Source: Prevotella sp. (GTDB lineage Bacteria; Bacteroidota; Bacteroidia; Bacteroidales; Bacteroidaceae). From it: DNA of 51,195 nucleotides. The notes under the pieces are model-generated. The model saw nothing but the letters and a program-made list of their open reading frames with translations, was not told where the DNA came from and searched no databases. Made by a program: the position numbers and the translations under genes. Of this stretch, positions 1 through 51,195 are shown in pieces (the stretch's first letter is position 1; each line of letters begins with the position of its first letter). The DNA is taken from positions 1 to 51,195 of the forward strand of contig JAFUUL010000143.1 in assembly GCA_017483805.1 (NCBI GenBank), written 5' to 3'.

Positions 1-2
1 AT

Positions 3-78
3 GCACCCGTAGCTCAGTTGGTAGAGCACCTGACTCTTAATCAGGGTGTCCAGGGTTCGAACCCCTGCGGGTGTACCA
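3..78 (+). tRNA. tRNA-Lys (anticodon CTT)
   Basis: Complete cloverleaf. The acceptor arm at 3-9 pairs with 68-74, the discriminator is A75 and CCA is encoded at 76-78. The anticodon loop CTCTTAA gives CTT. The T-loop TTCGAAC and D-loop are standard. It is first of three closely spaced tRNAs and probably belongs to the host. Confidence 0.97.
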
Positions 79-86
79 AAGGAACC

Positions 87-159
<73 letters not shown>

Positions 160-223
160 CACGAAAAGGTCAGACGAAAAGTTCAGGGGCAGTGAGTGCC
201 CCTTTCTCATAGCACATTGTTTC

Positions 224-296
224 GCGGAATTAGCTCAGTTGGTAGAGCATTGGCTTCCCAAGCCGAGGGTCGCGGGTTCGAGTCCCGTATTCCGCT
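224..296 (+). tRNA. tRNA-Gly (anticodon CCC), probable prophage integration target
   Basis: Complete cloverleaf with acceptor 224-230 pairing to 289-295 and discriminator T296. The loop TTCCCAA gives anticodon CCC. It is the last tRNA before the integrase at 463, the usual layout when a phage integrates into a tRNA 3' end. The matching right attachment site is not inside this window, so its use as the att site is inferred. Confidence 0.95.
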
Positions 297-462
297 CTTG
301 CTGATAATCAGAGAGTTACGAGGATTTGCGGTGGCAAATCGGAGACCTGATTTCAAGAAATTGCACGTTTGAAGTGCGGTTTTTGTGGCTTTATGGAGGT
401 GTTTTGGTTGGCTGATGGTTGGCCAACTAAAAGTGGATTGTTTAATTAATTAAAGTCACAAG
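297..462. other. Left phage junction / integrase leader, non-coding
   Basis: No gene is seen. A hairpin-like GCAC/GTGC pair followed by GTTTTTG near 364-386 could terminate the tRNA transcript. An inverted repeat GTTGGC/GCCAAC (about 406-426) precedes the integrase start and could be a recombinase-binding or regulatory site. No clear TAnnTTTG promoter box is visible. Confidence 0.4.
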
Positions 463-1725
463 ATGTTTAAGTTTTACACATTCGTAGACACGAAGAAAAT
501 GGATGATACGGGCGAGTCGCCTGTGTACATCGTGGTGAGGAGAAAGGGCGGCGGCAGGTTCTGGCTGTCGACAGGTCTTATGAGCCGTGGTAAACTGGAT
601 GGGCTGTCGTTTTCAGCAGGAACGACGAACGGCAGGCAGCGGACGATGGTGCTTTGCCGTTATCTCCAGCAGACGGAACTGGTGCTTCAGCGCGAGGATG
701 TTGAGGCGATGACGGACGCGGAGGTGAAGCAGGAACTGCTCGAAAGGGTGTTTGGCGTGATGCCGAAGGCGAGACTGCTGACCTTGGCCGAGAATGTTGC
801 CGCCTTTGCTGAGACGAAGAGAGAGAGCACGCGGGTGCTCTACGGCATCACGGAGCGGAAGGTGGCGCAGTTTGACGCGCGTGCCACGCTGGAGAGCGTG
901 GACGGGCAGTGGCTGGAGCGGTTCAGGCAGTGGTGCCTGGACAAGGGGATGCGTATCAACGGCGCGGGTAAGGAACTGCGTAACATCAGGGCTGTGTTCA
1001 ACTGGGCCCGCAGGCAGGGCAGGACGGCGAACTACCCCTTCCTGGACTATTCGATAGTGGAGGAAGAGACGATGCCGAACAACATCAGCGTGGAGCAGTT
1101 GCGGCAGTTGCGAGACTACGCGTGTGAGCCGTGGCAGGAGAAGTACAGGGATTTCTTCATGCTGTCGTTCTACCTGGCGGGGATGAACCCAGTGGACCTG
1201 CTGACGTGCAGGGCCGATGCCGTGAAGGACGGACACCTGCACTTCGTGAGGCAGAAGACGAACAAGCAGGGCCAGCGGAAGGTGAGGGCCGTGGTGCTGC
1301 CAGTGGTGGCAGAGGCCGAGGCCATCATCAGCCGCTACAGGAGCGTTGAGGGCTGGCTGCTGTCGTTCGTGGACGGCAGGACGGACTACCACTCTTTCCT
1401 GAAGAAGGCCAACGAGGCCCTGAAGAAAATCGGGCCGGCGGAGATAGTGCCGGACAGGGTGGGGAAGATGCGCAAGGTGGTGTATCACCCGATACTGCCT
1501 GACATAACGATGTACACGGCGCGGTACACGTTCGGCTCGATAGCGGCGAACGACCTTGACATCAGCGAGCGGACGATAGGTATGTGCCTGGGCCACTCGT
1601 GGTCGAAGAACGTCACGTCGAGATACATGGCCAATGACCAGCGGAAGGTGGACATGGCCGTGATGAGGGTGGTGGAATATGTGGGCGCAGAGGCTGCTGT
1701 GGTACAGCAGCACACTGAACCGTAG
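463..1725 (+). CDS. int: Tyrosine recombinase (phage integrase 1)
   Basis: A 420-residue site-specific recombinase, a normal length for Bacteroidales phage integrases. The N-terminal 40 residues resemble the arm-DNA-binding domain, residues about 100-190 a SAM-like core-binding domain, and the C-terminal half the catalytic domain. The C-terminal box reads TARYTFGSIAAN, then LGHS, then the putative nucleophile Y388 in SRYM. The first catalytic Arg is not obvious at the usual helix (AGMNPVDLL), and a Tyr stands where HxxR normally has His. Both are seen in some Bacteroidetes integrases. The position beside tRNA-Gly points to prophage integration and excision. The last codons run through a copy of the 28-nt element, and the gene is convergent with 1729-2010, only 3 nt apart. 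Confidence 0.9.
   Translation: MFKFYTFVDTKKMDDTGESPVYIVVRRKGGGRFWLSTGLMSRGKLDGLSFSAGTTNGRQRTMVLCRYLQQTELVLQREDVEAMTDAEVKQELLERVFGVMPKARLLTLAENVAAFAETKRESTRVLYGITERKVAQFDARATLESVDGQWLERFRQWCLDKGMRINGAGKELRNIRAVFNWARRQGRTANYPFLDYSIVEEETMPNNISVEQLRQLRDYACEPWQEKYRDFFMLSFYLAGMNPVDLLTCRADAVKDGHLHFVRQKTNKQGQRKVRAVVLPVVAEAEAIISRYRSVEGWLLSFVDGRTDYHSFLKKANEALKKIGPAEIVPDRVGKMRKVVYHPILPDITMYTARYTFGSIAANDLDISERTIGMCLGHSWSKNVTSRYMANDQRKVDMAVMRVVEYVGAEAAVVQQHTEP
1693..1720 (+). repeat. 28-nt hairpin-tail element, copy 1
   Basis: Reference description of the family: an 8-nt arm, a 3-nt loop (usually GGT or GAT), the complementary 8-nt arm, then a 9-nt tail fitting AKACNGRAC. Here the arms are GCTGCTGT and ACAGCAGC, the loop GGT and the tail ACACTGAAC. 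It overlaps the 3' end of the integrase gene. Confidence 0.85.
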
Positions 1726-1728
1726 AGA

Positions 1729-2010
1729 CTATTGGGCAGGTGGCAACTGCTCGCGGAGCCAGTCGATGTGGGCTTTGAGGCGTTTGATTTCGCGGTGGTA
1801 CTGCGTATTCATCTCCCGTTGTGCCTTGTTGGCCATTGCTTGCCTGGCACGCTTGTCTTCAAGTTCCTCGATGCGCTGTTCGAGGCTGCGGGCGTAGGCG
1901 GCGAGGCGTTCGTTGGCCTCCAAGAGACGGCGGTAGTCGCGGATGATGTAGAGCATCCTGCGCTCATAGGGTAGGTCGTCCTGCGGGCGACGGTAGCGGT
2001 TGTCGTTCAT
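1729..2010 (-). CDS. Small coiled-coil protein, unknown function
   Basis: A 93-residue basic, highly charged protein. From about residue 15 to the end it shows heptad-like Leu/Ala/Arg/Glu spacing (RRLLEANERLAAYARSLEQR, then IEELED), so it should form an alpha-helical coiled coil. I chose the ATG at 2010 because it lies 14 nt after the stop of the recombinase gene at 2025; a longer frame upstream only overlaps that gene. It is probably cotranscribed with recombinase 2 and might be an accessory partner such as an excisionase-like or structural factor, but no known family is recognised. Confidence 0.65.
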   Translation of the reverse strand: MNDNRYRRPQDDLPYERRMLYIIRDYRRLLEANERLAAYARSLEQRIEELEDKRARQAMANKAQREMNTQYHREIKRLKAHIDWLREQLPPAQ

Positions 2011-2024
2011 AGGCGATGGTGTAT

Positions 2025-3122
2025 TTATTCGGGTGATTCTTTTCTGAGGTCGGCGATCTGGCGGTAGGCGATGTCGCTCTCCGTCATGAGGCCGTGGTCG
2101 ATGGCGATGGCCGTGACCTCCGTGAGGGCTGCGTTGTAGCCGTGGATGTAGGCTGGCGTGATGGTCTCGTCGCGCTGGGGCAGGAAATAGGACATGATGG
2201 CCGGTGAGACCTTCCGTTCGGCGCAGATGTAACGCTTGGTGGTCTCGATGTTCTTGCCGTGGCCCATCATGAGGGCGATGTCCTCCAGCGTCACGCCTGC
2301 GAGATAGAGGTTGGTGGCGAAGGACCGCCTGGCGGTGTGGGAGGATATGAACTTCCACTTCTCGTCGGTGACGGTCTTGTTGGCGCGCGTGATGGTGTGG
2401 AGCGTGCGGAACTGGCAGTTGCGGCAGATGACGCGGAGGACATCGTTGAACACGTCCTGGCAGGTGGGCCGCTGCGTGACATCGGCGAGGAAGCGGCGCA
2501 GGCGCAGACGCTCGTCGATGGGCACGGTGACAACGATGCCCGGTGTCTTCTTGGGCACGTAGGAGAGCGTCTTGGTGGAGCGGTTGCAGTTGTTGATGGT
2601 GAGGGCCTGCGCGTCGACGAGGCGCGCGCCGGTGAGCATCTCGACGATGAAGTTGCGGTGGACGTACTGCTCTAGGGCTGACGCAGGCTTGTAGTTGATG
2701 AACTGCTGCATCTCGGCGCGTGTGAGGTAGACGGCCTGTGAGGCCCCCTTTCGGACGGAGAGGATGCGCGCGAAGTCATCCTTGTCGGACGGCACGGAGC
2801 GGAAGTTGGCATTGAGCACGGCCTTCAGTTCGGCACACATGGTGCGGATGGATGACGAGGCGAGACCCTGCTGCTTCATCTCGTCGACGAGGTCGCGGAG
2901 GGTGTTGTCGGTCATGTCCTCCCACAGCGGGAGGTGGCCGAGGATGGCGGTGAAGGTCGATATGACCTTGGTGCGCCCAGGGTATTTCCACAGAAACGTG
3001 CCTACGAAGGTGTGCTTCCACTCTCGCGGATTGTCATCGTAGGCGTCGAAGTAGCCGAGGTCGATGGCGTGTCGGTACTTCTTGTTCTGCTCGAAACTGA
3101 GATTTCTGATTTCCTTTCTCAT
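2025..3122 (-). CDS. Tyrosine recombinase 2
   Basis: A 365-residue recombinase with a complete catalytic signature: Arg in LTGARLVDA, HTARRSF (HxxR), MMGHGKNIETT, and the putative nucleophile Y298 in TKRYI. It is only distantly similar to integrase 1 by eye, so it is not a recent duplicate. It is transcribed towards integrase 1 together with 1729-2010. A TAATTTTG box lies 8 nt upstream of the ATG, predicting a nearly leaderless mRNA. It may be a second integrase/excision system or may invert or resolve a different DNA site; no invertible segment was identified here. Confidence 0.9.
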   Translation of the reverse strand: MRKEIRNLSFEQNKKYRHAIDLGYFDAYDDNPREWKHTFVGTFLWKYPGRTKVISTFTAILGHLPLWEDMTDNTLRDLVDEMKQQGLASSSIRTMCAELKAVLNANFRSVPSDKDDFARILSVRKGASQAVYLTRAEMQQFINYKPASALEQYVHRNFIVEMLTGARLVDAQALTINNCNRSTKTLSYVPKKTPGIVVTVPIDERLRLRRFLADVTQRPTCQDVFNDVLRVICRNCQFRTLHTITRANKTVTDEKWKFISSHTARRSFATNLYLAGVTLEDIALMMGHGKNIETTKRYICAERKVSPAIMSYFLPQRDETITPAYIHGYNAALTEVTAIAIDHGLMTESDIAYRQIADLRKESPE

Positions 3123-3130
3123 ATTCTGTG

Positions 3131-3138
3131 CAAAATTA
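3131..3138 (-). promoter_or_regulatory. Bacteroidetes -7 box for recombinase 2
   Basis: TAATTTTG on the minus strand fits TAnnTTTG. It ends 8 nt before the ATG at 3122, so transcription would start only a few nt before the start codon. No clear -33 TTTG is seen. Confidence 0.5.
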
Positions 3139-3170
3139 CGAAAAATTTCTGATATAATTCTATCTTTTGG

Positions 3171-3210
3171 CTAAAAAGTGAGGGCAGGCCGTTCGACGGG
3201 CCTGTCCTCT
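3171..3210 (-). terminator. Rho-independent terminator of the leftward early operon
   Basis: On the minus strand, a stable hairpin (AGGACAGGCC with GGCCTGCCCT, loop about 8 nt) is followed by CACTTTTTAG. It lies after the stop at 3256 and before the recombinase 2 promoter, separating the two transcription units. Confidence 0.75.
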
Positions 3211-3255
3211 GGGAATGTAGAAAATATAAAAGTGAGAAGAAAATGGTGCTTATTC

Positions 3256-3756
3256 TTAACGCTCGATGCCGAGTTCGTCGTGCTCCTCGATCTGGCGGAG
3301 GGCTTCGTCGTAGTCCTCTGCACGGACATAGAACGAGCCGTTGCGGTTGGCGTAGGCATCGATGCCTGCGGGGTTGTTGTCGACGCACTCCATCGTGTCG
3401 GTGTCGTTGTCGTGGAAATAGAGACTGACTTCGGTGATGCCTGCGATGAGCGCGGGCAGGTCGTGAGTCCAGCCTGGCACGAACTTGTAGAGGATGTCAT
3501 CGTTGCCGACGCGCGTGGTGGCCGTGACGCGGACGTGGGCCCAGCAGTCGCTGACGGTGTCGGGCAGGTCATCCTCGTAGAGACCTTCGGCGAAGGTGGT
3601 GATGCCACGGATTCCCCCGTCTGCGCCGACGGTGAGCACGTCGATGGAGAACGTGCCGCTGTTTTCACATTGTACGACCTGGATTTCGCGGCCGTACTGT
3701 TTCAGGTCCTCGTTGGGCTTTTCGACGAGGCTGAATGGGTAGATTGATTTTTCCAT
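3256..3756 (-). CDS. Acidic hypothetical protein, last gene of the leftward operon
   Basis: A 166-residue, strongly acidic soluble protein with no signal peptide or membrane segment. Clusters such as EDDLPDTVSD, FHDNDTDTMEC and RAEDYDEALRQIEEHDE are visible. No known family is recognised. The leader (AT-rich, then a CTAACCC-type motif in mRNA sense) matches other genes of this operon. Acidic early phage proteins can be anti-defence DNA mimics, but nothing specific here shows that. The terminator at 3171-3210 follows. Confidence 0.7.
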   Translation of the reverse strand: MEKSIYPFSLVEKPNEDLKQYGREIQVVQCENSGTFSIDVLTVGADGGIRGITTFAEGLYEDDLPDTVSDCWAHVRVTATTRVGNDDILYKFVPGWTHDLPALIAGITEVSLYFHDNDTDTMECVDNNPAGIDAYANRNGSFYVRAEDYDEALRQIEEHDELGIER

Positions 3757-3790
3757 AATGCTTACTTTATATATAAAGGGTTAGATGAGG

Positions 3791-3818
3791 GCCGCTATGG
3801 TATAGCGGCATACGGGAC
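3791..3818 (+). repeat. 28-nt hairpin-tail element, copy 2
   Basis: Arms GCCGCTAT/ATAGCGGC, loop GGT, tail ATACGGGAC. It lies between two leftward genes (stop at 3826, start at 3756), with the element reading rightward on the DNA. Confidence 0.85.
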
Positions 3819-3825
3819 TTTTGGC

Positions 3826-4119
3826 TTACAGGGCGAGGAGGGCAAGGTAGCGCGGGCCGTAGACGGCACGGCGGCAGGCATCGGTGAAGATGGCGGTGAG
3901 TTGTCGCTCATCGTCGATGAGCCGGCTGTTGCGGCTGACGAAGCCGCGAATGTGGCTGGCCATTGCCAGCGGTACGCCTTCGACATAGCCTGGCTCCTGC
4001 GGCAGGGCCTCGAAGGCGTCGGCCAACTTGGGGAGTTGCCGCATGGCTACGACGGGGAGCGACCTGCCGAGGGCGAAGGTGTCCTCCAACTTGTAGGATA
4101 GTTTCTTCAGTTCTGTCAT
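3826..4119 (-). CDS. Hypothetical protein, small
   Basis: A 97-residue mostly helical protein starting MTELKKLSYKLEDTF. The start at 4119 was chosen because the longer upstream frame only translates the intergenic hairpin. No family is recognised. Residues about 60-90 (SRNSRLIDDERQLTAIFTDA) look like an amphipathic helix pair. It belongs to the leftward operon of small genes, between the zinc-motif gene at 4173 and the acidic gene at 3256. Confidence 0.6.
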   Translation of the reverse strand: MTELKKLSYKLEDTFALGRSLPVVAMRQLPKLADAFEALPQEPGYVEGVPLAMASHIRGFVSRNSRLIDDERQLTAIFTDACRRAVYGPRYLALLAL

Positions 4120-4139
4120 GATTTTCTTTACTGGTTTGG

Positions 4140-4172
4140 ATTGTGCCCTCCGTGCAGTGGAGGGCTGAGAGA
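4140..4172 (-). promoter_or_regulatory. Intergenic hairpin of the leftward operon (type example)
   Basis: In mRNA sense, the stop TAG (4173-4175) is followed by TCTCTCA and then hairpin GCCCTCC/GGAGGGC. Equivalent hairpins follow most stop codons of this operon (near 4941-4957, 6149-6165, 6973-6991, 10509-10524, 10790-10808, 11048-11065 and 11562-11590). There is no U-run, so they are probably not terminators; an mRNA processing or insulation role is inferred. Confidence 0.5.
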
Positions 4173-4910
4173 CTAATACCACTCTGTCCAGAAGTAGTCG
4201 CGGTCGGCGCAGTACTCGCCGATGATGGCGTCGCACTCCTCCTGCGTGAGGTCTTCGATTTGGCGGCCCTCATTCTCTATATCGCGGAGGTATTCGATGA
4301 TGTCATCCTTGTAGATGCGCCATTTCCTGAACTGCTCCATAGTGATGCCCTCCATCTGTGCGGCGCACTCGTCGGAACAGGCGTAGCCCATGTCGCCCAT
4401 GAGCCACCCCTGCTCCATGATAGCCCCGCAGTTGGTGCAGACGCGCATGGAGTCGACATCGAGCCAGTCGATGAGGATGAGTTCGCGGCAGACCTTGCCG
4501 CCCCCTTCGAGAGCCCTGGCCACGGCAGGGAAGATGAAGGGGGCCGGCTCGTCGCCGACGCTGTCGGCCACCTTTCGGCGCAACTCCGCGTAGGCGTGGC
4601 GTGAGATGAGGCTGGAGAGTTGCCCGAGGCTGTTCTTCTCGTCTGAGAACGTGAAGGTCACGTCGCTCACGCAGTCTGGGTCGGCGGCATCCTCGAATCG
4701 TCCGAGGTCGAACCATGTGTTGACAATGCCGGTGGCCTTGAAGGAGCCGTCATCTGCCTTGTTGATGTTGACTTCGTGGAAGAAACCGAATTTGTCCTCC
4801 TGAATCCAGTAGGCATAGTTCTCGTCGGGATAGTTGCGGTCGAGCCGCTTGGTGTCAAGGGTGAACTCCACTGGCTCGCCCTTGATGGTGATGCTGGTTT
4901 TTGCTTTCAT
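4173..4910 (-). CDS. Hypothetical protein with a C4-type zinc motif
   Basis: A 245-residue acidic protein starting MKAKTSITIKGEPVEF. A likely zinc-binding knuckle occurs in the C-terminal half: CTNCGAIM, then about 15 residues later YACSDECAAQM (CxxC and CxxxC). No catalytic motif is recognised. The start at 4910 was preferred over an upstream ATG at 4979 because GAATATG is the usual start context in this operon and the longer version reads through the intergenic hairpin. It may bind nucleic acid or a host protein. Confidence 0.7.
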   Translation of the reverse strand: MKAKTSITIKGEPVEFTLDTKRLDRNYPDENYAYWIQEDKFGFFHEVNINKADDGSFKATGIVNTWFDLGRFEDAADPDCVSDVTFTFSDEKNSLGQLSSLISRHAYAELRRKVADSVGDEPAPFIFPAVARALEGGGKVCRELILIDWLDVDSMRVCTNCGAIMEQGWLMGDMGYACSDECAAQMEGITMEQFRKWRIYKDDIIEYLRDIENEGRQIEDLTQEECDAIIGEYCADRDYFWTEWY

Positions 4911-4965
4911 ATTCCGTAAAGTTTTTTGGTGAAATAGTGCCATCGTTGCAAAGATGGCTGAGAGA

Positions 4966-5130
4966 CTAAGAAGATACATGGTAGATGCAGGAGTCTTCCC
5001 ACTTTACGATAAGGCGGGTTCTCTGGCAGTACATGGCAGGTATGGACTCGCTGGTTCCCCACCTGCGCAGTTTGCAGTTGCCGCACACCTCGTGGAGCGG
5101 GTTGCCGTCGTTGTCGTAATACCTCTTCAT
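4966..5130 (-). CDS. 54-residue Cys-rich protein (probable small zinc protein)
   Basis: A short open frame starting MKRYYDNDGNPLHEVCGNC and ending IYHVSS. It holds four Cys: a CxxC at residues 16-19, then Cys35 and Cys48, so it could fold around one zinc. Its ATG overlaps the stop of the upstream gene (ATGA at 5127-5130), typical of translational coupling. The stop is followed by the operon's TCTCTCA plus hairpin. It is easy to miss because of its size, but the coupling, codon pattern and flanking signals support it. Confidence 0.7.
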   Translation of the reverse strand: MKRYYDNDGNPLHEVCGNCKLRRWGTSESIPAMYCQRTRLIVKWEDSCIYHVSS

Positions 5131-5444
5131 GCTACAAAGGACTTGAAGTTCTCCTTGCGGAAGGAGCGGAAAGACTGTGCGACGGTGTCAAAATAGGTGA
5201 CAACGTCGGGGCGCGGCTCGCGGTTGCTCTCGCTCTTGATGTGGGGGAGGATGACCTCGTCCTGGAGCGTGCCGAAGGCCTGACGGACGGAGCCGTCTTT
5301 CTTGATGAAGTAGAACTCCACGATACGTGACTTCATCTCTCGGCAGAGTTTGGCGATCTGCTGTGCCTGCTGTTCGCACTCGGACATGGGGCGTCCGGTG
5401 ATCTGGTTGATGCGGTGAGCATCGTTGATGATTGACTGTGACAT
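5127..5444 (-). CDS. WYL_2/DUF2693-like small beta-barrel protein
   Basis: A 105-residue protein with helical N-terminal and C-terminal regions around a central beta stretch. The stretch VEFYFIKKDGSVRQAFGTL (about residues 42-60) matches the pattern of WYL_2 (DUF2693) proteins, Sm/SH3-like barrels common in Bacteroidetes phages and mobile elements. A nucleic-acid or ligand-binding role is likely by family but unproven. It is translationally coupled to 4966-5130 by an ATGA overlap and uses the GAATATG start context with a GTCTAACCCTTAAA-type leader. Confidence 0.65.
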   Translation of the reverse strand: MSQSIINDAHRINQITGRPMSECEQQAQQIAKLCREMKSRIVEFYFIKKDGSVRQAFGTLQDEVILPHIKSESNREPRPDVVTYFDTVAQSFRSFRKENFKSFVA

Positions 5445-5523
5445 ATTCTTTACGTTTAAGGGTTAGACGATAGAAAGGCAGGGAGGTGTCGCTCCTCCTC
5501 TGCCCAACCAACTAAAACAAAGA

Positions 5524-6111
5524 TTATAGGTCGATGGCGTAGCCGAGCCGCCGCAGGGCATCATGGACGGCAAAGGGCAGGCAGAAGCAGCCGTCGTAGT
5601 CGATGACGGTGCAGGGGCGGTCATCGTCGGTCTGGTAGCCGCCGCTGGCGTAGGTCTCGTCATCGTCGGCATCGCGCTGGTACTCCCACGTATGGTCATC
5701 GGTGTTGACGGAGATCCATTCGCCGCTGACGGTGGTGAAGGTGGCCGTCTTGATGATTGACGGCTCGCCGTGGTCTGTTCCGTCGGGGATGGCATCGGTG
5801 ATGAAACTGACATGACCGAACTCGATTTCTGACGGCTCGAGGGTGAACTCGTCGCCGTACTCCTTGGTCTCGGCCAGGATGTCCATGCAGCCTTCCTTGA
5901 CGGATATGGCGTTGATAAAGACATCCTCCGGCCCTTCGCCGTGATAGCGGTTGACGCAGATGACGGGCCGCTCGTGGCCGGTGGCTCCAGGTCCTGTGTA
6001 GTCGGTGCCGAAGTGGGCCTCGCCGCCGAAGTCGGTGACGGCCTGCTGCAACTCGCGCAGTTCTGCGCTGTGGATGATGCGGTGCATCTGATAGAAATCT
6101 GTCTTGCTCAT
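5524..6111 (-). CDS. Acidic hypothetical protein
   Basis: A 195-residue soluble, very acidic protein starting MSKTDFYQMHRIIHSAEL. The C-terminal third is full of Asp (RDADDDETYAS, QTDDDRPCTVIDYDGCF). No known family is recognised. The start at 6111 (GAATATG context) was chosen; upstream in-frame residues only cover the intergenic hairpin. Members of such acidic early gene sets are often anti-host or anti-defence proteins, which is inference only. Confidence 0.7.
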   Translation of the reverse strand: MSKTDFYQMHRIIHSAELRELQQAVTDFGGEAHFGTDYTGPGATGHERPVICVNRYHGEGPEDVFINAISVKEGCMDILAETKEYGDEFTLEPSEIEFGHVSFITDAIPDGTDHGEPSIIKTATFTTVSGEWISVNTDDHTWEYQRDADDDETYASGGYQTDDDRPCTVIDYDGCFCLPFAVHDALRRLGYAIDL

Positions 6112-6172
6112 ATTCGTGATATTTTTAGGGTTTAGTGATTGCTCCTGCCATGAAAGGCAGGATGAGAGACTG

Positions 6173-6937
6173 TCAGGATTCCTTGCGGCAGACAAAGAGC
6201 CTGTCATCGTCGCTGGTCACATAGGAGAGCGGGCGTTCGCGATGGAACATGGGGTTGGATAGGTCGACGAACTCCATGCCGTCAATATTCTCGTAGCCGA
6301 ACTCCCAACTCTGGAGGTCTGATACGTTGAAGGCGTAGGTTCCGCAGAAGTCCTGCACGATCTTCAGTCCGGAGGCATGGGCCTTGTCGAAGAGGGCTTC
6401 GATGTCTTGCATAATCTGTTCCTGTTCGGGCGTGAGGCGGCAGAGGTTAGCAATGCCCTTAACGACCCGCCGTGAGCCGTCTGCGGCAACGACCGTTACA
6501 TCGTTAAATGCGTAGCACTGCTCGGACGAGTCGTAGGACTCTGACGGAATCTGTGGCGACTCCATGGCGGCGACATTTCCTTTTTCTCCGATGCTGATGA
6601 GTATTTCCATGGCGGGACCAGTCTTGTGGACGGCCAAACCGTTTTCCATGACCCAGCAGTCAACGTCGAAGTTGTCCTTAAGTTTTTCTTGGAAGAAATG
6701 CGGCGTATACACCGGACAATTCCACGGTGCGGGTTTCTGTTCTTTCAGATGTTCAATGCTGTCGAAGAAGTTGTCGGCAGAAACGACGCTGTCGCCTCCA
6801 GCGTGGGAAACGAGCAGGTCGCTGGGCAGACCAGACGCGTTGGTGCGGAAATTGACGACCTTGATGCGTACTTCGCAGATTTCGCCGTTGATGGCTGAGA
6901 AGCCAGCCTTTGCTTGTGGAATCATTAACTCTGTCAT
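6173..6937 (-). CDS. Hypothetical protein
   Basis: A 254-residue protein starting MTELMIPQAKAGFSAING. No signal peptide or membrane helix is visible. Mixed alpha/beta composition, with a helical stretch TPEQEQIMQDIEALFDKA near residue 170. No family is recognised. It sits in the leftward operon with the standard leader (mRNA-sense CTAACCCCTTAAAAA, then GAATATG), and its gene ends with GTCTCTCA and a hairpin at 6149-6165. Confidence 0.7.
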   Translation of the reverse strand: MTELMIPQAKAGFSAINGEICEVRIKVVNFRTNASGLPSDLLVSHAGGDSVVSADNFFDSIEHLKEQKPAPWNCPVYTPHFFQEKLKDNFDVDCWVMENGLAVHKTGPAMEILISIGEKGNVAAMESPQIPSESYDSSEQCYAFNDVTVVAADGSRRVVKGIANLCRLTPEQEQIMQDIEALFDKAHASGLKIVQDFCGTYAFNVSDLQSWEFGYENIDGMEFVDLSNPMFHRERPLSYVTSDDDRLFVCRKES

Positions 6938-6999
6938 ATTCTTTGATTTTTTTAAGGGGTTAGACAATGGTGGCCTGTCCTTTGGCAGGCCGAATGAGA

Positions 7000-7143
7000 C
7001 TACAGGCGGTCGAGCCATTCTGGCTTCAGCCACATGATGATGAAGAAGATGATGATTTCGGCTGCGAAGATGACTATCGTCCACCAGCCGAAGAAGAGGA
7101 TAATGAGCAGGATGAGCCATGCCCACTTTGCGAGTTCGTTCAT
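7000..7143 (-). CDS. 47-residue membrane protein
   Basis: A short frame starting MNELAKWAWLILLIILFF and ending MWLKPEWLDRL. It is hydrophobic from residue 7 to about 38 (rich in Ile, Phe, Trp, Leu), enough for one long or two short transmembrane helices, with a basic/acidic C-terminal tail. The start lies 53 nt before the stop of the peptidase gene in the same operon, and the stop overlaps the operon's GAGACTA motif. A small phage membrane protein could act in superinfection exclusion or membrane disturbance; nothing identifies which. Confidence 0.65.
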   Translation of the reverse strand: MNELAKWAWLILLIILFFGWWTIVIFAAEIIIFFIIMWLKPEWLDRL

Positions 7144-7183
7144 AATGCTGACATTAAATTTTGGTTGAATGGTTGAGGGCTGG

Positions 7184-7211
7184 GGTGCTGTGGTACAGCA
7201 CCATACCGAAC
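7184..7211 (+). repeat. 28-nt hairpin-tail element, copy 3
   Basis: Arms GGTGCTGT/ACAGCACC, loop GGT, tail ATACCGAAC. With its flanks (7175-7222) it matches 8340-8387 at 47 of 48 positions. Confidence 0.85.
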
Positions 7212-7212
7212 C

Positions 7213-8307
7213 CTAAGAGACTTTGCGGAGGCTTCTCGTGTCCTCGACGAGTTGGCCGACGGTATCACCGACGAGGTCATCATCATCCCACCAATGAGCA
7301 CCCGTGCACTCATCCTTGACGAACGTGTAGATGTCGCTGAGCATGGCGTCGCACTCTTTGCTGTCGAAGAAGCAGAAGGCGTGGAACTCGGAGATGCAGG
7401 AGCGGCGAATCTCGTCGAGCGAGACGTCGGGCTGTATGCCGAGATACTGACGCATGGTCTCTATATCCTCGTCATAGTAGCCGCACTCGTAGTAGTAGGT
7501 CTCGTCATCCTCGTACCAGCCTTTGGAATGGCCGAAGCCACCGAATGAGTAGGTGCGGCGTCCGCCCTGGAAAGGGTAGACGGCGGTGCAGGTCTCGATG
7601 ATGTGGCAGACGAAGTTGAGGCAGTTCTCCAACTCTGGGAGAACTGTGACCTCTTGGTCGGAGTGTGCCTTGTAGTAGCCGCACGAGAGGTTGAGGCAGG
7701 AGATGCCCACGCCGCGCTCGGTGAGTTCGCCTACGTCGGTGATGGAGCCGCTGTCGTGCTTGTAGCCGAAGGCATCGGCCCCGATGGCCTGCACGAACTC
7801 CTCGGAGCACACGTCGCCGCAGAACATATCGGTGATGAGGTCGTGGCCGCCGTGCCTGTCCGGCTGGACGATGAAGCGGCAGTCACGGAAGAACGAGAGG
7901 TCGCAGGCCCGTGAGCCGACGCATCCCGTCTCCTCGCCGACGAAGAACGCCACCTTGAGCACATCGTAGCGGCGCAGGCACTCGAGGCAGATGAAGATGC
8001 CGTTCTTATCGTCGGCACCGAGCCCCTGCTGCGCCATGCTGCGGGCGGAGAAGGCGAAGGCCACGCCGTCGTGCTCGAAGACACGGAAGTCCTTGGAGTG
8101 GTAGCGCTGCACCTGGTCCATGTGGGCTGCAAGACAGGGGTAGGTGTCGGAAGTGCCCTTCGTGATGAAGAGGTTGCCGAGACGGTCCTGCTCGATGCTC
8201 GTGGCCCCGCAGGCTGCTGCCTGCTTTTTGAGGAAGCGACGCATACGCTTCTCGCTGCCGCTGGGGGAGTGGATGGCGTAGAGATTGAAAAGAAGTTCTT
8301 TGTTCAT
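7213..8307 (-). CDS. M20/M28-like zinc metallopeptidase (PepT-like)
   Basis: A 364-residue di-zinc exopeptidase-type protein. Metal and catalytic motifs are visible in order: H62-x-D64 in AAHMDQV, D99/D100 in GADDKNG, E125-E126 in FFVGEETGCVGS, D150 in QPDRHGG, and H215 in YYKAHSDQE. This matches the pattern of tripeptidase T and M42/M20 aminopeptidases. No signal peptide is seen, so it should act in the cytoplasm. The real start is MNKELLFNLYAIHSP at 8307; the upstream frame to 8880 is out of register with the coding pattern. The C-terminal 90 residues (Tyr/Asp-rich) look like an addition. It is an uncommon phage cargo and may release amino acids, or cleave a host peptide signal. Confidence 0.85.
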   Translation of the reverse strand: MNKELLFNLYAIHSPSGSEKRMRRFLKKQAAACGATSIEQDRLGNLFITKGTSDTYPCLAAHMDQVQRYHSKDFRVFEHDGVAFAFSARSMAQQGLGADDKNGIFICLECLRRYDVLKVAFFVGEETGCVGSRACDLSFFRDCRFIVQPDRHGGHDLITDMFCGDVCSEEFVQAIGADAFGYKHDSGSITDVGELTERGVGISCLNLSCGYYKAHSDQEVTVLPELENCLNFVCHIIETCTAVYPFQGGRRTYSFGGFGHSKGWYEDDETYYYECGYYDEDIETMRQYLGIQPDVSLDEIRRSCISEFHAFCFFDSKECDAMLSDIYTFVKDECTGAHWWDDDDLVGDTVGQLVEDTRSLRKVS

Positions 8308-8348
8308 ATTCTTAAATGTTTTAGTTGGGTTAATAATTGGAGGGCTGG

Positions 8349-8376
8349 GGTGCTGTGGTACAGCACCATACCGAAC
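8349..8376 (+). repeat. 28-nt hairpin-tail element, copy 4
   Basis: Arms GGTGCTGT/ACAGCACC, loop GGT, tail ATACCGAAC. Near-identical duplicate of the copy at 7184, between the peptidase start and the stop at 8390. Confidence 0.85.
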
Positions 8377-8389
8377 CCTGAGAGACTGG

Positions 8390-8974
8390 TCAGGCAGCAC
8401 GGAGGTCGGCTGCCGAGATGTGGACGGGCTCGCCGTCGTAGCCGATGATGTCGTAGTAGTAGGCATTGCCCACCCATGCGACACTCTCATCGTCGATGAG
8501 AGCCTGAAGAGATTCGACGGAGATGGTCTTGCGGAGATAGGCGTGGGTAAGTTCAGACCACTCGAAGTACTCGGTGACATCGTCGCTGTCCTCGAAATAC
8601 TCTTCATCGTAGTCTGAGTAGGTCCAGTTGTCCGCCTTGTACGTCTGCTCGGCTTCCTCCATACAGGCGTAGCAGCAGTAGTCCTCCTCGGTGAGTTCCG
8701 AGTAACTACTGTAGTGGCGGCCGGGGATGAAATATTCTCCGCAGTTCGGGCACTCATAGATGCCGTAATCGGAAGCGGCGCAAGCGTTGCGTCCTGCATA
8801 GTAGTAATGACTGTCGATTTCGATGCAGTCTTCATCGAAGCAGTACTCTTCGTGATACTGTCCGTTCCTATCTTGGACATAAGCGCTTACGACCTGGTTT
8901 TCATAGAAAAAGTCATCGCGAGTATCTACATAGTAGGCATCGTCATGCTCGATGTACTCATCGTTGTAGTTTGA
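8390..8974 (-). pseudogene. C-terminal part of the 8975-10204 protein, beyond an in-frame TGA
   Basis: The frame is the same as that of 8975-10204 and stays open for 194 residues after the single TGA at 8975-8977. It reads SNYNDEYIEHDDAYYVD and so on, with coding-like Asp/Glu/Tyr-rich composition and a probable zinc motif (YECPNCGEYF, then YCCYACM). The only ATG (8662) is inside that motif and would give a 90-residue fragment, so independent translation looks unlikely. The segment is either expressed by TGA readthrough/recoding or is the dead tail of a gene broken by a nonsense mutation. A sequencing error is also possible. Confidence 0.6.
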
Positions 8975-10204
8975 TCAGCAGTCATTCTCATGAATGTCTA
9001 TGCTGACCGCGAAGTCAGTTGTGGACAGGTCGGTGTCGCCTTCGCCGTAATTGGTGGCGACCTGCGTCTCGTAGTCGAACCACTTGAACGAGTCCTGATA
9101 GGAGATGGTGTCGCCGTCTTCGAGGTGGCAGGGGATGGAGAAACGCATTTTCTCCAGGCTGTTGCCCTGGCAGTCGACGAACTTTCGCGCGTCGCCGCAG
9201 GATGCACCCACCGTCTTGTAGCCATCGATATGGCCGTCGCGGATGAGGGCGGCGATGAGTTGCCGCTGGAGCGCGGGCTCTTGGAACATGGAGTACTGAC
9301 GCTCGGCCAGCCGCCATTTCCCGCCGTCCTGGTCGGTGACATTGGTGAAGACGATGCAGCGGGCGACAATCATGCCGTCGGCAAGCGTGAGATACGCTGC
9401 CTTGGCATCGACCGCGTCGCGGTAGAACGTCCACTGTTCGTCGCCGACCATGCAGGAGCCGAAGGAATTGGAGTCCTCGTCATAGCCTGCGCAGCATCTG
9501 CTGTCGTAGATGTCGCTGAAGTTGTCATCGACATGGAGGACGCAGTTTGTGTCTTGCAGGTTCTGACGGGCGTACTCAATCCAGTCGGCCACCCACTCCT
9601 CGGAGAGCCAACGCTGGATCTGCTCGGGCAGTGAGGCCGTCAGACGATTGCAGGCGAGGATGTGGTTGAACATCTTGCCCGCTTTCATCTTGAAGGTTCT
9701 GTCCTTTTCTACATTTCTGTATCGGATGGCATTTATTGTGCCGTCCTCGCACAGACCATTGAAATCGTCTGTGCAGAACTGGTCCGAATAGTAGGACCTT
9801 CCTTTGAGAAAAAGAGCGTAGCGCTCAGGGCGGTCGAACAGGTCGAAGTCGCCCAGCAGTTTCAGCAGGTGCGTCTTCAGCGTAGGCAGGCTTGTATTGT
9901 AGAGCAGGTCGTGCCTGTGATCGTCCTCGTACTTGTACTTCGCATCACGATAGTGGGTGCGAGTAAGGCGGTACTTTCTCCAGTTCTTGTCAGAATCGGC
10001 TTTGTCGATTTTTACAGTATATTTCGATTGCAAGTTGTGACAGACCTCGTAACTTATCGCACGTATGTGCGTGCGCAGGGCCTGGCGGTCCTTGTAGAGG
10101 GCCAGCAGGATTTTGTTCTTGCGTGACTTTACGCCGTTGCCGTGTTCGACAATTCCGAAAAGTTCCTTGAACTCTTCGTAGTTTGCAAAATTGTAATACA
10201 ACAT
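8975..10204 (-). CDS. Large hypothetical protein, ends at an in-frame TGA
   Basis: A 409-residue protein starting MLYYNFANYEEFKELFG and ending SIDIHENDC. The N-terminal third is basic and helical (KIDKADSDKNWRKYR). The middle carries Cys-rich segments around SNSFGSCMVGDEQW and LADGMIVARCIVF, resembling uncharacterised proteins of large gut phages that usually continue into an acidic, Tyr-rich, Cys-containing tail. That tail exists here directly after the stop (8390-8974), so the ancestral product was probably about 604 residues. The start uses the operon's GAATATG context. Confidence 0.7.
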   Translation of the reverse strand: MLYYNFANYEEFKELFGIVEHGNGVKSRKNKILLALYKDRQALRTHIRAISYEVCHNLQSKYTVKIDKADSDKNWRKYRLTRTHYRDAKYKYEDDHRHDLLYNTSLPTLKTHLLKLLGDFDLFDRPERYALFLKGRSYYSDQFCTDDFNGLCEDGTINAIRYRNVEKDRTFKMKAGKMFNHILACNRLTASLPEQIQRWLSEEWVADWIEYARQNLQDTNCVLHVDDNFSDIYDSRCCAGYDEDSNSFGSCMVGDEQWTFYRDAVDAKAAYLTLADGMIVARCIVFTNVTDQDGGKWRLAERQYSMFQEPALQRQLIAALIRDGHIDGYKTVGASCGDARKFVDCQGNSLEKMRFSIPCHLEDGDTISYQDSFKWFDYETQVATNYGEGDTDLSTTDFAVSIDIHENDC

Positions 10205-10283
10205 ATTCTTTAAGTTTTAGTGGTTAAACAATAGGCAGCACAGGCGGGAAATGAACGAAAAAGCCCACCCGTGCCAGAAAAGA

Positions 10284-10481
10284 CTACCGCGAGAACTCGT
10301 AGTTCTGCACGTTCAGTTTCATGCGGCGGGCGTAATTCTGCGCCCAGCCGCGATAGGAGTAGAGGCCGCTCACGCGATGGTAGACGGGTGAGCCGTTGTC
10401 GTAGTGGCCGACAACCCTGGCCACGCACCAGCCGCCGACTGCGCGGATGATGCGGTAGATGCCTTGTCCGTAGTGTGTCAT
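10284..10481 (-). CDS. Small basic hypothetical protein
   Basis: A 65-residue basic, aromatic-rich protein starting MTHYGQGIYRIIRAVGGW and ending MKLNVQNYEFSR. It looks like a small beta domain (YHRVSGLYSYRGWAQNYARR). The start at 10481 was chosen because the longer frame reads through a GCGGCC/GGCCGC hairpin. It is part of the leftward operon. No family is recognised. Confidence 0.55.
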   Translation of the reverse strand: MTHYGQGIYRIIRAVGGWCVARVVGHYDNGSPVYHRVSGLYSYRGWAQNYARRMKLNVQNYEFSR

Positions 10482-10528
10482 AATCAGAGGTTTTGGTTTG
10501 TGGTGCGGCCAGATGGCCGCCAGAGACT

Positions 10529-10759
10529 TTAACAGAGCGTGAGGTATTCGCGGTGGGTGTCCTCGTAGATGAAGCGGAGCGACCTGCACTTGTTCAGTAC
10601 CAGGACTGTGTCGTTCACTGCGACGATGACGGCATCGTTGAAGATGCTGCGCTGCATCTGTCGGTAGAGGTAGCATATTTTGGCTACTACGTCCTTTGTC
10701 ATTCTCACAATCTTGTGTGCTCCGTTGTGGAGCGTCACGATACATTTGTAATTCATCAT
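10529..10759 (-). CDS. Small hypothetical protein
   Basis: A 76-residue protein starting MMNYKCIVTLHNGAHKIV and ending EDTHREYLTLC. It appears to be a small beta-rich domain with a central helix (MTKDVVAKICYLYRQMQR). Two adjacent ATGs (10759 and 10756) are possible starts. A CTAACCC-type leader (mRNA sense) with an A-rich stretch precedes it, and the stop is followed by the GTCTCT motif plus a hairpin. Confidence 0.55.
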   Translation of the reverse strand: MMNYKCIVTLHNGAHKIVRMTKDVVAKICYLYRQMQRSIFNDAVIVAVNDTVLVLNKCRSLRFIYEDTHREYLTLC

Positions 10760-10818
10760 AATTCGTTCATTTTTTTAGGGTTAGACAATAGTGCCCGCCA
10801 TGCAAGGCGGACGGGAGG

Positions 10819-11022
10819 CTACATGGCATTCTCAATTTTCAAGATTTCGTGGTAGTAGCGGCGGATGAACCGCTTGCCTGCGGGCGTGGGGGCTGCGAAG
10901 AACGCGAGCCACACGAGATACAGGATGCCGACAATTGTTAATTCAAGGTTTCCGTTCACGAAGATGAGCAGGCAGGGCAGCAATACTGCCAGGGCCTGCA
11001 GGTGCAGGATTATTCGTTTCAT
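10819..11022 (-). CDS. 67-residue membrane protein
   Basis: Starts MKRIILHLQALAVLLPC. Two hydrophobic segments (about residues 4-22 and 28-45, the second IVGILYLVWLAFFAAP) predict two transmembrane helices, followed by a basic tail GKRFIRRYYHEIL. It could be a small inner-membrane protein of the early region, for example one excluding other phages. No family is recognised. Confidence 0.6.
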   Translation of the reverse strand: MKRIILHLQALAVLLPCLLIFVNGNLELTIVGILYLVWLAFFAAPTPAGKRFIRRYYHEILKIENAM

Positions 11023-11069
11023 ATTTCAAGATTTGTTGGTTTGTGTGGGAGCATCATGCTCCCCTGAGA

Positions 11070-11291
11070 CTACAGGGCCCCGTGGTGCAGGTCGGCATTT
11101 AGGTCGCTGCCGGTGTAGGCCGTGTTTGTTAAAAACGACATTTCGTGCATCCTTTCGTGGTTTTTTAACCACCACGATTGACGCACGCGGTCACGGATGA
11201 CCATCTCGTCTGTGGTGCGGTAGAACTTGTGGTAGATGCACTTGAACGGGTGCAGGATGATGCCTGCAAGAAGTCTTAATTCCTTTTTCAT
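11070..11291 (-). CDS. Small hypothetical protein
   Basis: A 73-residue protein starting MKKELRLLAGIILHPFK. The first 20 residues are moderately hydrophobic and could associate with the membrane; the remainder is basic and His-rich (KNHERMHEMSFL). The start at 11291 is favoured over longer frames. A TCGTACT repeat (11294-11300) lies directly upstream of the start. No family is recognised. Confidence 0.5.
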   Translation of the reverse strand: MKKELRLLAGIILHPFKCIYHKFYRTTDEMVIRDRVRQSWWLKNHERMHEMSFLTNTAYTGSDLNADLHHGAL

Positions 11292-11435
11292 AATCGTACT
11301 TTGTTTTGGTTCAACTTTTTCTGTGCGGCTGACGGATAGCGATTCCATCTGCCGCCGAGGGGCTGGTTCATCGTACTTGATTTCCAGATTTCCCGCACGT
11401 TCGGGCAGGAAATGACTTCATCTGTCAGGATGGGG

Positions 11436-11531
11436 CTATTTTTCAAACAACACCAGCATCTGTGCGAGCAGTTCGTCGCACATCAGGGCGGCGTCAAGAG
11501 CACCTACCGTGTAATCTTCTATTTCTTTCAT
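11436..11531 (-). CDS. 31-residue peptide, start uncertain
   Basis: Reads MKEIEDYTVGALDAALMC and ends LAQMLVLFEK, an amphipathic helix-like acidic peptide. A TTAACC-type leader and a hairpin (11562-11590) precede it as for other genes of the operon. In-frame ATGs further upstream (for example at 11624) would extend it through that hairpin and are less likely. Short and unsupported by homology, so tentative. Confidence 0.4.
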   Translation of the reverse strand: MKEIEDYTVGALDAALMCDELLAQMLVLFEK

Positions 11532-12253
11532 CTTCTCACTTGAATTGGTTAAACATTGAAGGAGCGGGCAGGTTTCCCGTACTCGCTCCCGTAGTCTCTC
11601 CGACTTCGTTTTTCGTACTTTCATTCTCTCTTGGGACTCCCGATTGCTCGGACATCTTTGCCCCATCCGTCGGATATTGGCATATTTGGTCATATGCCGG
11701 GCCGTTCTTTATTCTGTGGGTCTTTCACCCGTTAATGTCTTTCGGCGTGGCCGATGGCGAATCGTTTGCTCATCGCTCAGCCCGATGGCCTGCTAAAGTG
11801 ATTAAATGGGCCATCGTACTTTTGGCGGGAACCACCACGATACATCCTCCGATATATCGTACTGCATACGCAGTCGCTCTCCGCAAGTAACCAGCGGTTA
11901 TTATCGTACTCTCATCACGAGATGAGATAATCGTTAAAAAGAATATGATTTGTATCTCTCCCCAGGGGCGTAGCCATGTCGCGCACCATTGCAGATAACT
12001 GCCGCGGGAGTCCGTTGTTCGGTCAGACAGCGGCTCTCCCGTTCGGCTTGCTCGTTCGGTCGTTCGGTACGACTGAAATGCCGTTCGGCTCCGCATTTTC
12101 CCGCCGGTCGTTTCCTACCCGTCAGCCGTTCGGCTGGTGGTGGGGTTGGGCGTGTCGGCAGGCCCTTGCCTGTGCTGTGTGTTCGTCAGGGCTTGCAACC
12201 TGCATCCCGAAGGATGGCCACATTACACGGGAAGTCTCCCGTGTGCTCTGTGT
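11532..12253. other. Non-coding or undeciphered stretch with TCGTACT and GTTCGG repeats
   Basis: No convincing gene: open frames on both strands have poor composition and no plausible start signals. TCGTACT occurs at 11613, 11814, 11857 and 11904 (also 11294 and 11371, just to the left). GTTCGG recurs several times between 12018 and 12135. Small hairpins occur at CAGCC/GGCTG near 12112-12125 and at GGCAGGC/GCCTGTGC near 12160. It probably holds regulatory sites or short RNAs of the leftward operon. Confidence 0.4.
12225..12244 (-). promoter_or_regulatory. Perfect hairpin after the gene at 12254
   Basis: ACACGGGA and TCCCGTGT with the 4-nt loop AGTC, just beyond the stop codon. Without a T-run it is more like the other intergenic hairpins of this operon than a terminator. 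Confidence 0.5.
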
Positions 12254-12505
12254 TCAATAGTCATCGGGGTTGACGGAGCATACTCCCAGCGGGTCGCTCA
12301 TCATTCGGCAAACCTTGTCGAACTCGTCCAGGCCTCTGACATCATCTATGATTTTCTGTATCTCATCATTCGTGACATCGTCCATCTCGACGAATCTCCA
12401 GTGTGCCCGTACATCCATCACTGACGGATATCTCTCTCCCTCAACAGACATCTGGCATACGATGTCGTTCGCCACCCAAAGGTGCACATTGTGCAAATCG
12501 TTCAT
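12254..12505 (-). CDS. Acidic hypothetical protein
   Basis: An 83-residue protein starting MNDLHNVHLWVANDIVCQ and ending GVCSVNPDDY. It contains the acidic helical segment EMDDVTNDEIQKIIDDVRG. The start at 12505 is favoured over 12577, whose extra N-terminus is low-complexity and lies over a TTCGTTCG-type repeat. No family is recognised. It may be the first or second gene of the leftward accessory operon. Confidence 0.55.
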   Translation of the reverse strand: MNDLHNVHLWVANDIVCQMSVEGERYPSVMDVRAHWRFVEMDDVTNDEIQKIIDDVRGLDEFDKVCRMMSDPLGVCSVNPDDY

Positions 12506-12633
12506 TTCGTTCGTTCGTTTTGTTCGTTCGGCCAAATTGCTCGGCTGGCCGTTTCGCCGTCTGCTCTGTATTTCCACGGGCTGGCAACCGTCAGCCTTGC
12601 GGGCTGGCTACATTAGGCGGTTTCGTTTCGGGG

Positions 12634-12666
12634 AATAAAAAAGTGGGGAGCACTTTTTGTGCTCCC
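12634..12666 (-). terminator. Rho-independent terminator
   Basis: On the minus strand, perfect stem GGGAGCAC/GTGCTCCC with a 5-nt A loop, followed by CACTTTTTTATT. It ends the transcript of the gene at 12693-13142, so the genes further left need another promoter or readthrough. Confidence 0.85.
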
Positions 12667-12692
12667 TGCTCTTTTCAGTGTGTGTGTGCTCG

Positions 12693-13142
12693 TTACTTGC
12701 TTTTCGCAAGCGCAAGCAATTGTTCAACTGACAGCCCGAGGACTGAGGCCGCAGCCTCTAGTTTCTTGTTGTCTCGCTGCTCTTGATTTGCTTTCGAATC
12801 CATATACCTGACATAACTCGAATAACTTGTCAGCAGCGCCAAAGCCGTTCCGACTTCCTGGCTTTTCTTATACCATTGCACGCTCCCGAATTTGCGTGCT
12901 TTCGAAAAGCGTGGATTTTCGCTTTTCGCGTCAGCGGCCAAACTCTCTTCGCTCGGTATGGTGTAGACAATTGTGCCGTCTTTCGTCATCTTCTTAAACT
13001 CCGCTAGTTCCGTTTCGTTGATATCAACGAATTGCGTGAACACATCCCAACTTGTTGAAATGTAGTGCTGGAGCATAGCGTTACGAACTTGTCTCAACTG
13101 AGACTCTTCTCTCTCTTGCTTGTTGTCAATTGCTGTAGTCAT
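12693..13142 (-). CDS. Hypothetical protein, possible regulator
   Basis: A 149-residue, helix-rich, charged protein starting MTTAIDNKQEREESQLRQ and ending LSVEQLLALAKSK. Heptad-like N-terminal residues and a C-terminal helix pair are visible, but no definite helix-turn-helix. It is a separate transcription unit, closed by the terminator at 12634-12666 and preceded by a cluster of TGCCAAA sites. Its place between the control region and the accessory operon is where lysogeny or replication regulators often lie, so a regulatory role is suggested by position only. Its base composition is more AT-rich than that of its neighbours. Confidence 0.65.
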   Translation of the reverse strand: MTTAIDNKQEREESQLRQVRNAMLQHYISTSWDVFTQFVDINETELAEFKKMTKDGTIVYTIPSEESLAADAKSENPRFSKARKFGSVQWYKKSQEVGTALALLTSYSSYVRYMDSKANQEQRDNKKLEAAASVLGLSVEQLLALAKSK

Positions 13143-13232
13143 AATCTTAAAAATTTAAGTGCGCCCGTTGTCGCGGGTGGTGCGCTATGCCCGCCAGCGG
13201 TATCTCCGCCTACCTATATAGTGCAAATGGCG

Positions 13233-13391
13233 TGCCAAAATGTGAAGCGTGCCAAATTGTAAAGTGTTGATAATCAAATAGTTACGATGTATAAATATGC
13301 AAAAAGTATGCAAGTGGCAGCGTGCCAAAAATATAAAAGCGTGCCAAAAATTTTGGCAGTCAGTTTGGCAGTCAGTGCGTCACGTTTGGCA
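13233..13391. promoter_or_regulatory. Cluster of seven TGCCAAA sites (operators or iterons)
   Basis: TGCCAAA at 13233, 13250, 13323 and 13342; the reverse form TTTGGCA at 13352, 13364 and 13385. The four forward copies share the longer context GCGTGCCAAA. A leftward -7 box TATTTTTG (13333 to 13326 on the minus strand) overlaps one site, which would suit repression of 12693-13142. Confidence 0.6.
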
Positions 13392-13401
13392 GAATATTTG
13401 C

Positions 13402-13450
13402 GACAATATGTAAAGCAAAACGCATTATCCGTGACAATGTGTAAACAAAA
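13402..13450 (+). repeat. Direct repeat GACAATRTGTAAA
   Basis: Two copies, starting at 13402 and 13433 (31 nt apart, about three helical turns), each followed by a CAAAA-containing stretch. Confidence 0.5.
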
Positions 13451-13494
13451 AGACTGACTTTAACATTATTGTGTAACTGACAAGGTGGCAGCGT

Positions 13495-13531
13495 GTTAAG
13501 GTTTTTTAAGAGAGTTTGTTAAGGTTTTTTA
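13495..13531 (+). repeat. Direct repeat GTTAAGGTTTTTTA
   Basis: Two exact 14-nt copies at 13495-13508 and 13518-13531, 23 nt apart. Confidence 0.6.
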
Positions 13532-13928
13532 GGGGTTTGGGGGAGGTGGCGCGAGGCGAATTTGGTGCGAAAAATATTTACAAAATGGCGTTGTGCGGGC
13601 GCACAATTGGCTTATTATACGTTATAATATAGTGTATCGTAGGCGTAACTTGCTGAAAACCAGCGAGTTAAGTTAATGTAAAGATATTTCCGAATACCCC
13701 CATACCCCCCTGCCAGACCCAGCCCGAAGGGCGCGTGGTCGCCTCCCGAAAATATTTTTCCCCAAAATTTTTCTCCCATTTTAATCCCCTCAACCAAATT
13801 TTCCTTCCAATTTTTCCTTGAAATTTTTCTCCGTTTTTTTGTTCTGGTATGCGCGATTTATGTTAAAATTTCCAGAGATTTTCATTTTGTAAAGAAAAGC
13901 GAAATTTTTCTGATGCTGAAAAGCGCGT

Positions 13929-14217
13929 TATCATTCACTAAAATGGGCGAAAATCGGTTTGTGTAAAAAATATCATTCACTAAAAAACCTTAATAAACAA
14001 AGGATTTTCGTGAACATAGTGTATGATTTGCGCGATTTTTGGTATCTTTGCAGAGGATTCTGATTACGCACGTATAATAAGGTACGGGAAGCAAAAATTT
14101 TGGGTAAGGTCGGCCTTTGTTGTGCAGATCGCGCGCTTGGCATTGTGAACCCCTTTGTTTATCGGCATTTTTTAGTGTATGATATGAAATTGCGATTGCG
14201 CATTTAGTGTATGTTAT
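13929..14217. promoter_or_regulatory. Five TTTTAGTGWATGATA-type operator repeats
   Basis: Minus-strand copies at 13929-13943 and 13971-13985; plus-strand copies at 14015-14027 (partial), 14170-14184 and 14202-14217. The pairs point towards the promoter at 14043-14050, and the central copy lies where its -33 region should be. They are likely regulator-binding sites. Confidence 0.6.
14043..14050 (+). promoter_or_regulatory. Promoter -7 box of the rightward replication operon
   Basis: TATCTTTG fits the Bacteroidetes TAnnTTTG consensus exactly. It lies between repressor-like repeats. No perfect -33 TTTG is present at 19-21 nt, which suggests activator or repressor control. Confidence 0.6.
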
Positions 14218-14367
14218 CGCGCATTTGCGTTTTTCGGGGTTGCTGATTTTGGCCCAAATTTCCGAAGTACGGTTTTGTTCTGCCTGAGACGATGTTGACG
14301 TTCTCTGCTTGACGGTTGTCTGTGCTGGTTGGCTTCTGTTGCTGTATGGATTGTATGTGCGGGAATT

Positions 14368-14604
14368 GTGAAATCGGAATCCGTGAAGTGTCCGAATGGT
14401 TTTATTAGGGTTACTGCGTTGTATGACGGCAAGGAGGCACTGATACGTGCTGCCTGTATTGACTCTGTCAGTGATGATGCCGAAGAGAAGGTGGACTATG
14501 GGGTGAAGCCTGCTTGTCGGCGTATAACCTATAGCGGTAATTGTATTGATGTCGTTGAGAGTCTGGACGAGATTGCCGACATGATATACAGTGCAGAGTT
14601 GTAA
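14368..14604 (+). CDS. FlbD-like small protein, start uncertain
   Basis: A 78-residue product if it starts at GTG 14368; the frame is open back to TTG 14329. The visible pattern is GFIRVTALYDGKEALIRAAC, then an ITYSGNCIDVVESLDEI tail. This resembles the small beta-barrel FlbD-type pattern found in some phage and Bacteroidetes proteins, where a carpet of short strands ends in a 'V.ESLDEI' motif. No catalytic residues are evident. It is first gene of the rightward operon, about 320 nt after the predicted promoter. Confidence 0.5.
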   Translation: MKSESVKCPNGFIRVTALYDGKEALIRAACIDSVSDDAEEKVDYGVKPACRRITYSGNCIDVVESLDEIADMIYSAEL

Positions 14605-14635
14605 TTTGGAACGAAAAATATGGATGATTGGAATC

Positions 14636-15022
14636 ATGAAAGGTATGCTACAGGCGAGGACTACGGGGCAACAGAAAGAAGTTGCCAGGATGCTTAGGAT
14701 GGCGGGTGTTCCCCGCTTCGATGTGATTAGGACGGCCGATGGGGTTAGTGCTGGTCTGGAGATTTACGGTGCATTGAGTTTTGACGTTCTTGCGGAGATT
14801 GTGGATTTCCTGCGCGTCGGCGAGAATGCCCGTCGCAGGAAGGCCCGCTGGTCGGCTATGCGGTCGGGGGTTGACGGGATGTGGGTGAGCGGTGATGTTG
14901 TCTTTCTGAAAGGTGTCAAAAAGGAAGATGCGGTCAACTTCATTCAGTCTCTTGTTGAGTTCGGATATGATGTTGGTGTGCTGATGGATGAATACGAGAA
15001 GAGTAAAAAGATAACGATTTGA
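14636..15022 (+). CDS. Hypothetical protein
   Basis: A 128-residue product with the ATG at 14636 (MKGMLQARTTGQQKEVAR); an in-frame ATG at 14624 is an alternative. Alpha/beta composition, with AVNFIQSLVEFGYDVGVLMD near the C-terminus. No family is recognised. It lies 7 nt upstream of the coiled-coil gene at 15030, so it is clearly in the same operon. Confidence 0.6.
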   Translation: MKGMLQARTTGQQKEVARMLRMAGVPRFDVIRTADGVSAGLEIYGALSFDVLAEIVDFLRVGENARRRKARWSAMRSGVDGMWVSGDVVFLKGVKKEDAVNFIQSLVEFGYDVGVLMDEYEKSKKITI

Positions 15023-15029
15023 CCATATT

Positions 15030-15365
15030 ATGGAAGAGAAGAAGAAGCGGGTGCGCCCCACGGTGGCGCAGGTGAGAGCGTTGGAGGCAAGGGTTGCCGA
15101 GTTGGAGAACCTGACGGCTGCACGGGATCGTGCGCTTGTGGAGGCAATGGAGGAACTGAAGGGCGTGAAGACGGCATTGCTTCAGGCCAGGGAGTGTTCG
15201 GACAGTGCCATTCATACGCTTGAACAGAGCAATGCGCTGATGGAGCAGGAACTGAAGTTGCGTGAGTCGAAGATTGCGCTGCTGGAGGAGGTTGCCGACA
15301 ACAGGGCAGCGGAGGTGGAGCGTCTGAAGGGGCGCGGCTTCTGGGCGCGGGTATTCAACAGATGA
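15030..15365 (+). CDS. Coiled-coil protein
   Basis: A 111-residue protein with a basic N-terminus (MEEKKKRVRPTVAQVR) followed by a nearly continuous coiled coil (ALEARVAELENL through AAEVERLKGRG) and a basic C-terminal end FWARVFNR. It may bridge partners in the replication complex or bind membrane through its aromatic tail. It directly precedes the helicase gene, from which it is separated by a 28-nt element. Confidence 0.65.
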   Translation: MEEKKKRVRPTVAQVRALEARVAELENLTAARDRALVEAMEELKGVKTALLQARECSDSAIHTLEQSNALMEQELKLRESKIALLEEVADNRAAEVERLKGRGFWARVFNR

Positions 15366-15368
15366 GGT

Positions 15369-15396
15369 GTCGCTATGGTATAGCGACATACAGGAC
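15369..15396 (+). repeat. 28-nt hairpin-tail element, copy 5
   Basis: Arms GTCGCTAT/ATAGCGAC, loop GGT, tail ATACAGGAC. It lies 24 nt upstream of the helicase start codon. Confidence 0.85.
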
Positions 15397-15419
15397 AATG
15401 AAAAGAAGAGAGGCAGAAG

Positions 15420-16952
15420 ATGAAGGACAGTGCTGTTATTGACAAGTTGTTTTCCGAGATGCTGAGTATCAGTGCTCGGTCGGACTTCAACTTTGAGAAG
15501 TTCAAGGGGGAGTGGGGGAACAAGGCTTCGGGTATGTGGCAGGAGCGTTTCCTCGACTTCATAGAGACGATACGGCGGTTGGCGAAGGAGGTGCCTGTGA
15601 TGTACTATGACGGCAGTTTCTTCATGTTCGACGGGCGTATCTATGTGTCGGTGAGGGAAGAGTTGCTGATTACGGCCTACGACCTGCTGCTGGAGCACCT
15701 GCGCATCGTTCCGATGATAGGGAAGAAGACCATCTGCATGAAGTACTTCGTGGACATCATCAGGTACTTCAACCTGCTGTTGCCGCGTGCGAACCTTGTG
15801 GCGTTCAACAACGGCGTGCTTGACTTGCGTGACTACGAGTTCTATGATTTCAGCCCAAAGTGGCACGTGACATTCTACCATCCCTACAACTATGACTCGA
15901 AGGCGAAGTGCAACAAGTGGCTGAACTTCCTGCATGAGGTGCTGCCGGACAAGAACTCCCGCCTGATATTGCAGATGTTCCTTGGGCTGGGCCTGATGGA
16001 GCGCGGCAGCGTGTACAACCCCTATGAGGGCAAGAACGCGGCGAAGATAGAGTTGTGCCTGATACTGATAGGCAGCGGTGCCAATGGCAAGAGCACCATC
16101 TACGACACTGCCATCGGCATCTTCGGCAAGGAGCGCATCAGCGGCCTGGACTATGATGACCTGACGGCCCCAGGTGATGAGGGCATGAGGGCGCGGCGGC
16201 TGTTGCGCGATGCCCTGTTCAACTGGAGCAGCGACAGCGACCAGCGCACCTTCGGCAGGAAGCGGACGGGTGTGTTCAAGCGTATCGTGAGCGGTGAGAG
16301 CGTGACGGACAGGAAGTTGGGTGAGGACGTGAAGGAGAACTACAACATCCCGTTCCTGATTTTCAACCTGAACGAACTGCCGTACAGCGATGACCAGAGC
16401 CTCGGCTTCATCCGCAGGCTTCAGTTCATCAACTTCGAGTATGTGGTGCCGAAGGAAAAGCAGAACCCGAACCTGTCTCGTGAGTTGGTGGCCGAATATC
16501 CCGGTATCTTCAACTGGATTATGCGCGGCGCGAAGGAGTTGCGCAGGCGGAAGTTCGTGTTCCCAGACAGCGAGGGCAACAGGCGGCAGATACTTGCCGC
16601 TCAGTTGCAGATAAACCCCGTTATAGCGTGGATAAACGCCTACCAGATGCGCTGGGACGCGAGGGGCAAGGGCGAGTTGTCGACGTGGATTACCACGGAG
16701 GATATGTTGAAGAGCCTGACGGCCTTCTGCCAGGACAACAATGCCGACATGGTGACGAAGCAGAAGTTCGGCCAGACGATGGGCAAGGCCGGCGGCCACG
16801 GCTTCTTCAAGCGCAGGATGGGCAACGGCACGGAGTACCAGGTGTACGGCTGTGATGCTGCCAGGCTGAAGCGTCCCTTTATCATTGAGAGCGAGGACAT
16901 GAAGATGGACTATATCAGCGAGAGGGGAACATTTATCGGTGATGATGACTGA
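15420..16952 (+). CDS. D5/P4-type SF3 helicase (primase-helicase family)
   Basis: A 510-residue replicative helicase. Walker A is GSGANGKST at residues 218-226. Downstream are the family's typical segments: RTFGRKRTGVFKRIVSGE (substrate loop) and PFLIFNLNELPYSDD (Walker C-like, with the sensor Asn in FNLNELP), followed by GFIRRLQFINFEY with a probable arginine finger. The first about 190 residues match a D5_N-type domain, and the C-terminal 120 residues probably form a winged helix. It lacks a complete N-terminal primase domain, so priming must come from the host or another gene. It is the core replication gene of the phage. Confidence 0.88.
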   Translation: MKDSAVIDKLFSEMLSISARSDFNFEKFKGEWGNKASGMWQERFLDFIETIRRLAKEVPVMYYDGSFFMFDGRIYVSVREELLITAYDLLLEHLRIVPMIGKKTICMKYFVDIIRYFNLLLPRANLVAFNNGVLDLRDYEFYDFSPKWHVTFYHPYNYDSKAKCNKWLNFLHEVLPDKNSRLILQMFLGLGLMERGSVYNPYEGKNAAKIELCLILIGSGANGKSTIYDTAIGIFGKERISGLDYDDLTAPGDEGMRARRLLRDALFNWSSDSDQRTFGRKRTGVFKRIVSGESVTDRKLGEDVKENYNIPFLIFNLNELPYSDDQSLGFIRRLQFINFEYVVPKEKQNPNLSRELVAEYPGIFNWIMRGAKELRRRKFVFPDSEGNRRQILAAQLQINPVIAWINAYQMRWDARGKGELSTWITTEDMLKSLTAFCQDNNADMVTKQKFGQTMGKAGGHGFFKRRMGNGTEYQVYGCDAARLKRPFIIESEDMKMDYISERGTFIGDDD

Positions 16953-16960
16953 TTTTTGTG

Positions 16961-16988
16961 GCCGCTATGGTATAGCGGCATACGGGAC
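16961..16988 (+). repeat. 28-nt hairpin-tail element, copy 6
   Basis: Arms GCCGCTAT/ATAGCGGC, loop GGT, tail ATACGGGAC; the same arms as copies 2 and 23. It lies between helicase stop and the ATG at 17004. Confidence 0.85.
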
Positions 16989-17003
16989 AAGAATAATAAG
17001 GAT

Positions 17004-17459
17004 ATGGAGATTAGTGAACTTAACAGGATTTTGAGGAACAAGGCCGTCAAGACCGGGCTTTGTGAAGAGTGGCAGCAGACCGTGTGGAACAGGGAGTTGT
17101 CATACGGTGAACTTCTGGATATTTTTATCCGAGGCTTTGATTTCAGCGTGAAATATGACTGGCTGGACTATGACTTCTGCAAGGAAGTGTTCCCGCAGGA
17201 GGAACTGCACGGGCATCATATCTATGTCGACGAGGATGTTGACATAGAAGGCGAGAGCGGCTACTATGTGTTCCTTGGTGACTGCAGGGGCCGTCTGGTG
17301 CTTGACGGTTTGAAGGCCACGACGGTGTATATCCGCCATACGAGCCATGTGGACATCGTGGCCACTGGCGGTGCGAGAGTGTCTGTGCGCTACTATGACG
17401 GGAGCACCGGCAACGTGCACAGCGACGAATTCAGCAGAGTGAAGCAAATCAATCATTAA
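17004..17459 (+). CDS. Hypothetical protein, beta-repeat-like C-terminus
   Basis: A 151-residue product starting MEISELNRILRNKAVKTG. I rejected the longer frame from 16956 because its first 16 residues are translation of the 28-nt element. The N-terminal 75 residues are helical and acidic; the C-terminal half has regularly spaced short strands (YYVFLGDCRGRLVLDGL, VYIRHTSHVDIVATGGARV), like a small beta-helix. This resembles uncharacterised Bacteroidetes mobile-element proteins. Role unknown; it lies within the replication operon. Confidence 0.6.
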   Translation: MEISELNRILRNKAVKTGLCEEWQQTVWNRELSYGELLDIFIRGFDFSVKYDWLDYDFCKEVFPQEELHGHHIYVDEDVDIEGESGYYVFLGDCRGRLVLDGLKATTVYIRHTSHVDIVATGGARVSVRYYDGSTGNVHSDEFSRVKQINH

Positions 17460-17474
17460 CAAGCAAAGATAACT

Positions 17475-18002
17475 ATGGAAGAGAGAAGAGAGATGGATTT
17501 CGGCAAGGTTTATCGTGCCGGCAACTTCGAGGTGTTGAAAATCGTGCGGACGATGGGTAAGAAAGACCTTGCCCGTCTGCGTGACATGAACGGTGTGCCC
17601 GTTGATGTGCGCAAGCATCTGAGGCGTGGCGGCCTGCCCTACATGACGGTGCAGACCGTCGGCGGCGGCTGGAGCATCTGTTTCGTGTGCGGCAGCACGA
17701 TGTACCGCTTCATCGAGTATGAGGTGATGAACGGCGAGAGCGGAGCCCATGCGCTTCACAACCTGTTCACGATGATGTACTGTGACACCACCATTCTTGG
17801 TGATAGCGAATATACGGCAGCCAAGAGTCAGGCGTTGCAGGCTTTCGTAAGCCGTCAGCAGGCTAAGGATGTGACGGAAGCCGAGGACGGCAAGGTGCTG
17901 GAGGAGGAGAAAGAGAGGGAGGCCGCCAAGGCCCGTATCGTGGATATGGTTGCGACGGAGTTGCAGCAGGCAGAACAGGAAGGAGGTGCCCATGAAGGCT
18001 GA
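17475..18002 (+). CDS. Hypothetical protein, replication operon
   Basis: A 175-residue protein starting MEERREMDFGKVYRAGNF. The middle (YMTVQTVGGGWSICFVCG) is beta-rich; the C-terminal 60 residues form a long charged helix (EDGKVLEEEKEREAAKARI). No family is recognised. It overlaps the next gene by 11 nt, so the two are translated together. Confidence 0.6.
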   Translation: MEERREMDFGKVYRAGNFEVLKIVRTMGKKDLARLRDMNGVPVDVRKHLRRGGLPYMTVQTVGGGWSICFVCGSTMYRFIEYEVMNGESGAHALHNLFTMMYCDTTILGDSEYTAAKSQALQAFVSRQQAKDVTEAEDGKVLEEEKEREAAKARIVDMVATELQQAEQEGGAHEG

Positions 18003-18189
18003 CAACCGACTGATAGACATCATTGAGGACCACGCTCTTATTGTCGACTTCATCGACCATGTGGCGTGCGGTATTGAGAACGGCAGTGCCATGCCCGAGT
18101 TCGTTCCCGTGCTGAACGACGGTGTAGTCACTGACAACCTGAGTAAGATAGCCGAGACCATCACCATGTTAAGGGAGAAACTGCTATGA
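17992..18189 (+). CDS. Small acidic helical protein
   Basis: A 65-residue product starting MKADNRLIDIIEDHALIV. A strong Shine-Dalgarno sequence (GGAGG) 8 nt before the ATG at 17992, unusual for this genome, decides the start. It overlaps the previous gene by 11 nt and the resolvase gene by an ATGA-type overlap (18186-18189). Two amphipathic helices are visible. Role unknown; it may be a partner of the resolvase. Confidence 0.65.
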   Translation: MKADNRLIDIIEDHALIVDFIDHVACGIENGSAMPEFVPVLNDGVVTDNLSKIAETITMLREKLL

Positions 18190-18647
18190 GGAAGATTATC
18201 GGAATAGACCCCGGCAGTGCGGGCGGCATTGCCGTCGTTGACGATAGCGGACGCGTCGTGGAAGTCGCGAAGATGCCCGACACGCCACAGGACATCCTTG
18301 CCTTCCTGGAAGGCTATGCTCATGGGAGCAGTGTGGCCTATCTGGAGAATGTGGGCCACGGTATGCCTGGGCAGTCATCAAAGGCCACGGCCACGTTCGC
18401 GCGGCACTGCGGTCATCTGGAGATGGCCCTGCTGGCATTGAGAATACCGACGAACACCGTCACTCCCCAGAAGTGGGAGAAGAGTTATCAACTCGGCAAG
18501 AGCAGCGATTACGGCAAGAGCGCGTGGAAGAACCGCCTGAAGGCCAAGGCTCAGCAGTTGTTCCCCGACATAAAGGTGACGCTGGCCAATGCCGATGCCC
18601 TATTGATTGCAGAGTATGGCAGGAAGCAGGAAATCAGCCACGGTTAG
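18186..18647 (+). CDS. RuvC-like Holliday junction resolvase
   Basis: A 153-residue RNase H-fold nuclease. Conserved acidic positions are visible: D8 in IIGIDPGSAGGIAV, E54 in AYLENVGHG, and D137 in LANADALLIAEYG. A basic middle (KWEKSYQLGKS, KNRLKAKAQQ) could contact DNA. Length fits phage RuvC-type resolvases, which cut branched DNA before packaging. It is coupled to the upstream small gene by an ATGA overlap and overlaps the next gene. Confidence 0.85.
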   Translation: MRKIIGIDPGSAGGIAVVDDSGRVVEVAKMPDTPQDILAFLEGYAHGSSVAYLENVGHGMPGQSSKATATFARHCGHLEMALLALRIPTNTVTPQKWEKSYQLGKSSDYGKSAWKNRLKAKAQQLFPDIKVTLANADALLIAEYGRKQEISHG

Positions 18648-18846
18648 GCCCAGACGTGTGGTAGAGCCGACAGTGAAGCATTACTGCGGCGAGTGCGCTC
18701 ATGTGACGGAGGTGACGGACTTCCACACCCTGTCCGTCCATGACCGCCTGCCTACGCTTGGCATCTGTCCTTACTGGACCGAGTCTCGCTGCGTGTTGCT
18801 GAGTCAGCGCGCGTGCTGGCATTTCAAGGACAAGGGCGAGGTGTGA
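18616..18846 (+). CDS. Small Cys-rich zinc protein
   Basis: A 76-residue basic protein (ATG at 18616; MAGSRKSATVRPRR) with HYCGECAHV, GICPYWTESRC and QRACWHFK. Five Cys and nearby His could bind one or two zinc ions. It overlaps the resolvase end by 32 nt and is the last gene of the rightward operon, 8 nt from the convergent gene at 18855. DNA or RNA binding is likely from the motif and charge. Confidence 0.7.
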   Translation: MAGSRKSATVRPRRVVEPTVKHYCGECAHVTEVTDFHTLSVHDRLPTLGICPYWTESRCVLLSQRACWHFKDKGEV

Positions 18847-18854
18847 CCCCGCTC

Positions 18855-19262
18855 TTATCCTTTGTGTCTGCATACCGGGCAGATGACGATGGCCGCCGCC
18901 GGGAACATCAGCCTTGCAATCTCCCCCTGGAGGTATGCCGACTCTTCGCTTTTCGGGTCGACATCAAAAAAGTCGCTGATGTGTTCCACCGTGTGTTTCG
19001 TCTCATGCTGGATGCTGTCGTACATCTGTTCCGCGCTTGTCGTTGCGGAGATGAACATGACTGAGTGCCTTGTGTGCAGATTAGTGAAAGTGTAGCCCTT
19101 GTTCTTGCTTGACAGCACCATGCAGGCCTTCTGTGCCATATAGTCCGGGCATCCTGAGTCGAGCAGGGTATAGTAGACCTCGCGGAGGTCATTCTGCCTG
19201 ACATCGTAGAGAACTTCGCAGTACCAGTCATCCTGCCCGATAGGAAAGCCCTGCCTTATCAT
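18855..19262 (-). CDS. HExxH-containing protein (possible gluzincin-like metallopeptidase)
   Basis: A 135-residue product starting MIRQGFPIGQDDWYCEVL. The motif QHETKHTVEHI contains HExxH, and a Glu that could be the third ligand follows in SEESAYLQGEIARLMF, as in ImmA/IrrE-type gluzincins. A terminal CPVC may bind another metal. The start overlaps the stop of the upstream gene (ATGA at 19259-19262). It is the last gene of the leftward packaging operon. A protease role is possible but the fold is unproven. Confidence 0.6.
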   Translation of the reverse strand: MIRQGFPIGQDDWYCEVLYDVRQNDLREVYYTLLDSGCPDYMAQKACMVLSSKNKGYTFTNLHTRHSVMFISATTSAEQMYDSIQHETKHTVEHISDFFDVDPKSEESAYLQGEIARLMFPAAAIVICPVCRHKG

Positions 19263-19657
19263 AAGAATCTCTCCCAATAGACAGGTATTCCCGCGTTGCA
19301 CATCTTTGTGACGAAGCAGTCCAGCACGTTCGACGGGTCGCCGTCAGGATCGAGCAGTGTTTCCTCGACGAACGTGGCCCTCTGTGTGTCCGTCTTGCAC
19401 GTCTTCGGGTAGTCAGCGATGGCCATGTTGAACAGATACCAGCAGGTGTAGATGCACTTGTCGGGCACCTCGATGCCGTTGTTGTGCATAATCTCCTCCA
19501 CATCGTCGACCGCTCTCGGTGTGATCTTCGCCATCTTGCCCGTTGCCGGGTCCTTCACCTTCATGTTGTCGATGGCCCATTTTGCCAGTTTGCGGCTGAA
19601 CTGTCCGTGATAGGCATCCATGTAATATGCCTCATCCTCAGAAATATATTGTCTCAT
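19259..19657 (-). CDS. Hypothetical phage protein
   Basis: A 132-residue protein starting MRQYISEDEAYYMDAYHG. It is helical with Cys in the middle (PDKCIYTCWYLFNMAIAD). Translationally coupled to the HExxH gene. Adjacency suggests the two act together. No family is recognised. Confidence 0.65.
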   Translation of the reverse strand: MRQYISEDEAYYMDAYHGQFSRKLAKWAIDNMKVKDPATGKMAKITPRAVDDVEEIMHNNGIEVPDKCIYTCWYLFNMAIADYPKTCKTDTQRATFVEETLLDPDGDPSNVLDCFVTKMCNAGIPVYWERFL

Positions 19658-19728
19658 AGTCTTTCCATTTCTTTCAAGTTCTTCAAAGAGTGGAAAGGAT
19701 TGGCAGGCAGTCTGCCAACCCTTTCGCG

Positions 19729-19926
19729 TTAATACTGGATGTTGCGCTCAGCGTCCTCCCATCCTTGGCGGTAGCCGTCCTTGTAGGCTTCCTCTGTGTT
19801 GCTGCGTGGGTTGCCGTGCAGGCCACCCCTGCTCATGTGCTCGAACATCTCGTTGCGCCAGTTTTCGCGGAACCCGCCGTCGTGGTCGCTGCCCGTCACT
19901 ACTAAGTATTTCCTTCTTCCGAACAT
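19729..19926 (-). CDS. Small hypothetical protein
   Basis: A 65-residue protein starting MFGRRKYLVVTGSDHDGG, Gly/Arg/Asn-rich, ending GWEDAERNIQY. The segment NTEEAYKDGYRQGWEDA resembles a short helical repeat found in small phage structural proteins. A hairpin (GGCAG/CTGCC) lies just after the stop. Unknown function. Confidence 0.5.
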   Translation of the reverse strand: MFGRRKYLVVTGSDHDGGFRENWRNEMFEHMSRGGLHGNPRSNTEEAYKDGYRQGWEDAERNIQY

Positions 19927-19948
19927 AGTTGTAGATGATTATTGGACC

Positions 19949-20443
19949 CTATTTCTTCGGCGAGTCAAAGAACTCGTCGAGCCTTGACAGGATGCGGTCC
20001 AGTTTCTTGTCCTGTGCATCCTGCCGTTCCTCCAGAGCCTTGATGGAACGGGCCTGCCGTTTCCCCTCGGCATACTGCGGGTTGAGGTGCTCCATATACT
20101 TCTCGCCCTTCTGCAGGATGGAATCGTAGTACGGCATCTCTGCCTTTCCGTTGCTTGCCATCTGCATCATGTTGGCGATTGCCTGCTGTGCGCCGTCTGC
20201 CGTCGTGCAGTAGAATGAGCCCCTGTATTCAACGGCCTCCATGCCCTGCTGTATGCCAGGCACCACCTCGTCGCTGCCGTTGACAGTTATCACGACATCG
20301 ACAGGCTGCTGTACCTGTTGAAGCAGGTACTGGCTCTGCTGCTGCTTGGCAGTCTTGGATTTGAGCGTACCCGTCAGGTACTCAAACGGCTTTTTGCGGA
20401 CGATATGAACGATGCTATTCTCGCCCAAAGAATTGAAATCCAT
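19949..20443 (-). CDS. Hypothetical protein with coiled-coil C-terminus
   Basis: A 164-residue protein starting MDFNSLGENSIVHIVRKK. A Gln-rich segment (AKQQQSQYLLQQVQQPVD) and a C-terminal coiled coil (SIKALEERQDAQDKKLD) are visible. It sits beside the Gly-rich protein gene in the packaging operon and may be a capsid-associated or assembly protein, by position only. Confidence 0.6.
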   Translation of the reverse strand: MDFNSLGENSIVHIVRKKPFEYLTGTLKSKTAKQQQSQYLLQQVQQPVDVVITVNGSDEVVPGIQQGMEAVEYRGSFYCTTADGAQQAIANMMQMASNGKAEMPYYDSILQKGEKYMEHLNPQYAEGKRQARSIKALEERQDAQDKKLDRILSRLDEFFDSPKK

Positions 20444-20509
20444 AGTTTTACTTTTTTGATGAATGAAAAATTTGAAGGAGCGGAGGCGTTGCCCCCGCTC
20501 ACGATGAGG

Positions 20510-21436
20510 TTAGGCTGCTGCGCCCGTGTCGGTCGTTGCTGCCGGCGTGGTTGCTGCGCTGAGTCGGTTGGCCCAGTAAGAAGCCACGAAGTCGCTTCCG
20601 ACCTGTGCTGCCCATGATGGTACGATGGCGTACTGCGTGTTGGGCAGTGTCATGGTCTCGGGCAGTTTGCACTTCACGGAATCGAGTTCCGAGCGGATGC
20701 CAGCCAACTGTGCGTTGACGGGTGCGATAGCCTGTGCGATGACGCTGGAAGTGAAGTTCTGCGACTCTAACTGTGCGACCTTTGCCGTAAGGGCTGTAAT
20801 CTCGCGATCCTTCCGGCTGGACTCCAGTGCGTCGATTTTGTTGTCGAGTCCGAGGAATCCACGGTTGATGGAATCGGTGATGTTGTAGGTCTGCTGGCAG
20901 TGCGCCATTGCTTCGTCCTTGCTGTTGGCATTCATCTGAGCGAGGATGCCTGCGAGGCCCTGTGCAATGCTGTTCTGGAGGTTGGCGTTGCCGCTCTGCA
21001 TGGCGTTGATGATCTGCATACCAGTCAACTTCATGTCGCCGTTAAAGGTGAGCATTGTGTTGTTCAGGCCGCAGATGCCCTGCTGAATCTGGTCATGCGT
21101 GGTGTTGAGGAGCGAGGCAATCTGGTTGATTGCGCTTTGGTTGCCCTGGATGGCCTGCATGATGAGTTGACGGCCAGCGTCGTTGTTGAGTTGGTTGCTG
21201 ATGAATCCAGCCCCACCGTTATTGTTACCTCCGAGTCCTCCCCATCCGTTGCCGTACATCATGTTCATGAAGGGCATGACGAACGGCATGATGAATGGGA
21301 ACATGAAGGCCATTGCGAGCGGGTTGTTTCCGAATCCGCCACCCCATCCGCTGTTGCCTGCGAGTGCTGAGGCCGCCAGCAGCGTAGCGGCATCAGAGCC
21401 GCCGTTGTCGGGAATAGAATGAATTTCTGTTGCCAT
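20510..21436 (-). CDS. Gly/Met/Phe-rich probable virion-associated protein
   Basis: A 308-residue protein starting MATEIHSIPDNGGSDA. The N-terminal part contains a hydrophobic, Met/Phe/Gly-rich stretch (AMAFMFPFIMPFVMPFMN), then Gly/Asn-rich low complexity; the remainder is helical with many Gln/Asn. Similar proteins are frequent in Bacteroidales prophages and are thought to be structural. The membrane-like segment (about residues 38-60) could insert in or cross a membrane during entry. The start at 21436 was favoured over an upstream one at 21466. Confidence 0.65.
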   Translation of the reverse strand: MATEIHSIPDNGGSDAATLLAASALAGNSGWGGGFGNNPLAMAFMFPFIMPFVMPFMNMMYGNGWGGLGGNNNGGAGFISNQLNNDAGRQLIMQAIQGNQSAINQIASLLNTTHDQIQQGICGLNNTMLTFNGDMKLTGMQIINAMQSGNANLQNSIAQGLAGILAQMNANSKDEAMAHCQQTYNITDSINRGFLGLDNKIDALESSRKDREITALTAKVAQLESQNFTSSVIAQAIAPVNAQLAGIRSELDSVKCKLPETMTLPNTQYAIVPSWAAQVGSDFVASYWANRLSAATTPAATTDTGAAA

Positions 21437-21503
21437 AGTCTGAAAAATTTTTGATAATACGTTCACTTGTCATCGCGATTGACGGAGGCAAAGGTAGGTG
21501 AAA

Positions 21504-21531
21504 GTTGCGATAATATCGCAACATACGTGAC
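21504..21531 (+). repeat. 28-nt hairpin-tail element, copy 7
   Basis: Arms GTTGCGAT/ATCGCAAC, loop AAT, tail ATACGTGAC. It lies between leftward genes. Confidence 0.75.
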
Positions 21532-21533
21532 GA

Positions 21534-21776
21534 TTACGGTGCAGGGAAGTTGCAGTCCTGTGAGAGGCGTTTGATGAGGTAGTAGAACTGCCTGATGCTG
21601 ATGCCGTATTTCCGGGAGAGGGTGGCTGCGATGTATGAAATCTTCTCCTGTCTGGCTACCATGCTGATATAGTCATCATACATCTGTATGAAGCGTACAT
21701 CGCCCGTGCTGATGCAGTGCTTCTGCATCAATTCAAGTAAAATTTTGCCAATTTTCAATAATTCCACGACTTTCAT
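21534..21776 (-). CDS. Small HTH protein (Mor-like)
   Basis: An 80-residue protein starting MKVVELLKIGKILLELMQ. A helix-turn-helix is likely at about residues 48-70 (ISYIAATLSRKYGISIRQFY), similar in pattern to Mor-type activators and to small-terminase DNA-binding domains. It is encoded next to the structured RNA at 21813-21949, whose promoter box lies just upstream on the other strand. It may regulate late or packaging genes. Confidence 0.65.
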   Translation of the reverse strand: MKVVELLKIGKILLELMQKHCISTGDVRFIQMYDDYISMVARQEKISYIAATLSRKYGISIRQFYYLIKRLSQDCNFPAP

Positions 21777-21800
21777 GAGTGCAATTTGAGTTTTTATTAT

Positions 21801-21808
21801 TACCTTTG
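21801..21808 (+). promoter_or_regulatory. -7 box for the structured RNA
   Basis: TACCTTTG fits TAnnTTTG on the plus strand, 5 nt before the first paired base of the RNA. No convincing -33 TTTG at the usual distance. Confidence 0.5.
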
Positions 21809-21812
21809 CACC

Positions 21813-21949
21813 ACTTCTCACTTCGACACAAGAAAATTCCCATGTCACGCCAAGAAGGGTATAGAGCCCCCGCTGGCGTGTGCATGGGAATGTGCATTAA
21901 TAGATAGAAGTGAGAAGTTATCTATGAAAGTCGGGGGCTTTTTCTTTTT
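21813..21949 (+). ncRNA. Structured phage RNA with pseudoknot and terminal U-run
   Basis: Stem P1 ACTTCTCACTTC (21813-21824) pairs perfectly with 21907-21918. Inside it, P2 ATTCCCATG (21836-21844) pairs with 21883-21891, extended by CACGCC (21846-21851) with GGCGTG (21875-21880). The P2 apical loop holds AGCCCCCG (21865-21872), complementary to CGGGGGCT at 21932-21939, which is followed by a T-rich run, giving a pseudoknot and terminator-like end. An alternative hairpin ATAGATA/TATCTAT (21900-21906 with 21919-21925) would put the 3' strand of P1 in its loop, so a switch is possible. Encoded against two leftward genes. Family not recognised. Confidence 0.65.
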
Positions 21950-21956
21950 GCCCCTT

Positions 21957-21984
21957 GTTGCTGTGGTACAGCAACATACCTAAC
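21957..21984 (+). repeat. 28-nt hairpin-tail element, copy 8
   Basis: Arms GTTGCTGT/ACAGCAAC, loop GGT, tail ATACCTAAC. The tail contains the stop codon of the leftward gene at 21980. Confidence 0.85.
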
Positions 21985-22531
21985 TGTCTTCGCGATAGGA
22001 TTTTTTGTACTTGCAGGTGTCGCAGCGCGAATAGAGGCAGTCCTGGCAGCCGGTGGGGTAGTGGACCGGGAGGAAGTGGTGGATGGTGTTGTTGTCATCC
22101 TTCACCTCATCCTGCTTCATCCGTGTTACGTCGATGATCATCTTCTTGGTGTCGAGCCATTCCTTGCTGCCGATAGTCATACTTTCGAGGGCCGTCTGGA
22201 GGTCGTAAAGCATATTCTCCTTTGACATTGCATTGTTGACGATAGCCTTCTTGTCCTTGTCGGAGGCGTTCTTGACTGCTTCAATCTGGTTTTTGCGTAG
22301 CACTGCCTTCACATCGTTGATGCGGTCCTGTACGTTCTCCGCATTGAGGAGGTCGGAGAGTGCCTGTTTGCGTGCCGTCTTAGTCCAGGTTACACCCTCT
22401 CTGACGGCTGCCGCCCAGGCATCTTCCGGCTCCCATCCGACGGCCACGAGGTCGGCAAAGGCGAGGTCTTGCGGACGCAGTCTGTACTGGCGTGCGAGTT
22501 TTGCTGTTTTCTGTGATACTGTTATGTCCAT
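21980..22531 (-). CDS. Probable terminase small subunit
   Basis: A 183-residue protein starting MDITVSQKTAKLARQYRL. The N-terminal helices (LAFADLVAVGWEPEDAWAAA) fit the HTH region of small terminases, followed by a long helical middle and a C-terminal Cys cluster (CQDCLYSRCDTCKY) that probably binds zinc. Its gene position downstream of portal and large terminase supports the assignment, though the gene order is reversed relative to common phages. The longer frame (to 22633) only adds the translated 28-nt element. The stop codon lies in element copy 8. Confidence 0.6.
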   Translation of the reverse strand: MDITVSQKTAKLARQYRLRPQDLAFADLVAVGWEPEDAWAAAVREGVTWTKTARKQALSDLLNAENVQDRINDVKAVLRKNQIEAVKNASDKDKKAIVNNAMSKENMLYDLQTALESMTIGSKEWLDTKKMIIDVTRMKQDEVKDDNNTIHHFLPVHYPTGCQDCLYSRCDTCKYKKSYREDS

Positions 22532-22548
22532 TGTTGTGATGTTTTTTT

Positions 22549-22576
22549 GTTGCTGTGGTACAGCAACAGACGGAAC
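22549..22576 (+). repeat. 28-nt hairpin-tail element, copy 9
   Basis: Arms GTTGCTGT/ACAGCAAC, loop GGT, tail AGACGGAAC. It lies between portal stop (22579) and the small terminase start (22531). Confidence 0.85.
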
Positions 22577-22578
22577 GG

Positions 22579-24243
22579 TTAGTGGGTGGCGTTCCACTGG
22601 CTCCAGTTGTTTTCGCCCTCGTGGTTGCCCCATTTGTCGGTGGTACGGTTGCGCCTGCCGTTGCCGGTGTTCACGTCCTGCCCCTTCATGGCACTCTGTG
22701 CCTTGATTTTCCTGATTTCCAGTTCCGTCTCGTTGCGCTGCTTCTCCAGTTCGAAGCGGGCGTCGATTTCCTTTTTCCTTACATATTCGTTGAGCACGCG
22801 CTCCGCCTCGTCGTTCTTTGCATACTTGGCGGCACGCTCCGAAGCCGTCTGACGGCTGATGAACTCGTTCTGGATTCCAGTGGCGAGGTTAGTCATCAAC
22901 TCCGTGTCGTTCTGGTGGATGTACGGTTCTATCCACGCGTTGATATTGAGGCCCATGAGTGAAGCCTGGCAGTTCTCCTGGAAGCCGTATGCGAACTTGA
23001 CGATGCGTATCAGTTGGTTGATGAACGGCTGTAGTTTCTGGCTGTCGTTGATGGCCAGTTCGATGGCAGGCGAGAAGAGCAGTTTGATGGCTACTCCAGG
23101 GAGGTCGCCCGACTTCAGTTCGGGCGGCTTGACGCTGAACGACTGCTCGTAGATCATGTCGTAGAGCAGTTTCAGTTGTGTGTTGTATGCTGCCGAGACC
23201 TCGGGCTTATCCATGAAGCCAACCTGTCCGTCTGTGTCCTCGATTTCGATGTACTTGACTGCACCCGTCAGTTCGTCGGCGTTGAAATGTACGCCGTCGC
23301 CCTTTGACCACATGATGGGGAAGGCATAGGCGCGGTTGTTCTCGCAGAAATAGGAGAAGGCTTCCTCGTAGGTCTCGATGGTGGACTGTGACGGCAGGAA
23401 GCAGGCCCCTTCGTCTTCCCTGTAGTATGCCACCGGGCAGAAGTCGAAGCCGTGCTCCTTGACCTCGTAAATCTGGTAGCCCGATATGCCGAACACCTCT
23501 TTTATGCGTTGCAGGATCTTGGATGTCGCCGAGTTGGCCACGCCCCTTTTGGCCCTGTAGAGATATTTGTCATCCCACACCTCGACGAACTCCGTGGTGA
23601 ACTTGCCTTCTTCGTCTATGTCAAAATATTTCCTTGCGAAAATCTCCATTTCTCCCGTCACATTGTTGGTATGCGGGTAGAGTGTGTCGTGGTTGAGATA
23701 TGATAATGTACGTGCGCACGCGCGACCCTGCTGGTCGAAATATCCGACGATGGCAGCATCTCCGACGATTTTGATGCCCCGTACAGCCTCGTAGAAGTTG
23801 TACTCCATGCTCATGTCGAGCCATCCCTGCCGGAACGTGATGAGGTCGAGCGTCTTCTCCAGTTCGGCCATTTTGCTCTCTACCTTTCCCGACAGTTCGA
23901 ACTGCATATCATTGCCGACGATGTGCACCGTCTGTTTCGTGGCGATGATTTTCTGGAATGCGAACGCCGTTCGCATGATGGGCTGTACGTAGTATTTGTT
24001 GGATTCCTTGTCGAACTTGACGATGTCCGGGTAGATGGTGGGGTCGTTGATGGCATGGCCCGACGGGTAGTACATACGTAGGAAGTCGGCCTGCGTGATG
24101 ATTCTCATGGTCGGCCTGTCGACAGGCTCCACGACCTTCTGTCCTCGTTTGACCGTCTTGTGCGCCTTGTAGCCCGCAGGCAGGATTTCGTAGAACGGTT
24201 CCCTGACGAGGATTTCCTTGTAGTTGAGGATGCTGTTGTTCAT
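22579..24243 (-). CDS. Portal protein
   Basis: A 554-residue protein of the SPP1-gp6-like portal type, of expected length. The N-terminal wing region and a long central domain (FDFCPVAYYRED, PIMWSKGDGVHFNADELT) precede a helical, charged C-terminus (EYVRKKEIDARFELEKQ) ending in a Gln/Asn-rich tail. The dodecameric portal forms the DNA entry ring at one capsid vertex and binds terminase. It lies 19 nt downstream of the terminase large subunit in the same leftward operon. Confidence 0.85.
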   Translation of the reverse strand: MNNSILNYKEILVREPFYEILPAGYKAHKTVKRGQKVVEPVDRPTMRIITQADFLRMYYPSGHAINDPTIYPDIVKFDKESNKYYVQPIMRTAFAFQKIIATKQTVHIVGNDMQFELSGKVESKMAELEKTLDLITFRQGWLDMSMEYNFYEAVRGIKIVGDAAIVGYFDQQGRACARTLSYLNHDTLYPHTNNVTGEMEIFARKYFDIDEEGKFTTEFVEVWDDKYLYRAKRGVANSATSKILQRIKEVFGISGYQIYEVKEHGFDFCPVAYYREDEGACFLPSQSTIETYEEAFSYFCENNRAYAFPIMWSKGDGVHFNADELTGAVKYIEIEDTDGQVGFMDKPEVSAAYNTQLKLLYDMIYEQSFSVKPPELKSGDLPGVAIKLLFSPAIELAINDSQKLQPFINQLIRIVKFAYGFQENCQASLMGLNINAWIEPYIHQNDTELMTNLATGIQNEFISRQTASERAAKYAKNDEAERVLNEYVRKKEIDARFELEKQRNETELEIRKIKAQSAMKGQDVNTGNGRRNRTTDKWGNHEGENNWSQWNATH

Positions 24244-24262
24244 ATTCTTGTTAATTTAGTGA

Positions 24263-25912
24263 CTATATGCACCATGTGCCTGTGGCACGCTTGTGTTTCT
24301 TCTTGCGGAGTCGGAAGACCATGCGGAACATCAGCGACTCGAAGAAATCGGGAGAGTGCCCGATGATTTTCTTCATGTCGGCCTTTGAGATGATCTGGAA
24401 CGCCTTCCCCTCAGAGTCCTTTGTGCGGCGTATGCACTTCCGTTCCTTCATGAGGATTTCGCGGAGTTTGGTCTTTCCGTAGCCATGTCCGTCGAACGTG
24501 TAGTCGAGGATGTGCTGGTCGATGGACAGTTCCTGTTCGCGGAACATCTTGTAGAGCAGTACGGCGCACTGGCTCTTGAGGTCTTTATAAAGTTTCTTTA
24601 CTCCATCCTCCTGCTTTTTGTCCTCTGCGATGGGTGCTGCCTGGTTGATGAACTTGACGGCCTCTGGCAGGTGTCCTTCGAGAATCTGCCCGATGCCCTG
24701 GAAGTCGTATGCCACGTTCTGTTCCTCCACTCCCCATTCGGCGAGTTTGGCCTTGACCACGTTTTCGAGCGTCTTGGAGTCGTAGCGGCAGACATATACA
24801 TCCTTGATGTGGTAGCCCTGCCACAGCCACATGACGCAGTTGTCGCCGCCTTGGAGTGCCACGTCGATGGTGGCGTAGAGGGTGTTGTCACTCGACGATG
24901 AATCGTCGAGCACGGTGGCTTGGTAGGAGTTGGCGTAGAAGGCGAGCATATCATCCATCTTGATGAGGTCGTCGCCAGCGGAGCGGAACTTCCAGTTTCC
25001 GTCGAGGTCACGGCTCTGCTGTTCCTCGTCCTGGTTGGCCAGGCGTGCGAGGTAAGTGGGGTCTGACTCCATGAGTTTCTTGTTGTCCTCCAGTTTTCCC
25101 TCGATGAAAGCGACGGAGAATATGAAGAGGTCCTGCGGCGAGCCGTACTGCGCGAACTCCGCGCGCCAGTGCTTCATGATGTCATGCCTGCACTTCTCGA
25201 AGACCTCTTCGCGAGAGTCGCCGAATACCACCTCGCTGACCTCGTTGCCCGGCATATAGCAGTAGCGTATGACACCGTTCATCTCCGGGATGGGGTAGCC
25301 TGTCTCAGTGTCGAGCCATCCGCCGTTGAAGAGGAATGTGGCGACCCACGAATCGGGGTCGGGGTTGCAGGTGGCGAGGAAGTGTGTGCGTATGCCGTAG
25401 GCGTTTCGGTTGTCCGTGAGCAGGTACTTGAACTTCTTGTAGGGGCAGTGTGTGACCTCGTCGAGGCCTATGTAGGCATACTGCTTACCCTGGAATCGCT
25501 TCTTGAATGCCTCGAAGTCGCCCTCGTAGTAGTTGAACTTCAGTTTCGCGCCGCTGTTGAAGTTCCATGTCATGTCGTTGAGCGAGCGGTTGTAGTCGCC
25601 AAACTGCTCATAGAGTTCGTAAGAGACCTCAATCATGTCGGTGAGGTCTGGTTTCTCGTTACGCAGGATGCAGGCGCGGAAGTTCCTGTTCGTGATGTCC
25701 TCGACGGCAGCGTCGAGGAGGATATACGTTTTTCCTGCTCCTCTTTTGCCTCCGTAGAAGATGAGTTGTGCCGGACTGGAAAGACAGTCCTCCTGTCCTC
25801 CAGCCTGTGCCAGGATGTTGTTCCTGTCCTTGCCGTCACGCAGGGACTGGGCGTATTCCTGTGTAAAGATAGGTTCTCCGTCCTTTGCGTAGAATCCCGA
25901 AAACTTTCTCAT
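24263..25912 (-). CDS. terL: Terminase large subunit
   Basis: A 549-residue packaging motor. Walker A GGKRGAGKT at residues 54-62, Walker B in YIGLDEVTHC, coupling motif in LATCNPDPDSW. The C-terminal nuclease domain shows acidic residues of an RNase H-like fold in ATIDVALQGGDNC and VAYDFQGIGQILEG, with a further acidic site near the C-terminus. It starts at 25912, about 70 nt after the leftward promoter at 25983-25990. Divergent from the capsid operon, unlike the usual terminase-portal-capsid order. Confidence 0.93.
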   Translation of the reverse strand: MRKFSGFYAKDGEPIFTQEYAQSLRDGKDRNNILAQAGGQEDCLSSPAQLIFYGGKRGAGKTYILLDAAVEDITNRNFRACILRNEKPDLTDMIEVSYELYEQFGDYNRSLNDMTWNFNSGAKLKFNYYEGDFEAFKKRFQGKQYAYIGLDEVTHCPYKKFKYLLTDNRNAYGIRTHFLATCNPDPDSWVATFLFNGGWLDTETGYPIPEMNGVIRYCYMPGNEVSEVVFGDSREEVFEKCRHDIMKHWRAEFAQYGSPQDLFIFSVAFIEGKLEDNKKLMESDPTYLARLANQDEEQQSRDLDGNWKFRSAGDDLIKMDDMLAFYANSYQATVLDDSSSSDNTLYATIDVALQGGDNCVMWLWQGYHIKDVYVCRYDSKTLENVVKAKLAEWGVEEQNVAYDFQGIGQILEGHLPEAVKFINQAAPIAEDKKQEDGVKKLYKDLKSQCAVLLYKMFREQELSIDQHILDYTFDGHGYGKTKLREILMKERKCIRRTKDSEGKAFQIISKADMKKIIGHSPDFFESLMFRMVFRLRKKKHKRATGTWCI

Positions 25913-25927
25913 CTGCTACATTATTTT

Positions 25928-25955
25928 GTCGCTGTGATACAGCGATATACGCTAC
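25928..25955 (+). repeat. 28-nt hairpin-tail element, copy 10
   Basis: Arms GTCGCTGT/ACAGCGAT (outer pair G.T wobble), loop GAT, tail ATACGCTAC. It lies in the 5' leader of the leftward packaging operon. Confidence 0.75.
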
Positions 25956-25982
25956 TTTTGTATAATTATTGAATATTTTCTG

Positions 25983-26015
25983 CAAAAATACAGAAAAAAA
26001 TTTGGAAATTGCAAA
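25983..26015 (-). promoter_or_regulatory. Promoter of the leftward packaging operon
   Basis: On the minus strand: -33 TTTG (26015-26012), 21 nt, -7 TATTTTTG (25990-25983). It is an exact match to the Bacteroidetes consensus. Confidence 0.75.
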
Positions 26016-26032
26016 TATTTTGTATATTTTTG
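26001..26032 (+). promoter_or_regulatory. Promoter of the rightward late operon
   Basis: -33 TTTG (26001-26004), 20 nt, -7 TATTTTTG (26025-26032). The predicted start is near 26039, so the initiator-like tRNA at 26126 and the capsid genes lie in the same transcript. Confidence 0.75.
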
Positions 26033-26125
26033 CACTCAAAAGGTATATTTATTCGAATTTTGGTGCGCGAGCATCGACAACTTCTTTCATTTTTTTTTGA
26101 GCAGGCCCCAGGTGTGGGGCTACAT

Positions 26126-26197
26126 CGCGGGATGGAGAAGCGGTATCTCGCTACGCCCATAACGTAGAGTTCGCGGGTTCGAATCCCGCTCCCGCAA
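26126..26197 (+). tRNA. Phage-encoded initiator-like tRNA-fMet (anticodon CAT)
   Basis: A complete 72-nt cloverleaf: acceptor CGCGGGA with TCCCGCA (first pair C1.A72 mismatched), D-stem GAGA/TCTC, anticodon stem CTACG/CGTAG with loop CCCATAA, 5-nt variable loop, T-arm GCGGG-TTCGAAT-CCCGC, discriminator A73, no encoded CCA. The C1.A72 mismatch and A11-T24 pair are hallmarks of bacterial initiator tRNA. Unusual points: position 33 is C instead of T, and the three GC pairs at 29-31/39-41 of normal initiators are absent (A-T, C-G, G-C). It lies 53 nt before the scaffold gene and would be processed from the late transcript. Confidence 0.85.
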
Positions 26198-26250
26198 CAA
26201 TGAAGGCAGAAGGACTGCTTTCAGGATAACAAAAAAACGAAGAAACTTTT

Positions 26251-26961
26251 ATGGAAAGGGAAGAACTCTTACAGCAAGTGAACGAGAGCCTTGAAAATGA
26301 CGGGAAGAAACTGTCATCCACTCTCAGTGAAGAAACCATCAACGGTGAACTTGATGATGCCCTGGAGGATATGGGCGATGATGCGGAGGCCAACAAGGCC
26401 GTTGTAGCCAAACTGGCGAAGCGTCTTCTTCGCATGGACGGCAACCTCCACAGCAACGTGTCAAAAGAAGTGACTGCGTACAAGCAGGCTCACCAGAAGA
26501 AGACCGGTGCCGCAGGCCAGAAGGGCGACGGCGGCAAGGGCGAGGGAGATGGCGACGGCGATGATGCCTACAAGCAACTCCTGGCCCGTGTGGAAGCGAT
26601 GGAGAATGCCCAGAAGCAGAAGGCCGTGACAGATGCGAAGGACGCAGTCAGGACTTCGGTGAAGAAGGGCGTGGAGGCCAAGTTCAAGGAGGCCAACATC
26701 GAGGTGAACCAGTACATCTTCAAGCAGACGATGCGCGACCTGGAGATTCCCGACGCAGAGGAAGGCAAGAAGGTGGACGAGAGTGCCCTCATCAAGCAAC
26801 TGGAACGTGACTACTTCAAGAACCTGAAAGAAGCAGGCCTTGACAAGAAGGACACGGGAAAGGCCCACCGCAGCCAGTTCTATGGCGGCAAGGGCAAGTC
26901 TCAACTCGACGCTATGTTCGAGAAGAAGAAGGCCAAGGAAGGCTGGGGTCAGAAGAACTGA
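26251..26961 (+). CDS. Capsid scaffolding protein
   Basis: A 236-residue, acidic/basic, Gly-Asp-rich helical protein starting MEREELLQQVNESLEND. A Gly/Asp linker (GGKGEGDGDGDDAY) separates two helical parts; a C-terminal basic tail (KAKEGWGQKN) suits capsid binding. Position directly before decoration and major capsid genes supports the role, typical of scaffold proteins with little sequence conservation. Confidence 0.75.
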   Translation: MEREELLQQVNESLENDGKKLSSTLSEETINGELDDALEDMGDDAEANKAVVAKLAKRLLRMDGNLHSNVSKEVTAYKQAHQKKTGAAGQKGDGGKGEGDGDGDDAYKQLLARVEAMENAQKQKAVTDAKDAVRTSVKKGVEAKFKEANIEVNQYIFKQTMRDLEIPDAEEGKKVDESALIKQLERDYFKNLKEAGLDKKDTGKAHRSQFYGGKGKSQLDAMFEKKKAKEGWGQKN

Positions 26962-27005
26962 CGCTTGCCGTGCCGCAGGCTGAGCGAGGTGGAGCGTCCT
27001 GAATG

Positions 27006-27033
27006 GTCGCCGTGATACGGCGACAGACGGGAC
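27006..27033 (+). repeat. 28-nt hairpin-tail element, copy 11
   Basis: Arms GTCGCCGT/ACGGCGAC, loop GAT, tail AGACGGGAC. Between scaffold and decoration genes. Confidence 0.85.
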
Positions 27034-27076
27034 GGGGATTATGTAAAGAGATTGTTTAACAAAAACGCGAAACAAG

Positions 27077-27547
27077 ATGAAGAATGCAGTTTTTCAGACA
27101 GGAAACACTTTTGAGTCGCAGTCGTTTGGTGCCGGCCATGCCCGCAAGGTGTGGCGTCGCATCGAGGAGCAACTGCCCGGTGGCTTCCTGATCAAGAATG
27201 TGTCGGACTTCGCAACGGCAGGCCTTATCCGCAGTGGTATGGCCATTGTGAAGAACTCTGCGTCTGGTGCCGACGAGAAGGACATCAAGGTACTTCCCTG
27301 GGCCACCATCAAGACTGCCATCACAGGCGACTCGCCTGCTGGCATCGACTCTCTGGGCATCATCGGCTTCTTGCAGGAGGACGTTCCTGTGACGAGCGCA
27401 AGCACCGTTGCCACCGGTAACGTGATTGTGAAGGGTGAGATTTACGGTTATATGCTTGGCGACACTCAGGCAGACGCTACGGCGATTGCCGCTGCCGTGA
27501 AGGGTATGACCCAGAAGAACGGACTGAATATCCGTGTAGTGGACTAA
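27077..27547 (+). CDS. Probable capsid decoration/stabilisation protein
   Basis: A 156-residue beta-rich protein starting MKNAVFQTGNTFESQSFG, Ala/Gly/Thr-rich with few charged residues and a C-terminal VKGEIYGYMLGDTQADA segment. Size and position between scaffold and major capsid fit a gpD-like head decoration protein. No sequence family was recognised with certainty. Confidence 0.6.
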   Translation: MKNAVFQTGNTFESQSFGAGHARKVWRRIEEQLPGGFLIKNVSDFATAGLIRSGMAIVKNSASGADEKDIKVLPWATIKTAITGDSPAGIDSLGIIGFLQEDVPVTSASTVATGNVIVKGEIYGYMLGDTQADATAIAAAVKGMTQKNGLNIRVVD

Positions 27548-27554
27548 GCGGGAG

Positions 27555-27582
27555 GTCGCCGTGATACGGCGACAGACTGAAC
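27555..27582 (+). repeat. 28-nt hairpin-tail element, copy 12
   Basis: Arms GTCGCCGT/ACGGCGAC, loop GAT, tail AGACTGAAC. Between decoration and capsid genes. Confidence 0.85.
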
Positions 27583-27611
27583 TAAAAACAACGAAAAGAA
27601 AGGAATAGACT

Positions 27612-28799
27612 ATGAGAACAATTCCAGTAACTTTGCGCGACATGGTGCAGTTGGGCCTGTACGGTGAGAACCTGCAGACCTTCGTGGACCACTACGAGGA
27701 GAAGTTCAACGCCATCAGCATTGACGGCTTCGAGTTTGCCCCGACGAGCCTGAACTACTCGTTTGCGCAGATGCTCAGCAAGGTAGGTGCCACCGTGCTT
27801 CCCACCTATGTTGACCCCGAGAGCGAGGGCTACGAGATGCCCCTTGGTGCTGTTGAGGGCAAGACGGGCAACATCCCCACGCAGAAGTTGTACTACTCTG
27901 TGAACCGCGTCATCGTGCGCGAGCAGATGCAGTTGGTGCAGCGTTTCGGTGAGGCCGCCCTTGACGATGAGATGGCCGACGTGATGTTCGGCCTGCTTGA
28001 CGAAGGCACTGACGGCCTTATCCAGGCCTTCTGGAACGCGCTGAACCACCAGCGCCACCAGGTGGTGTCGAAGGGTGAGTTCACCATCAACGCCACGAAC
28101 AACCCTCGCGGCTACAAGGGCGTGACCATCGGCTTCAATATGCCTGCCGCCAACAAGGACGTGCTGACCGGCACTGCCCGCTGGTGGACCAACGAGGCCC
28201 ACACCACTGAGGGTTCGGCTTCCGACCCCATCGAGTACCTGAAGACCCGCGTGAAGGCCATCCGCCGCACGCTGCACTACAGCGGCCCGCTGAAGATGGA
28301 GATCTCGCAGGACCTGTGGGATGATATGCTGACGCACTCCAAGGTGCTGAGCCGCCTGGCCTCGTACCTGTACCGCACCATCGAGAGCGATACCGTGCGC
28401 CTGAATGCCATCAAGGACCTGGACGAGGATGCCTACAAGGAGGCTATGCGCAAGATTATCAAGGTTGACGAGATCGTCATCCGCGAGACCTACGCCTACG
28501 TGGCCAAGCCCGGCGTGAATGCCGACGGTGAGCCCGACCTGATTCAGGAGCGCATCGACAACTTCGACCCGAAGAACGTGGTGTTCATCCCGACTGGCAA
28601 CCTTGGCAAGATTCAGGGTGTGCAGCCCATCTCGATGGGTTACGATCCCGAGAAGATTGCCTACGCCATGGGCAACCGCCTGCTGATCGAGCAGGAGGAT
28701 GTGCCCCGCACTCACAGCATCAACGTGAACGGTGAGATGGCCCAGTTGTGCGTGCCCAACGCCATCCGTAATATGTACATCAGTACTGTGACGGTTTAG
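27612..28799 (+). CDS. Major capsid protein
   Basis: A 395-residue protein starting MRTIPVTLRDMVQLGLYG. It follows scaffold and decoration genes, is strongly GC-biased with frequent preferred codons (high expression), and has the length of HK97-fold capsid proteins. Segments such as YYSVNRVIVREQMQLVQR (an E-loop/spine-helix-like start) and GKIQGVQPISMGYDPEKI are typical of Bacteroidetes phage capsids. An A-rich AAAGAAAGGA leader with a weak SD lies before the ATG. Confidence 0.8.
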   Translation: MRTIPVTLRDMVQLGLYGENLQTFVDHYEEKFNAISIDGFEFAPTSLNYSFAQMLSKVGATVLPTYVDPESEGYEMPLGAVEGKTGNIPTQKLYYSVNRVIVREQMQLVQRFGEAALDDEMADVMFGLLDEGTDGLIQAFWNALNHQRHQVVSKGEFTINATNNPRGYKGVTIGFNMPAANKDVLTGTARWWTNEAHTTEGSASDPIEYLKTRVKAIRRTLHYSGPLKMEISQDLWDDMLTHSKVLSRLASYLYRTIESDTVRLNAIKDLDEDAYKEAMRKIIKVDEIVIRETYAYVAKPGVNADGEPDLIQERIDNFDPKNVVFIPTGNLGKIQGVQPISMGYDPEKIAYAMGNRLLIEQEDVPRTHSINVNGEMAQLCVPNAIRNMYISTVTV

Positions 28800-28801
28800 T
28801 G

Positions 28802-28829
28802 GTCGCTATGGTATAGCGACAGACGGAAC
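28802..28829 (+). repeat. 28-nt hairpin-tail element, copy 13
   Basis: Arms GTCGCTAT/ATAGCGAC, loop GGT, tail AGACGGAAC; 2 nt after the capsid stop. Confidence 0.85.
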
Positions 28830-28844
28830 AAAACTATTGTCAAG

Positions 28845-29321
28845 ATGCCTGTAAGCGAGAATGACACCAACAGAGTTTACACGGTCGGGGACTGGCTCTT
28901 CGGCTGTGTGAACTTTGCCGTACCCCAGAGTGCCGTGGATGCCATCTGTGCCCAGCGTGGCGTGGAGGCAGGGACGGAATATGGGGGGTATATCGCTGCG
29001 ATGACATCGCAGTCAACGGAAGAAGATGCTCCGCTGCCTGACATCAGGCTGCTGAAGGCCGACCTCTACAAGTGGATAGTGCTTGGCCCTGGCAAGGTGA
29101 ACAACACCTCGGACTCGGACAACGGCTGGAGTCACAGCGAGGGCGGCTACAGCCTGAGCAAGGATGACAAGAAACTGCTGATGGGCGAGGCCAACGCCAT
29201 CTATGAGGAACTGGAGCCAGAGAGCGTGTTCGGCAAGCGTCAGACCAAGGTGCACTCGCGCGGCATCATGCCTGCGATGAGGAGCCTTGACGGGGAGCCG
29301 CTGCCGAGGGTGTTGCTGTGA
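28845..29321 (+). CDS. Head-tail connector protein 1
   Basis: A 158-residue protein starting MPVSENDTNRVYTVGDWL. Helical with acidic patches; first gene after major capsid, the place of the adaptor that binds the portal. It contains a degenerate element copy at 28996. The stop codon TGA falls inside element copy 15 (VLL, then TGA in the hairpin loop). Confidence 0.65.
   Translation: MPVSENDTNRVYTVGDWLFGCVNFAVPQSAVDAICAQRGVEAGTEYGGYIAAMTSQSTEEDAPLPDIRLLKADLYKWIVLGPGKVNNTSDSDNGWSHSEGGYSLSKDDKKLLMGEANAIYEELEPESVFGKRQTKVHSRGIMPAMRSLDGEPLPRVLL
28996..29021 (+). repeat. Degenerate 28-nt element inside a gene, copy 14
   Basis: Arms CTGCGAT/ATCGCAG (7 bp), loop GAC, tail TCAACGGAA. It lies in the coding sequence of 28845-29321 and may be chance; the tail matches weakly. 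Confidence 0.4.
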
Positions 29322-29339
29322 TACGGCGACAGACGGAAC
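29312..29339 (+). repeat. 28-nt hairpin-tail element, copy 15
   Basis: Arms GTTGCTGT/ACGGCGAC (two T.G wobble pairs on the plus strand), loop GAT, tail AGACGGAAC. The stop codon of 28845-29321 lies in it. Confidence 0.85.
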
Positions 29340-29352
29340 GAAAGGAACTGCT

Positions 29353-29796
29353 ATGAGGAAGGAACGTATAGACAACCCACGATACCCGCACCACATCAGG
29401 ATTGTGCGCAGGAAAGAGACGGACTGGCTGGACGCTGACGGCGCAGAGACGCTGGAGGCGGCTGCTGGTGACGGCGAGGCTGTGTACGAGACAGACGAGA
29501 TTGTGGTGTATGAGGGGCCTGGGAGAAGTTATACGGACACCACCACGACCGGTGACAAGAAAGTGGACACGAACAAGCGCAAGGCGAGCATTCCCGTGCG
29601 CTTCGACGAGTGGCCGGTTGCGATGGAGCAGGAACAGACGGGAAGGCTGGTTCCGATGAGCGGGGATATTCTCTACGTGACGAAGGGGCACATCACAGAG
29701 GAGTGGGAGGTGAAGGACTTCGAGCCCGACAACAACCGCTCCGTGGTGTACGGCGAGATGAACAGGAACCTGGACATGGGAGTCGCTATGATATAG
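29353..29796 (+). CDS. Head-closure / neck protein
   Basis: A 147-residue product starting MRKERIDNPRYPHHIRIV; the frame upstream of 29353 only translates element copy 15. Beta-rich with a basic N-terminus and an acidic, Thr-rich central loop (YTDTTTTGDKKVDTNKRK). Second gene after major capsid, the place of the stopper/head-closure protein. The stop TAG lies in element copy 16. Confidence 0.65.
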   Translation: MRKERIDNPRYPHHIRIVRRKETDWLDADGAETLEAAAGDGEAVYETDEIVVYEGPGRSYTDTTTTGDKKVDTNKRKASIPVRFDEWPVAMEQEQTGRLVPMSGDILYVTKGHITEEWEVKDFEPDNNRSVVYGEMNRNLDMGVAMI

Positions 29797-29809
29797 CGAC
29801 AGACTGGAC
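29782..29809 (+). repeat. 28-nt hairpin-tail element, copy 16
   Basis: Arms GTCGCTAT/ATAGCGAC, loop GAT, tail AGACTGGAC. It contains the stop codon of 29353-29796 and ends 7 nt before the next ATG. Confidence 0.85.
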
Positions 29810-29816
29810 GGAGCGT

Positions 29817-30365
29817 ATGGCTGGGCGTAGTTACATCAAGGGATTCTTTGAAGGAATCAAGAAACGGACTATGAAGAAAGCCGAGAAGCGGCTGACCGAG
29901 AACCTTCCCGTTATCGCCGACATGATGCACGACTATGCCGAAGAGGAGATGAGGAAACTGAAGAAATCGTCGATGACTGGTAACTTCATAAACTCTTTTG
30001 GCGTGGCTCTCTACAGAGACGGCAAGTTCGTTGCCATAGGTACGACCCACGACATAGAAGGCGACAGTCCTACACAGGTTACACTTGCCAACGGAGATAC
30101 CTTCACAAAATGGAGGATGCGCTATGAGGGCCGGATGCAGTTTCACACTTTCACGGCGACCGAGGGTACGCACCGCTTCTATGCCAACGAAGAGGTTATC
30201 AGGTGGCTGAGACGCTACCCGCCGACGAGAAAGGCCGGTTTTTCCTTCAGGGCGGTGACGGTGGTGGACTACTCGGAATCTGCTGGCGGTGACAGGGTGC
30301 TTCTCAGGATAGCCGATGACATCTCGAACAGAGGCGGGGTGGTGACGGAGTTTCATTTAGGGTGA
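29817..30365 (+). CDS. Neck / tail-completion protein (HK97 gp10-like position)
   Basis: A 182-residue product starting MAGRSYIKGFFEGIKKRT. Basic helical N-terminus, then a beta-rich C-terminus (GFSFRAVTVVDYSESAGG). Order and size match the gp10-like neck protein of siphoviruses. The ATG at 29817 follows element copy 16. Confidence 0.6.
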   Translation: MAGRSYIKGFFEGIKKRTMKKAEKRLTENLPVIADMMHDYAEEEMRKLKKSSMTGNFINSFGVALYRDGKFVAIGTTHDIEGDSPTQVTLANGDTFTKWRMRYEGRMQFHTFTATEGTHRFYANEEVIRWLRRYPPTRKAGFSFRAVTVVDYSESAGGDRVLLRIADDISNRGGVVTEFHLG

Positions 30366-30369
30366 TGTG

Positions 30370-30397
30370 GTTGCTGTGATACAGCAACAGACGGAAC
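30370..30397 (+). repeat. 28-nt hairpin-tail element, copy 17
   Basis: Arms GTTGCTGT/ACAGCAAC, loop GAT, tail AGACGGAAC. Confidence 0.85.
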
Positions 30398-30419
30398 GAT
30401 AAAAAGAAAGGACAAAACG

Positions 30420-30836
30420 ATGATTGAGGCTGAGGACATACTGGAGGTGATGGGGCTGCGGGCGCGGAGCGTCTGCAAGAAGGTCTATCCGCAGAACCGG
30501 CCACGGGCCAGCGTGGAGCGGCTGACTGAGTTCATCGTGGTGTCGCTACCCTACTCGGAGTCGAACAAGACAGTCGGCGAGGATGATGACTACTGGCTGG
30601 ACGAGACGGTGGTCTTCGAGATCTACGTTGCTGACAGCAGGCGCGCCGACAACCCGAACGAGATGAACACGAAGCGGATGAAGACGCTGAGGGGAAACCT
30701 GAAGGCCCTGTTTCCGATAGTGGACGATGAGGGGAGGTTCAAGATTGTGTGTCCGAGGACCGTGGTCAACGGCAGCAGTGACGGCAACGGGTATCACTAC
30801 TCGCGGGTGCAGGCTAAGATGACGACAATGGTATAG
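30420..30836 (+). CDS. Tail terminator / completion protein
   Basis: A 138-residue product starting MIEAEDILEVMGLRARSV. An alpha/beta protein with an acidic central segment (ESNKTVGEDDDYWLDETV) and a C-terminal beta region. It directly precedes the tail tube gene, the usual tail-terminator location. Assigned by position and size. Confidence 0.55.
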   Translation: MIEAEDILEVMGLRARSVCKKVYPQNRPRASVERLTEFIVVSLPYSESNKTVGEDDDYWLDETVVFEIYVADSRRADNPNEMNTKRMKTLRGNLKALFPIVDDEGRFKIVCPRTVVNGSSDGNGYHYSRVQAKMTTMV

Positions 30837-30845
30837 ACTCTTATC

Positions 30846-30873
30846 GTTGCCGTGATACGGCAACAGACTGAAC
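30846..30873 (+). repeat. 28-nt hairpin-tail element, copy 18
   Basis: Arms GTTGCCGT/ACGGCAAC, loop GAT, tail AGACTGAAC. Confidence 0.85.
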
Positions 30874-30914
30874 GATTATTATTCACTATTAAAACTATAG
30901 AAAGGGAAATAACT

Positions 30915-31496
30915 ATGGCAATGAAGACAAAGAAGCAGTTGAAGGACGTGTTTGGTGGCATCGCTTCGATGTGGTATCAGAGTGCAGAACTGGACCTGTC
31001 CTCGCTGGAGGGCATCACCATCACCCCTGAGTATGATGTTCCCGTGAAGGTGGACACCATCGAGTTGGAGCAGGGCGACCCCTCCATCGAACACTACAAA
31101 GTGATAGGCTTGCCGGGTGACTGGATTACCAGTTCTGAGGCCGGTGACATCGACCTGTCGTTCCGTGTGCCGACGAAGCACAGCGACATCCTGAAACTGG
31201 CCTATGGTGCGGATGCCGTGAAGGCCATCACCGGTGCCACCGTTGACGGCGTGACCTACAACGGCACAGCCCTGACGCTGGCGGACCGCAAGATCGACGG
31301 CACGTTCATCCTGGTGAACCAGTCGAAGGACAAGTTGCTGGTTCTGGCCAACACGAGCCTGTGGGCGAAGCCCGTCATCGACAGCGATGCCAAGGGCGTG
31401 TTTGCGCTGGACTTCAACGGCACCATCGAGAGCGACGGCACGACTCCCGACATCCTGTTCCTGGAGAAGGCTGCCACGACTGGCGGCGGCGAGTAA
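30915..31496 (+). CDS. Major tail tube protein
   Basis: A 193-residue product starting MAMKTKKQLKDVFGGIAS; the extended frame from 30852 crosses element copy 18. Beta-rich and Asp/Thr/Gly-rich with strongly biased codons, consistent with an abundant structural protein. It lies before the frameshifted chaperone pair, a conserved order in siphoviruses. A terminator-like hairpin follows (31530-31565), which would favour tube protein production. Confidence 0.75.
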   Translation: MAMKTKKQLKDVFGGIASMWYQSAELDLSSLEGITITPEYDVPVKVDTIELEQGDPSIEHYKVIGLPGDWITSSEAGDIDLSFRVPTKHSDILKLAYGADAVKAITGATVDGVTYNGTALTLADRKIDGTFILVNQSKDKLLVLANTSLWAKPVIDSDAKGVFALDFNGTIESDGTTPDILFLEKAATTGGGE

Positions 31497-31529
31497 GCAG
31501 CGAGCGGGAACCGATAACTGAAACCGAAG

Positions 31530-31565
31530 AGGGCGGCGGTACTGATGTGGCCGCTGCCCTTTATT
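31530..31565 (+). terminator. Terminator-like hairpin after the tail tube gene
   Basis: Ten-pair stem (31530-31539 with 31551-31560, one G.U), followed by TTTATT. The T-run is short, so partial termination (attenuation) of the late transcript is more likely than a full stop. Confidence 0.5.
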
Positions 31566-31581
31566 GGTGAATGTCGGGGTG

Positions 31582-31637
31582 GTTGCTGTGATACAGCAAC
31601 AGACGGGACGCAACAGACGGAACGCAACAGACGGAAC
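31582..31637 (+). repeat. 28-nt hairpin-tail element, copy 19, with triplicated tail
   Basis: Arms GTTGCTGT/ACAGCAAC, loop GAT, tail AGACGGGAC, followed by two extra 14-nt copies of GCAACAGACGGAAC (31610-31623, 31624-31637). The last arm and tail are thus in three tandem units. Confidence 0.85.
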
Positions 31638-31657
31638 GGATAAGAACAACGAAAACG

Positions 31658-32116
31658 ATGGCAGAGACGAAAGAGATAGAGCAGCCGAAGGTGGAGTTGC
31701 AGCAGGTGCTGGACGCGGTGATGGAAGCCGAGCCCGAAGTGGTGTCCTTCTACGGGAAGAAACACAGGATATGCTGGCTGCACAACGGCGTGACACGCAA
31801 GTTCTCGCACATCATGCTGAAGGAGGCTGATGCGTGGAAGCGCAACGTGAAGGTGACGGCGTGCGTGCTGCTGAACAGGCGCAACGGCCTGTGGACGTGG
31901 GTGCTGCTGAAGGCATGGTACTGGGTGTACTGGCGTTGGCTGTACTACGTGAGAGACATAGACCAGGTGGAGGTGATGGGGGTACTTGATGCCGCCAAAA
32001 AAAAAATTCAGTCGGAGCCCTTGGCACTGGCTACCATATTAGCGACCGGGATGATGGACACGATGATGACGATGGCTCGTCACGAAGTTGGCCAAGCAGG
32101 ACGCGATGGGGCTTAG
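31658..32116 (+). CDS. Tail assembly chaperone, unshifted form (gpG-like)
   Basis: A 152-residue product starting MAETKEIEQPKVELQQVL, the zero-frame reading. Conserved position between tail tube and tape measure, with an A10 run (31997-32006) near its end as the slippery site. The aromatic-rich segment (LLKAWYWVYWRWLYYVRD) may bind the tape measure protein. See the shifted product below. Confidence 0.75.
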   Translation: MAETKEIEQPKVELQQVLDAVMEAEPEVVSFYGKKHRICWLHNGVTRKFSHIMLKEADAWKRNVKVTACVLLNRRNGLWTWVLLKAWYWVYWRWLYYVRDIDQVEVMGVLDAAKKKIQSEPLALATILATGMMDTMMTMARHEVGQAGRDGA

Positions 32117-32403
32117 CGCACTCGTTGGGGGAGAAGTTTCCCTGGCTGCTGGAACGGCGGTTCGGCATCAGGGCGTTCGACTACTGGTGGGGCTACACGG
32201 CGGCTCAGATAGACCTGATGGTGATGGACCAGCCGGTGATCAGTTACAAGCACGATGGGAAGAAGAGCGACAGGAGTATGTTCGGCACGAAGGCCGAGGC
32301 CGACGAGATGGAGGCCCTTGCCGATGCGTGGAAGGCGCAGAACGGCGACGGCATCGCAGGAAAGACGGTGAACCTGAGCGACTTTGTGCAGGGGAAGGCG
32401 TAG
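31658..32403 (+). CDS. Tail assembly chaperone, -1 frameshift fusion (gpGT-like)
   Basis: A -1 shift on the A10 run (31997-32006) enters a frame that is open through 32403 with no stop between. The fused protein would be about 248 residues: the first about 116 of the chaperone, then a Gly/Asp-rich linker and the T part (GEKFPWLLERRFGIRAFDYW and so on). The open reading of the T part from TTG 32125 has no real start signal of its own, as expected for a frameshift extension. This G/GT pair is a standard siphovirus tail-assembly arrangement. Confidence 0.8.
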
Positions 32404-32409
32404 GGAGAG

Positions 32410-32427
32410 CCTGCGGTGAACCGCAGG
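32410..32427. promoter_or_regulatory. Short perfect hairpin between tail chaperone and lipoprotein gene
   Basis: CCTGCGGT and ACCGCAGG enclosing GA. No T-run follows in either direction. It marks the left edge of the reversed lipoprotein insert. Confidence 0.45.
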
Positions 32428-32439
32428 GCACGGTGGCTA

Positions 32440-32889
32440 TTAGAGAGAGACTTTTTGTTTATCTTCTAAAGACATGAGAATTTCGTGAGCGTGAGGGCTA
32501 TCAAGATTGATTATCTCAGACACAGGAATGCCTTTGAAACGGTCTCTTGAAATACAGGTGTCAACGATATGTCCATAAAAATAAACATCATCAGTATTTT
32601 CGTTGTCGTTTTGACGAACAAAAATCCATTCTCCCCGAACTTGTTTGTCGTCGATATTGCAAGAGAATTGCAAGACACAAATATCGTCAGAAGCAAAATC
32701 TGTTTTGAGATATTTCATTGATTGTGTGATAGTATATCCAGGAACTCCAGGTCTTGATTTTGCTTCATCTATAATGCTGTCTGCAAAATGCTTGGCCTTG
32801 GATTCCAATGACGGTTGAGCGGTGTTTGAACACGCAACAAATAGCCCACAAAAGGCGGTTACTGCTAAAAGTATATTTATTCTCTTCAT
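32440..32889 (-). CDS. Lipoprotein, probable 'moron' gene
   Basis: A 149-residue protein with a lipoprotein signal: basic start MKRINILL, hydrophobic core, lipobox ending at C20 (FVAC). The mature part is acidic, Asp/Glu/Lys-rich, with no known domain. It is transcribed opposite to all surrounding late genes, with its own consensus -7 box (TATCTTTG at 32901-32894) 4 nt before the ATG, so the mRNA would be leaderless. AT-rich compared with its neighbours. A phage lipoprotein expressed from the prophage may block superinfection or alter the host envelope. Confidence 0.75.
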   Translation of the reverse strand: MKRINILLAVTAFCGLFVACSNTAQPSLESKAKHFADSIIDEAKSRPGVPGYTITQSMKYLKTDFASDDICVLQFSCNIDDKQVRGEWIFVRQNDNENTDDVYFYGHIVDTCISRDRFKGIPVSEIINLDSPHAHEILMSLEDKQKVSL

Positions 32890-32893
32890 GTGG

Positions 32894-32901
32894 CAAAGAT
32901 A
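32894..32901 (-). promoter_or_regulatory. -7 box of the lipoprotein gene
   Basis: TATCTTTG on the minus strand, 4 nt from the ATG at 32889. A start at or near the A of the ATG is predicted. Confidence 0.55.
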
Positions 32902-32957
32902 AGAAGAATAAGTTGATTTAAGGCTAAAACGATTGATTATTTAACAATATTAAAGAT

Positions 32958-35900
32958 ATGGCACAGGATAATATGTATTTTGATTGGGGGATGAAGGGCA
33001 GGCTTGAAGAGCAGATCAAGGCTGCTTCAAAGGATGGCGAACACCTGAGAGAGGTCATAGAGAAACTTCAGGTAGACCTTTCGAAGATTACTGCCGAAAA
33101 AATACAGCAGAGCATTCAGAAGAATGTGGATGATGCCGAGAAGGCTCTGTATAAACTCATGGATGCAAAAGAAAAGGTTGACAAGGCCTTGTCACGCAAT
33201 ATGGCGATGAGGAATGACGGCTTCCTTGGCATGGATGAGTCAAAACTTCTTCAGGTGTCAGCACGCCTTGATGAGATTATCAACAAGGTTATGAATGTCG
33301 GGGCAGAGGCTGCTTTCTCCAAGACTTCCGTCAAAGATATGCTCTCTGCGTTGAGCACTGACATTGCCCTGAAAGACGCCAGAAGTGCCACATCTGTTAT
33401 GGATAAAGGGCTTGACAAGCAAATAAAGGAACGGGCAAAGGCTCAGAAAGAAGCCATCAAAGATATAGAGAGTGCCTTTGCTGACTCCGACAAAGCCGCC
33501 AAGAACAATGTCAAGAACCAAGAGTTGGTCAAAGATGCCATTGCCAAGATAGCCACAGCCCGCGCTAATCTGAGCGCGGCCAGCGAGAAGGGCAATCAGC
33601 AAGAGGTGGCCCATGCCCAATTGCTTATGAATCTTCTTGACCGACTTGCTGGCAAACTGAACGCCTTAAAGGGGCAGTTTCTTGGAGAAAAAGGTGCGCT
33701 GGACGGCGTTCTGGGTAGTGGATATCAGGGATTGATGCGGAATGTGAGTCAGGCAGTGAGAGACATTGGCAAAGTGGAAAGTTCCGTTGCACAGGGGCCA
33801 GTCAATCTTCTTGCCGGTAAGGATGCCGACTTCAAGCGCATACAGGACATCACAGCGGAGATGACTACCATCCAGCAGAAACTCCGTGAACTGAAAGCCG
33901 AAGAATCAAAGGGTGTGTTTTCCCCGAAGGACGTGGAATTGCTAAAACAACGCTACGAAGCGCTGAGGACAGAACTGGAAAGCGTGCGCCAGTCGCTGCG
34001 TCAGATTGGAGAGATGAGCAATGTGTATGGCGGTATTGGGCATCTTCGGGGATATACCGGCCCACAGTCTGCTATGAGCGATGATGCCTGGGCCGCAGCG
34101 AAGCGTGAGGCAGAAATCAGAGAGGTAGCAGCGCAGGCCGCCCAGAAGCACGCCCGGAAACTTGTTGAACTGACCGAGGCTTTTGACAGACAGGCCAAGG
34201 CAGAAGAACGGGCTAATCAGGTAGCGCAGGCAAATTCAGAAGCACAGGCCCGAGCACAAGAAAAGACTATTTCGCAGGCAAAAGCCCGTCAGCAGAACAG
34301 TCAGGCCATACGCAGGCAAGCGGAGGAACTTGTTCGCTTGCGTCTTGAATTGTTGAAGACTCAGGCGGCAGAATTGTCAACGCTGATGAAAAACGGAAGG
34401 GGAACACTCAGTACGTCACAGTATGACCAACTGAAAGAAGCCCTCCGTGGCGTTGTTCATGAAATGACAACGCTGAGAAACGTGATGGCCGACATGAGCA
34501 ACTTTTCTACCAGGGATTTGTTTGGCTATGGCAGAGGTGGCCAAGACTGGTCGGCACTTATATCCAACAGCCAGCAGATAATTGGTGCGCAGCAGTCTAT
34601 CAGGCAGTTGTCAATGGAAGAGGAGAAATTCTCGCAGGCTATACAAAGAGCCACGGCAGAACTCACAGGTCAGAATCGCGTTCTTGGCGATTTACAGATG
34701 ATGGTTCAGAACTATCTTAGCCTGTGGGGAGCAAAGAGTTTTATAGACAATATCATCCAGATTGGCGGTCAGTTGGAGATGCAACGCATGAGTATTGGTG
34801 CCATCCTTGGTGACACTGCTCATGCAAATGACCTTTTTGAAAAAATCAAGAGCCTTGCCGTGCAATCTCCATTCGGTGTCGTTGAGTTGGACCAGTACAC
34901 CAAGCAGTTATCTGCCTACGGATTCAAATACAACGAACTATATGACATGACGAAACGTCTGGCAGACATCTCTGCCGGTGCAGGTACAGATGTCAGTCGC
35001 CTCGCTCTGGCATTGGGCCATGTTCGTGCAGAAGGTGCATTGAGCGGCTATACGCTTAGACAGTTTGCCATGAATAATATCCCTATGGTCGGTGAGTTGG
35101 CAAAGAAATTGACGGAAGTAGAGGGCAGGCTTGTTACTATAGCAGAGGTACGTAAACGTGTCAGGGAAAAACTGATTGACTACAAAGACGTGGAAGATGT
35201 CATCATGCGCCTGACGGATGAAGGAGGTATGTTCCATAATATGCAGGAAGTTGTTTCAGAAAGTGTAAAGGCACGCTTCAAGAACCTGAAAGACTCCCTG
35301 GATATTATGTATGGCGAAATGGCAGAAAGTGACCTTGGTGGAGAATTGAAGACCGTGGCTGCTGTCTTGACCGAACTGTCGAGGCATTGGAAGGAACTTT
35401 TTGCTGTTCTGAAAGCCGGTATCGTAGTGCTTGGTACCGTCCGCGCACTTACGTTTACCAACCGTGTACTTCTTGGTACGGAAGCAATGGCAGTACAGAG
35501 AGGTGTAGATGCCAAACTGAGATCAGACAAGGCAAACATTAAACTCGCGTCCAGTTATCGCCTGCTGACAGCGTCGGAAAAGGCTTTTAACGGAGCAAGA
35601 GGTGAGGCTCTTATTCTGGCAAACTCGCTTGCGCTTTCAGAAAAGAAATTGACTGTTGAGGGTGTGGCTCGACAAGTGGCGCTTGGAAGGCTGACAAAGG
35701 CAGAAGGCCTTCGTTCCATCACGCTCTCGACTCTGACAGCGGCAGAAAAAGCCCAGGGCTATGCAGTTGTCAGTAATGTTTTGACATACGGCAGATATAC
35801 AGGCATCGTTAACGGTCTTACGCTTTCGTTGAAAAGTCTCGGCGTGGCCCTTAAGAGTCTTGTTTGGAATCCTCTAACAGCAGCCTTCGCGATTGCTGGC

Positions 35901-38900
35901 ATAGGTATGGAGTTGTGGCAAAAGAACAACGAAGAAGTTGAGCGTGCCACAGAACTGAACGATGCTCTATTCAACAGAGCCGTAGAAGGTATCAAGAATA
36001 TCAAGACCATGATGAGTGAGACAGGTTTTTCATTTGTCATAGATGGTCAAGAATCAACGTTTAGCGAGATAGAGGACTTGAAAAGAGGTGGAAAGTTTGT
36101 CTTTACTCCAGCGGCAGAACTTACAACAACAGAGATGGTGTCTGCCATAGAAAAGTGGACAGAGTTCATAAAAGAATATTCCGCGAACAAAAATTCCATT
36201 CTCAATGATTCTTATGCCGATGAGGCAGGAAATGTCCGCTCACTATCAGACCTGTATGAGAGGCTTGGAGAAAAAGTCGGAGAGACTGCTGAGGCTTATG
36301 TATGGCTAAAGCAGGCCAGCGATGCAGCGGAGTTTGCAGAGTCGGCGACCAATGGGGGTATTTTAGACGGGGCATTTGATGATGACTTAATTACGAATAT
36401 CAACGATTATGCTGATGCCTTAAAGGATTTTAATGACGGTATCAGCAAGACCATCATGAGCCAGCGTGGCGATTATTCCAAGATTCTTGCATCAGCAAGG
36501 AAAGACGGCTTGTTCCTGAGAGCGTTGAAATCTGAGGGCATAGAAATGGATAACCTTTCGGCGCAACTGAGAATTCTCGTTGAGAGAGCCGATGAATTTG
36601 GGAATGCCATAGAATTGGCAAAAGACCAAGCCTCTTCTATGGGTTTGGTATTAGATGATTTTGATAGATCGTTAGATTCTTATTGGATATGGGACCATAC
36701 CAATACGGATCGTCTTGTGTCTATGCGTGACGCCCGTAAGGATATGGAGGCAGATATTAATGCCTATATCAGAGGCTTCAAGCAGAGAATTGCCGAAGCC
36801 GGATGGGACTTGAATGACCTCACAGAAAGTCAGAAACAAGCCATTGCTCTTGCCATTGCTGAGACTGTAGCCAAAGCGAATAAAGGAACGGAGGAAGTGC
36901 GCAAGGAAGTGGAAAATCTTATGCGTGAGAAGTTTGGAATCGAACTTGACGCAGATACTGCTCGTGCCATAGCGAATGTAGTCGGCTTAAAGCAATCACT
37001 TGAAGAACTTGTCGGACATGACTGGCATATTGATGTAAAGACGGCAACTGACTTTGGCGATGTCATCAAGAATGTCCGTGCCGACTATAAGAGTGCACAG
37101 GAATATTTCAACAATGTTAAGCCTCTAATGATGAAGATGGGCATTGATGTCAGTGGAGGAATGAAGAAACTGACAGCAGGGCAAAGAAAGACATTCATTG
37201 ATGCGTGGAAAAAAGATCATGGAGAAGATACTACTGCTGCAGAAATGATATTGAACGACTATGATGCTCTTGCAGACAAACTGAATGATGCACTTGATTT
37301 TAATACTGCAACAGGAATCAGTTTGACAGACCCGACCAAAGAGAACAAAGACAACAAGACTGACAAGCAGTTGAAGCAGTGGCGGGAGGAGTTGAAGGAG
37401 ATCAAGGCGTTCTGGAGCGAGTATGAGAAGTTCCTGCGGTATATGACGAGCAGCGAGGCCGTGGAGGAGATACGGCGGAAGGGGCTATTCCCGTCGCTGT
37501 TCAAGGACGGGCAGTTGACGATGGACGTGAGTGGCGGTCTTGGCAGTGCGCTTGACACGCTGCTGGGAAAGACCAACGGGAGCACGACGGAGCGCAAGGC
37601 CTTCCAGGTGGAGGTGAAGCAGGCGCGTGCGGAAGTTGACCTGAAGGACAAGGAGGAGACGGCGAAGAACATACTGAACCAACTGGACGAGGCCCTGAAG
37701 GAGCAGGGCAGGCGGTGGGATCTGTACAAGAAGATACTGGAGGCCACCGGCAGCAGGGAGCAGGCCGGGCAGATAGCGTTCGGAAAGGACTTGGGCTTCA
37801 AGAACAGGGCAGAGCAGTTGAGGGCCGAGGTTGCGGCAGAGACGCAACAGACGGGGAAGAGCGTGGACGAAGTGCTGGGAATGGACGATGAGAGCCTGCA
37901 CCAACTGGGCATCTTCGAGAAGGCCGCCAACGGCATCTACCAGAAACTGAAACTGCTGAAGGAAGAGGAGCAGAAGGTGAAGGCTGAAGAGGTGGAACTG
38001 TTTGTGGACGCGCTGAAGAACGCAAAGAGCCTTGACACGGAACTGGAGCAGATACGCGTGAGGTATGAGCGGACGAGGGCTGCGATCATATCGCAGCAAA
38101 CTGGGCAAGAGCGCGACACGCTGATAGCCAATGCCAACAAGAACGAGGCGAAGGAGGTGGCCGACAAGCAGTGGGAGTACTTCAAGAAGAGCGATGACTG
38201 GGGCAGGATTTTCGGCAATCTGGACAAAATGACCACGCGGACGCTCCGTGGTATGCGTGACAGGCTGGAGGAGATGGCCCCGAGCCTGAGTGAGAGCGTG
38301 GAGGCGACGAAAGCCCTCTATGAGGCCCTGGAGAAGATAGACAAGGTGGCGAACGGCCGTAACCCGTTCAAGACGATGGGTGATGCCATCAGCCGTGACA
38401 TAGGCATCAAGGGCCTGCTGAACAGGGGTGTGAACCAGTACGGCTACAGAAACAGCGAAGGTACTTACAGCATAGACGCTGCCAACGCCCGGAAACTGGG
38501 TCTGACGGTGAACTCCAGCGGCAAATACACGAAAGGAGAACTGAAAGATGCCGAGAAGGGTGCATCGGAGGACTTCAACACTGGCATCAAGGGCCTGGTG
38601 GATGACTTCGCTGCCCTGCAGGATGCCCTACAGCCGGTGATAGGTCTGTTTGATGCCCTTGGCATGACTGGTGTGAGCGATTTCCTGAACATGGGCAGTA
38701 ATGCTCTGACAGCCGCCGGCCAGATGGGGCAGGGAGCCTCCGCTCTCTTGGGTTCTGCCGCAGGCCCTTGGGGAGCGGCCATCGGTGCTGGCCTGAGCGT
38801 GGTGTCCTCGCTGTTCTCGATGCACGACGCGAGCCTGCAAAAGGAGATAGAGGCCTCGCAGGCTCGTCAGAAGGAGATGGAGAACCTGACGAAGAACCTG

Positions 38901-39935
38901 GAAACGGCCCTTGAACGGACTCTTGGCAGCATCTACAGGACGGAGGCTTCGGAAAAGGACCTGAACAAACTGAGAGACTACAGGAGCAAGTACGACAAGG
39001 CCCATAACGCTGACCCCACAATTGCCAACTGGTACAAATTCAGTTACGGCTACATATCGGAAGATTCGAAGGCTGCTATCGACAAGGCCCTGGAATCGGA
39101 GAGTTACTATGACACGAAGTTTGCAGAGATGAACCTTCAGCGCGACGAGTTGAACAAGCAACTGCAAGCCGAACAGGGGAAGAAAGACAGCAGCGACACC
39201 GCCATAGAGGACTACAAGCAGCAGATAGCCGAACTGGAGGACGAGATCGACCACTTTGCAGAGGATATGGCCGAGAGCATCTACGGCATAGACGTGAAGA
39301 GTTGGGCGAGTGAACTTGGCGACGCGCTGTTTGAAGCCTGGCAGAAGGGTGAGGACGGTGCAGAGGCTTTCAAGAAGAAGGCGCGTGAGGTGATTACCGA
39401 CGTGGCAAAGAGGATAGCCGTGCTGAGCCTGATAGAGACGGCAATGGAGCCGGTACTGGATGTGGTGCGCAACGAGATGAAGCGCACAAGCGGCAAACTG
39501 GATGAGGAGAGCGTGGCAAACATAGCCGCCGCGATGGGCGTGGTTGGCGAGACGCTGCCAGACGCCTTCAACAAACTGATGGACGGACTGGACCTGGGCT
39601 TGCAGAAGGCAGGACTGGGGTCAATGAAGGACGATGCCGAGAGCACGACGGCGAGCAAGGTGATACAGGGCGGCTTCACGGAGAACGAGACGGGGCTGCT
39701 GCTGAGTTACATCAACGCTATGCGTGCCGACCTGAGCGTGCAGCGGATGGACGTGTACGGCATCCGCCAGTTGCTGGAGGGTAATTTCTCGGAAATGCCT
39801 GCGCTGGCACGCGCCCAGTTGCAGCAGTTGCAGCAGATAGCACAGAACACCTACAGGAACGCTGATGCCGCCGATGCCATCTACAACCTGTTGCACAGGC
39901 TGGCTCCCGATGGCCAGAAACTGAGGGTGGGGTGA
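32958..39935 (+). CDS. Tail tape measure protein
   Basis: A 2325-residue protein, one of the longest genes here; at roughly 0.15 nm per residue it implies a long tail, near 350 nm. The N-terminal 700 residues are coiled coils (LREVIEKLQVDLSKITAE and others). Membrane-like segments are seen around 815-835 (VVLGTVRALTFT), 966-990 (PLTAAFAIAGIGMEL) and 1925-1955 (GAAIGAGLSVVSSLF). The C-terminal part contains further coiled coils. Up to about 37365 the codons are AT-rich, after it strongly GC-rich, so the gene appears to be a recombinant. A copy of the 28-nt element lies in frame at 38079. Confidence 0.9.
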   Translation: MAQDNMYFDWGMKGRLEEQIKAASKDGEHLREVIEKLQVDLSKITAEKIQQSIQKNVDDAEKALYKLMDAKEKVDKALSRNMAMRNDGFLGMDESKLLQVSARLDEIINKVMNVGAEAAFSKTSVKDMLSALSTDIALKDARSATSVMDKGLDKQIKERAKAQKEAIKDIESAFADSDKAAKNNVKNQELVKDAIAKIATARANLSAASEKGNQQEVAHAQLLMNLLDRLAGKLNALKGQFLGEKGALDGVLGSGYQGLMRNVSQAVRDIGKVESSVAQGPVNLLAGKDADFKRIQDITAEMTTIQQKLRELKAEESKGVFSPKDVELLKQRYEALRTELESVRQSLRQIGEMSNVYGGIGHLRGYTGPQSAMSDDAWAAAKREAEIREVAAQAAQKHARKLVELTEAFDRQAKAEERANQVAQANSEAQARAQEKTISQAKARQQNSQAIRRQAEELVRLRLELLKTQAAELSTLMKNGRGTLSTSQYDQLKEALRGVVHEMTTLRNVMADMSNFSTRDLFGYGRGGQDWSALISNSQQIIGAQQSIRQLSMEEEKFSQAIQRATAELTGQNRVLGDLQMMVQNYLSLWGAKSFIDNIIQIGGQLEMQRMSIGAILGDTAHANDLFEKIKSLAVQSPFGVVELDQYTKQLSAYGFKYNELYDMTKRLADISAGAGTDVSRLALALGHVRAEGALSGYTLRQFAMNNIPMVGELAKKLTEVEGRLVTIAEVRKRVREKLIDYKDVEDVIMRLTDEGGMFHNMQEVVSESVKARFKNLKDSLDIMYGEMAESDLGGELKTVAAVLTELSRHWKELFAVLKAGIVVLGTVRALTFTNRVLLGTEAMAVQRGVDAKLRSDKANIKLASSYRLLTASEKAFNGARGEALILANSLALSEKKLTVEGVARQVALGRLTKAEGLRSITLSTLTAAEKAQGYAVVSNVLTYGRYTGIVNGLTLSLKSLGVALKSLVWNPLTAAFAIAGIGMELWQKNNEEVERATELNDALFNRAVEGIKNIKTMMSETGFSFVIDGQESTFSEIEDLKRGGKFVFTPAAELTTTEMVSAIEKWTEFIKEYSANKNSILNDSYADEAGNVRSLSDLYERLGEKVGETAEAYVWLKQASDAAEFAESATNGGILDGAFDDDLITNINDYADALKDFNDGISKTIMSQRGDYSKILASARKDGLFLRALKSEGIEMDNLSAQLRILVERADEFGNAIELAKDQASSMGLVLDDFDRSLDSYWIWDHTNTDRLVSMRDARKDMEADINAYIRGFKQRIAEAGWDLNDLTESQKQAIALAIAETVAKANKGTEEVRKEVENLMREKFGIELDADTARAIANVVGLKQSLEELVGHDWHIDVKTATDFGDVIKNVRADYKSAQEYFNNVKPLMMKMGIDVSGGMKKLTAGQRKTFIDAWKKDHGEDTTAAEMILNDYDALADKLNDALDFNTATGISLTDPTKENKDNKTDKQLKQWREELKEIKAFWSEYEKFLRYMTSSEAVEEIRRKGLFPSLFKDGQLTMDVSGGLGSALDTLLGKTNGSTTERKAFQVEVKQARAEVDLKDKEETAKNILNQLDEALKEQGRRWDLYKKILEATGSREQAGQIAFGKDLGFKNRAEQLRAEVAAETQQTGKSVDEVLGMDDESLHQLGIFEKAANGIYQKLKLLKEEEQKVKAEEVELFVDALKNAKSLDTELEQIRVRYERTRAAIISQQTGQERDTLIANANKNEAKEVADKQWEYFKKSDDWGRIFGNLDKMTTRTLRGMRDRLEEMAPSLSESVEATKALYEALEKIDKVANGRNPFKTMGDAISRDIGIKGLLNRGVNQYGYRNSEGTYSIDAANARKLGLTVNSSGKYTKGELKDAEKGASEDFNTGIKGLVDDFAALQDALQPVIGLFDALGMTGVSDFLNMGSNALTAAGQMGQGASALLGSAAGPWGAAIGAGLSVVSSLFSMHDASLQKEIEASQARQKEMENLTKNLETALERTLGSIYRTEASEKDLNKLRDYRSKYDKAHNADPTIANWYKFSYGYISEDSKAAIDKALESESYYDTKFAEMNLQRDELNKQLQAEQGKKDSSDTAIEDYKQQIAELEDEIDHFAEDMAESIYGIDVKSWASELGDALFEAWQKGEDGAEAFKKKAREVITDVAKRIAVLSLIETAMEPVLDVVRNEMKRTSGKLDEESVANIAAAMGVVGETLPDAFNKLMDGLDLGLQKAGLGSMKDDAESTTASKVIQGGFTENETGLLLSYINAMRADLSVQRMDVYGIRQLLEGNFSEMPALARAQLQQLQQIAQNTYRNADAADAIYNLLHRLAPDGQKLRVG
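38079..38106 (+). repeat. 28-nt-like element inside the tape measure gene, copy 20
   Basis: Arms GCTGCGAT/ATCGCAGC, loop CAT, tail AAACTGGGC. Encodes AAIISQQTGQ in frame. The tail matches weakly, so it may be a decayed copy. Confidence 0.5.
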
Positions 39936-39996
39936 TTTTTTGTGATATTCTGTATAAATATTCGTTAAAAGTGTATGGATATTCAGAAATTATGCT

Positions 39997-40004
39997 TATC
40001 TTTG
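39997..40004 (+). promoter_or_regulatory. -7 box before the tail-fibre gene group
   Basis: TATCTTTG in the 130-nt gap after the tape measure, AT-rich upstream. No perfect -33 TTTG. It could boost transcription of 40066 onwards. Confidence 0.45.
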
Positions 40005-40015
40005 CGGAGGAAATG

Positions 40016-40043
40016 GTTGCTGTGATACAGCAACAGACAGAAC
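40016..40043 (+). repeat. 28-nt hairpin-tail element, copy 21
   Basis: Arms GTTGCTGT/ACAGCAAC, loop GAT, tail AGACAGAAC, followed by a partial tail repeat GCAACAGAC at 40046-40054. Confidence 0.85.
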
Positions 40044-40065
40044 GGCAACAGACCACAATGACGAT

Positions 40066-40590
40066 ATGAGCAAATGGAATAACTTCTACTTACAGCGGAT
40101 GGGTACTGGCAGCAACGGCAGTGCCTATCCGGTGTGTGAGAGTGTGGCTACATGGGGAATGTGGTGCAGCGAGATTCCCTTCAAACTGGCAGAGAAGGCG
40201 AAAGAGCCCGCCAAGCGTTCGTTCCACGATGAACATGGCGACGAAGAGTTTATCCCGAGCGGCGGTCTGATGATGGAGGCCTACGACATGAAGGTGAAGT
40301 TCGGTTGCAAGCGGATGACGAGTGGCCGTGATACGGCCACATACGGAACGCAGGTGAGCGACGTGAGGCAGAAGGTGAAGGCCTTCCTGGACTATCTGAG
40401 GCAGAGCGGGATGATGAAGATGTACTCGACCCATACAAGGATCGGGCGGAGGTACGTGAGGCTTCAGTCGGTGGGCGACAACGCCAAGTGGGTGACGAAG
40501 GATGACATGGAGTTTCTGATGTTTGAGGTGACGCTGAAGGTGAACGACCCTGTGACGGATGTGACCTCCAGCGAAATGGGCATAGCGTAA
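40066..40590 (+). CDS. Distal tail protein
   Basis: A 174-residue protein starting MSKWNNFYLQRMGTGSNG. It lies between the tape measure and the large tail hub/fibre gene, the conserved distal-tail position. Mixed beta structure (MMEAYDMKVKFGCKRMTS). Contains an in-frame copy of the 28-nt element at 40322 (residues SGRDTATYGT). Six nt from the next start codon. Confidence 0.65.
   Translation: MSKWNNFYLQRMGTGSNGSAYPVCESVATWGMWCSEIPFKLAEKAKEPAKRSFHDEHGDEEFIPSGGLMMEAYDMKVKFGCKRMTSGRDTATYGTQVSDVRQKVKAFLDYLRQSGMMKMYSTHTRIGRRYVRLQSVGDNAKWVTKDDMEFLMFEVTLKVNDPVTDVTSSEMGIA
40322..40349 (+). repeat. 28-nt element inside the distal tail gene, copy 22
   Basis: Arms GTGGCCGT/ACGGCCAC, loop GAT, tail ATACGGAAC. 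It is a full match inside a coding sequence. Confidence 0.75.
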
Positions 40591-40596
40591 AAGGAT

Positions 40597-43500
40597 ATGG
40601 GCAGGATAACGATATACGACAAAAACGGGGCAGTCAGGCATGAGAGCATGACAGGCTATAACGGTGACGGCGAGGTGGCCTACGGTGCCTCGCTGGAGTA
40701 CACCGGCAACTGGATGGGCGAGTGCTTTGTGACGCTCAACATCAGGAGTGCGTACCCGATAGACTTCCATATAGGTGACTATGTGGTGTATCGGGGTGAG
40801 AAGTTCGTGCTGCCCAACGACCCCAGCGTAGTGAAAAAAGCGCGCAGGGGGACGTATGGCGAGGGCTTCACGTATGACGGCGTGAAGTTCTGTGCGCTGC
40901 ACTACGAACTGACCGACATAGAGTTCCTGGACTATGTGCTTGATGACAACGAACTGCACTGGACTGGCCTGCCATCGTTCCCGTTCTATGCGAACAACAT
41001 AGATGACTACTGCGACCGCCTACAGGCCAACACGAACAGATGGTGCCAGGACAACGGCATGGCCGTGAACGACTACTGGCTGTTTGTGACCCCTGACTAC
41101 GACCGCACCATACAGCGTGCTGCGGTGCACGGTATGAGCACATCGACGGCGCGGGCCATCTGGGAAGGCTACTTCGGCACGAACCACAGCAGCCCGCGCA
41201 AGTATGTGGAGGACGAGAAGACGCTGGTGGACGTGAGCGTTGACAACGAGACGATATGGAACGCCCTGACCCGCATCAAGAGCGACTTCGGTCTGAACTT
41301 CATCAGCAGGGGCCGCCATGTGGTGATAGGCATGGCCGCCATCGAGACCACTCACCTGTTTGAGTACGGCAAGGGTAACGGCCTGTACGAGATAGAACGT
41401 GTGGCCGACGAGGACCAGCAGGTGGTGACGAAGATGCGCGGCTACGGCTCGGACAAGAATATGCCCGTGAGGTACTATGCGAACATTGACGTGAGGTGCT
41501 ATGGCCTGGTGACGGAGTCGACGGAGCAGATAGCCCTGACGGACATCCCGTGGAACGAGGTCAGCCTCTTCGGCAAGACCACCACGACAGGAATGCACAC
41601 CGTGAGCATAGAGGTGAACGGCACGGCATACAGCGGCGTGGTGGTGAGGAGAGGCGGCAACTACCTGTGCATAGACTACACGGCAAGCGGCGACCTGCCC
41701 GCGATGGCCGACGGCGCACGTGTCTACTTCACGAAGGGCATTGTGGCCGACAACTGGCCAGTGTCGCGCAAGACAGGCACAGACGCTAACCTGCCCAACA
41801 TGATGTCGGTGAACAGGCTGATGATGCCAGGTTTCCCGAAGATGTCGCTCTATGCCTGGGTGCTGGCCAACGGCGGCACTGCGGTGAGCGACAGCGGCAA
41901 CGACAGCAGGAAGGGGCTTGCCACATGGAAGGGCCACAGGGCCTATTTCTCGAAGGAGCAATACGACCCCTACGTGGTGTCTCCGAACTACAAAGACCTG
42001 GGCATCAGGGAGTCGAGCACCACCTTCGACGGTTCTGACGAGAACGAAGAGATATACCCCACCATTGAGGGAACGGGCCTGGATGTTCTGGTGGCCGCTG
42101 AGGCAGTGACTGACGGCGGCGTGTTCGGTGATGGAGCCGACGTGCCGACGGTGACGCTGACGCTGCCCGACTTCGGCAGCGACTTCGACCTGAAGGCGAT
42201 GGTGGAGAGCGGTACAACGCAGGACGGAGGCAAACCCGCAATCAGTATGCGTGACGGATACTGCGGCGGCAGGACCTTTGCGATAAAGAGCGCAAAACAG
42301 AACGCCAACGGCACATGGGAGGTGGTGTGTGAACGTGAATACGATGACCTGCAAGAGCGTTACTTCCCCTATGCCCACAGTGGCTCTGCCTATCAGGTGA
42401 GCAGCGGCGACAGTTACGTGCTGACAGGCATTCCGATGACCTCGACCTATATCAACGCGAATGCCGACCGTCTGCTGGAAGAGACGCTGAAGGCCCTTGA
42501 AAAGAACGACTACACGCGCTATACCTACCTGCCGAAGGTGGATGAGATATTCATGGCCAACGAGCACCAGGAGAAGACGCTTGCCGGACTGGCCTCGCTG
42601 CACGACACCCTGAAAGAGGGTGACGTGATGACATTTGCCGACGGCGACCTTGGCATCAATGGTGGCGTGTTCATCGACACGCTGCATATCAAGGAAGACG
42701 GCAACAAGGGAATCCCGACCTACGAGGTGACGCTGCGCGAGGAGAAGCAGGTGGGCACCATCGAGCGTATGCAGGAGAAGATCAACTCCATCGGTTCAGA
42801 CCAGGCCGGCTCAATAGCAGGCAGACAACTGGCTCGTAAGGTGGACACGGCCTTCTTTGAGCAACTGTTCACGGCCTACGACGAAAACGACAATCCCATC
42901 AGCGTGAATACCTACGGACAGACACCCAACCATATTGAATTTAGGGTGGGTGCATGGACGAAGGCGTTCCTGAGTGCGCTTGGTCTTGGCAACAAGCAAG
43001 GAAACGGCGGCGCGACGGCACTGAAGGACTTGGTGGACGTGACGATTGACACGCCGCAGGCAGGACAGGTGCTGGGATGGGACAGCGAAACGAGCCACTG
43101 GGTGCCGATGAGCGTGCAGGGCGGCACCGGGGGCATCGACGATGGCATCGACGAGACCAAACTGGGGCAGTACCTGACAAACAACCACTACGCCACGCAG
43201 CAGTGGGTGGGGCAGCAGGGCTATCTGACGGCCCATCAGTCGCTGGCGGGCTACGCCACGGAGCAGTGGGTGAAGGAGCAGGGCTATCTGACATCGTATG
43301 CAGAGCAGTACATGGGCACGGTGACGAGCGTGGGGCTGTCGATGCCGACGGGCTTTGCCGTGGGCGGTTCACCTGTGACGGGCAGCGGTACGCTGACTGT
43401 CGCCTTTGCCGACGGCTACAGCCTGCCGACCACGCAGAAGCAAAAGCAGTGGGATGATGCCTACGGCTGGGGAAACCACGCTTCTGCGGGCTACCTGAAG

Positions 43501-46500
43501 AGCATCACGGCGGCGATGATAATCACTGCACTGGGCTTCACGCTGAGCGGCACGGCTAATACGACATACAACCTGGCGACCATAGCATCGAACGCTGCCA
43601 ACGGCAACACGGCCTACAATTGGGGCAACCACGCCACGGCGGGCTATGCCAAGGCTACCGACCTGAAGGCGGTGAGCGACCTGCTGAACGACCTCTTCAC
43701 CAAGGAGAGCGACGGCAACGGCGGGTGGAGGATCAAGGCGAACTATGGGCTCTATACTGAGCAGTTCCTGAGTGCGCTGGGACTGAACAGCAGTCAGGGC
43801 GGCGGCTCGTCGACGCTGGCAGAACTGCTGGACGTGGAAATCAGCAGCCCGACGGACGGGCAGGTGCTGAAATACGACAGTGCGACTGGCAAGTGGGTGA
43901 ACGGCAGCGACGAGGGCATATCGTCTGTTTCGTGGGCGAGCATCACGGGCAAGCCGAGCACCTTTGCACCGTCTGCGCACAACCACGATGACCGTTACTA
44001 CATACAGGGTGGCACGATACATCTGGGCGGCAGTCAGATTACGCCGCTGACCTCATACACTGAGCAGTACACTGGCACGGTGACGCAGGTGAAGATAGGC
44101 ACGGTGGCCTACGACCCTGTGAGCGGCGTGGTGACGCTGCCTGAATATCCGTCGTTCTCGTATACGCTGCCTAAGGCTACAGCCACCAAACTTGGCGGCA
44201 TTAAGGTGGGGTATGAGGGGAACGGGAAGAACTATGCCGTGGTGCTGGATGCGAACGGCAACGCCTACGTGAGCGTGCCTTGGACGGACACTGACACCGA
44301 CACGACATACAGCAGCCTGGCGGCTGTCAACGGCGGCACGGACGTGTCGCTGGTGACTACGGGGGAGAAGTACACATGGAACAACAAGCAGGATGCCATC
44401 GGTGACTTGGCGACCATCCGCTCGAATGCCTCGGACGGCAAGAGTGCCTACGACACGCTGCAAGGCATCATGGGCACGGACAGCGACCAGATTATCAACA
44501 AGTGGGAGGAGGTGGTGGCCTTCCTCGACACCTATACCGAGGCCGACACGCTGGCCAACCTGCTGGGGAACAAGGCCGACAAGGTGGCAAAGGCTACGAA
44601 CGGGAACTTTGCCGCACTGGATGCCAACGGCAACCTCACCGACAGCGGGCACAAGCACAGCGACTACCTGACAAGCCATCAGACGCTGTACACGCTGTCC
44701 GTATACGGCGGTACGACGAAGGTGCTGGACTTCAAGCCCAACGCCAATGCGAGCCTGTACATCAAGGCGGGCACGGGTCTGAGCCTGACGGCAGACACAA
44801 CGAACAAGTACATCACGCTGAGCCTTGCCGACATTTCGGCCACCTACGCCACGAGGAATTGGGTGGGCCAGAACTATGTGAGCATCGCGTTCTTCAACAG
44901 CCTGTTCGAGGCAGAGACAAGTGGCGGAGCGACTGTTGCCCCGAACAACGCTGCGAGTGCCACGATAGCACGGTTGAAGATTCTGGTGGGTGCTTACACT
45001 GACCAGTATCTGAGTGCCCTCGGTCTGAGCGACAACCAGAGTGCGGCAGGCGGCGATGTGTACTGGAGCGCGCTGGGCACGTATGACGGCTCGCACTCGA
45101 TAGACCTGCGCTACCTCGACCTGTCGGCGTATGCGCTTAAGACGGACATACCATCACTGGCTAACTATGCCTTGAAGAGCGAGATTCCCACCACGATGGC
45201 GTGGACGAGCATCACGGGCAAGCCGTCGACATTCCCGCCATCGGCGCACACGCACGTATGGAGCGACATCACGAACCGCCCGACGAAACTGAGCGATTTT
45301 ACTAACGACCTCGACATTCCCAGCGCATACGAACTGCCTGCTGCTACAGCCACTAAACTGGGTGGCATCAAGATAGGCTACACCGAGAGCGGGAAGAACT
45401 ATGCCGTGCAACTGGACGCGAACAACAAGGCGTATGTGAGCGTGCCATGGACGGACACCACCTATTCGTCGAAGACGGCAGTACGGAATGGCAACGAGGT
45501 TTCGCTGGTGACTACGGGAGAGAAATATGCGTGGAGCAATCCCGCACTCTCGGTGGCAGCGGACAACGGCACGAACGCCCTTACGCTGTCGTTCGGGGCG
45601 AAATATAAACTGACGGTGGGTGGCAGCACCTTCATCTTCACCATGCCGACGGAGAGCGACCCGAACGTGCCTGCATGGGCAAAGGCGGACACAAAGCCGA
45701 CGTATGGGTTCAGCGAGATAACGGGCACTCTGGCCGAGAGTCAGATTCCTACGCTTGCCATCAGCAAGATTAGCGGGCTACAGGCTGCTCTCAACGCAAA
45801 GATGGACATCGTGGCCTTTGAGCGGCTGTTCCAAGCCATTGCGTCGGACGGCACGACGAAGGTCGCCCATCCCTATCCCGCATCGAGCGTGGCCAGCATC
45901 AAGGCGATGTTCGGTCTGTGGACGGAGCAATACCTGTCGGCACTGGGTCTGAGCAGCAACCAGGGCAGCGGCGGCACGGACATAGAGACCGTATGGACGG
46001 CACTGGGCAACAGTACATCGGAGCAAATCAACGCCACGCACCTTTCGACGGCCTTGGCCGGCTATGCCACGGAGCAATGGGTGACGCAGAACTTTGCGCT
46101 GAAGGGCGACATCCCGACGATGGCCACGCTGACTTGGAGCGGGTACAGCAGCGGCTCTTATGACGGCTCTGCTGCTGCCAGCATTACTATCCCGAGCAAC
46201 ACCAACCAACTGACGAACGGGGCGGGCTTCGTGACATCGAGCGGTGTGACAAGCATCACCCTGAAAGCAGGCACGGGCATCAGCCTCGACACGGACAACA
46301 CGGCCATCACCTCCACTGGCACACGTACCATCACGAACGCTGGCGTGCGTGCCGTGAGCATCAGCGGCAACAGTCTCCGCGTGAACACCAACGGCACGAA
46401 TGCCGACCTGACCATTCCATATGCGACAGCAGCAGGAAGCGCACCCGCCAGCGACGTGTATGCCTGGGCAAAGGCATCGACGAAGCCGAGTTACTCTTTT

Positions 46501-48255
46501 GGCGAGATAACGGGGAGCATCCTCAACAGCCAGATGAATGCAGGCATCAACAACCTGACTGTCGGTACGTCAGACCCGACGGATAATGACTACTACATAG
46601 CACAGTATGCTGGCGGCGGCACACAGACTACCACCTACCACAGAAGAGCGCACAGTGCGCTGTACAACTACATACAAGGCAAGACGGATGGCCGCTATCT
46701 GAAACTAACTGGCGGCACTTTGACTGGCCTGCTGACGGCCAACGCGGGCATCACCATCCCGTCGACGCAGAGCCTGACCATCGGCTCGTGCACCATCACC
46801 TACGACACGGGCAGCGGGATGCTCCACTTCTCCACGGGCATCTATTCCGACGGGGCGGTGAGCGCACTGGGCGTGGGGAGCAGCAGCGGAAGCGGCGGCG
46901 GTCTGTCGTGGAGCAACCTACAGGCGGCCACCAGCGAACAGATAAACTACAGCCACCTGACATCGGCACTCGGCACGGCTCTGACCAACTATGTGACACT
47001 GACGGGCAACCAGAGCATCTTCGGCGACAAGACATTCCACGGCGACTTGGCGGCTAATGGCGAGGTGTTCCTTGGTGTGAACTACGACCCCATCAACCTG
47101 TTCGTGGACAACGCACTTGAATCTGGCGACAACAGCGAACTGAACCTATACGTCTACGAGGGCTTCTTTGTAGAGAAGACGGCAGGCCAGACGGGCACGC
47201 TGCTTGGCGTGAACTACACGTCGGCGCAGTTCGGCGTGCCCCTGACGGTGAACGGCAACCTGACCGTTAGCAGCGGCAAGACGGTGACGGCCAGCGGGTT
47301 CGTGCATCGCACTTACAACACTGGCGACTACCTGCTGACGGGCAACGGCGGCGCAGTGTACAAGCAGGGGCTGTTCTCGGCGATGAGCGTGAGCGGCACG
47401 ACACTGAGCGTGACCATCGGCGGCACGAACAAAACGGTGACGCTGCCGAGCGGTGCGACAGTGCCTACGAACATATCAGCCTTTACCAACGACAGCGGGT
47501 ATATCACTTCGAGTGCACTGAGCAGTTACCTGCCGTTGTCGGGTGGTACGATGACCTATGCCGGAGCCATCAGGTGGGCGGTGACGGGAAACAAAAGTCG
47601 GCAGGCATTCCTGGGATATACGGATGTGGATGGCACTTTTGGCTTCTCGGTGGAGGGCACGAATTATCAATCGGGCTTAGTGATAGGCGGCACAAGTGGC
47701 AACCTGCTGTGGAAAGGCAACAGGGTGCTGACCGTGGCAGATACCTCATCGTCACTAATGACCACTAATTCCAACCAGACCATATACTGCGACAAGACGT
47801 TTGAGAGTTATCGCAAACTGTGCTTCGGCTCTACAGATGACTACATCACGCAGGAGATTGACGGGCTGGACTTCCACACGCAGTTAGCATGGTTCTCAAA
47901 CGAGGTGATGGCACAGTCGTTCAACGACACGTCGGATGCCCGTCGCAAGCAGTTGCTGGGCAGCACGACGCTGACGGTGGAGCAGATTGCCGCGATGCCC
48001 GCCGTAAAGTTCAGATGGCTGAGCGACAACGCCGCCACCCCCCACGTGGGCACGCTGGCACAGGCGTGGCAGACGGTACTGCCGGAGGCGGTGAAGCAGG
48101 ACAGGGACGGATGGCTGACGATGAACTACGGCGCGGCGGCACTGGTGAGTGTGATAACCACGGCACGGCGCGTGGTAGACCACGAGCGTAGAATCAGCGA
48201 ACTGGAGCGTGAGAACCAGCGGCTGCGAGAGGAGATTTTGAAAATTGAAGATTGA
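40597..48255 (+). CDS. Tail hub / fibre protein with S74 chaperone domain
   Basis: A 2552-residue protein. About residues 1-740 form a hub-like, enzyme-poor tail domain (YELTDIEFLDYVLDDNEL, GYGSDKNMPVRYYANI), followed by a short coiled coil. Residues about 750-2440 are a modular fibre with repeats: LSALGL-type units at about 792, 1059, 1472 and 1779, ITGKPS-type turns, and a duplicated segment (GGIKVGYEGNGKNYAV at about 1200, GGIKIGYTESGKNYAV at about 1590). Residue 2446 on is a peptidase S74 intramolecular chaperone with the SDxRxK motif (S2446, K2451); autocleavage should release the trimerised fibre. A C-terminal coiled coil (RRISELERENQRLREE) ends it. It should bind the host surface. Confidence 0.88.
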   Translation: MGRITIYDKNGAVRHESMTGYNGDGEVAYGASLEYTGNWMGECFVTLNIRSAYPIDFHIGDYVVYRGEKFVLPNDPSVVKKARRGTYGEGFTYDGVKFCALHYELTDIEFLDYVLDDNELHWTGLPSFPFYANNIDDYCDRLQANTNRWCQDNGMAVNDYWLFVTPDYDRTIQRAAVHGMSTSTARAIWEGYFGTNHSSPRKYVEDEKTLVDVSVDNETIWNALTRIKSDFGLNFISRGRHVVIGMAAIETTHLFEYGKGNGLYEIERVADEDQQVVTKMRGYGSDKNMPVRYYANIDVRCYGLVTESTEQIALTDIPWNEVSLFGKTTTTGMHTVSIEVNGTAYSGVVVRRGGNYLCIDYTASGDLPAMADGARVYFTKGIVADNWPVSRKTGTDANLPNMMSVNRLMMPGFPKMSLYAWVLANGGTAVSDSGNDSRKGLATWKGHRAYFSKEQYDPYVVSPNYKDLGIRESSTTFDGSDENEEIYPTIEGTGLDVLVAAEAVTDGGVFGDGADVPTVTLTLPDFGSDFDLKAMVESGTTQDGGKPAISMRDGYCGGRTFAIKSAKQNANGTWEVVCEREYDDLQERYFPYAHSGSAYQVSSGDSYVLTGIPMTSTYINANADRLLEETLKALEKNDYTRYTYLPKVDEIFMANEHQEKTLAGLASLHDTLKEGDVMTFADGDLGINGGVFIDTLHIKEDGNKGIPTYEVTLREEKQVGTIERMQEKINSIGSDQAGSIAGRQLARKVDTAFFEQLFTAYDENDNPISVNTYGQTPNHIEFRVGAWTKAFLSALGLGNKQGNGGATALKDLVDVTIDTPQAGQVLGWDSETSHWVPMSVQGGTGGIDDGIDETKLGQYLTNNHYATQQWVGQQGYLTAHQSLAGYATEQWVKEQGYLTSYAEQYMGTVTSVGLSMPTGFAVGGSPVTGSGTLTVAFADGYSLPTTQKQKQWDDAYGWGNHASAGYLKSITAAMIITALGFTLSGTANTTYNLATIASNAANGNTAYNWGNHATAGYAKATDLKAVSDLLNDLFTKESDGNGGWRIKANYGLYTEQFLSALGLNSSQGGGSSTLAELLDVEISSPTDGQVLKYDSATGKWVNGSDEGISSVSWASITGKPSTFAPSAHNHDDRYYIQGGTIHLGGSQITPLTSYTEQYTGTVTQVKIGTVAYDPVSGVVTLPEYPSFSYTLPKATATKLGGIKVGYEGNGKNYAVVLDANGNAYVSVPWTDTDTDTTYSSLAAVNGGTDVSLVTTGEKYTWNNKQDAIGDLATIRSNASDGKSAYDTLQGIMGTDSDQIINKWEEVVAFLDTYTEADTLANLLGNKADKVAKATNGNFAALDANGNLTDSGHKHSDYLTSHQTLYTLSVYGGTTKVLDFKPNANASLYIKAGTGLSLTADTTNKYITLSLADISATYATRNWVGQNYVSIAFFNSLFEAETSGGATVAPNNAASATIARLKILVGAYTDQYLSALGLSDNQSAAGGDVYWSALGTYDGSHSIDLRYLDLSAYALKTDIPSLANYALKSEIPTTMAWTSITGKPSTFPPSAHTHVWSDITNRPTKLSDFTNDLDIPSAYELPAATATKLGGIKIGYTESGKNYAVQLDANNKAYVSVPWTDTTYSSKTAVRNGNEVSLVTTGEKYAWSNPALSVAADNGTNALTLSFGAKYKLTVGGSTFIFTMPTESDPNVPAWAKADTKPTYGFSEITGTLAESQIPTLAISKISGLQAALNAKMDIVAFERLFQAIASDGTTKVAHPYPASSVASIKAMFGLWTEQYLSALGLSSNQGSGGTDIETVWTALGNSTSEQINATHLSTALAGYATEQWVTQNFALKGDIPTMATLTWSGYSSGSYDGSAAASITIPSNTNQLTNGAGFVTSSGVTSITLKAGTGISLDTDNTAITSTGTRTITNAGVRAVSISGNSLRVNTNGTNADLTIPYATAAGSAPASDVYAWAKASTKPSYSFGEITGSILNSQMNAGINNLTVGTSDPTDNDYYIAQYAGGGTQTTTYHRRAHSALYNYIQGKTDGRYLKLTGGTLTGLLTANAGITIPSTQSLTIGSCTITYDTGSGMLHFSTGIYSDGAVSALGVGSSSGSGGGLSWSNLQAATSEQINYSHLTSALGTALTNYVTLTGNQSIFGDKTFHGDLAANGEVFLGVNYDPINLFVDNALESGDNSELNLYVYEGFFVEKTAGQTGTLLGVNYTSAQFGVPLTVNGNLTVSSGKTVTASGFVHRTYNTGDYLLTGNGGAVYKQGLFSAMSVSGTTLSVTIGGTNKTVTLPSGATVPTNISAFTNDSGYITSSALSSYLPLSGGTMTYAGAIRWAVTGNKSRQAFLGYTDVDGTFGFSVEGTNYQSGLVIGGTSGNLLWKGNRVLTVADTSSSLMTTNSNQTIYCDKTFESYRKLCFGSTDDYITQEIDGLDFHTQLAWFSNEVMAQSFNDTSDARRKQLLGSTTLTVEQIAAMPAVKFRWLSDNAATPHVGTLAQAWQTVLPEAVKQDRDGWLTMNYGAAALVSVITTARRVVDHERRISELERENQRLREEILKIED

Positions 48256-48258
48256 GAT

Positions 48259-49590
48259 ATGAGTTACAGCAACGGAAAGATTACTGCGCCAGTGAGCGTG
48301 AAGGATGTGCAACAGGCACTGGGAACGAGCGTGGCCGACGTTGGGCGGCTGTGCGAAAGCCCGAACATCAACGTGTGGGCACGCTACAAGCCCGTGCCTT
48401 GTGATCTTACTGGCGGAAACAACACGCCCGCACCGCTTACCGAAGAACAGCGGGCGGCAGAAGCATACGGGGTGGAGTCTATCATAGACGCAATTAGTTA
48501 TAACCAATTGGACACTCTTACTGATTATATCAACGAGAACCCTACCAGCATCAACTTTATCAAGATGAAGGCGTGGGGCAACAACGTGCGCTGGCACAGG
48601 CTGACGGACTTCGTGAAGACAGGCAGCACGACCGAGGGTTACAACCACCGAGCAAAGCCGTCTGGCGTAACAGTGACTTCCAGAGGCGTGGCGCACACTC
48701 TGTCCCCACTTATCCCAGTGTCAATGCGCAACATGGAAATAGAAACAGGCTCGACGGAATTTAGGTTTCTTATTCCGAGAGACTACGAGTGGGTGAAGTT
48801 CTATTACGACCCAGACTATGGAGGCACAGGAACTTATGAAGGCGCAACGGTTGAACTTACAGACAGTGAGAGTCTGTGTGCGTTTGAGGTGATGGGGCTG
48901 ACGATTAACGATGCTGCGAATCTGACTCGTGGGTTCTTCCTGTTTGCCGTGAATGACTACGACGGCAAGTGGTATGTAGCCTACAGCAAACAGCAGGAGG
49001 TCAACGGCACTGGCAGCAACGCTACCGTGGTTGACAAATATCTGAATCTGAACACTACTGGCGGTGACGAAGACCACACGAATATAATGGACCCAGCGGA
49101 TGCTCACAACACATTGATGGTCAAGGAAATCACGGGGCGTTTTCTTGTGGTGGAATATTATTACAAGACGGGGAGCGGAAATGGGACATACTATCTCATT
49201 CCAGGAATGTCCTATGAAATCAATATCAGCCGCGTGAGCACTGCACCGTCATCGACGGACATCACGGGCGAACTCAGTTTCGTTGGCGTTTCATCCGACA
49301 CCGCAGACACATGGCTCGTGATGAGTGTGCGCGTGGTACGCTCGCTGTCCGACTTGCGCACCTACCTGCGCTCGCAGTACGACAATATAACCGTGGCCAT
49401 AGGCGGCAGTACCGTCAATGTGCGCGACCTTCCTGCAGATTACTATAGGCAGAACAGCGTAGGCTCAGAGTGGGTGGAATACGCAGTGCGCATCTATGGC
49501 GACATTGCGGCTGGCTCGACCGCCGTGCTGACCACCCGCAAGACAGGTGCTGACGTATCGGCCACGAAGACATTCTACACGACAAGATAA
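48259..49590 (+). CDS. Tail-tip / fibre-associated protein
   Basis: A 443-residue beta-rich protein starting MSYSNGKITAPVSVKDVQ. The first 70 residues read like a conserved attachment domain, and the C-terminal 130 (STDITGELSFVGVSSDTA on) are GC-rich; the middle (about residues 75-330) is AT-richer and could be an exchanged receptor-binding domain. Starts 4 nt after the fibre gene, so probably part of the same tip complex. Confidence 0.6.
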   Translation: MSYSNGKITAPVSVKDVQQALGTSVADVGRLCESPNINVWARYKPVPCDLTGGNNTPAPLTEEQRAAEAYGVESIIDAISYNQLDTLTDYINENPTSINFIKMKAWGNNVRWHRLTDFVKTGSTTEGYNHRAKPSGVTVTSRGVAHTLSPLIPVSMRNMEIETGSTEFRFLIPRDYEWVKFYYDPDYGGTGTYEGATVELTDSESLCAFEVMGLTINDAANLTRGFFLFAVNDYDGKWYVAYSKQQEVNGTGSNATVVDKYLNLNTTGGDEDHTNIMDPADAHNTLMVKEITGRFLVVEYYYKTGSGNGTYYLIPGMSYEINISRVSTAPSSTDITGELSFVGVSSDTADTWLVMSVRVVRSLSDLRTYLRSQYDNITVAIGGSTVNVRDLPADYYRQNSVGSEWVEYAVRIYGDIAAGSTAVLTTRKTGADVSATKTFYTTR

Positions 49591-49625
49591 TTCTCTTAGT
49601 ATTAACAAATAAAATCAACAAGACA

Positions 49626-49940
49626 ATGGGAACATTCAAGACGACAAGCAAGACAGAGAACACGCAGTTCACGTATGCCAACGACACGCTGAACGTGACA
49701 GGCTCGTATGAGAAGGACATCGAGAACGGACGGCTGAAGTCAGTCAACGGACAGGTCTACAAGACCAACGCCACGGGCGGCGGCAATGGCCAGTACGTGG
49801 GCACGTTCAACGGAACGACCAACAGCGGCTCGCTGAAGTACAGCCTGCCCAGCGAGATGAGCCGCGAGGATGCCATGGCCGTGTGGGAAATCATCGACGA
49901 GATTGAGCCGAAAATCGTGGGAAGCGAGAGCGAGGAGTGA
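49626..49940 (+). CDS. Small Thr/Asn/Gly-rich tail-tip protein
   Basis: A 104-residue product starting MGTFKTTSKTENTQFTYA. Strand-rich N-terminal two thirds and an acidic helical end (MSREDAMAVWEIIDEIEP). No family recognised; position suggests a minor tail component. Confidence 0.6.
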   Translation: MGTFKTTSKTENTQFTYANDTLNVTGSYEKDIENGRLKSVNGQVYKTNATGGGNGQYVGTFNGTTNSGSLKYSLPSEMSREDAMAVWEIIDEIEPKIVGSESEE

Positions 49941-49973
49941 AAAGTGAAGAGTGAAAAGTGAAAAGTGACAAGA
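49938..49973 (+). repeat. Tandem 7-bp repeat AGTGAAA
   Basis: About five units of GTGAARA-type between the stop at 49940 and ATG at 49976. Such runs change length by slippage and could tune the spacing before the next gene. Confidence 0.55.
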
Positions 49974-49975
49974 TT

Positions 49976-50449
49976 ATGAAGAAACTGACACTGAGAACCG
50001 AGGACGTGCTGAAAGCGCACAACGTGTTGAACGCCGCCAAGTACGGCAAACTGGAGGATGCCGACAAGGTGAGGGTCTGGAAGATTGGCCGGCAGATGAA
50101 GCCCGTGGCCGATGCCTTCGACGATGCCACCAAGGATGCCGCCGAGAAGATGAAGCCCACCGAGGACTTCACCGAGCGGCTACAGAAGGCTCAGGAGTAC
50201 GAGCAGAAGGTGCGCCAGGCGGACACCGACGCACAGACGCTGCCGATGGGTGCTGCCGAGTACGACGCATTCATCAAGGAGTTCAAGCAGTACAACGAAC
50301 TGGTGGGCAAGGCCGTGAAGGAGCAGGCCGACAAGGAGGTGACGCTGGAGTTCGAGCCTCTGTCGGAGGAAGCCTTCGGACGGCTGATGGCCTCTAACGA
50401 GTGGACTGTCGAGCAGGCCCTGCGCGTGGGGGAACTGGTGTGTGAGTAG
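49976..50449 (+). CDS. DUF1617-like phage protein
   Basis: A 157-residue helical protein starting MKKLTLRTEDVLKAHNVL. Pattern of DUF1617 family: N-terminal helix of L..L...KL..A, long charged coiled coil (FTERLQKAQEYEQKVRQA) and C-terminal EPLSEEAFGRLMASNEW. Function in the family unknown. The start at 49976 was chosen because it follows the tandem AGTGAAA repeats. Confidence 0.6.
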   Translation: MKKLTLRTEDVLKAHNVLNAAKYGKLEDADKVRVWKIGRQMKPVADAFDDATKDAAEKMKPTEDFTERLQKAQEYEQKVRQADTDAQTLPMGAAEYDAFIKEFKQYNELVGKAVKEQADKEVTLEFEPLSEEAFGRLMASNEWTVEQALRVGELVCE

Positions 50450-50484
50450 AAACATCGGTGTAACAATCTAAAAAAATGTAGGAA

Positions 50485-51090
50485 ATGATACTACCTGGAA
50501 CAGACCTGAAATACATGATCCACGCATACGTGCCTGGCTTCCAGATGGCCTACGACGACTTCACACTGGAGGTGAAAGACGGTTTCGGCAGGACACGCAT
50601 GCAGATGTCCCGCGCCGACATGACGCACGACGACCAGGGGCGCTTCATGCTCCTGATGCCCAACGTGCAGGTCGGCACCTACTACGGCGTGCTGACGGCA
50701 CGCGCCAGCGACGACGACTTCCCCGGCGGCCACCGCAACACCAAGGTGCAGGCACTGATCTGCGTCGTGGGAACGGACGGCGGCGCACGCCCCTCGCCGG
50801 GCATGAACACCTACAGGTGCGACGAGGCCTATGTGCGCTTCGAGCGGGTCTACGGGCCGCCGATACCAGCCACGGACGGCCTGCGCGAGTTGGTGCGCGA
50901 AATGGTGGCCGACGCCATGCACGACACCGCCCCGGTGGCCGGACTGGAAACCGGCAGCGTGACCAGTGAGCACATCAAGGACGGCACCATAGGCATGGAA
51001 GACCTGTCGCCGGAAGCGCGCGAGGCCATGGAGAACCAGTTCGCCACCGAAGACGACGTGCGCCATTTGCTCGGCCTCCCAGACAACTAA
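50485..51090 (+). CDS. Phage tail-tip / structural protein
   Basis: A 201-residue product starting MILPGTDLKYMIHAYVPG. An N-terminal beta-sandwich-like domain (FTLEVKDGFGRTRMQMSR) and a helical C-terminus (ELVREMVADAMHDTAPVA). The linker GSVTSEHIKDGTIGMEDL resembles tail-fibre sequences. It probably belongs to the tail tip or adsorption apparatus. Confidence 0.6.
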   Translation: MILPGTDLKYMIHAYVPGFQMAYDDFTLEVKDGFGRTRMQMSRADMTHDDQGRFMLLMPNVQVGTYYGVLTARASDDDFPGGHRNTKVQALICVVGTDGGARPSPGMNTYRCDEAYVRFERVYGPPIPATDGLRELVREMVADAMHDTAPVAGLETGSVTSEHIKDGTIGMEDLSPEAREAMENQFATEDDVRHLLGLPDN

Positions 51091-51094
51091 GGCT

Positions 51095-51122
51095 GTCACC
51101 TATGCCGCTATACCATAGCGGC
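51095..51122 (-). repeat. 28-nt hairpin-tail element, copy 23, reversed orientation
   Basis: On the minus strand: arms GCCGCTAT/ATAGCGGC, loop GGT, tail ATAGGTGAC. It is the only copy in this orientation and lies after the gene ending at 51090. Confidence 0.75.
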
Positions 51123-51174
51123 CATATCAGCATAAGTTCACATTTATATTAACCATCAAAACCAAAGAAGCATT

Positions 51175-51195
51175 ATGGCAAAAACCAATGCAAAC
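51175..51195 (+). CDS. Start of a further gene, truncated by the window
   Basis: ATG at 51175 followed by MAKTNAN up to the last base. An A-rich leader (AACCAAAGAAGCATT) precedes it as for other late genes. Nothing can be said about its product. Confidence 0.6.

Follow-up and report, generated by a model that had tools for sequence, protein, structure and literature searches.

Why does a Prevotella prophage carry the same small hairpin at so many of its gene boundaries? For the window, by which we mean the whole analysed stretch of 51,195 nt, the initial annotation had described about 23 copies, in-gene ones included, and had offered three possible roles: a processing or translation signal, a mobile REP-like element or a recombination linker between modules. 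With a loose pattern that demanded no pairing and allowed at most one mismatch we found 22 copies. The element is present at all 20 coordinates that had been listed, 19 of them on the + strand, and two further copies lie inside genes at 38079 and 40322. The copy at 51095 (hairpin 51104-51122) is the only one of the 22 on the - strand, which had not been stated before. The copies far exceed those in shuffled sequence: 100 dinucleotide shuffles gave a mean of 0.01 copies and 1 at most. The copies are as follows.

1693..1720, +: element, overlapping the integrase-like frame 463-1725 at its end
3791..3818, +: element
7184..7211, +: element, adjoins the stop of the - strand gene 7213-8307, beyond it
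8349..8376, +: element, has a 63-nt stretch (87%) in common with the copy at 7184
15369..15396, +: element, right after the stop of 15030-15365
16961..16988, +: element, right after the stop of the primase-like gene 15420-16952
21504..21531, +: element, past the stop codon of 21534-21728 (- strand gene)
21957..21984, +: element, located where the - strand gene 21980-22531 stops
22549..22576, +: element, past the stop codon of the portal gene 22579-24243 (- strand)
25928..25955, +: element with G.T as outermost pair, upstream of the - strand terminase gene
27006..27033, +: element
27555..27582, +: element, right after the stop of 27077-27547
28802..28829, +: element, right after the stop codon of the major head gene 27642-28799
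29312..29339, +: element containing two T.G pairs, extends over the stop codon of 28845-29321
29782..29809, +: element, extends over the stop codon of 29353-29796
30370..30397, +: element, right after the stop of 29817-30365
30846..30873, +: element, right after the stop of 30420-30836
31582..31609, +: element, two half copies come directly after it
31610..31637, +: pair of half copies in direct repeat (each 14 nt, right arm and tail)
38079..38106, +: element, inside the large gene 32958-39935
40016..40043, +: element, in the gap between 39935 and 40066
40322..40349, +: element, inside the gene 40066-40590
51095..51122, -: element, in the 141 bp common to the window and the end of contig C188

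The unit is 28 nt long and consists of an 8-bp hairpin stem, a 3-nt loop and a 9-nt tail. Stem (G.T pairs counted) and loop are found in all 22 copies, just as had been claimed, and the wobbles reported for 29312 and 25928 are real. The tail that had been called conserved, AKACNGRAC, is matched exactly by 16 of the 22 copies and departs from this form in those at 1693, 21504, 21957, 25928, 38079 and 51095. A set of 203 unique 28-mers was compiled from the window and fetched loci; with related copies counted as if independent, the four variable stem pairs are Watson-Crick in 196, 194, 188 and 200 cases, whereas the largest values in 2000 shuffles were 125, 113, 92 and 124. The retrieval patterns left pairs 3-17 and 6-14 unconstrained; some of them restricted pairs 2-18 and 7-13 to Y/R classes, and these two carry less weight. 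The arms thus covary as a single-stranded hairpin demands. No family in Rfam fits the element.

The element is not confined to this prophage. In its own genome we counted 71 strict pattern matches vs 1 for the reversed pattern, and copies also occur in host chromosomes of the genus and on many other phage contigs. The distribution is patchy, with the element found in 129 of 398 genus genomes, and related phages are nearly free of it (5 copies in 23 loci vs 20 in the window by the same criterion). A palindromic unit of this size present in many copies agrees with what is expected of REPs (20-50 nt). The 5′ foot is not of the GTAG or GT[AG]G type: the complement of tail positions 1-4 reads GTAT in 121, GTCT in 48, GTTT in 26 and GTGT in 8 of the 203 unique copies. 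Inverted pairs as in BIMEs or REPINs are likewise missing from the window.

A candidate for the mobilising enzyme was found through the element itself. The 30 best loci for a HUH, single-tyrosine transposase of the RAYT (TnpA_REP) kind gave 28 frames, and in 26 of these a perfect hairpin lies between the HUH and Tyr motifs. The RAYT of the window's own genome (G000:C81) reads through as an open frame, contains both motifs and holds a two-tailed copy of the element. These proteins mostly measure 340-380 aa, of which about 160 follow the Tyr motif, and carry the motifs DH[LF]H and YLxDNP; among 23 aligned members the D and both H are invariant and the Tyr is present in at least 90%. In the predicted model pLDDT falls below 50 where the hairpin insert sits. 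The NCBIfam model NF047646 (REP_Tyr_transpos) matches all 23 aligned members (the member shown with 29 bits, cut-off 80), PF01797 matches six of them at E ≤0.1, comparing profiles with nine IS200-like proteins gave a weak result (30% probability) and a PDB sequence search gave no match. PF01797 (Y1_Tnp) had been tried as a tracker, and its presence in 60 relatives, judged by eye, did not follow the element counts; the RAYTs of interest are divergent, and it was the element inside them that led to their discovery.

RAYT presence goes together with element presence. Among genomes with a RAYT hit 114 of 223 contain at least one element, and among those lacking such a hit 15 of 175 do (p 8e-21); five or more matches occur in 27 of 223 vs 2 of 175 (p 9e-6), counts that are inflated since the element-bearing RAYT gene itself is a match and two-tailed copies count twice, and p values that carry no correction for ancestry or MAG incompleteness. 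The genome G346, whose RAYT holds a variant hairpin, has 15 variant-type and 2 main-type matches. Further variant copies in the other genomes with such RAYTs number 3 (G193), 2 (G203), 1 (G268), 1 (G240) and 0 (G118), and 8 matches to the variant pattern occur in G385, whose RAYT is of the main type.

From these sequence comparisons we consider it quite probable that a Prevotella group harbours the repeat as a REP-like, non-autonomous mobile element, that a host HUH/Tyr RAYT is its likeliest mobiliser and that host copies entered phages. Of the roles first suggested the mobile REP-like element is thus the one that gained support. It is unlikely, in our judgement, that such an element is moved by another enzyme and that the RAYT is just a frequent target or co-traveller. 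The 15 of 175 genomes which have the element and no RAYT hit, one of them with 12 matches, would agree with another enzyme, as would the circumstance that we infer the cutting and moving by RAYT; yet the hairpin occupies the same place in 26 of 28 RAYT frames, as it does in the published RAYTs of subclass 2.4 (PMC6006769).

The position of the copies relative to genes could suggest instead an mRNA 3′-end element, a stabiliser, weak terminator or processing site retained for its action in transcripts. The stem is stable, and a gene 3′ end is found no more than 15 nt away from 60 of 96 intergenic copies, a 5′ end from 12 of 94. The copies nevertheless keep to one strand while the genes run both ways, which makes about half of them antisense and leaves the earlier idea of a processing or translation signal a poor fit. 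Moreover, 39 of 140 copies lie within predicted genes, and related phages manage without the element. We therefore hold a function in transcripts as the reason for the repeat to be quite improbable; a secondary role of this kind is possible. Copies inside genes can be in frame, as in ValRS, CbiET-like and GH97 genes, and the ValRS of one genome (G166) is 8 aa longer in frame than those of 14 relatives. We propose for the mobile element that copies persist mostly immediately downstream of stop codons or, if within a gene, in frame where a loop tolerates them.

The strand of the copies follows a rule in phages. It is uniform in 51 of 53 multi-copy viral loci, and in 49 of 53 phage clusters the element lies on the G-rich strand, vs 27 of 53 for the majority coding strand. 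GC skew on the element strand is positive in sense genes (40/42), in antisense genes (30/40) and in intergenic regions (41/48) of the phages. A polarity of this kind, uniform and tracking GC skew, would also be expected of an oriented DNA signal of phage or host, Chi-like, packaging or uptake-like, which is retained for its direction. We regard such a signal as very unlikely, for the element is scarce in related phages and patchy in the genus, its hairpin covaries while its sequence is not fixed, and it is carried within RAYT genes. The strand rule, moreover, was expected on chromosomes as well and failed there, holding in 16 of 28 regions (G083 10/11, G175 2/2, G009 4/15). On the G083 chromosome intergenic skew agreed in 5 of 11 cases, so that gene direction explains the polarity in this genome. 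A recombination site or module linker (attC-like or of a tyrosine recombinase) for single-gene swaps between phages is barely credible, although single genes are flanked by copies in one orientation and those at 7184 and 8349 have their 63-nt stretch in common, since in-frame copies within ValRS, CbiET-like and GH97 genes and RAYTs and a clean single insertion without cassette argue against it and the analysis found no positive evidence for the linker proposed initially. An invertible segment of one phage, considered from the 141-bp end common to C99 and C188, was given up: the portal gene on C188 is a separate one from another family, and an overlap of exactly 141 bases has the look of an assembly fork.

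The clean insertion was seen in a pair of phages. L048 differs from L043 by 26 nt inserted at GG^AC with no target duplication, as is known from IS200/IS605-type insertion; it is the one empty site resolved to the base, four single-site scans elsewhere having returned filled versions only. For the mobile element we can sketch the following mechanism. The candidate RAYT would bind the folded single strand with its 8-bp stem, 3-nt loop and foot ATACGGRAC (GTYCCGTAT on the opposite strand) and would insert the element at G^AC without duplicating the target. Host-derived copies would enter phage genomes in one polarity, on the G-rich strand and independent of gene direction, and this fixed polarity would fit insertion while one phage strand is single-stranded in replication. 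A scan of viral contigs with one RAYT protein, which detects close relatives only, gave 45 pattern matches and no relative, and phages therefore may not encode the RAYT. In the mechanism sketched it would act in trans on phage DNA. The substrate strand, too, is inferred. The canonical REP guide lies 5′ of the hairpin, which here puts it on the C-rich strand. Should the G-rich strand be the template of lagging-strand synthesis, this would be at odds with a simple lagging-strand-template model.

The data suggest that in this prophage of a Prevotella-like ruminant gut bacterium the element is passive cargo of a host transposase and can jump into single-stranded phage DNA. Tentatively, and at somewhat less than an even chance, we go further and propose that the host RAYT seeds REPs in trans into replicating phage genomes, always into the same single-stranded strand, with phages being victims as well as vectors of REPs between strains. 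If so, the fixed polarity would preserve, like a fossil, which of the phage strands was single-stranded. How REPs are disseminated is poorly understood (PMC8266576). Here we have a REP family with heavy phage invasion, near-empty relatives and a candidate transposase that carries the element in its own gene; the strand polarity points to single-strand insertion, and mobilisation can be tested with an induced prophage and one host gene. In what we consulted of the open-licence literature, REPs were not reported from phages or from Prevotella; PMC3390384 is a text in which prophages and RAYTs are both mentioned. Apparently new are the sequence of the foot, a RAYT of this length and a phage load with polarity.

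The initial annotation knew of no described family that matches, a statement which does not stand: the literature has REPs associated with RAYT transposases, including double-foot REPs inside genes (PMC6006769). The closest system is TnpA_REP subclass 2.4, that is RAYT group 4 with double-foot REPs, from Bacteroidetes and Cyanobacteria (Quentin et al. 2018, PMC6006769). As described there, it has in-frame REPs in the transposase gene between the HuH and Y motifs and a foot at both sides of the REP, as here. It differs in its motifs (NH[IFV]H and YIxNNP vs DH[LF]H and YLxDNP here), in a mean length of 194 aa with no extension of the core, and in its foot, GT[AG]G, whereas here the foot is ATACGGRAC with GT[ACT]T as complement next to the stem. 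With the IS200/IS605 insertion sequences, which transpose as single strands (PMC6006769), the element has in common the hairpin substrate, the seamless insertion (one resolved case) and the strand polarity in phages, but it is gene-free, measures 26-28 nt and does not enclose a tnpA between hairpins as an autonomous element would. In-gene REPs and Rickettsia palindromic elements likewise lie in frame in housekeeping genes, tRNA synthetases included, and prefer sites downstream of coding regions; their sequences and hosts are different, and a phage load is not described in the portion of the source consulted (PMC3733652). The REP/RAYT systems of Escherichia, Pseudomonas and Stenotrophomonas (PMC8266576, PMC3116915) resemble ours in their many short palindromes, often near gene ends, and in the tie to a single-Tyr HUH transposase, while ours stands apart from them by its single or direct tandem copies in place of inverted REP pairs, by another foot and by its heavy load in phage DNA.

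The element, a 28-nt repeat with an 8-bp hairpin, a 3-nt loop and the tail AKACNGRAC, is best read as a REP-like element of a divergent REP-associated tyrosine transposase (RAYT), a variant of a published kind. The initial annotation had placed copies at 20 coordinates of the window, and all 20 carry the element. With a pattern free of any pairing demand, 22 copies were recovered at up to one mismatch, compared with a mean of 0.01 in shuffled sequence. Of these copies 21 lie on the + strand and one, at 51095, on the - strand. The last 141 bp of the window (51055-51195), which hold this sole - strand copy, are identical to the end of C188, another phage contig in this genome, which is what an assembly fork would produce.

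The proposed covariation of the arms was borne out. A set of 203 unique 28-mers shows Watson-Crick pairing at the four variable stem pairs in 196, 194, 188 and 200 sequences, and shuffling gave at most 125, 113, 92 and 124, respectively; 175 of the 203 are Watson-Crick throughout the eight-pair stem, and in 188 every pair is of a standard type. When three of the 22 window copies were folded as ssDNA, two reached -8.0 and -8.9 kcal/mol and beat 200/200 shuffles, and the wobble copy 29312 reached -3.7 kcal/mol with 7/200 shuffles equally good.

The window encodes an integrase, a primase-like protein, a portal protein, the large terminase and head proteins. A resemblance to the LoVEphage group shows in weak DNA matches to 6 records, the best being Bacteroides phage BI-TP1 (71.6 kb). 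It also carries the following RNA genes:
Left end of the window: three tRNA genes
12187-12252, - strand: type-P5 twister ribozyme (RF02684, 48.3 bits, over the Rfam gathering score)
26126-26198: tRNA-Met gene, with the terminase on one side and the structural genes on the other

Strict matches number 71 in the whole genome (G000), and the reversed pattern gave 1. Of the 71, 19 lie on the window (C99) and 6 on the portal-encoding C188; these two phage contigs contribute 25 within 69 kb of 3.63 Mb, i.e., about 0.36 per kb versus 0.013 per kb elsewhere, a figure still including any other phage contigs. At least one match with tail was found in 129 of 398 genomes of the genus, the highest counts being 71, 39, 36, 35 and 34, and an IMG/VR scan gave 111 stretches with the element. 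Copies can be clustered: at L009 and L012 of genome G001 they form direct tandem clusters, mostly with 33-39 bp spacing and on a single strand throughout, and G009:C23:52511-52868 holds six identical copies spaced by 66 bp.

In the window phage the element appears to be a recent arrival. Its head protein has relatives at 23 viral loci (57-94% identical), and under one and the same criterion they contain 5 copies over about 221 kb, the window 20 over 51 kb. At the element sites of the window the related phages show alignment gaps near stop codons, with uncertain borders as the flanks are only about 65-80% identical and some alignments are scattered. Exact borders came from two other phages that share 96% identity near the site: there the inserted unit comprises 26 nt, made up of the hairpin and ATACGGA, and sits between GG and AC; in this single base-resolved pair no target duplication was found. 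In the valyl-tRNA synthetase of genome G166 one copy adds 8 residues which are missing from 14 relatives.

The candidate transposase was recognized in two genes containing two-tailed copies, whose products carry the motifs MPDH[LF]HG and YLxDNP; their putative roles are read by analogy from the motif table in PMC6006769. NCBIfam REP_Tyr_transpos matches all 23 aligned members, with the member shown falling under the cut-off, and PF01797 matches 6/23 (E up to 0.1). A PDB sequence search gave no match. The structure predicted from the 23 sequences has a mean pLDDT of 76.7, dropping below 50 at residues 138-165 around the element-encoded stretch. The RAYTs of L174:260-1333 and relatives have a conserved C-terminal part, about 160 residues long, without Pfam match; helices and strands alternate there in the model. 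The 30 best loci yielded 28 frames, 18 of which contain an element copy in the main scan and 26 a perfect linker stem of at least 7 bp of any sequence, mostly GTTGCTGT/ACAGCAAC, GTTGCGAC/GTCGCAAC or GTTGTGAC/GTCACAAC and once GTTGCGTT/AACGCAAC. The window's own genome has four RAYT-like genes, and only the one on contig C81 has the element inside.

Counting hits up to E = 1e-10, distant paralogues included, 223 of the 398 genomes have a RAYT hit. The element is present in 114 of them versus 15 of the 175 others (Fisher p 8e-21, kinship ignored; mean matches 2.9 versus 0.23). Part of this association is built in because an element-holding RAYT gene itself counts as a match; at least 5 matches occur in 27/223 versus 2/175 genomes (p 9e-6, kinship ignored). 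In a group of 43 genomes hand-picked for having the closest RAYTs (about E below 1e-120), the mean is 8.8 matches. Specificity was examined by searching a variant hairpin in 24 genomes. G346, whose RAYT carries this variant, has 15 variant versus 2 main-type matches, which supports a coupling of hairpin type to RAYT type in this one genome. The other seven variant-RAYT genomes have few (G193 3, G203 2, G118 0, G268 1, G208 3, G240 1, G387 5), several counts being the in-gene copy alone; ten genomes with a main-type RAYT have 0 to 3, G385 (8) excepted, and six without RAYT have none. We infer that the candidate RAYT mobilizes the element.

For many replicons greater exposure of the G-rich strand is established. 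GC skew in the window is positive in 17/18 bins, the exception being the last (195 bp), which contains the - strand copy, and AT skew tracks gene direction. Clustering of the 111 viral loci gave 59 groups, of which 53 could be used for strand analysis; the G-rich strand carries the element in 49/53 and the majority coding strand does so in 27/53, and where most genes oppose it the G-rich strand still holds in 24/26. Positive skew on the element strand was seen in sense genes (40/42), antisense genes (30/40) and intergenic DNA (41/48) of the phages. From 35 chromosomal regions of three genomes, 6 without oriented copy and one tie were set aside; 16 of the remaining 28 agree with the G-rich strand (G083 10/11, G175 2/2, G009 4/15), and in G083 agreement goes with gene direction, intergenic skew agreeing in only 5/11. 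The polarity therefore belongs to the phage copies.

Among 140 oriented copies (window plus cluster representatives, genes from a simple predictor) 39 lie inside predicted genes; outside genes, a gene 3' end lies no more than 15 nt away for 60/96, and a 5' end does so for 12/94. In the fetched regions all 15 oriented copies of G083 lie inside predicted genes, mostly antisense, and all 26 of G009 are intergenic. REPs are described as chiefly downstream of coding regions with some within genes (PMC3733652). For REP load and polarity in phages no report was found in the searchable literature (open-licence full texts). Many host copies have a tail on both sides, like the double foot REPs described in PMC6006769. 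In canonical REPs the guide lies 5' of the hairpin, whereas here that order falls on the non-G-rich strand and the G-rich strand reads hairpin, then tail.
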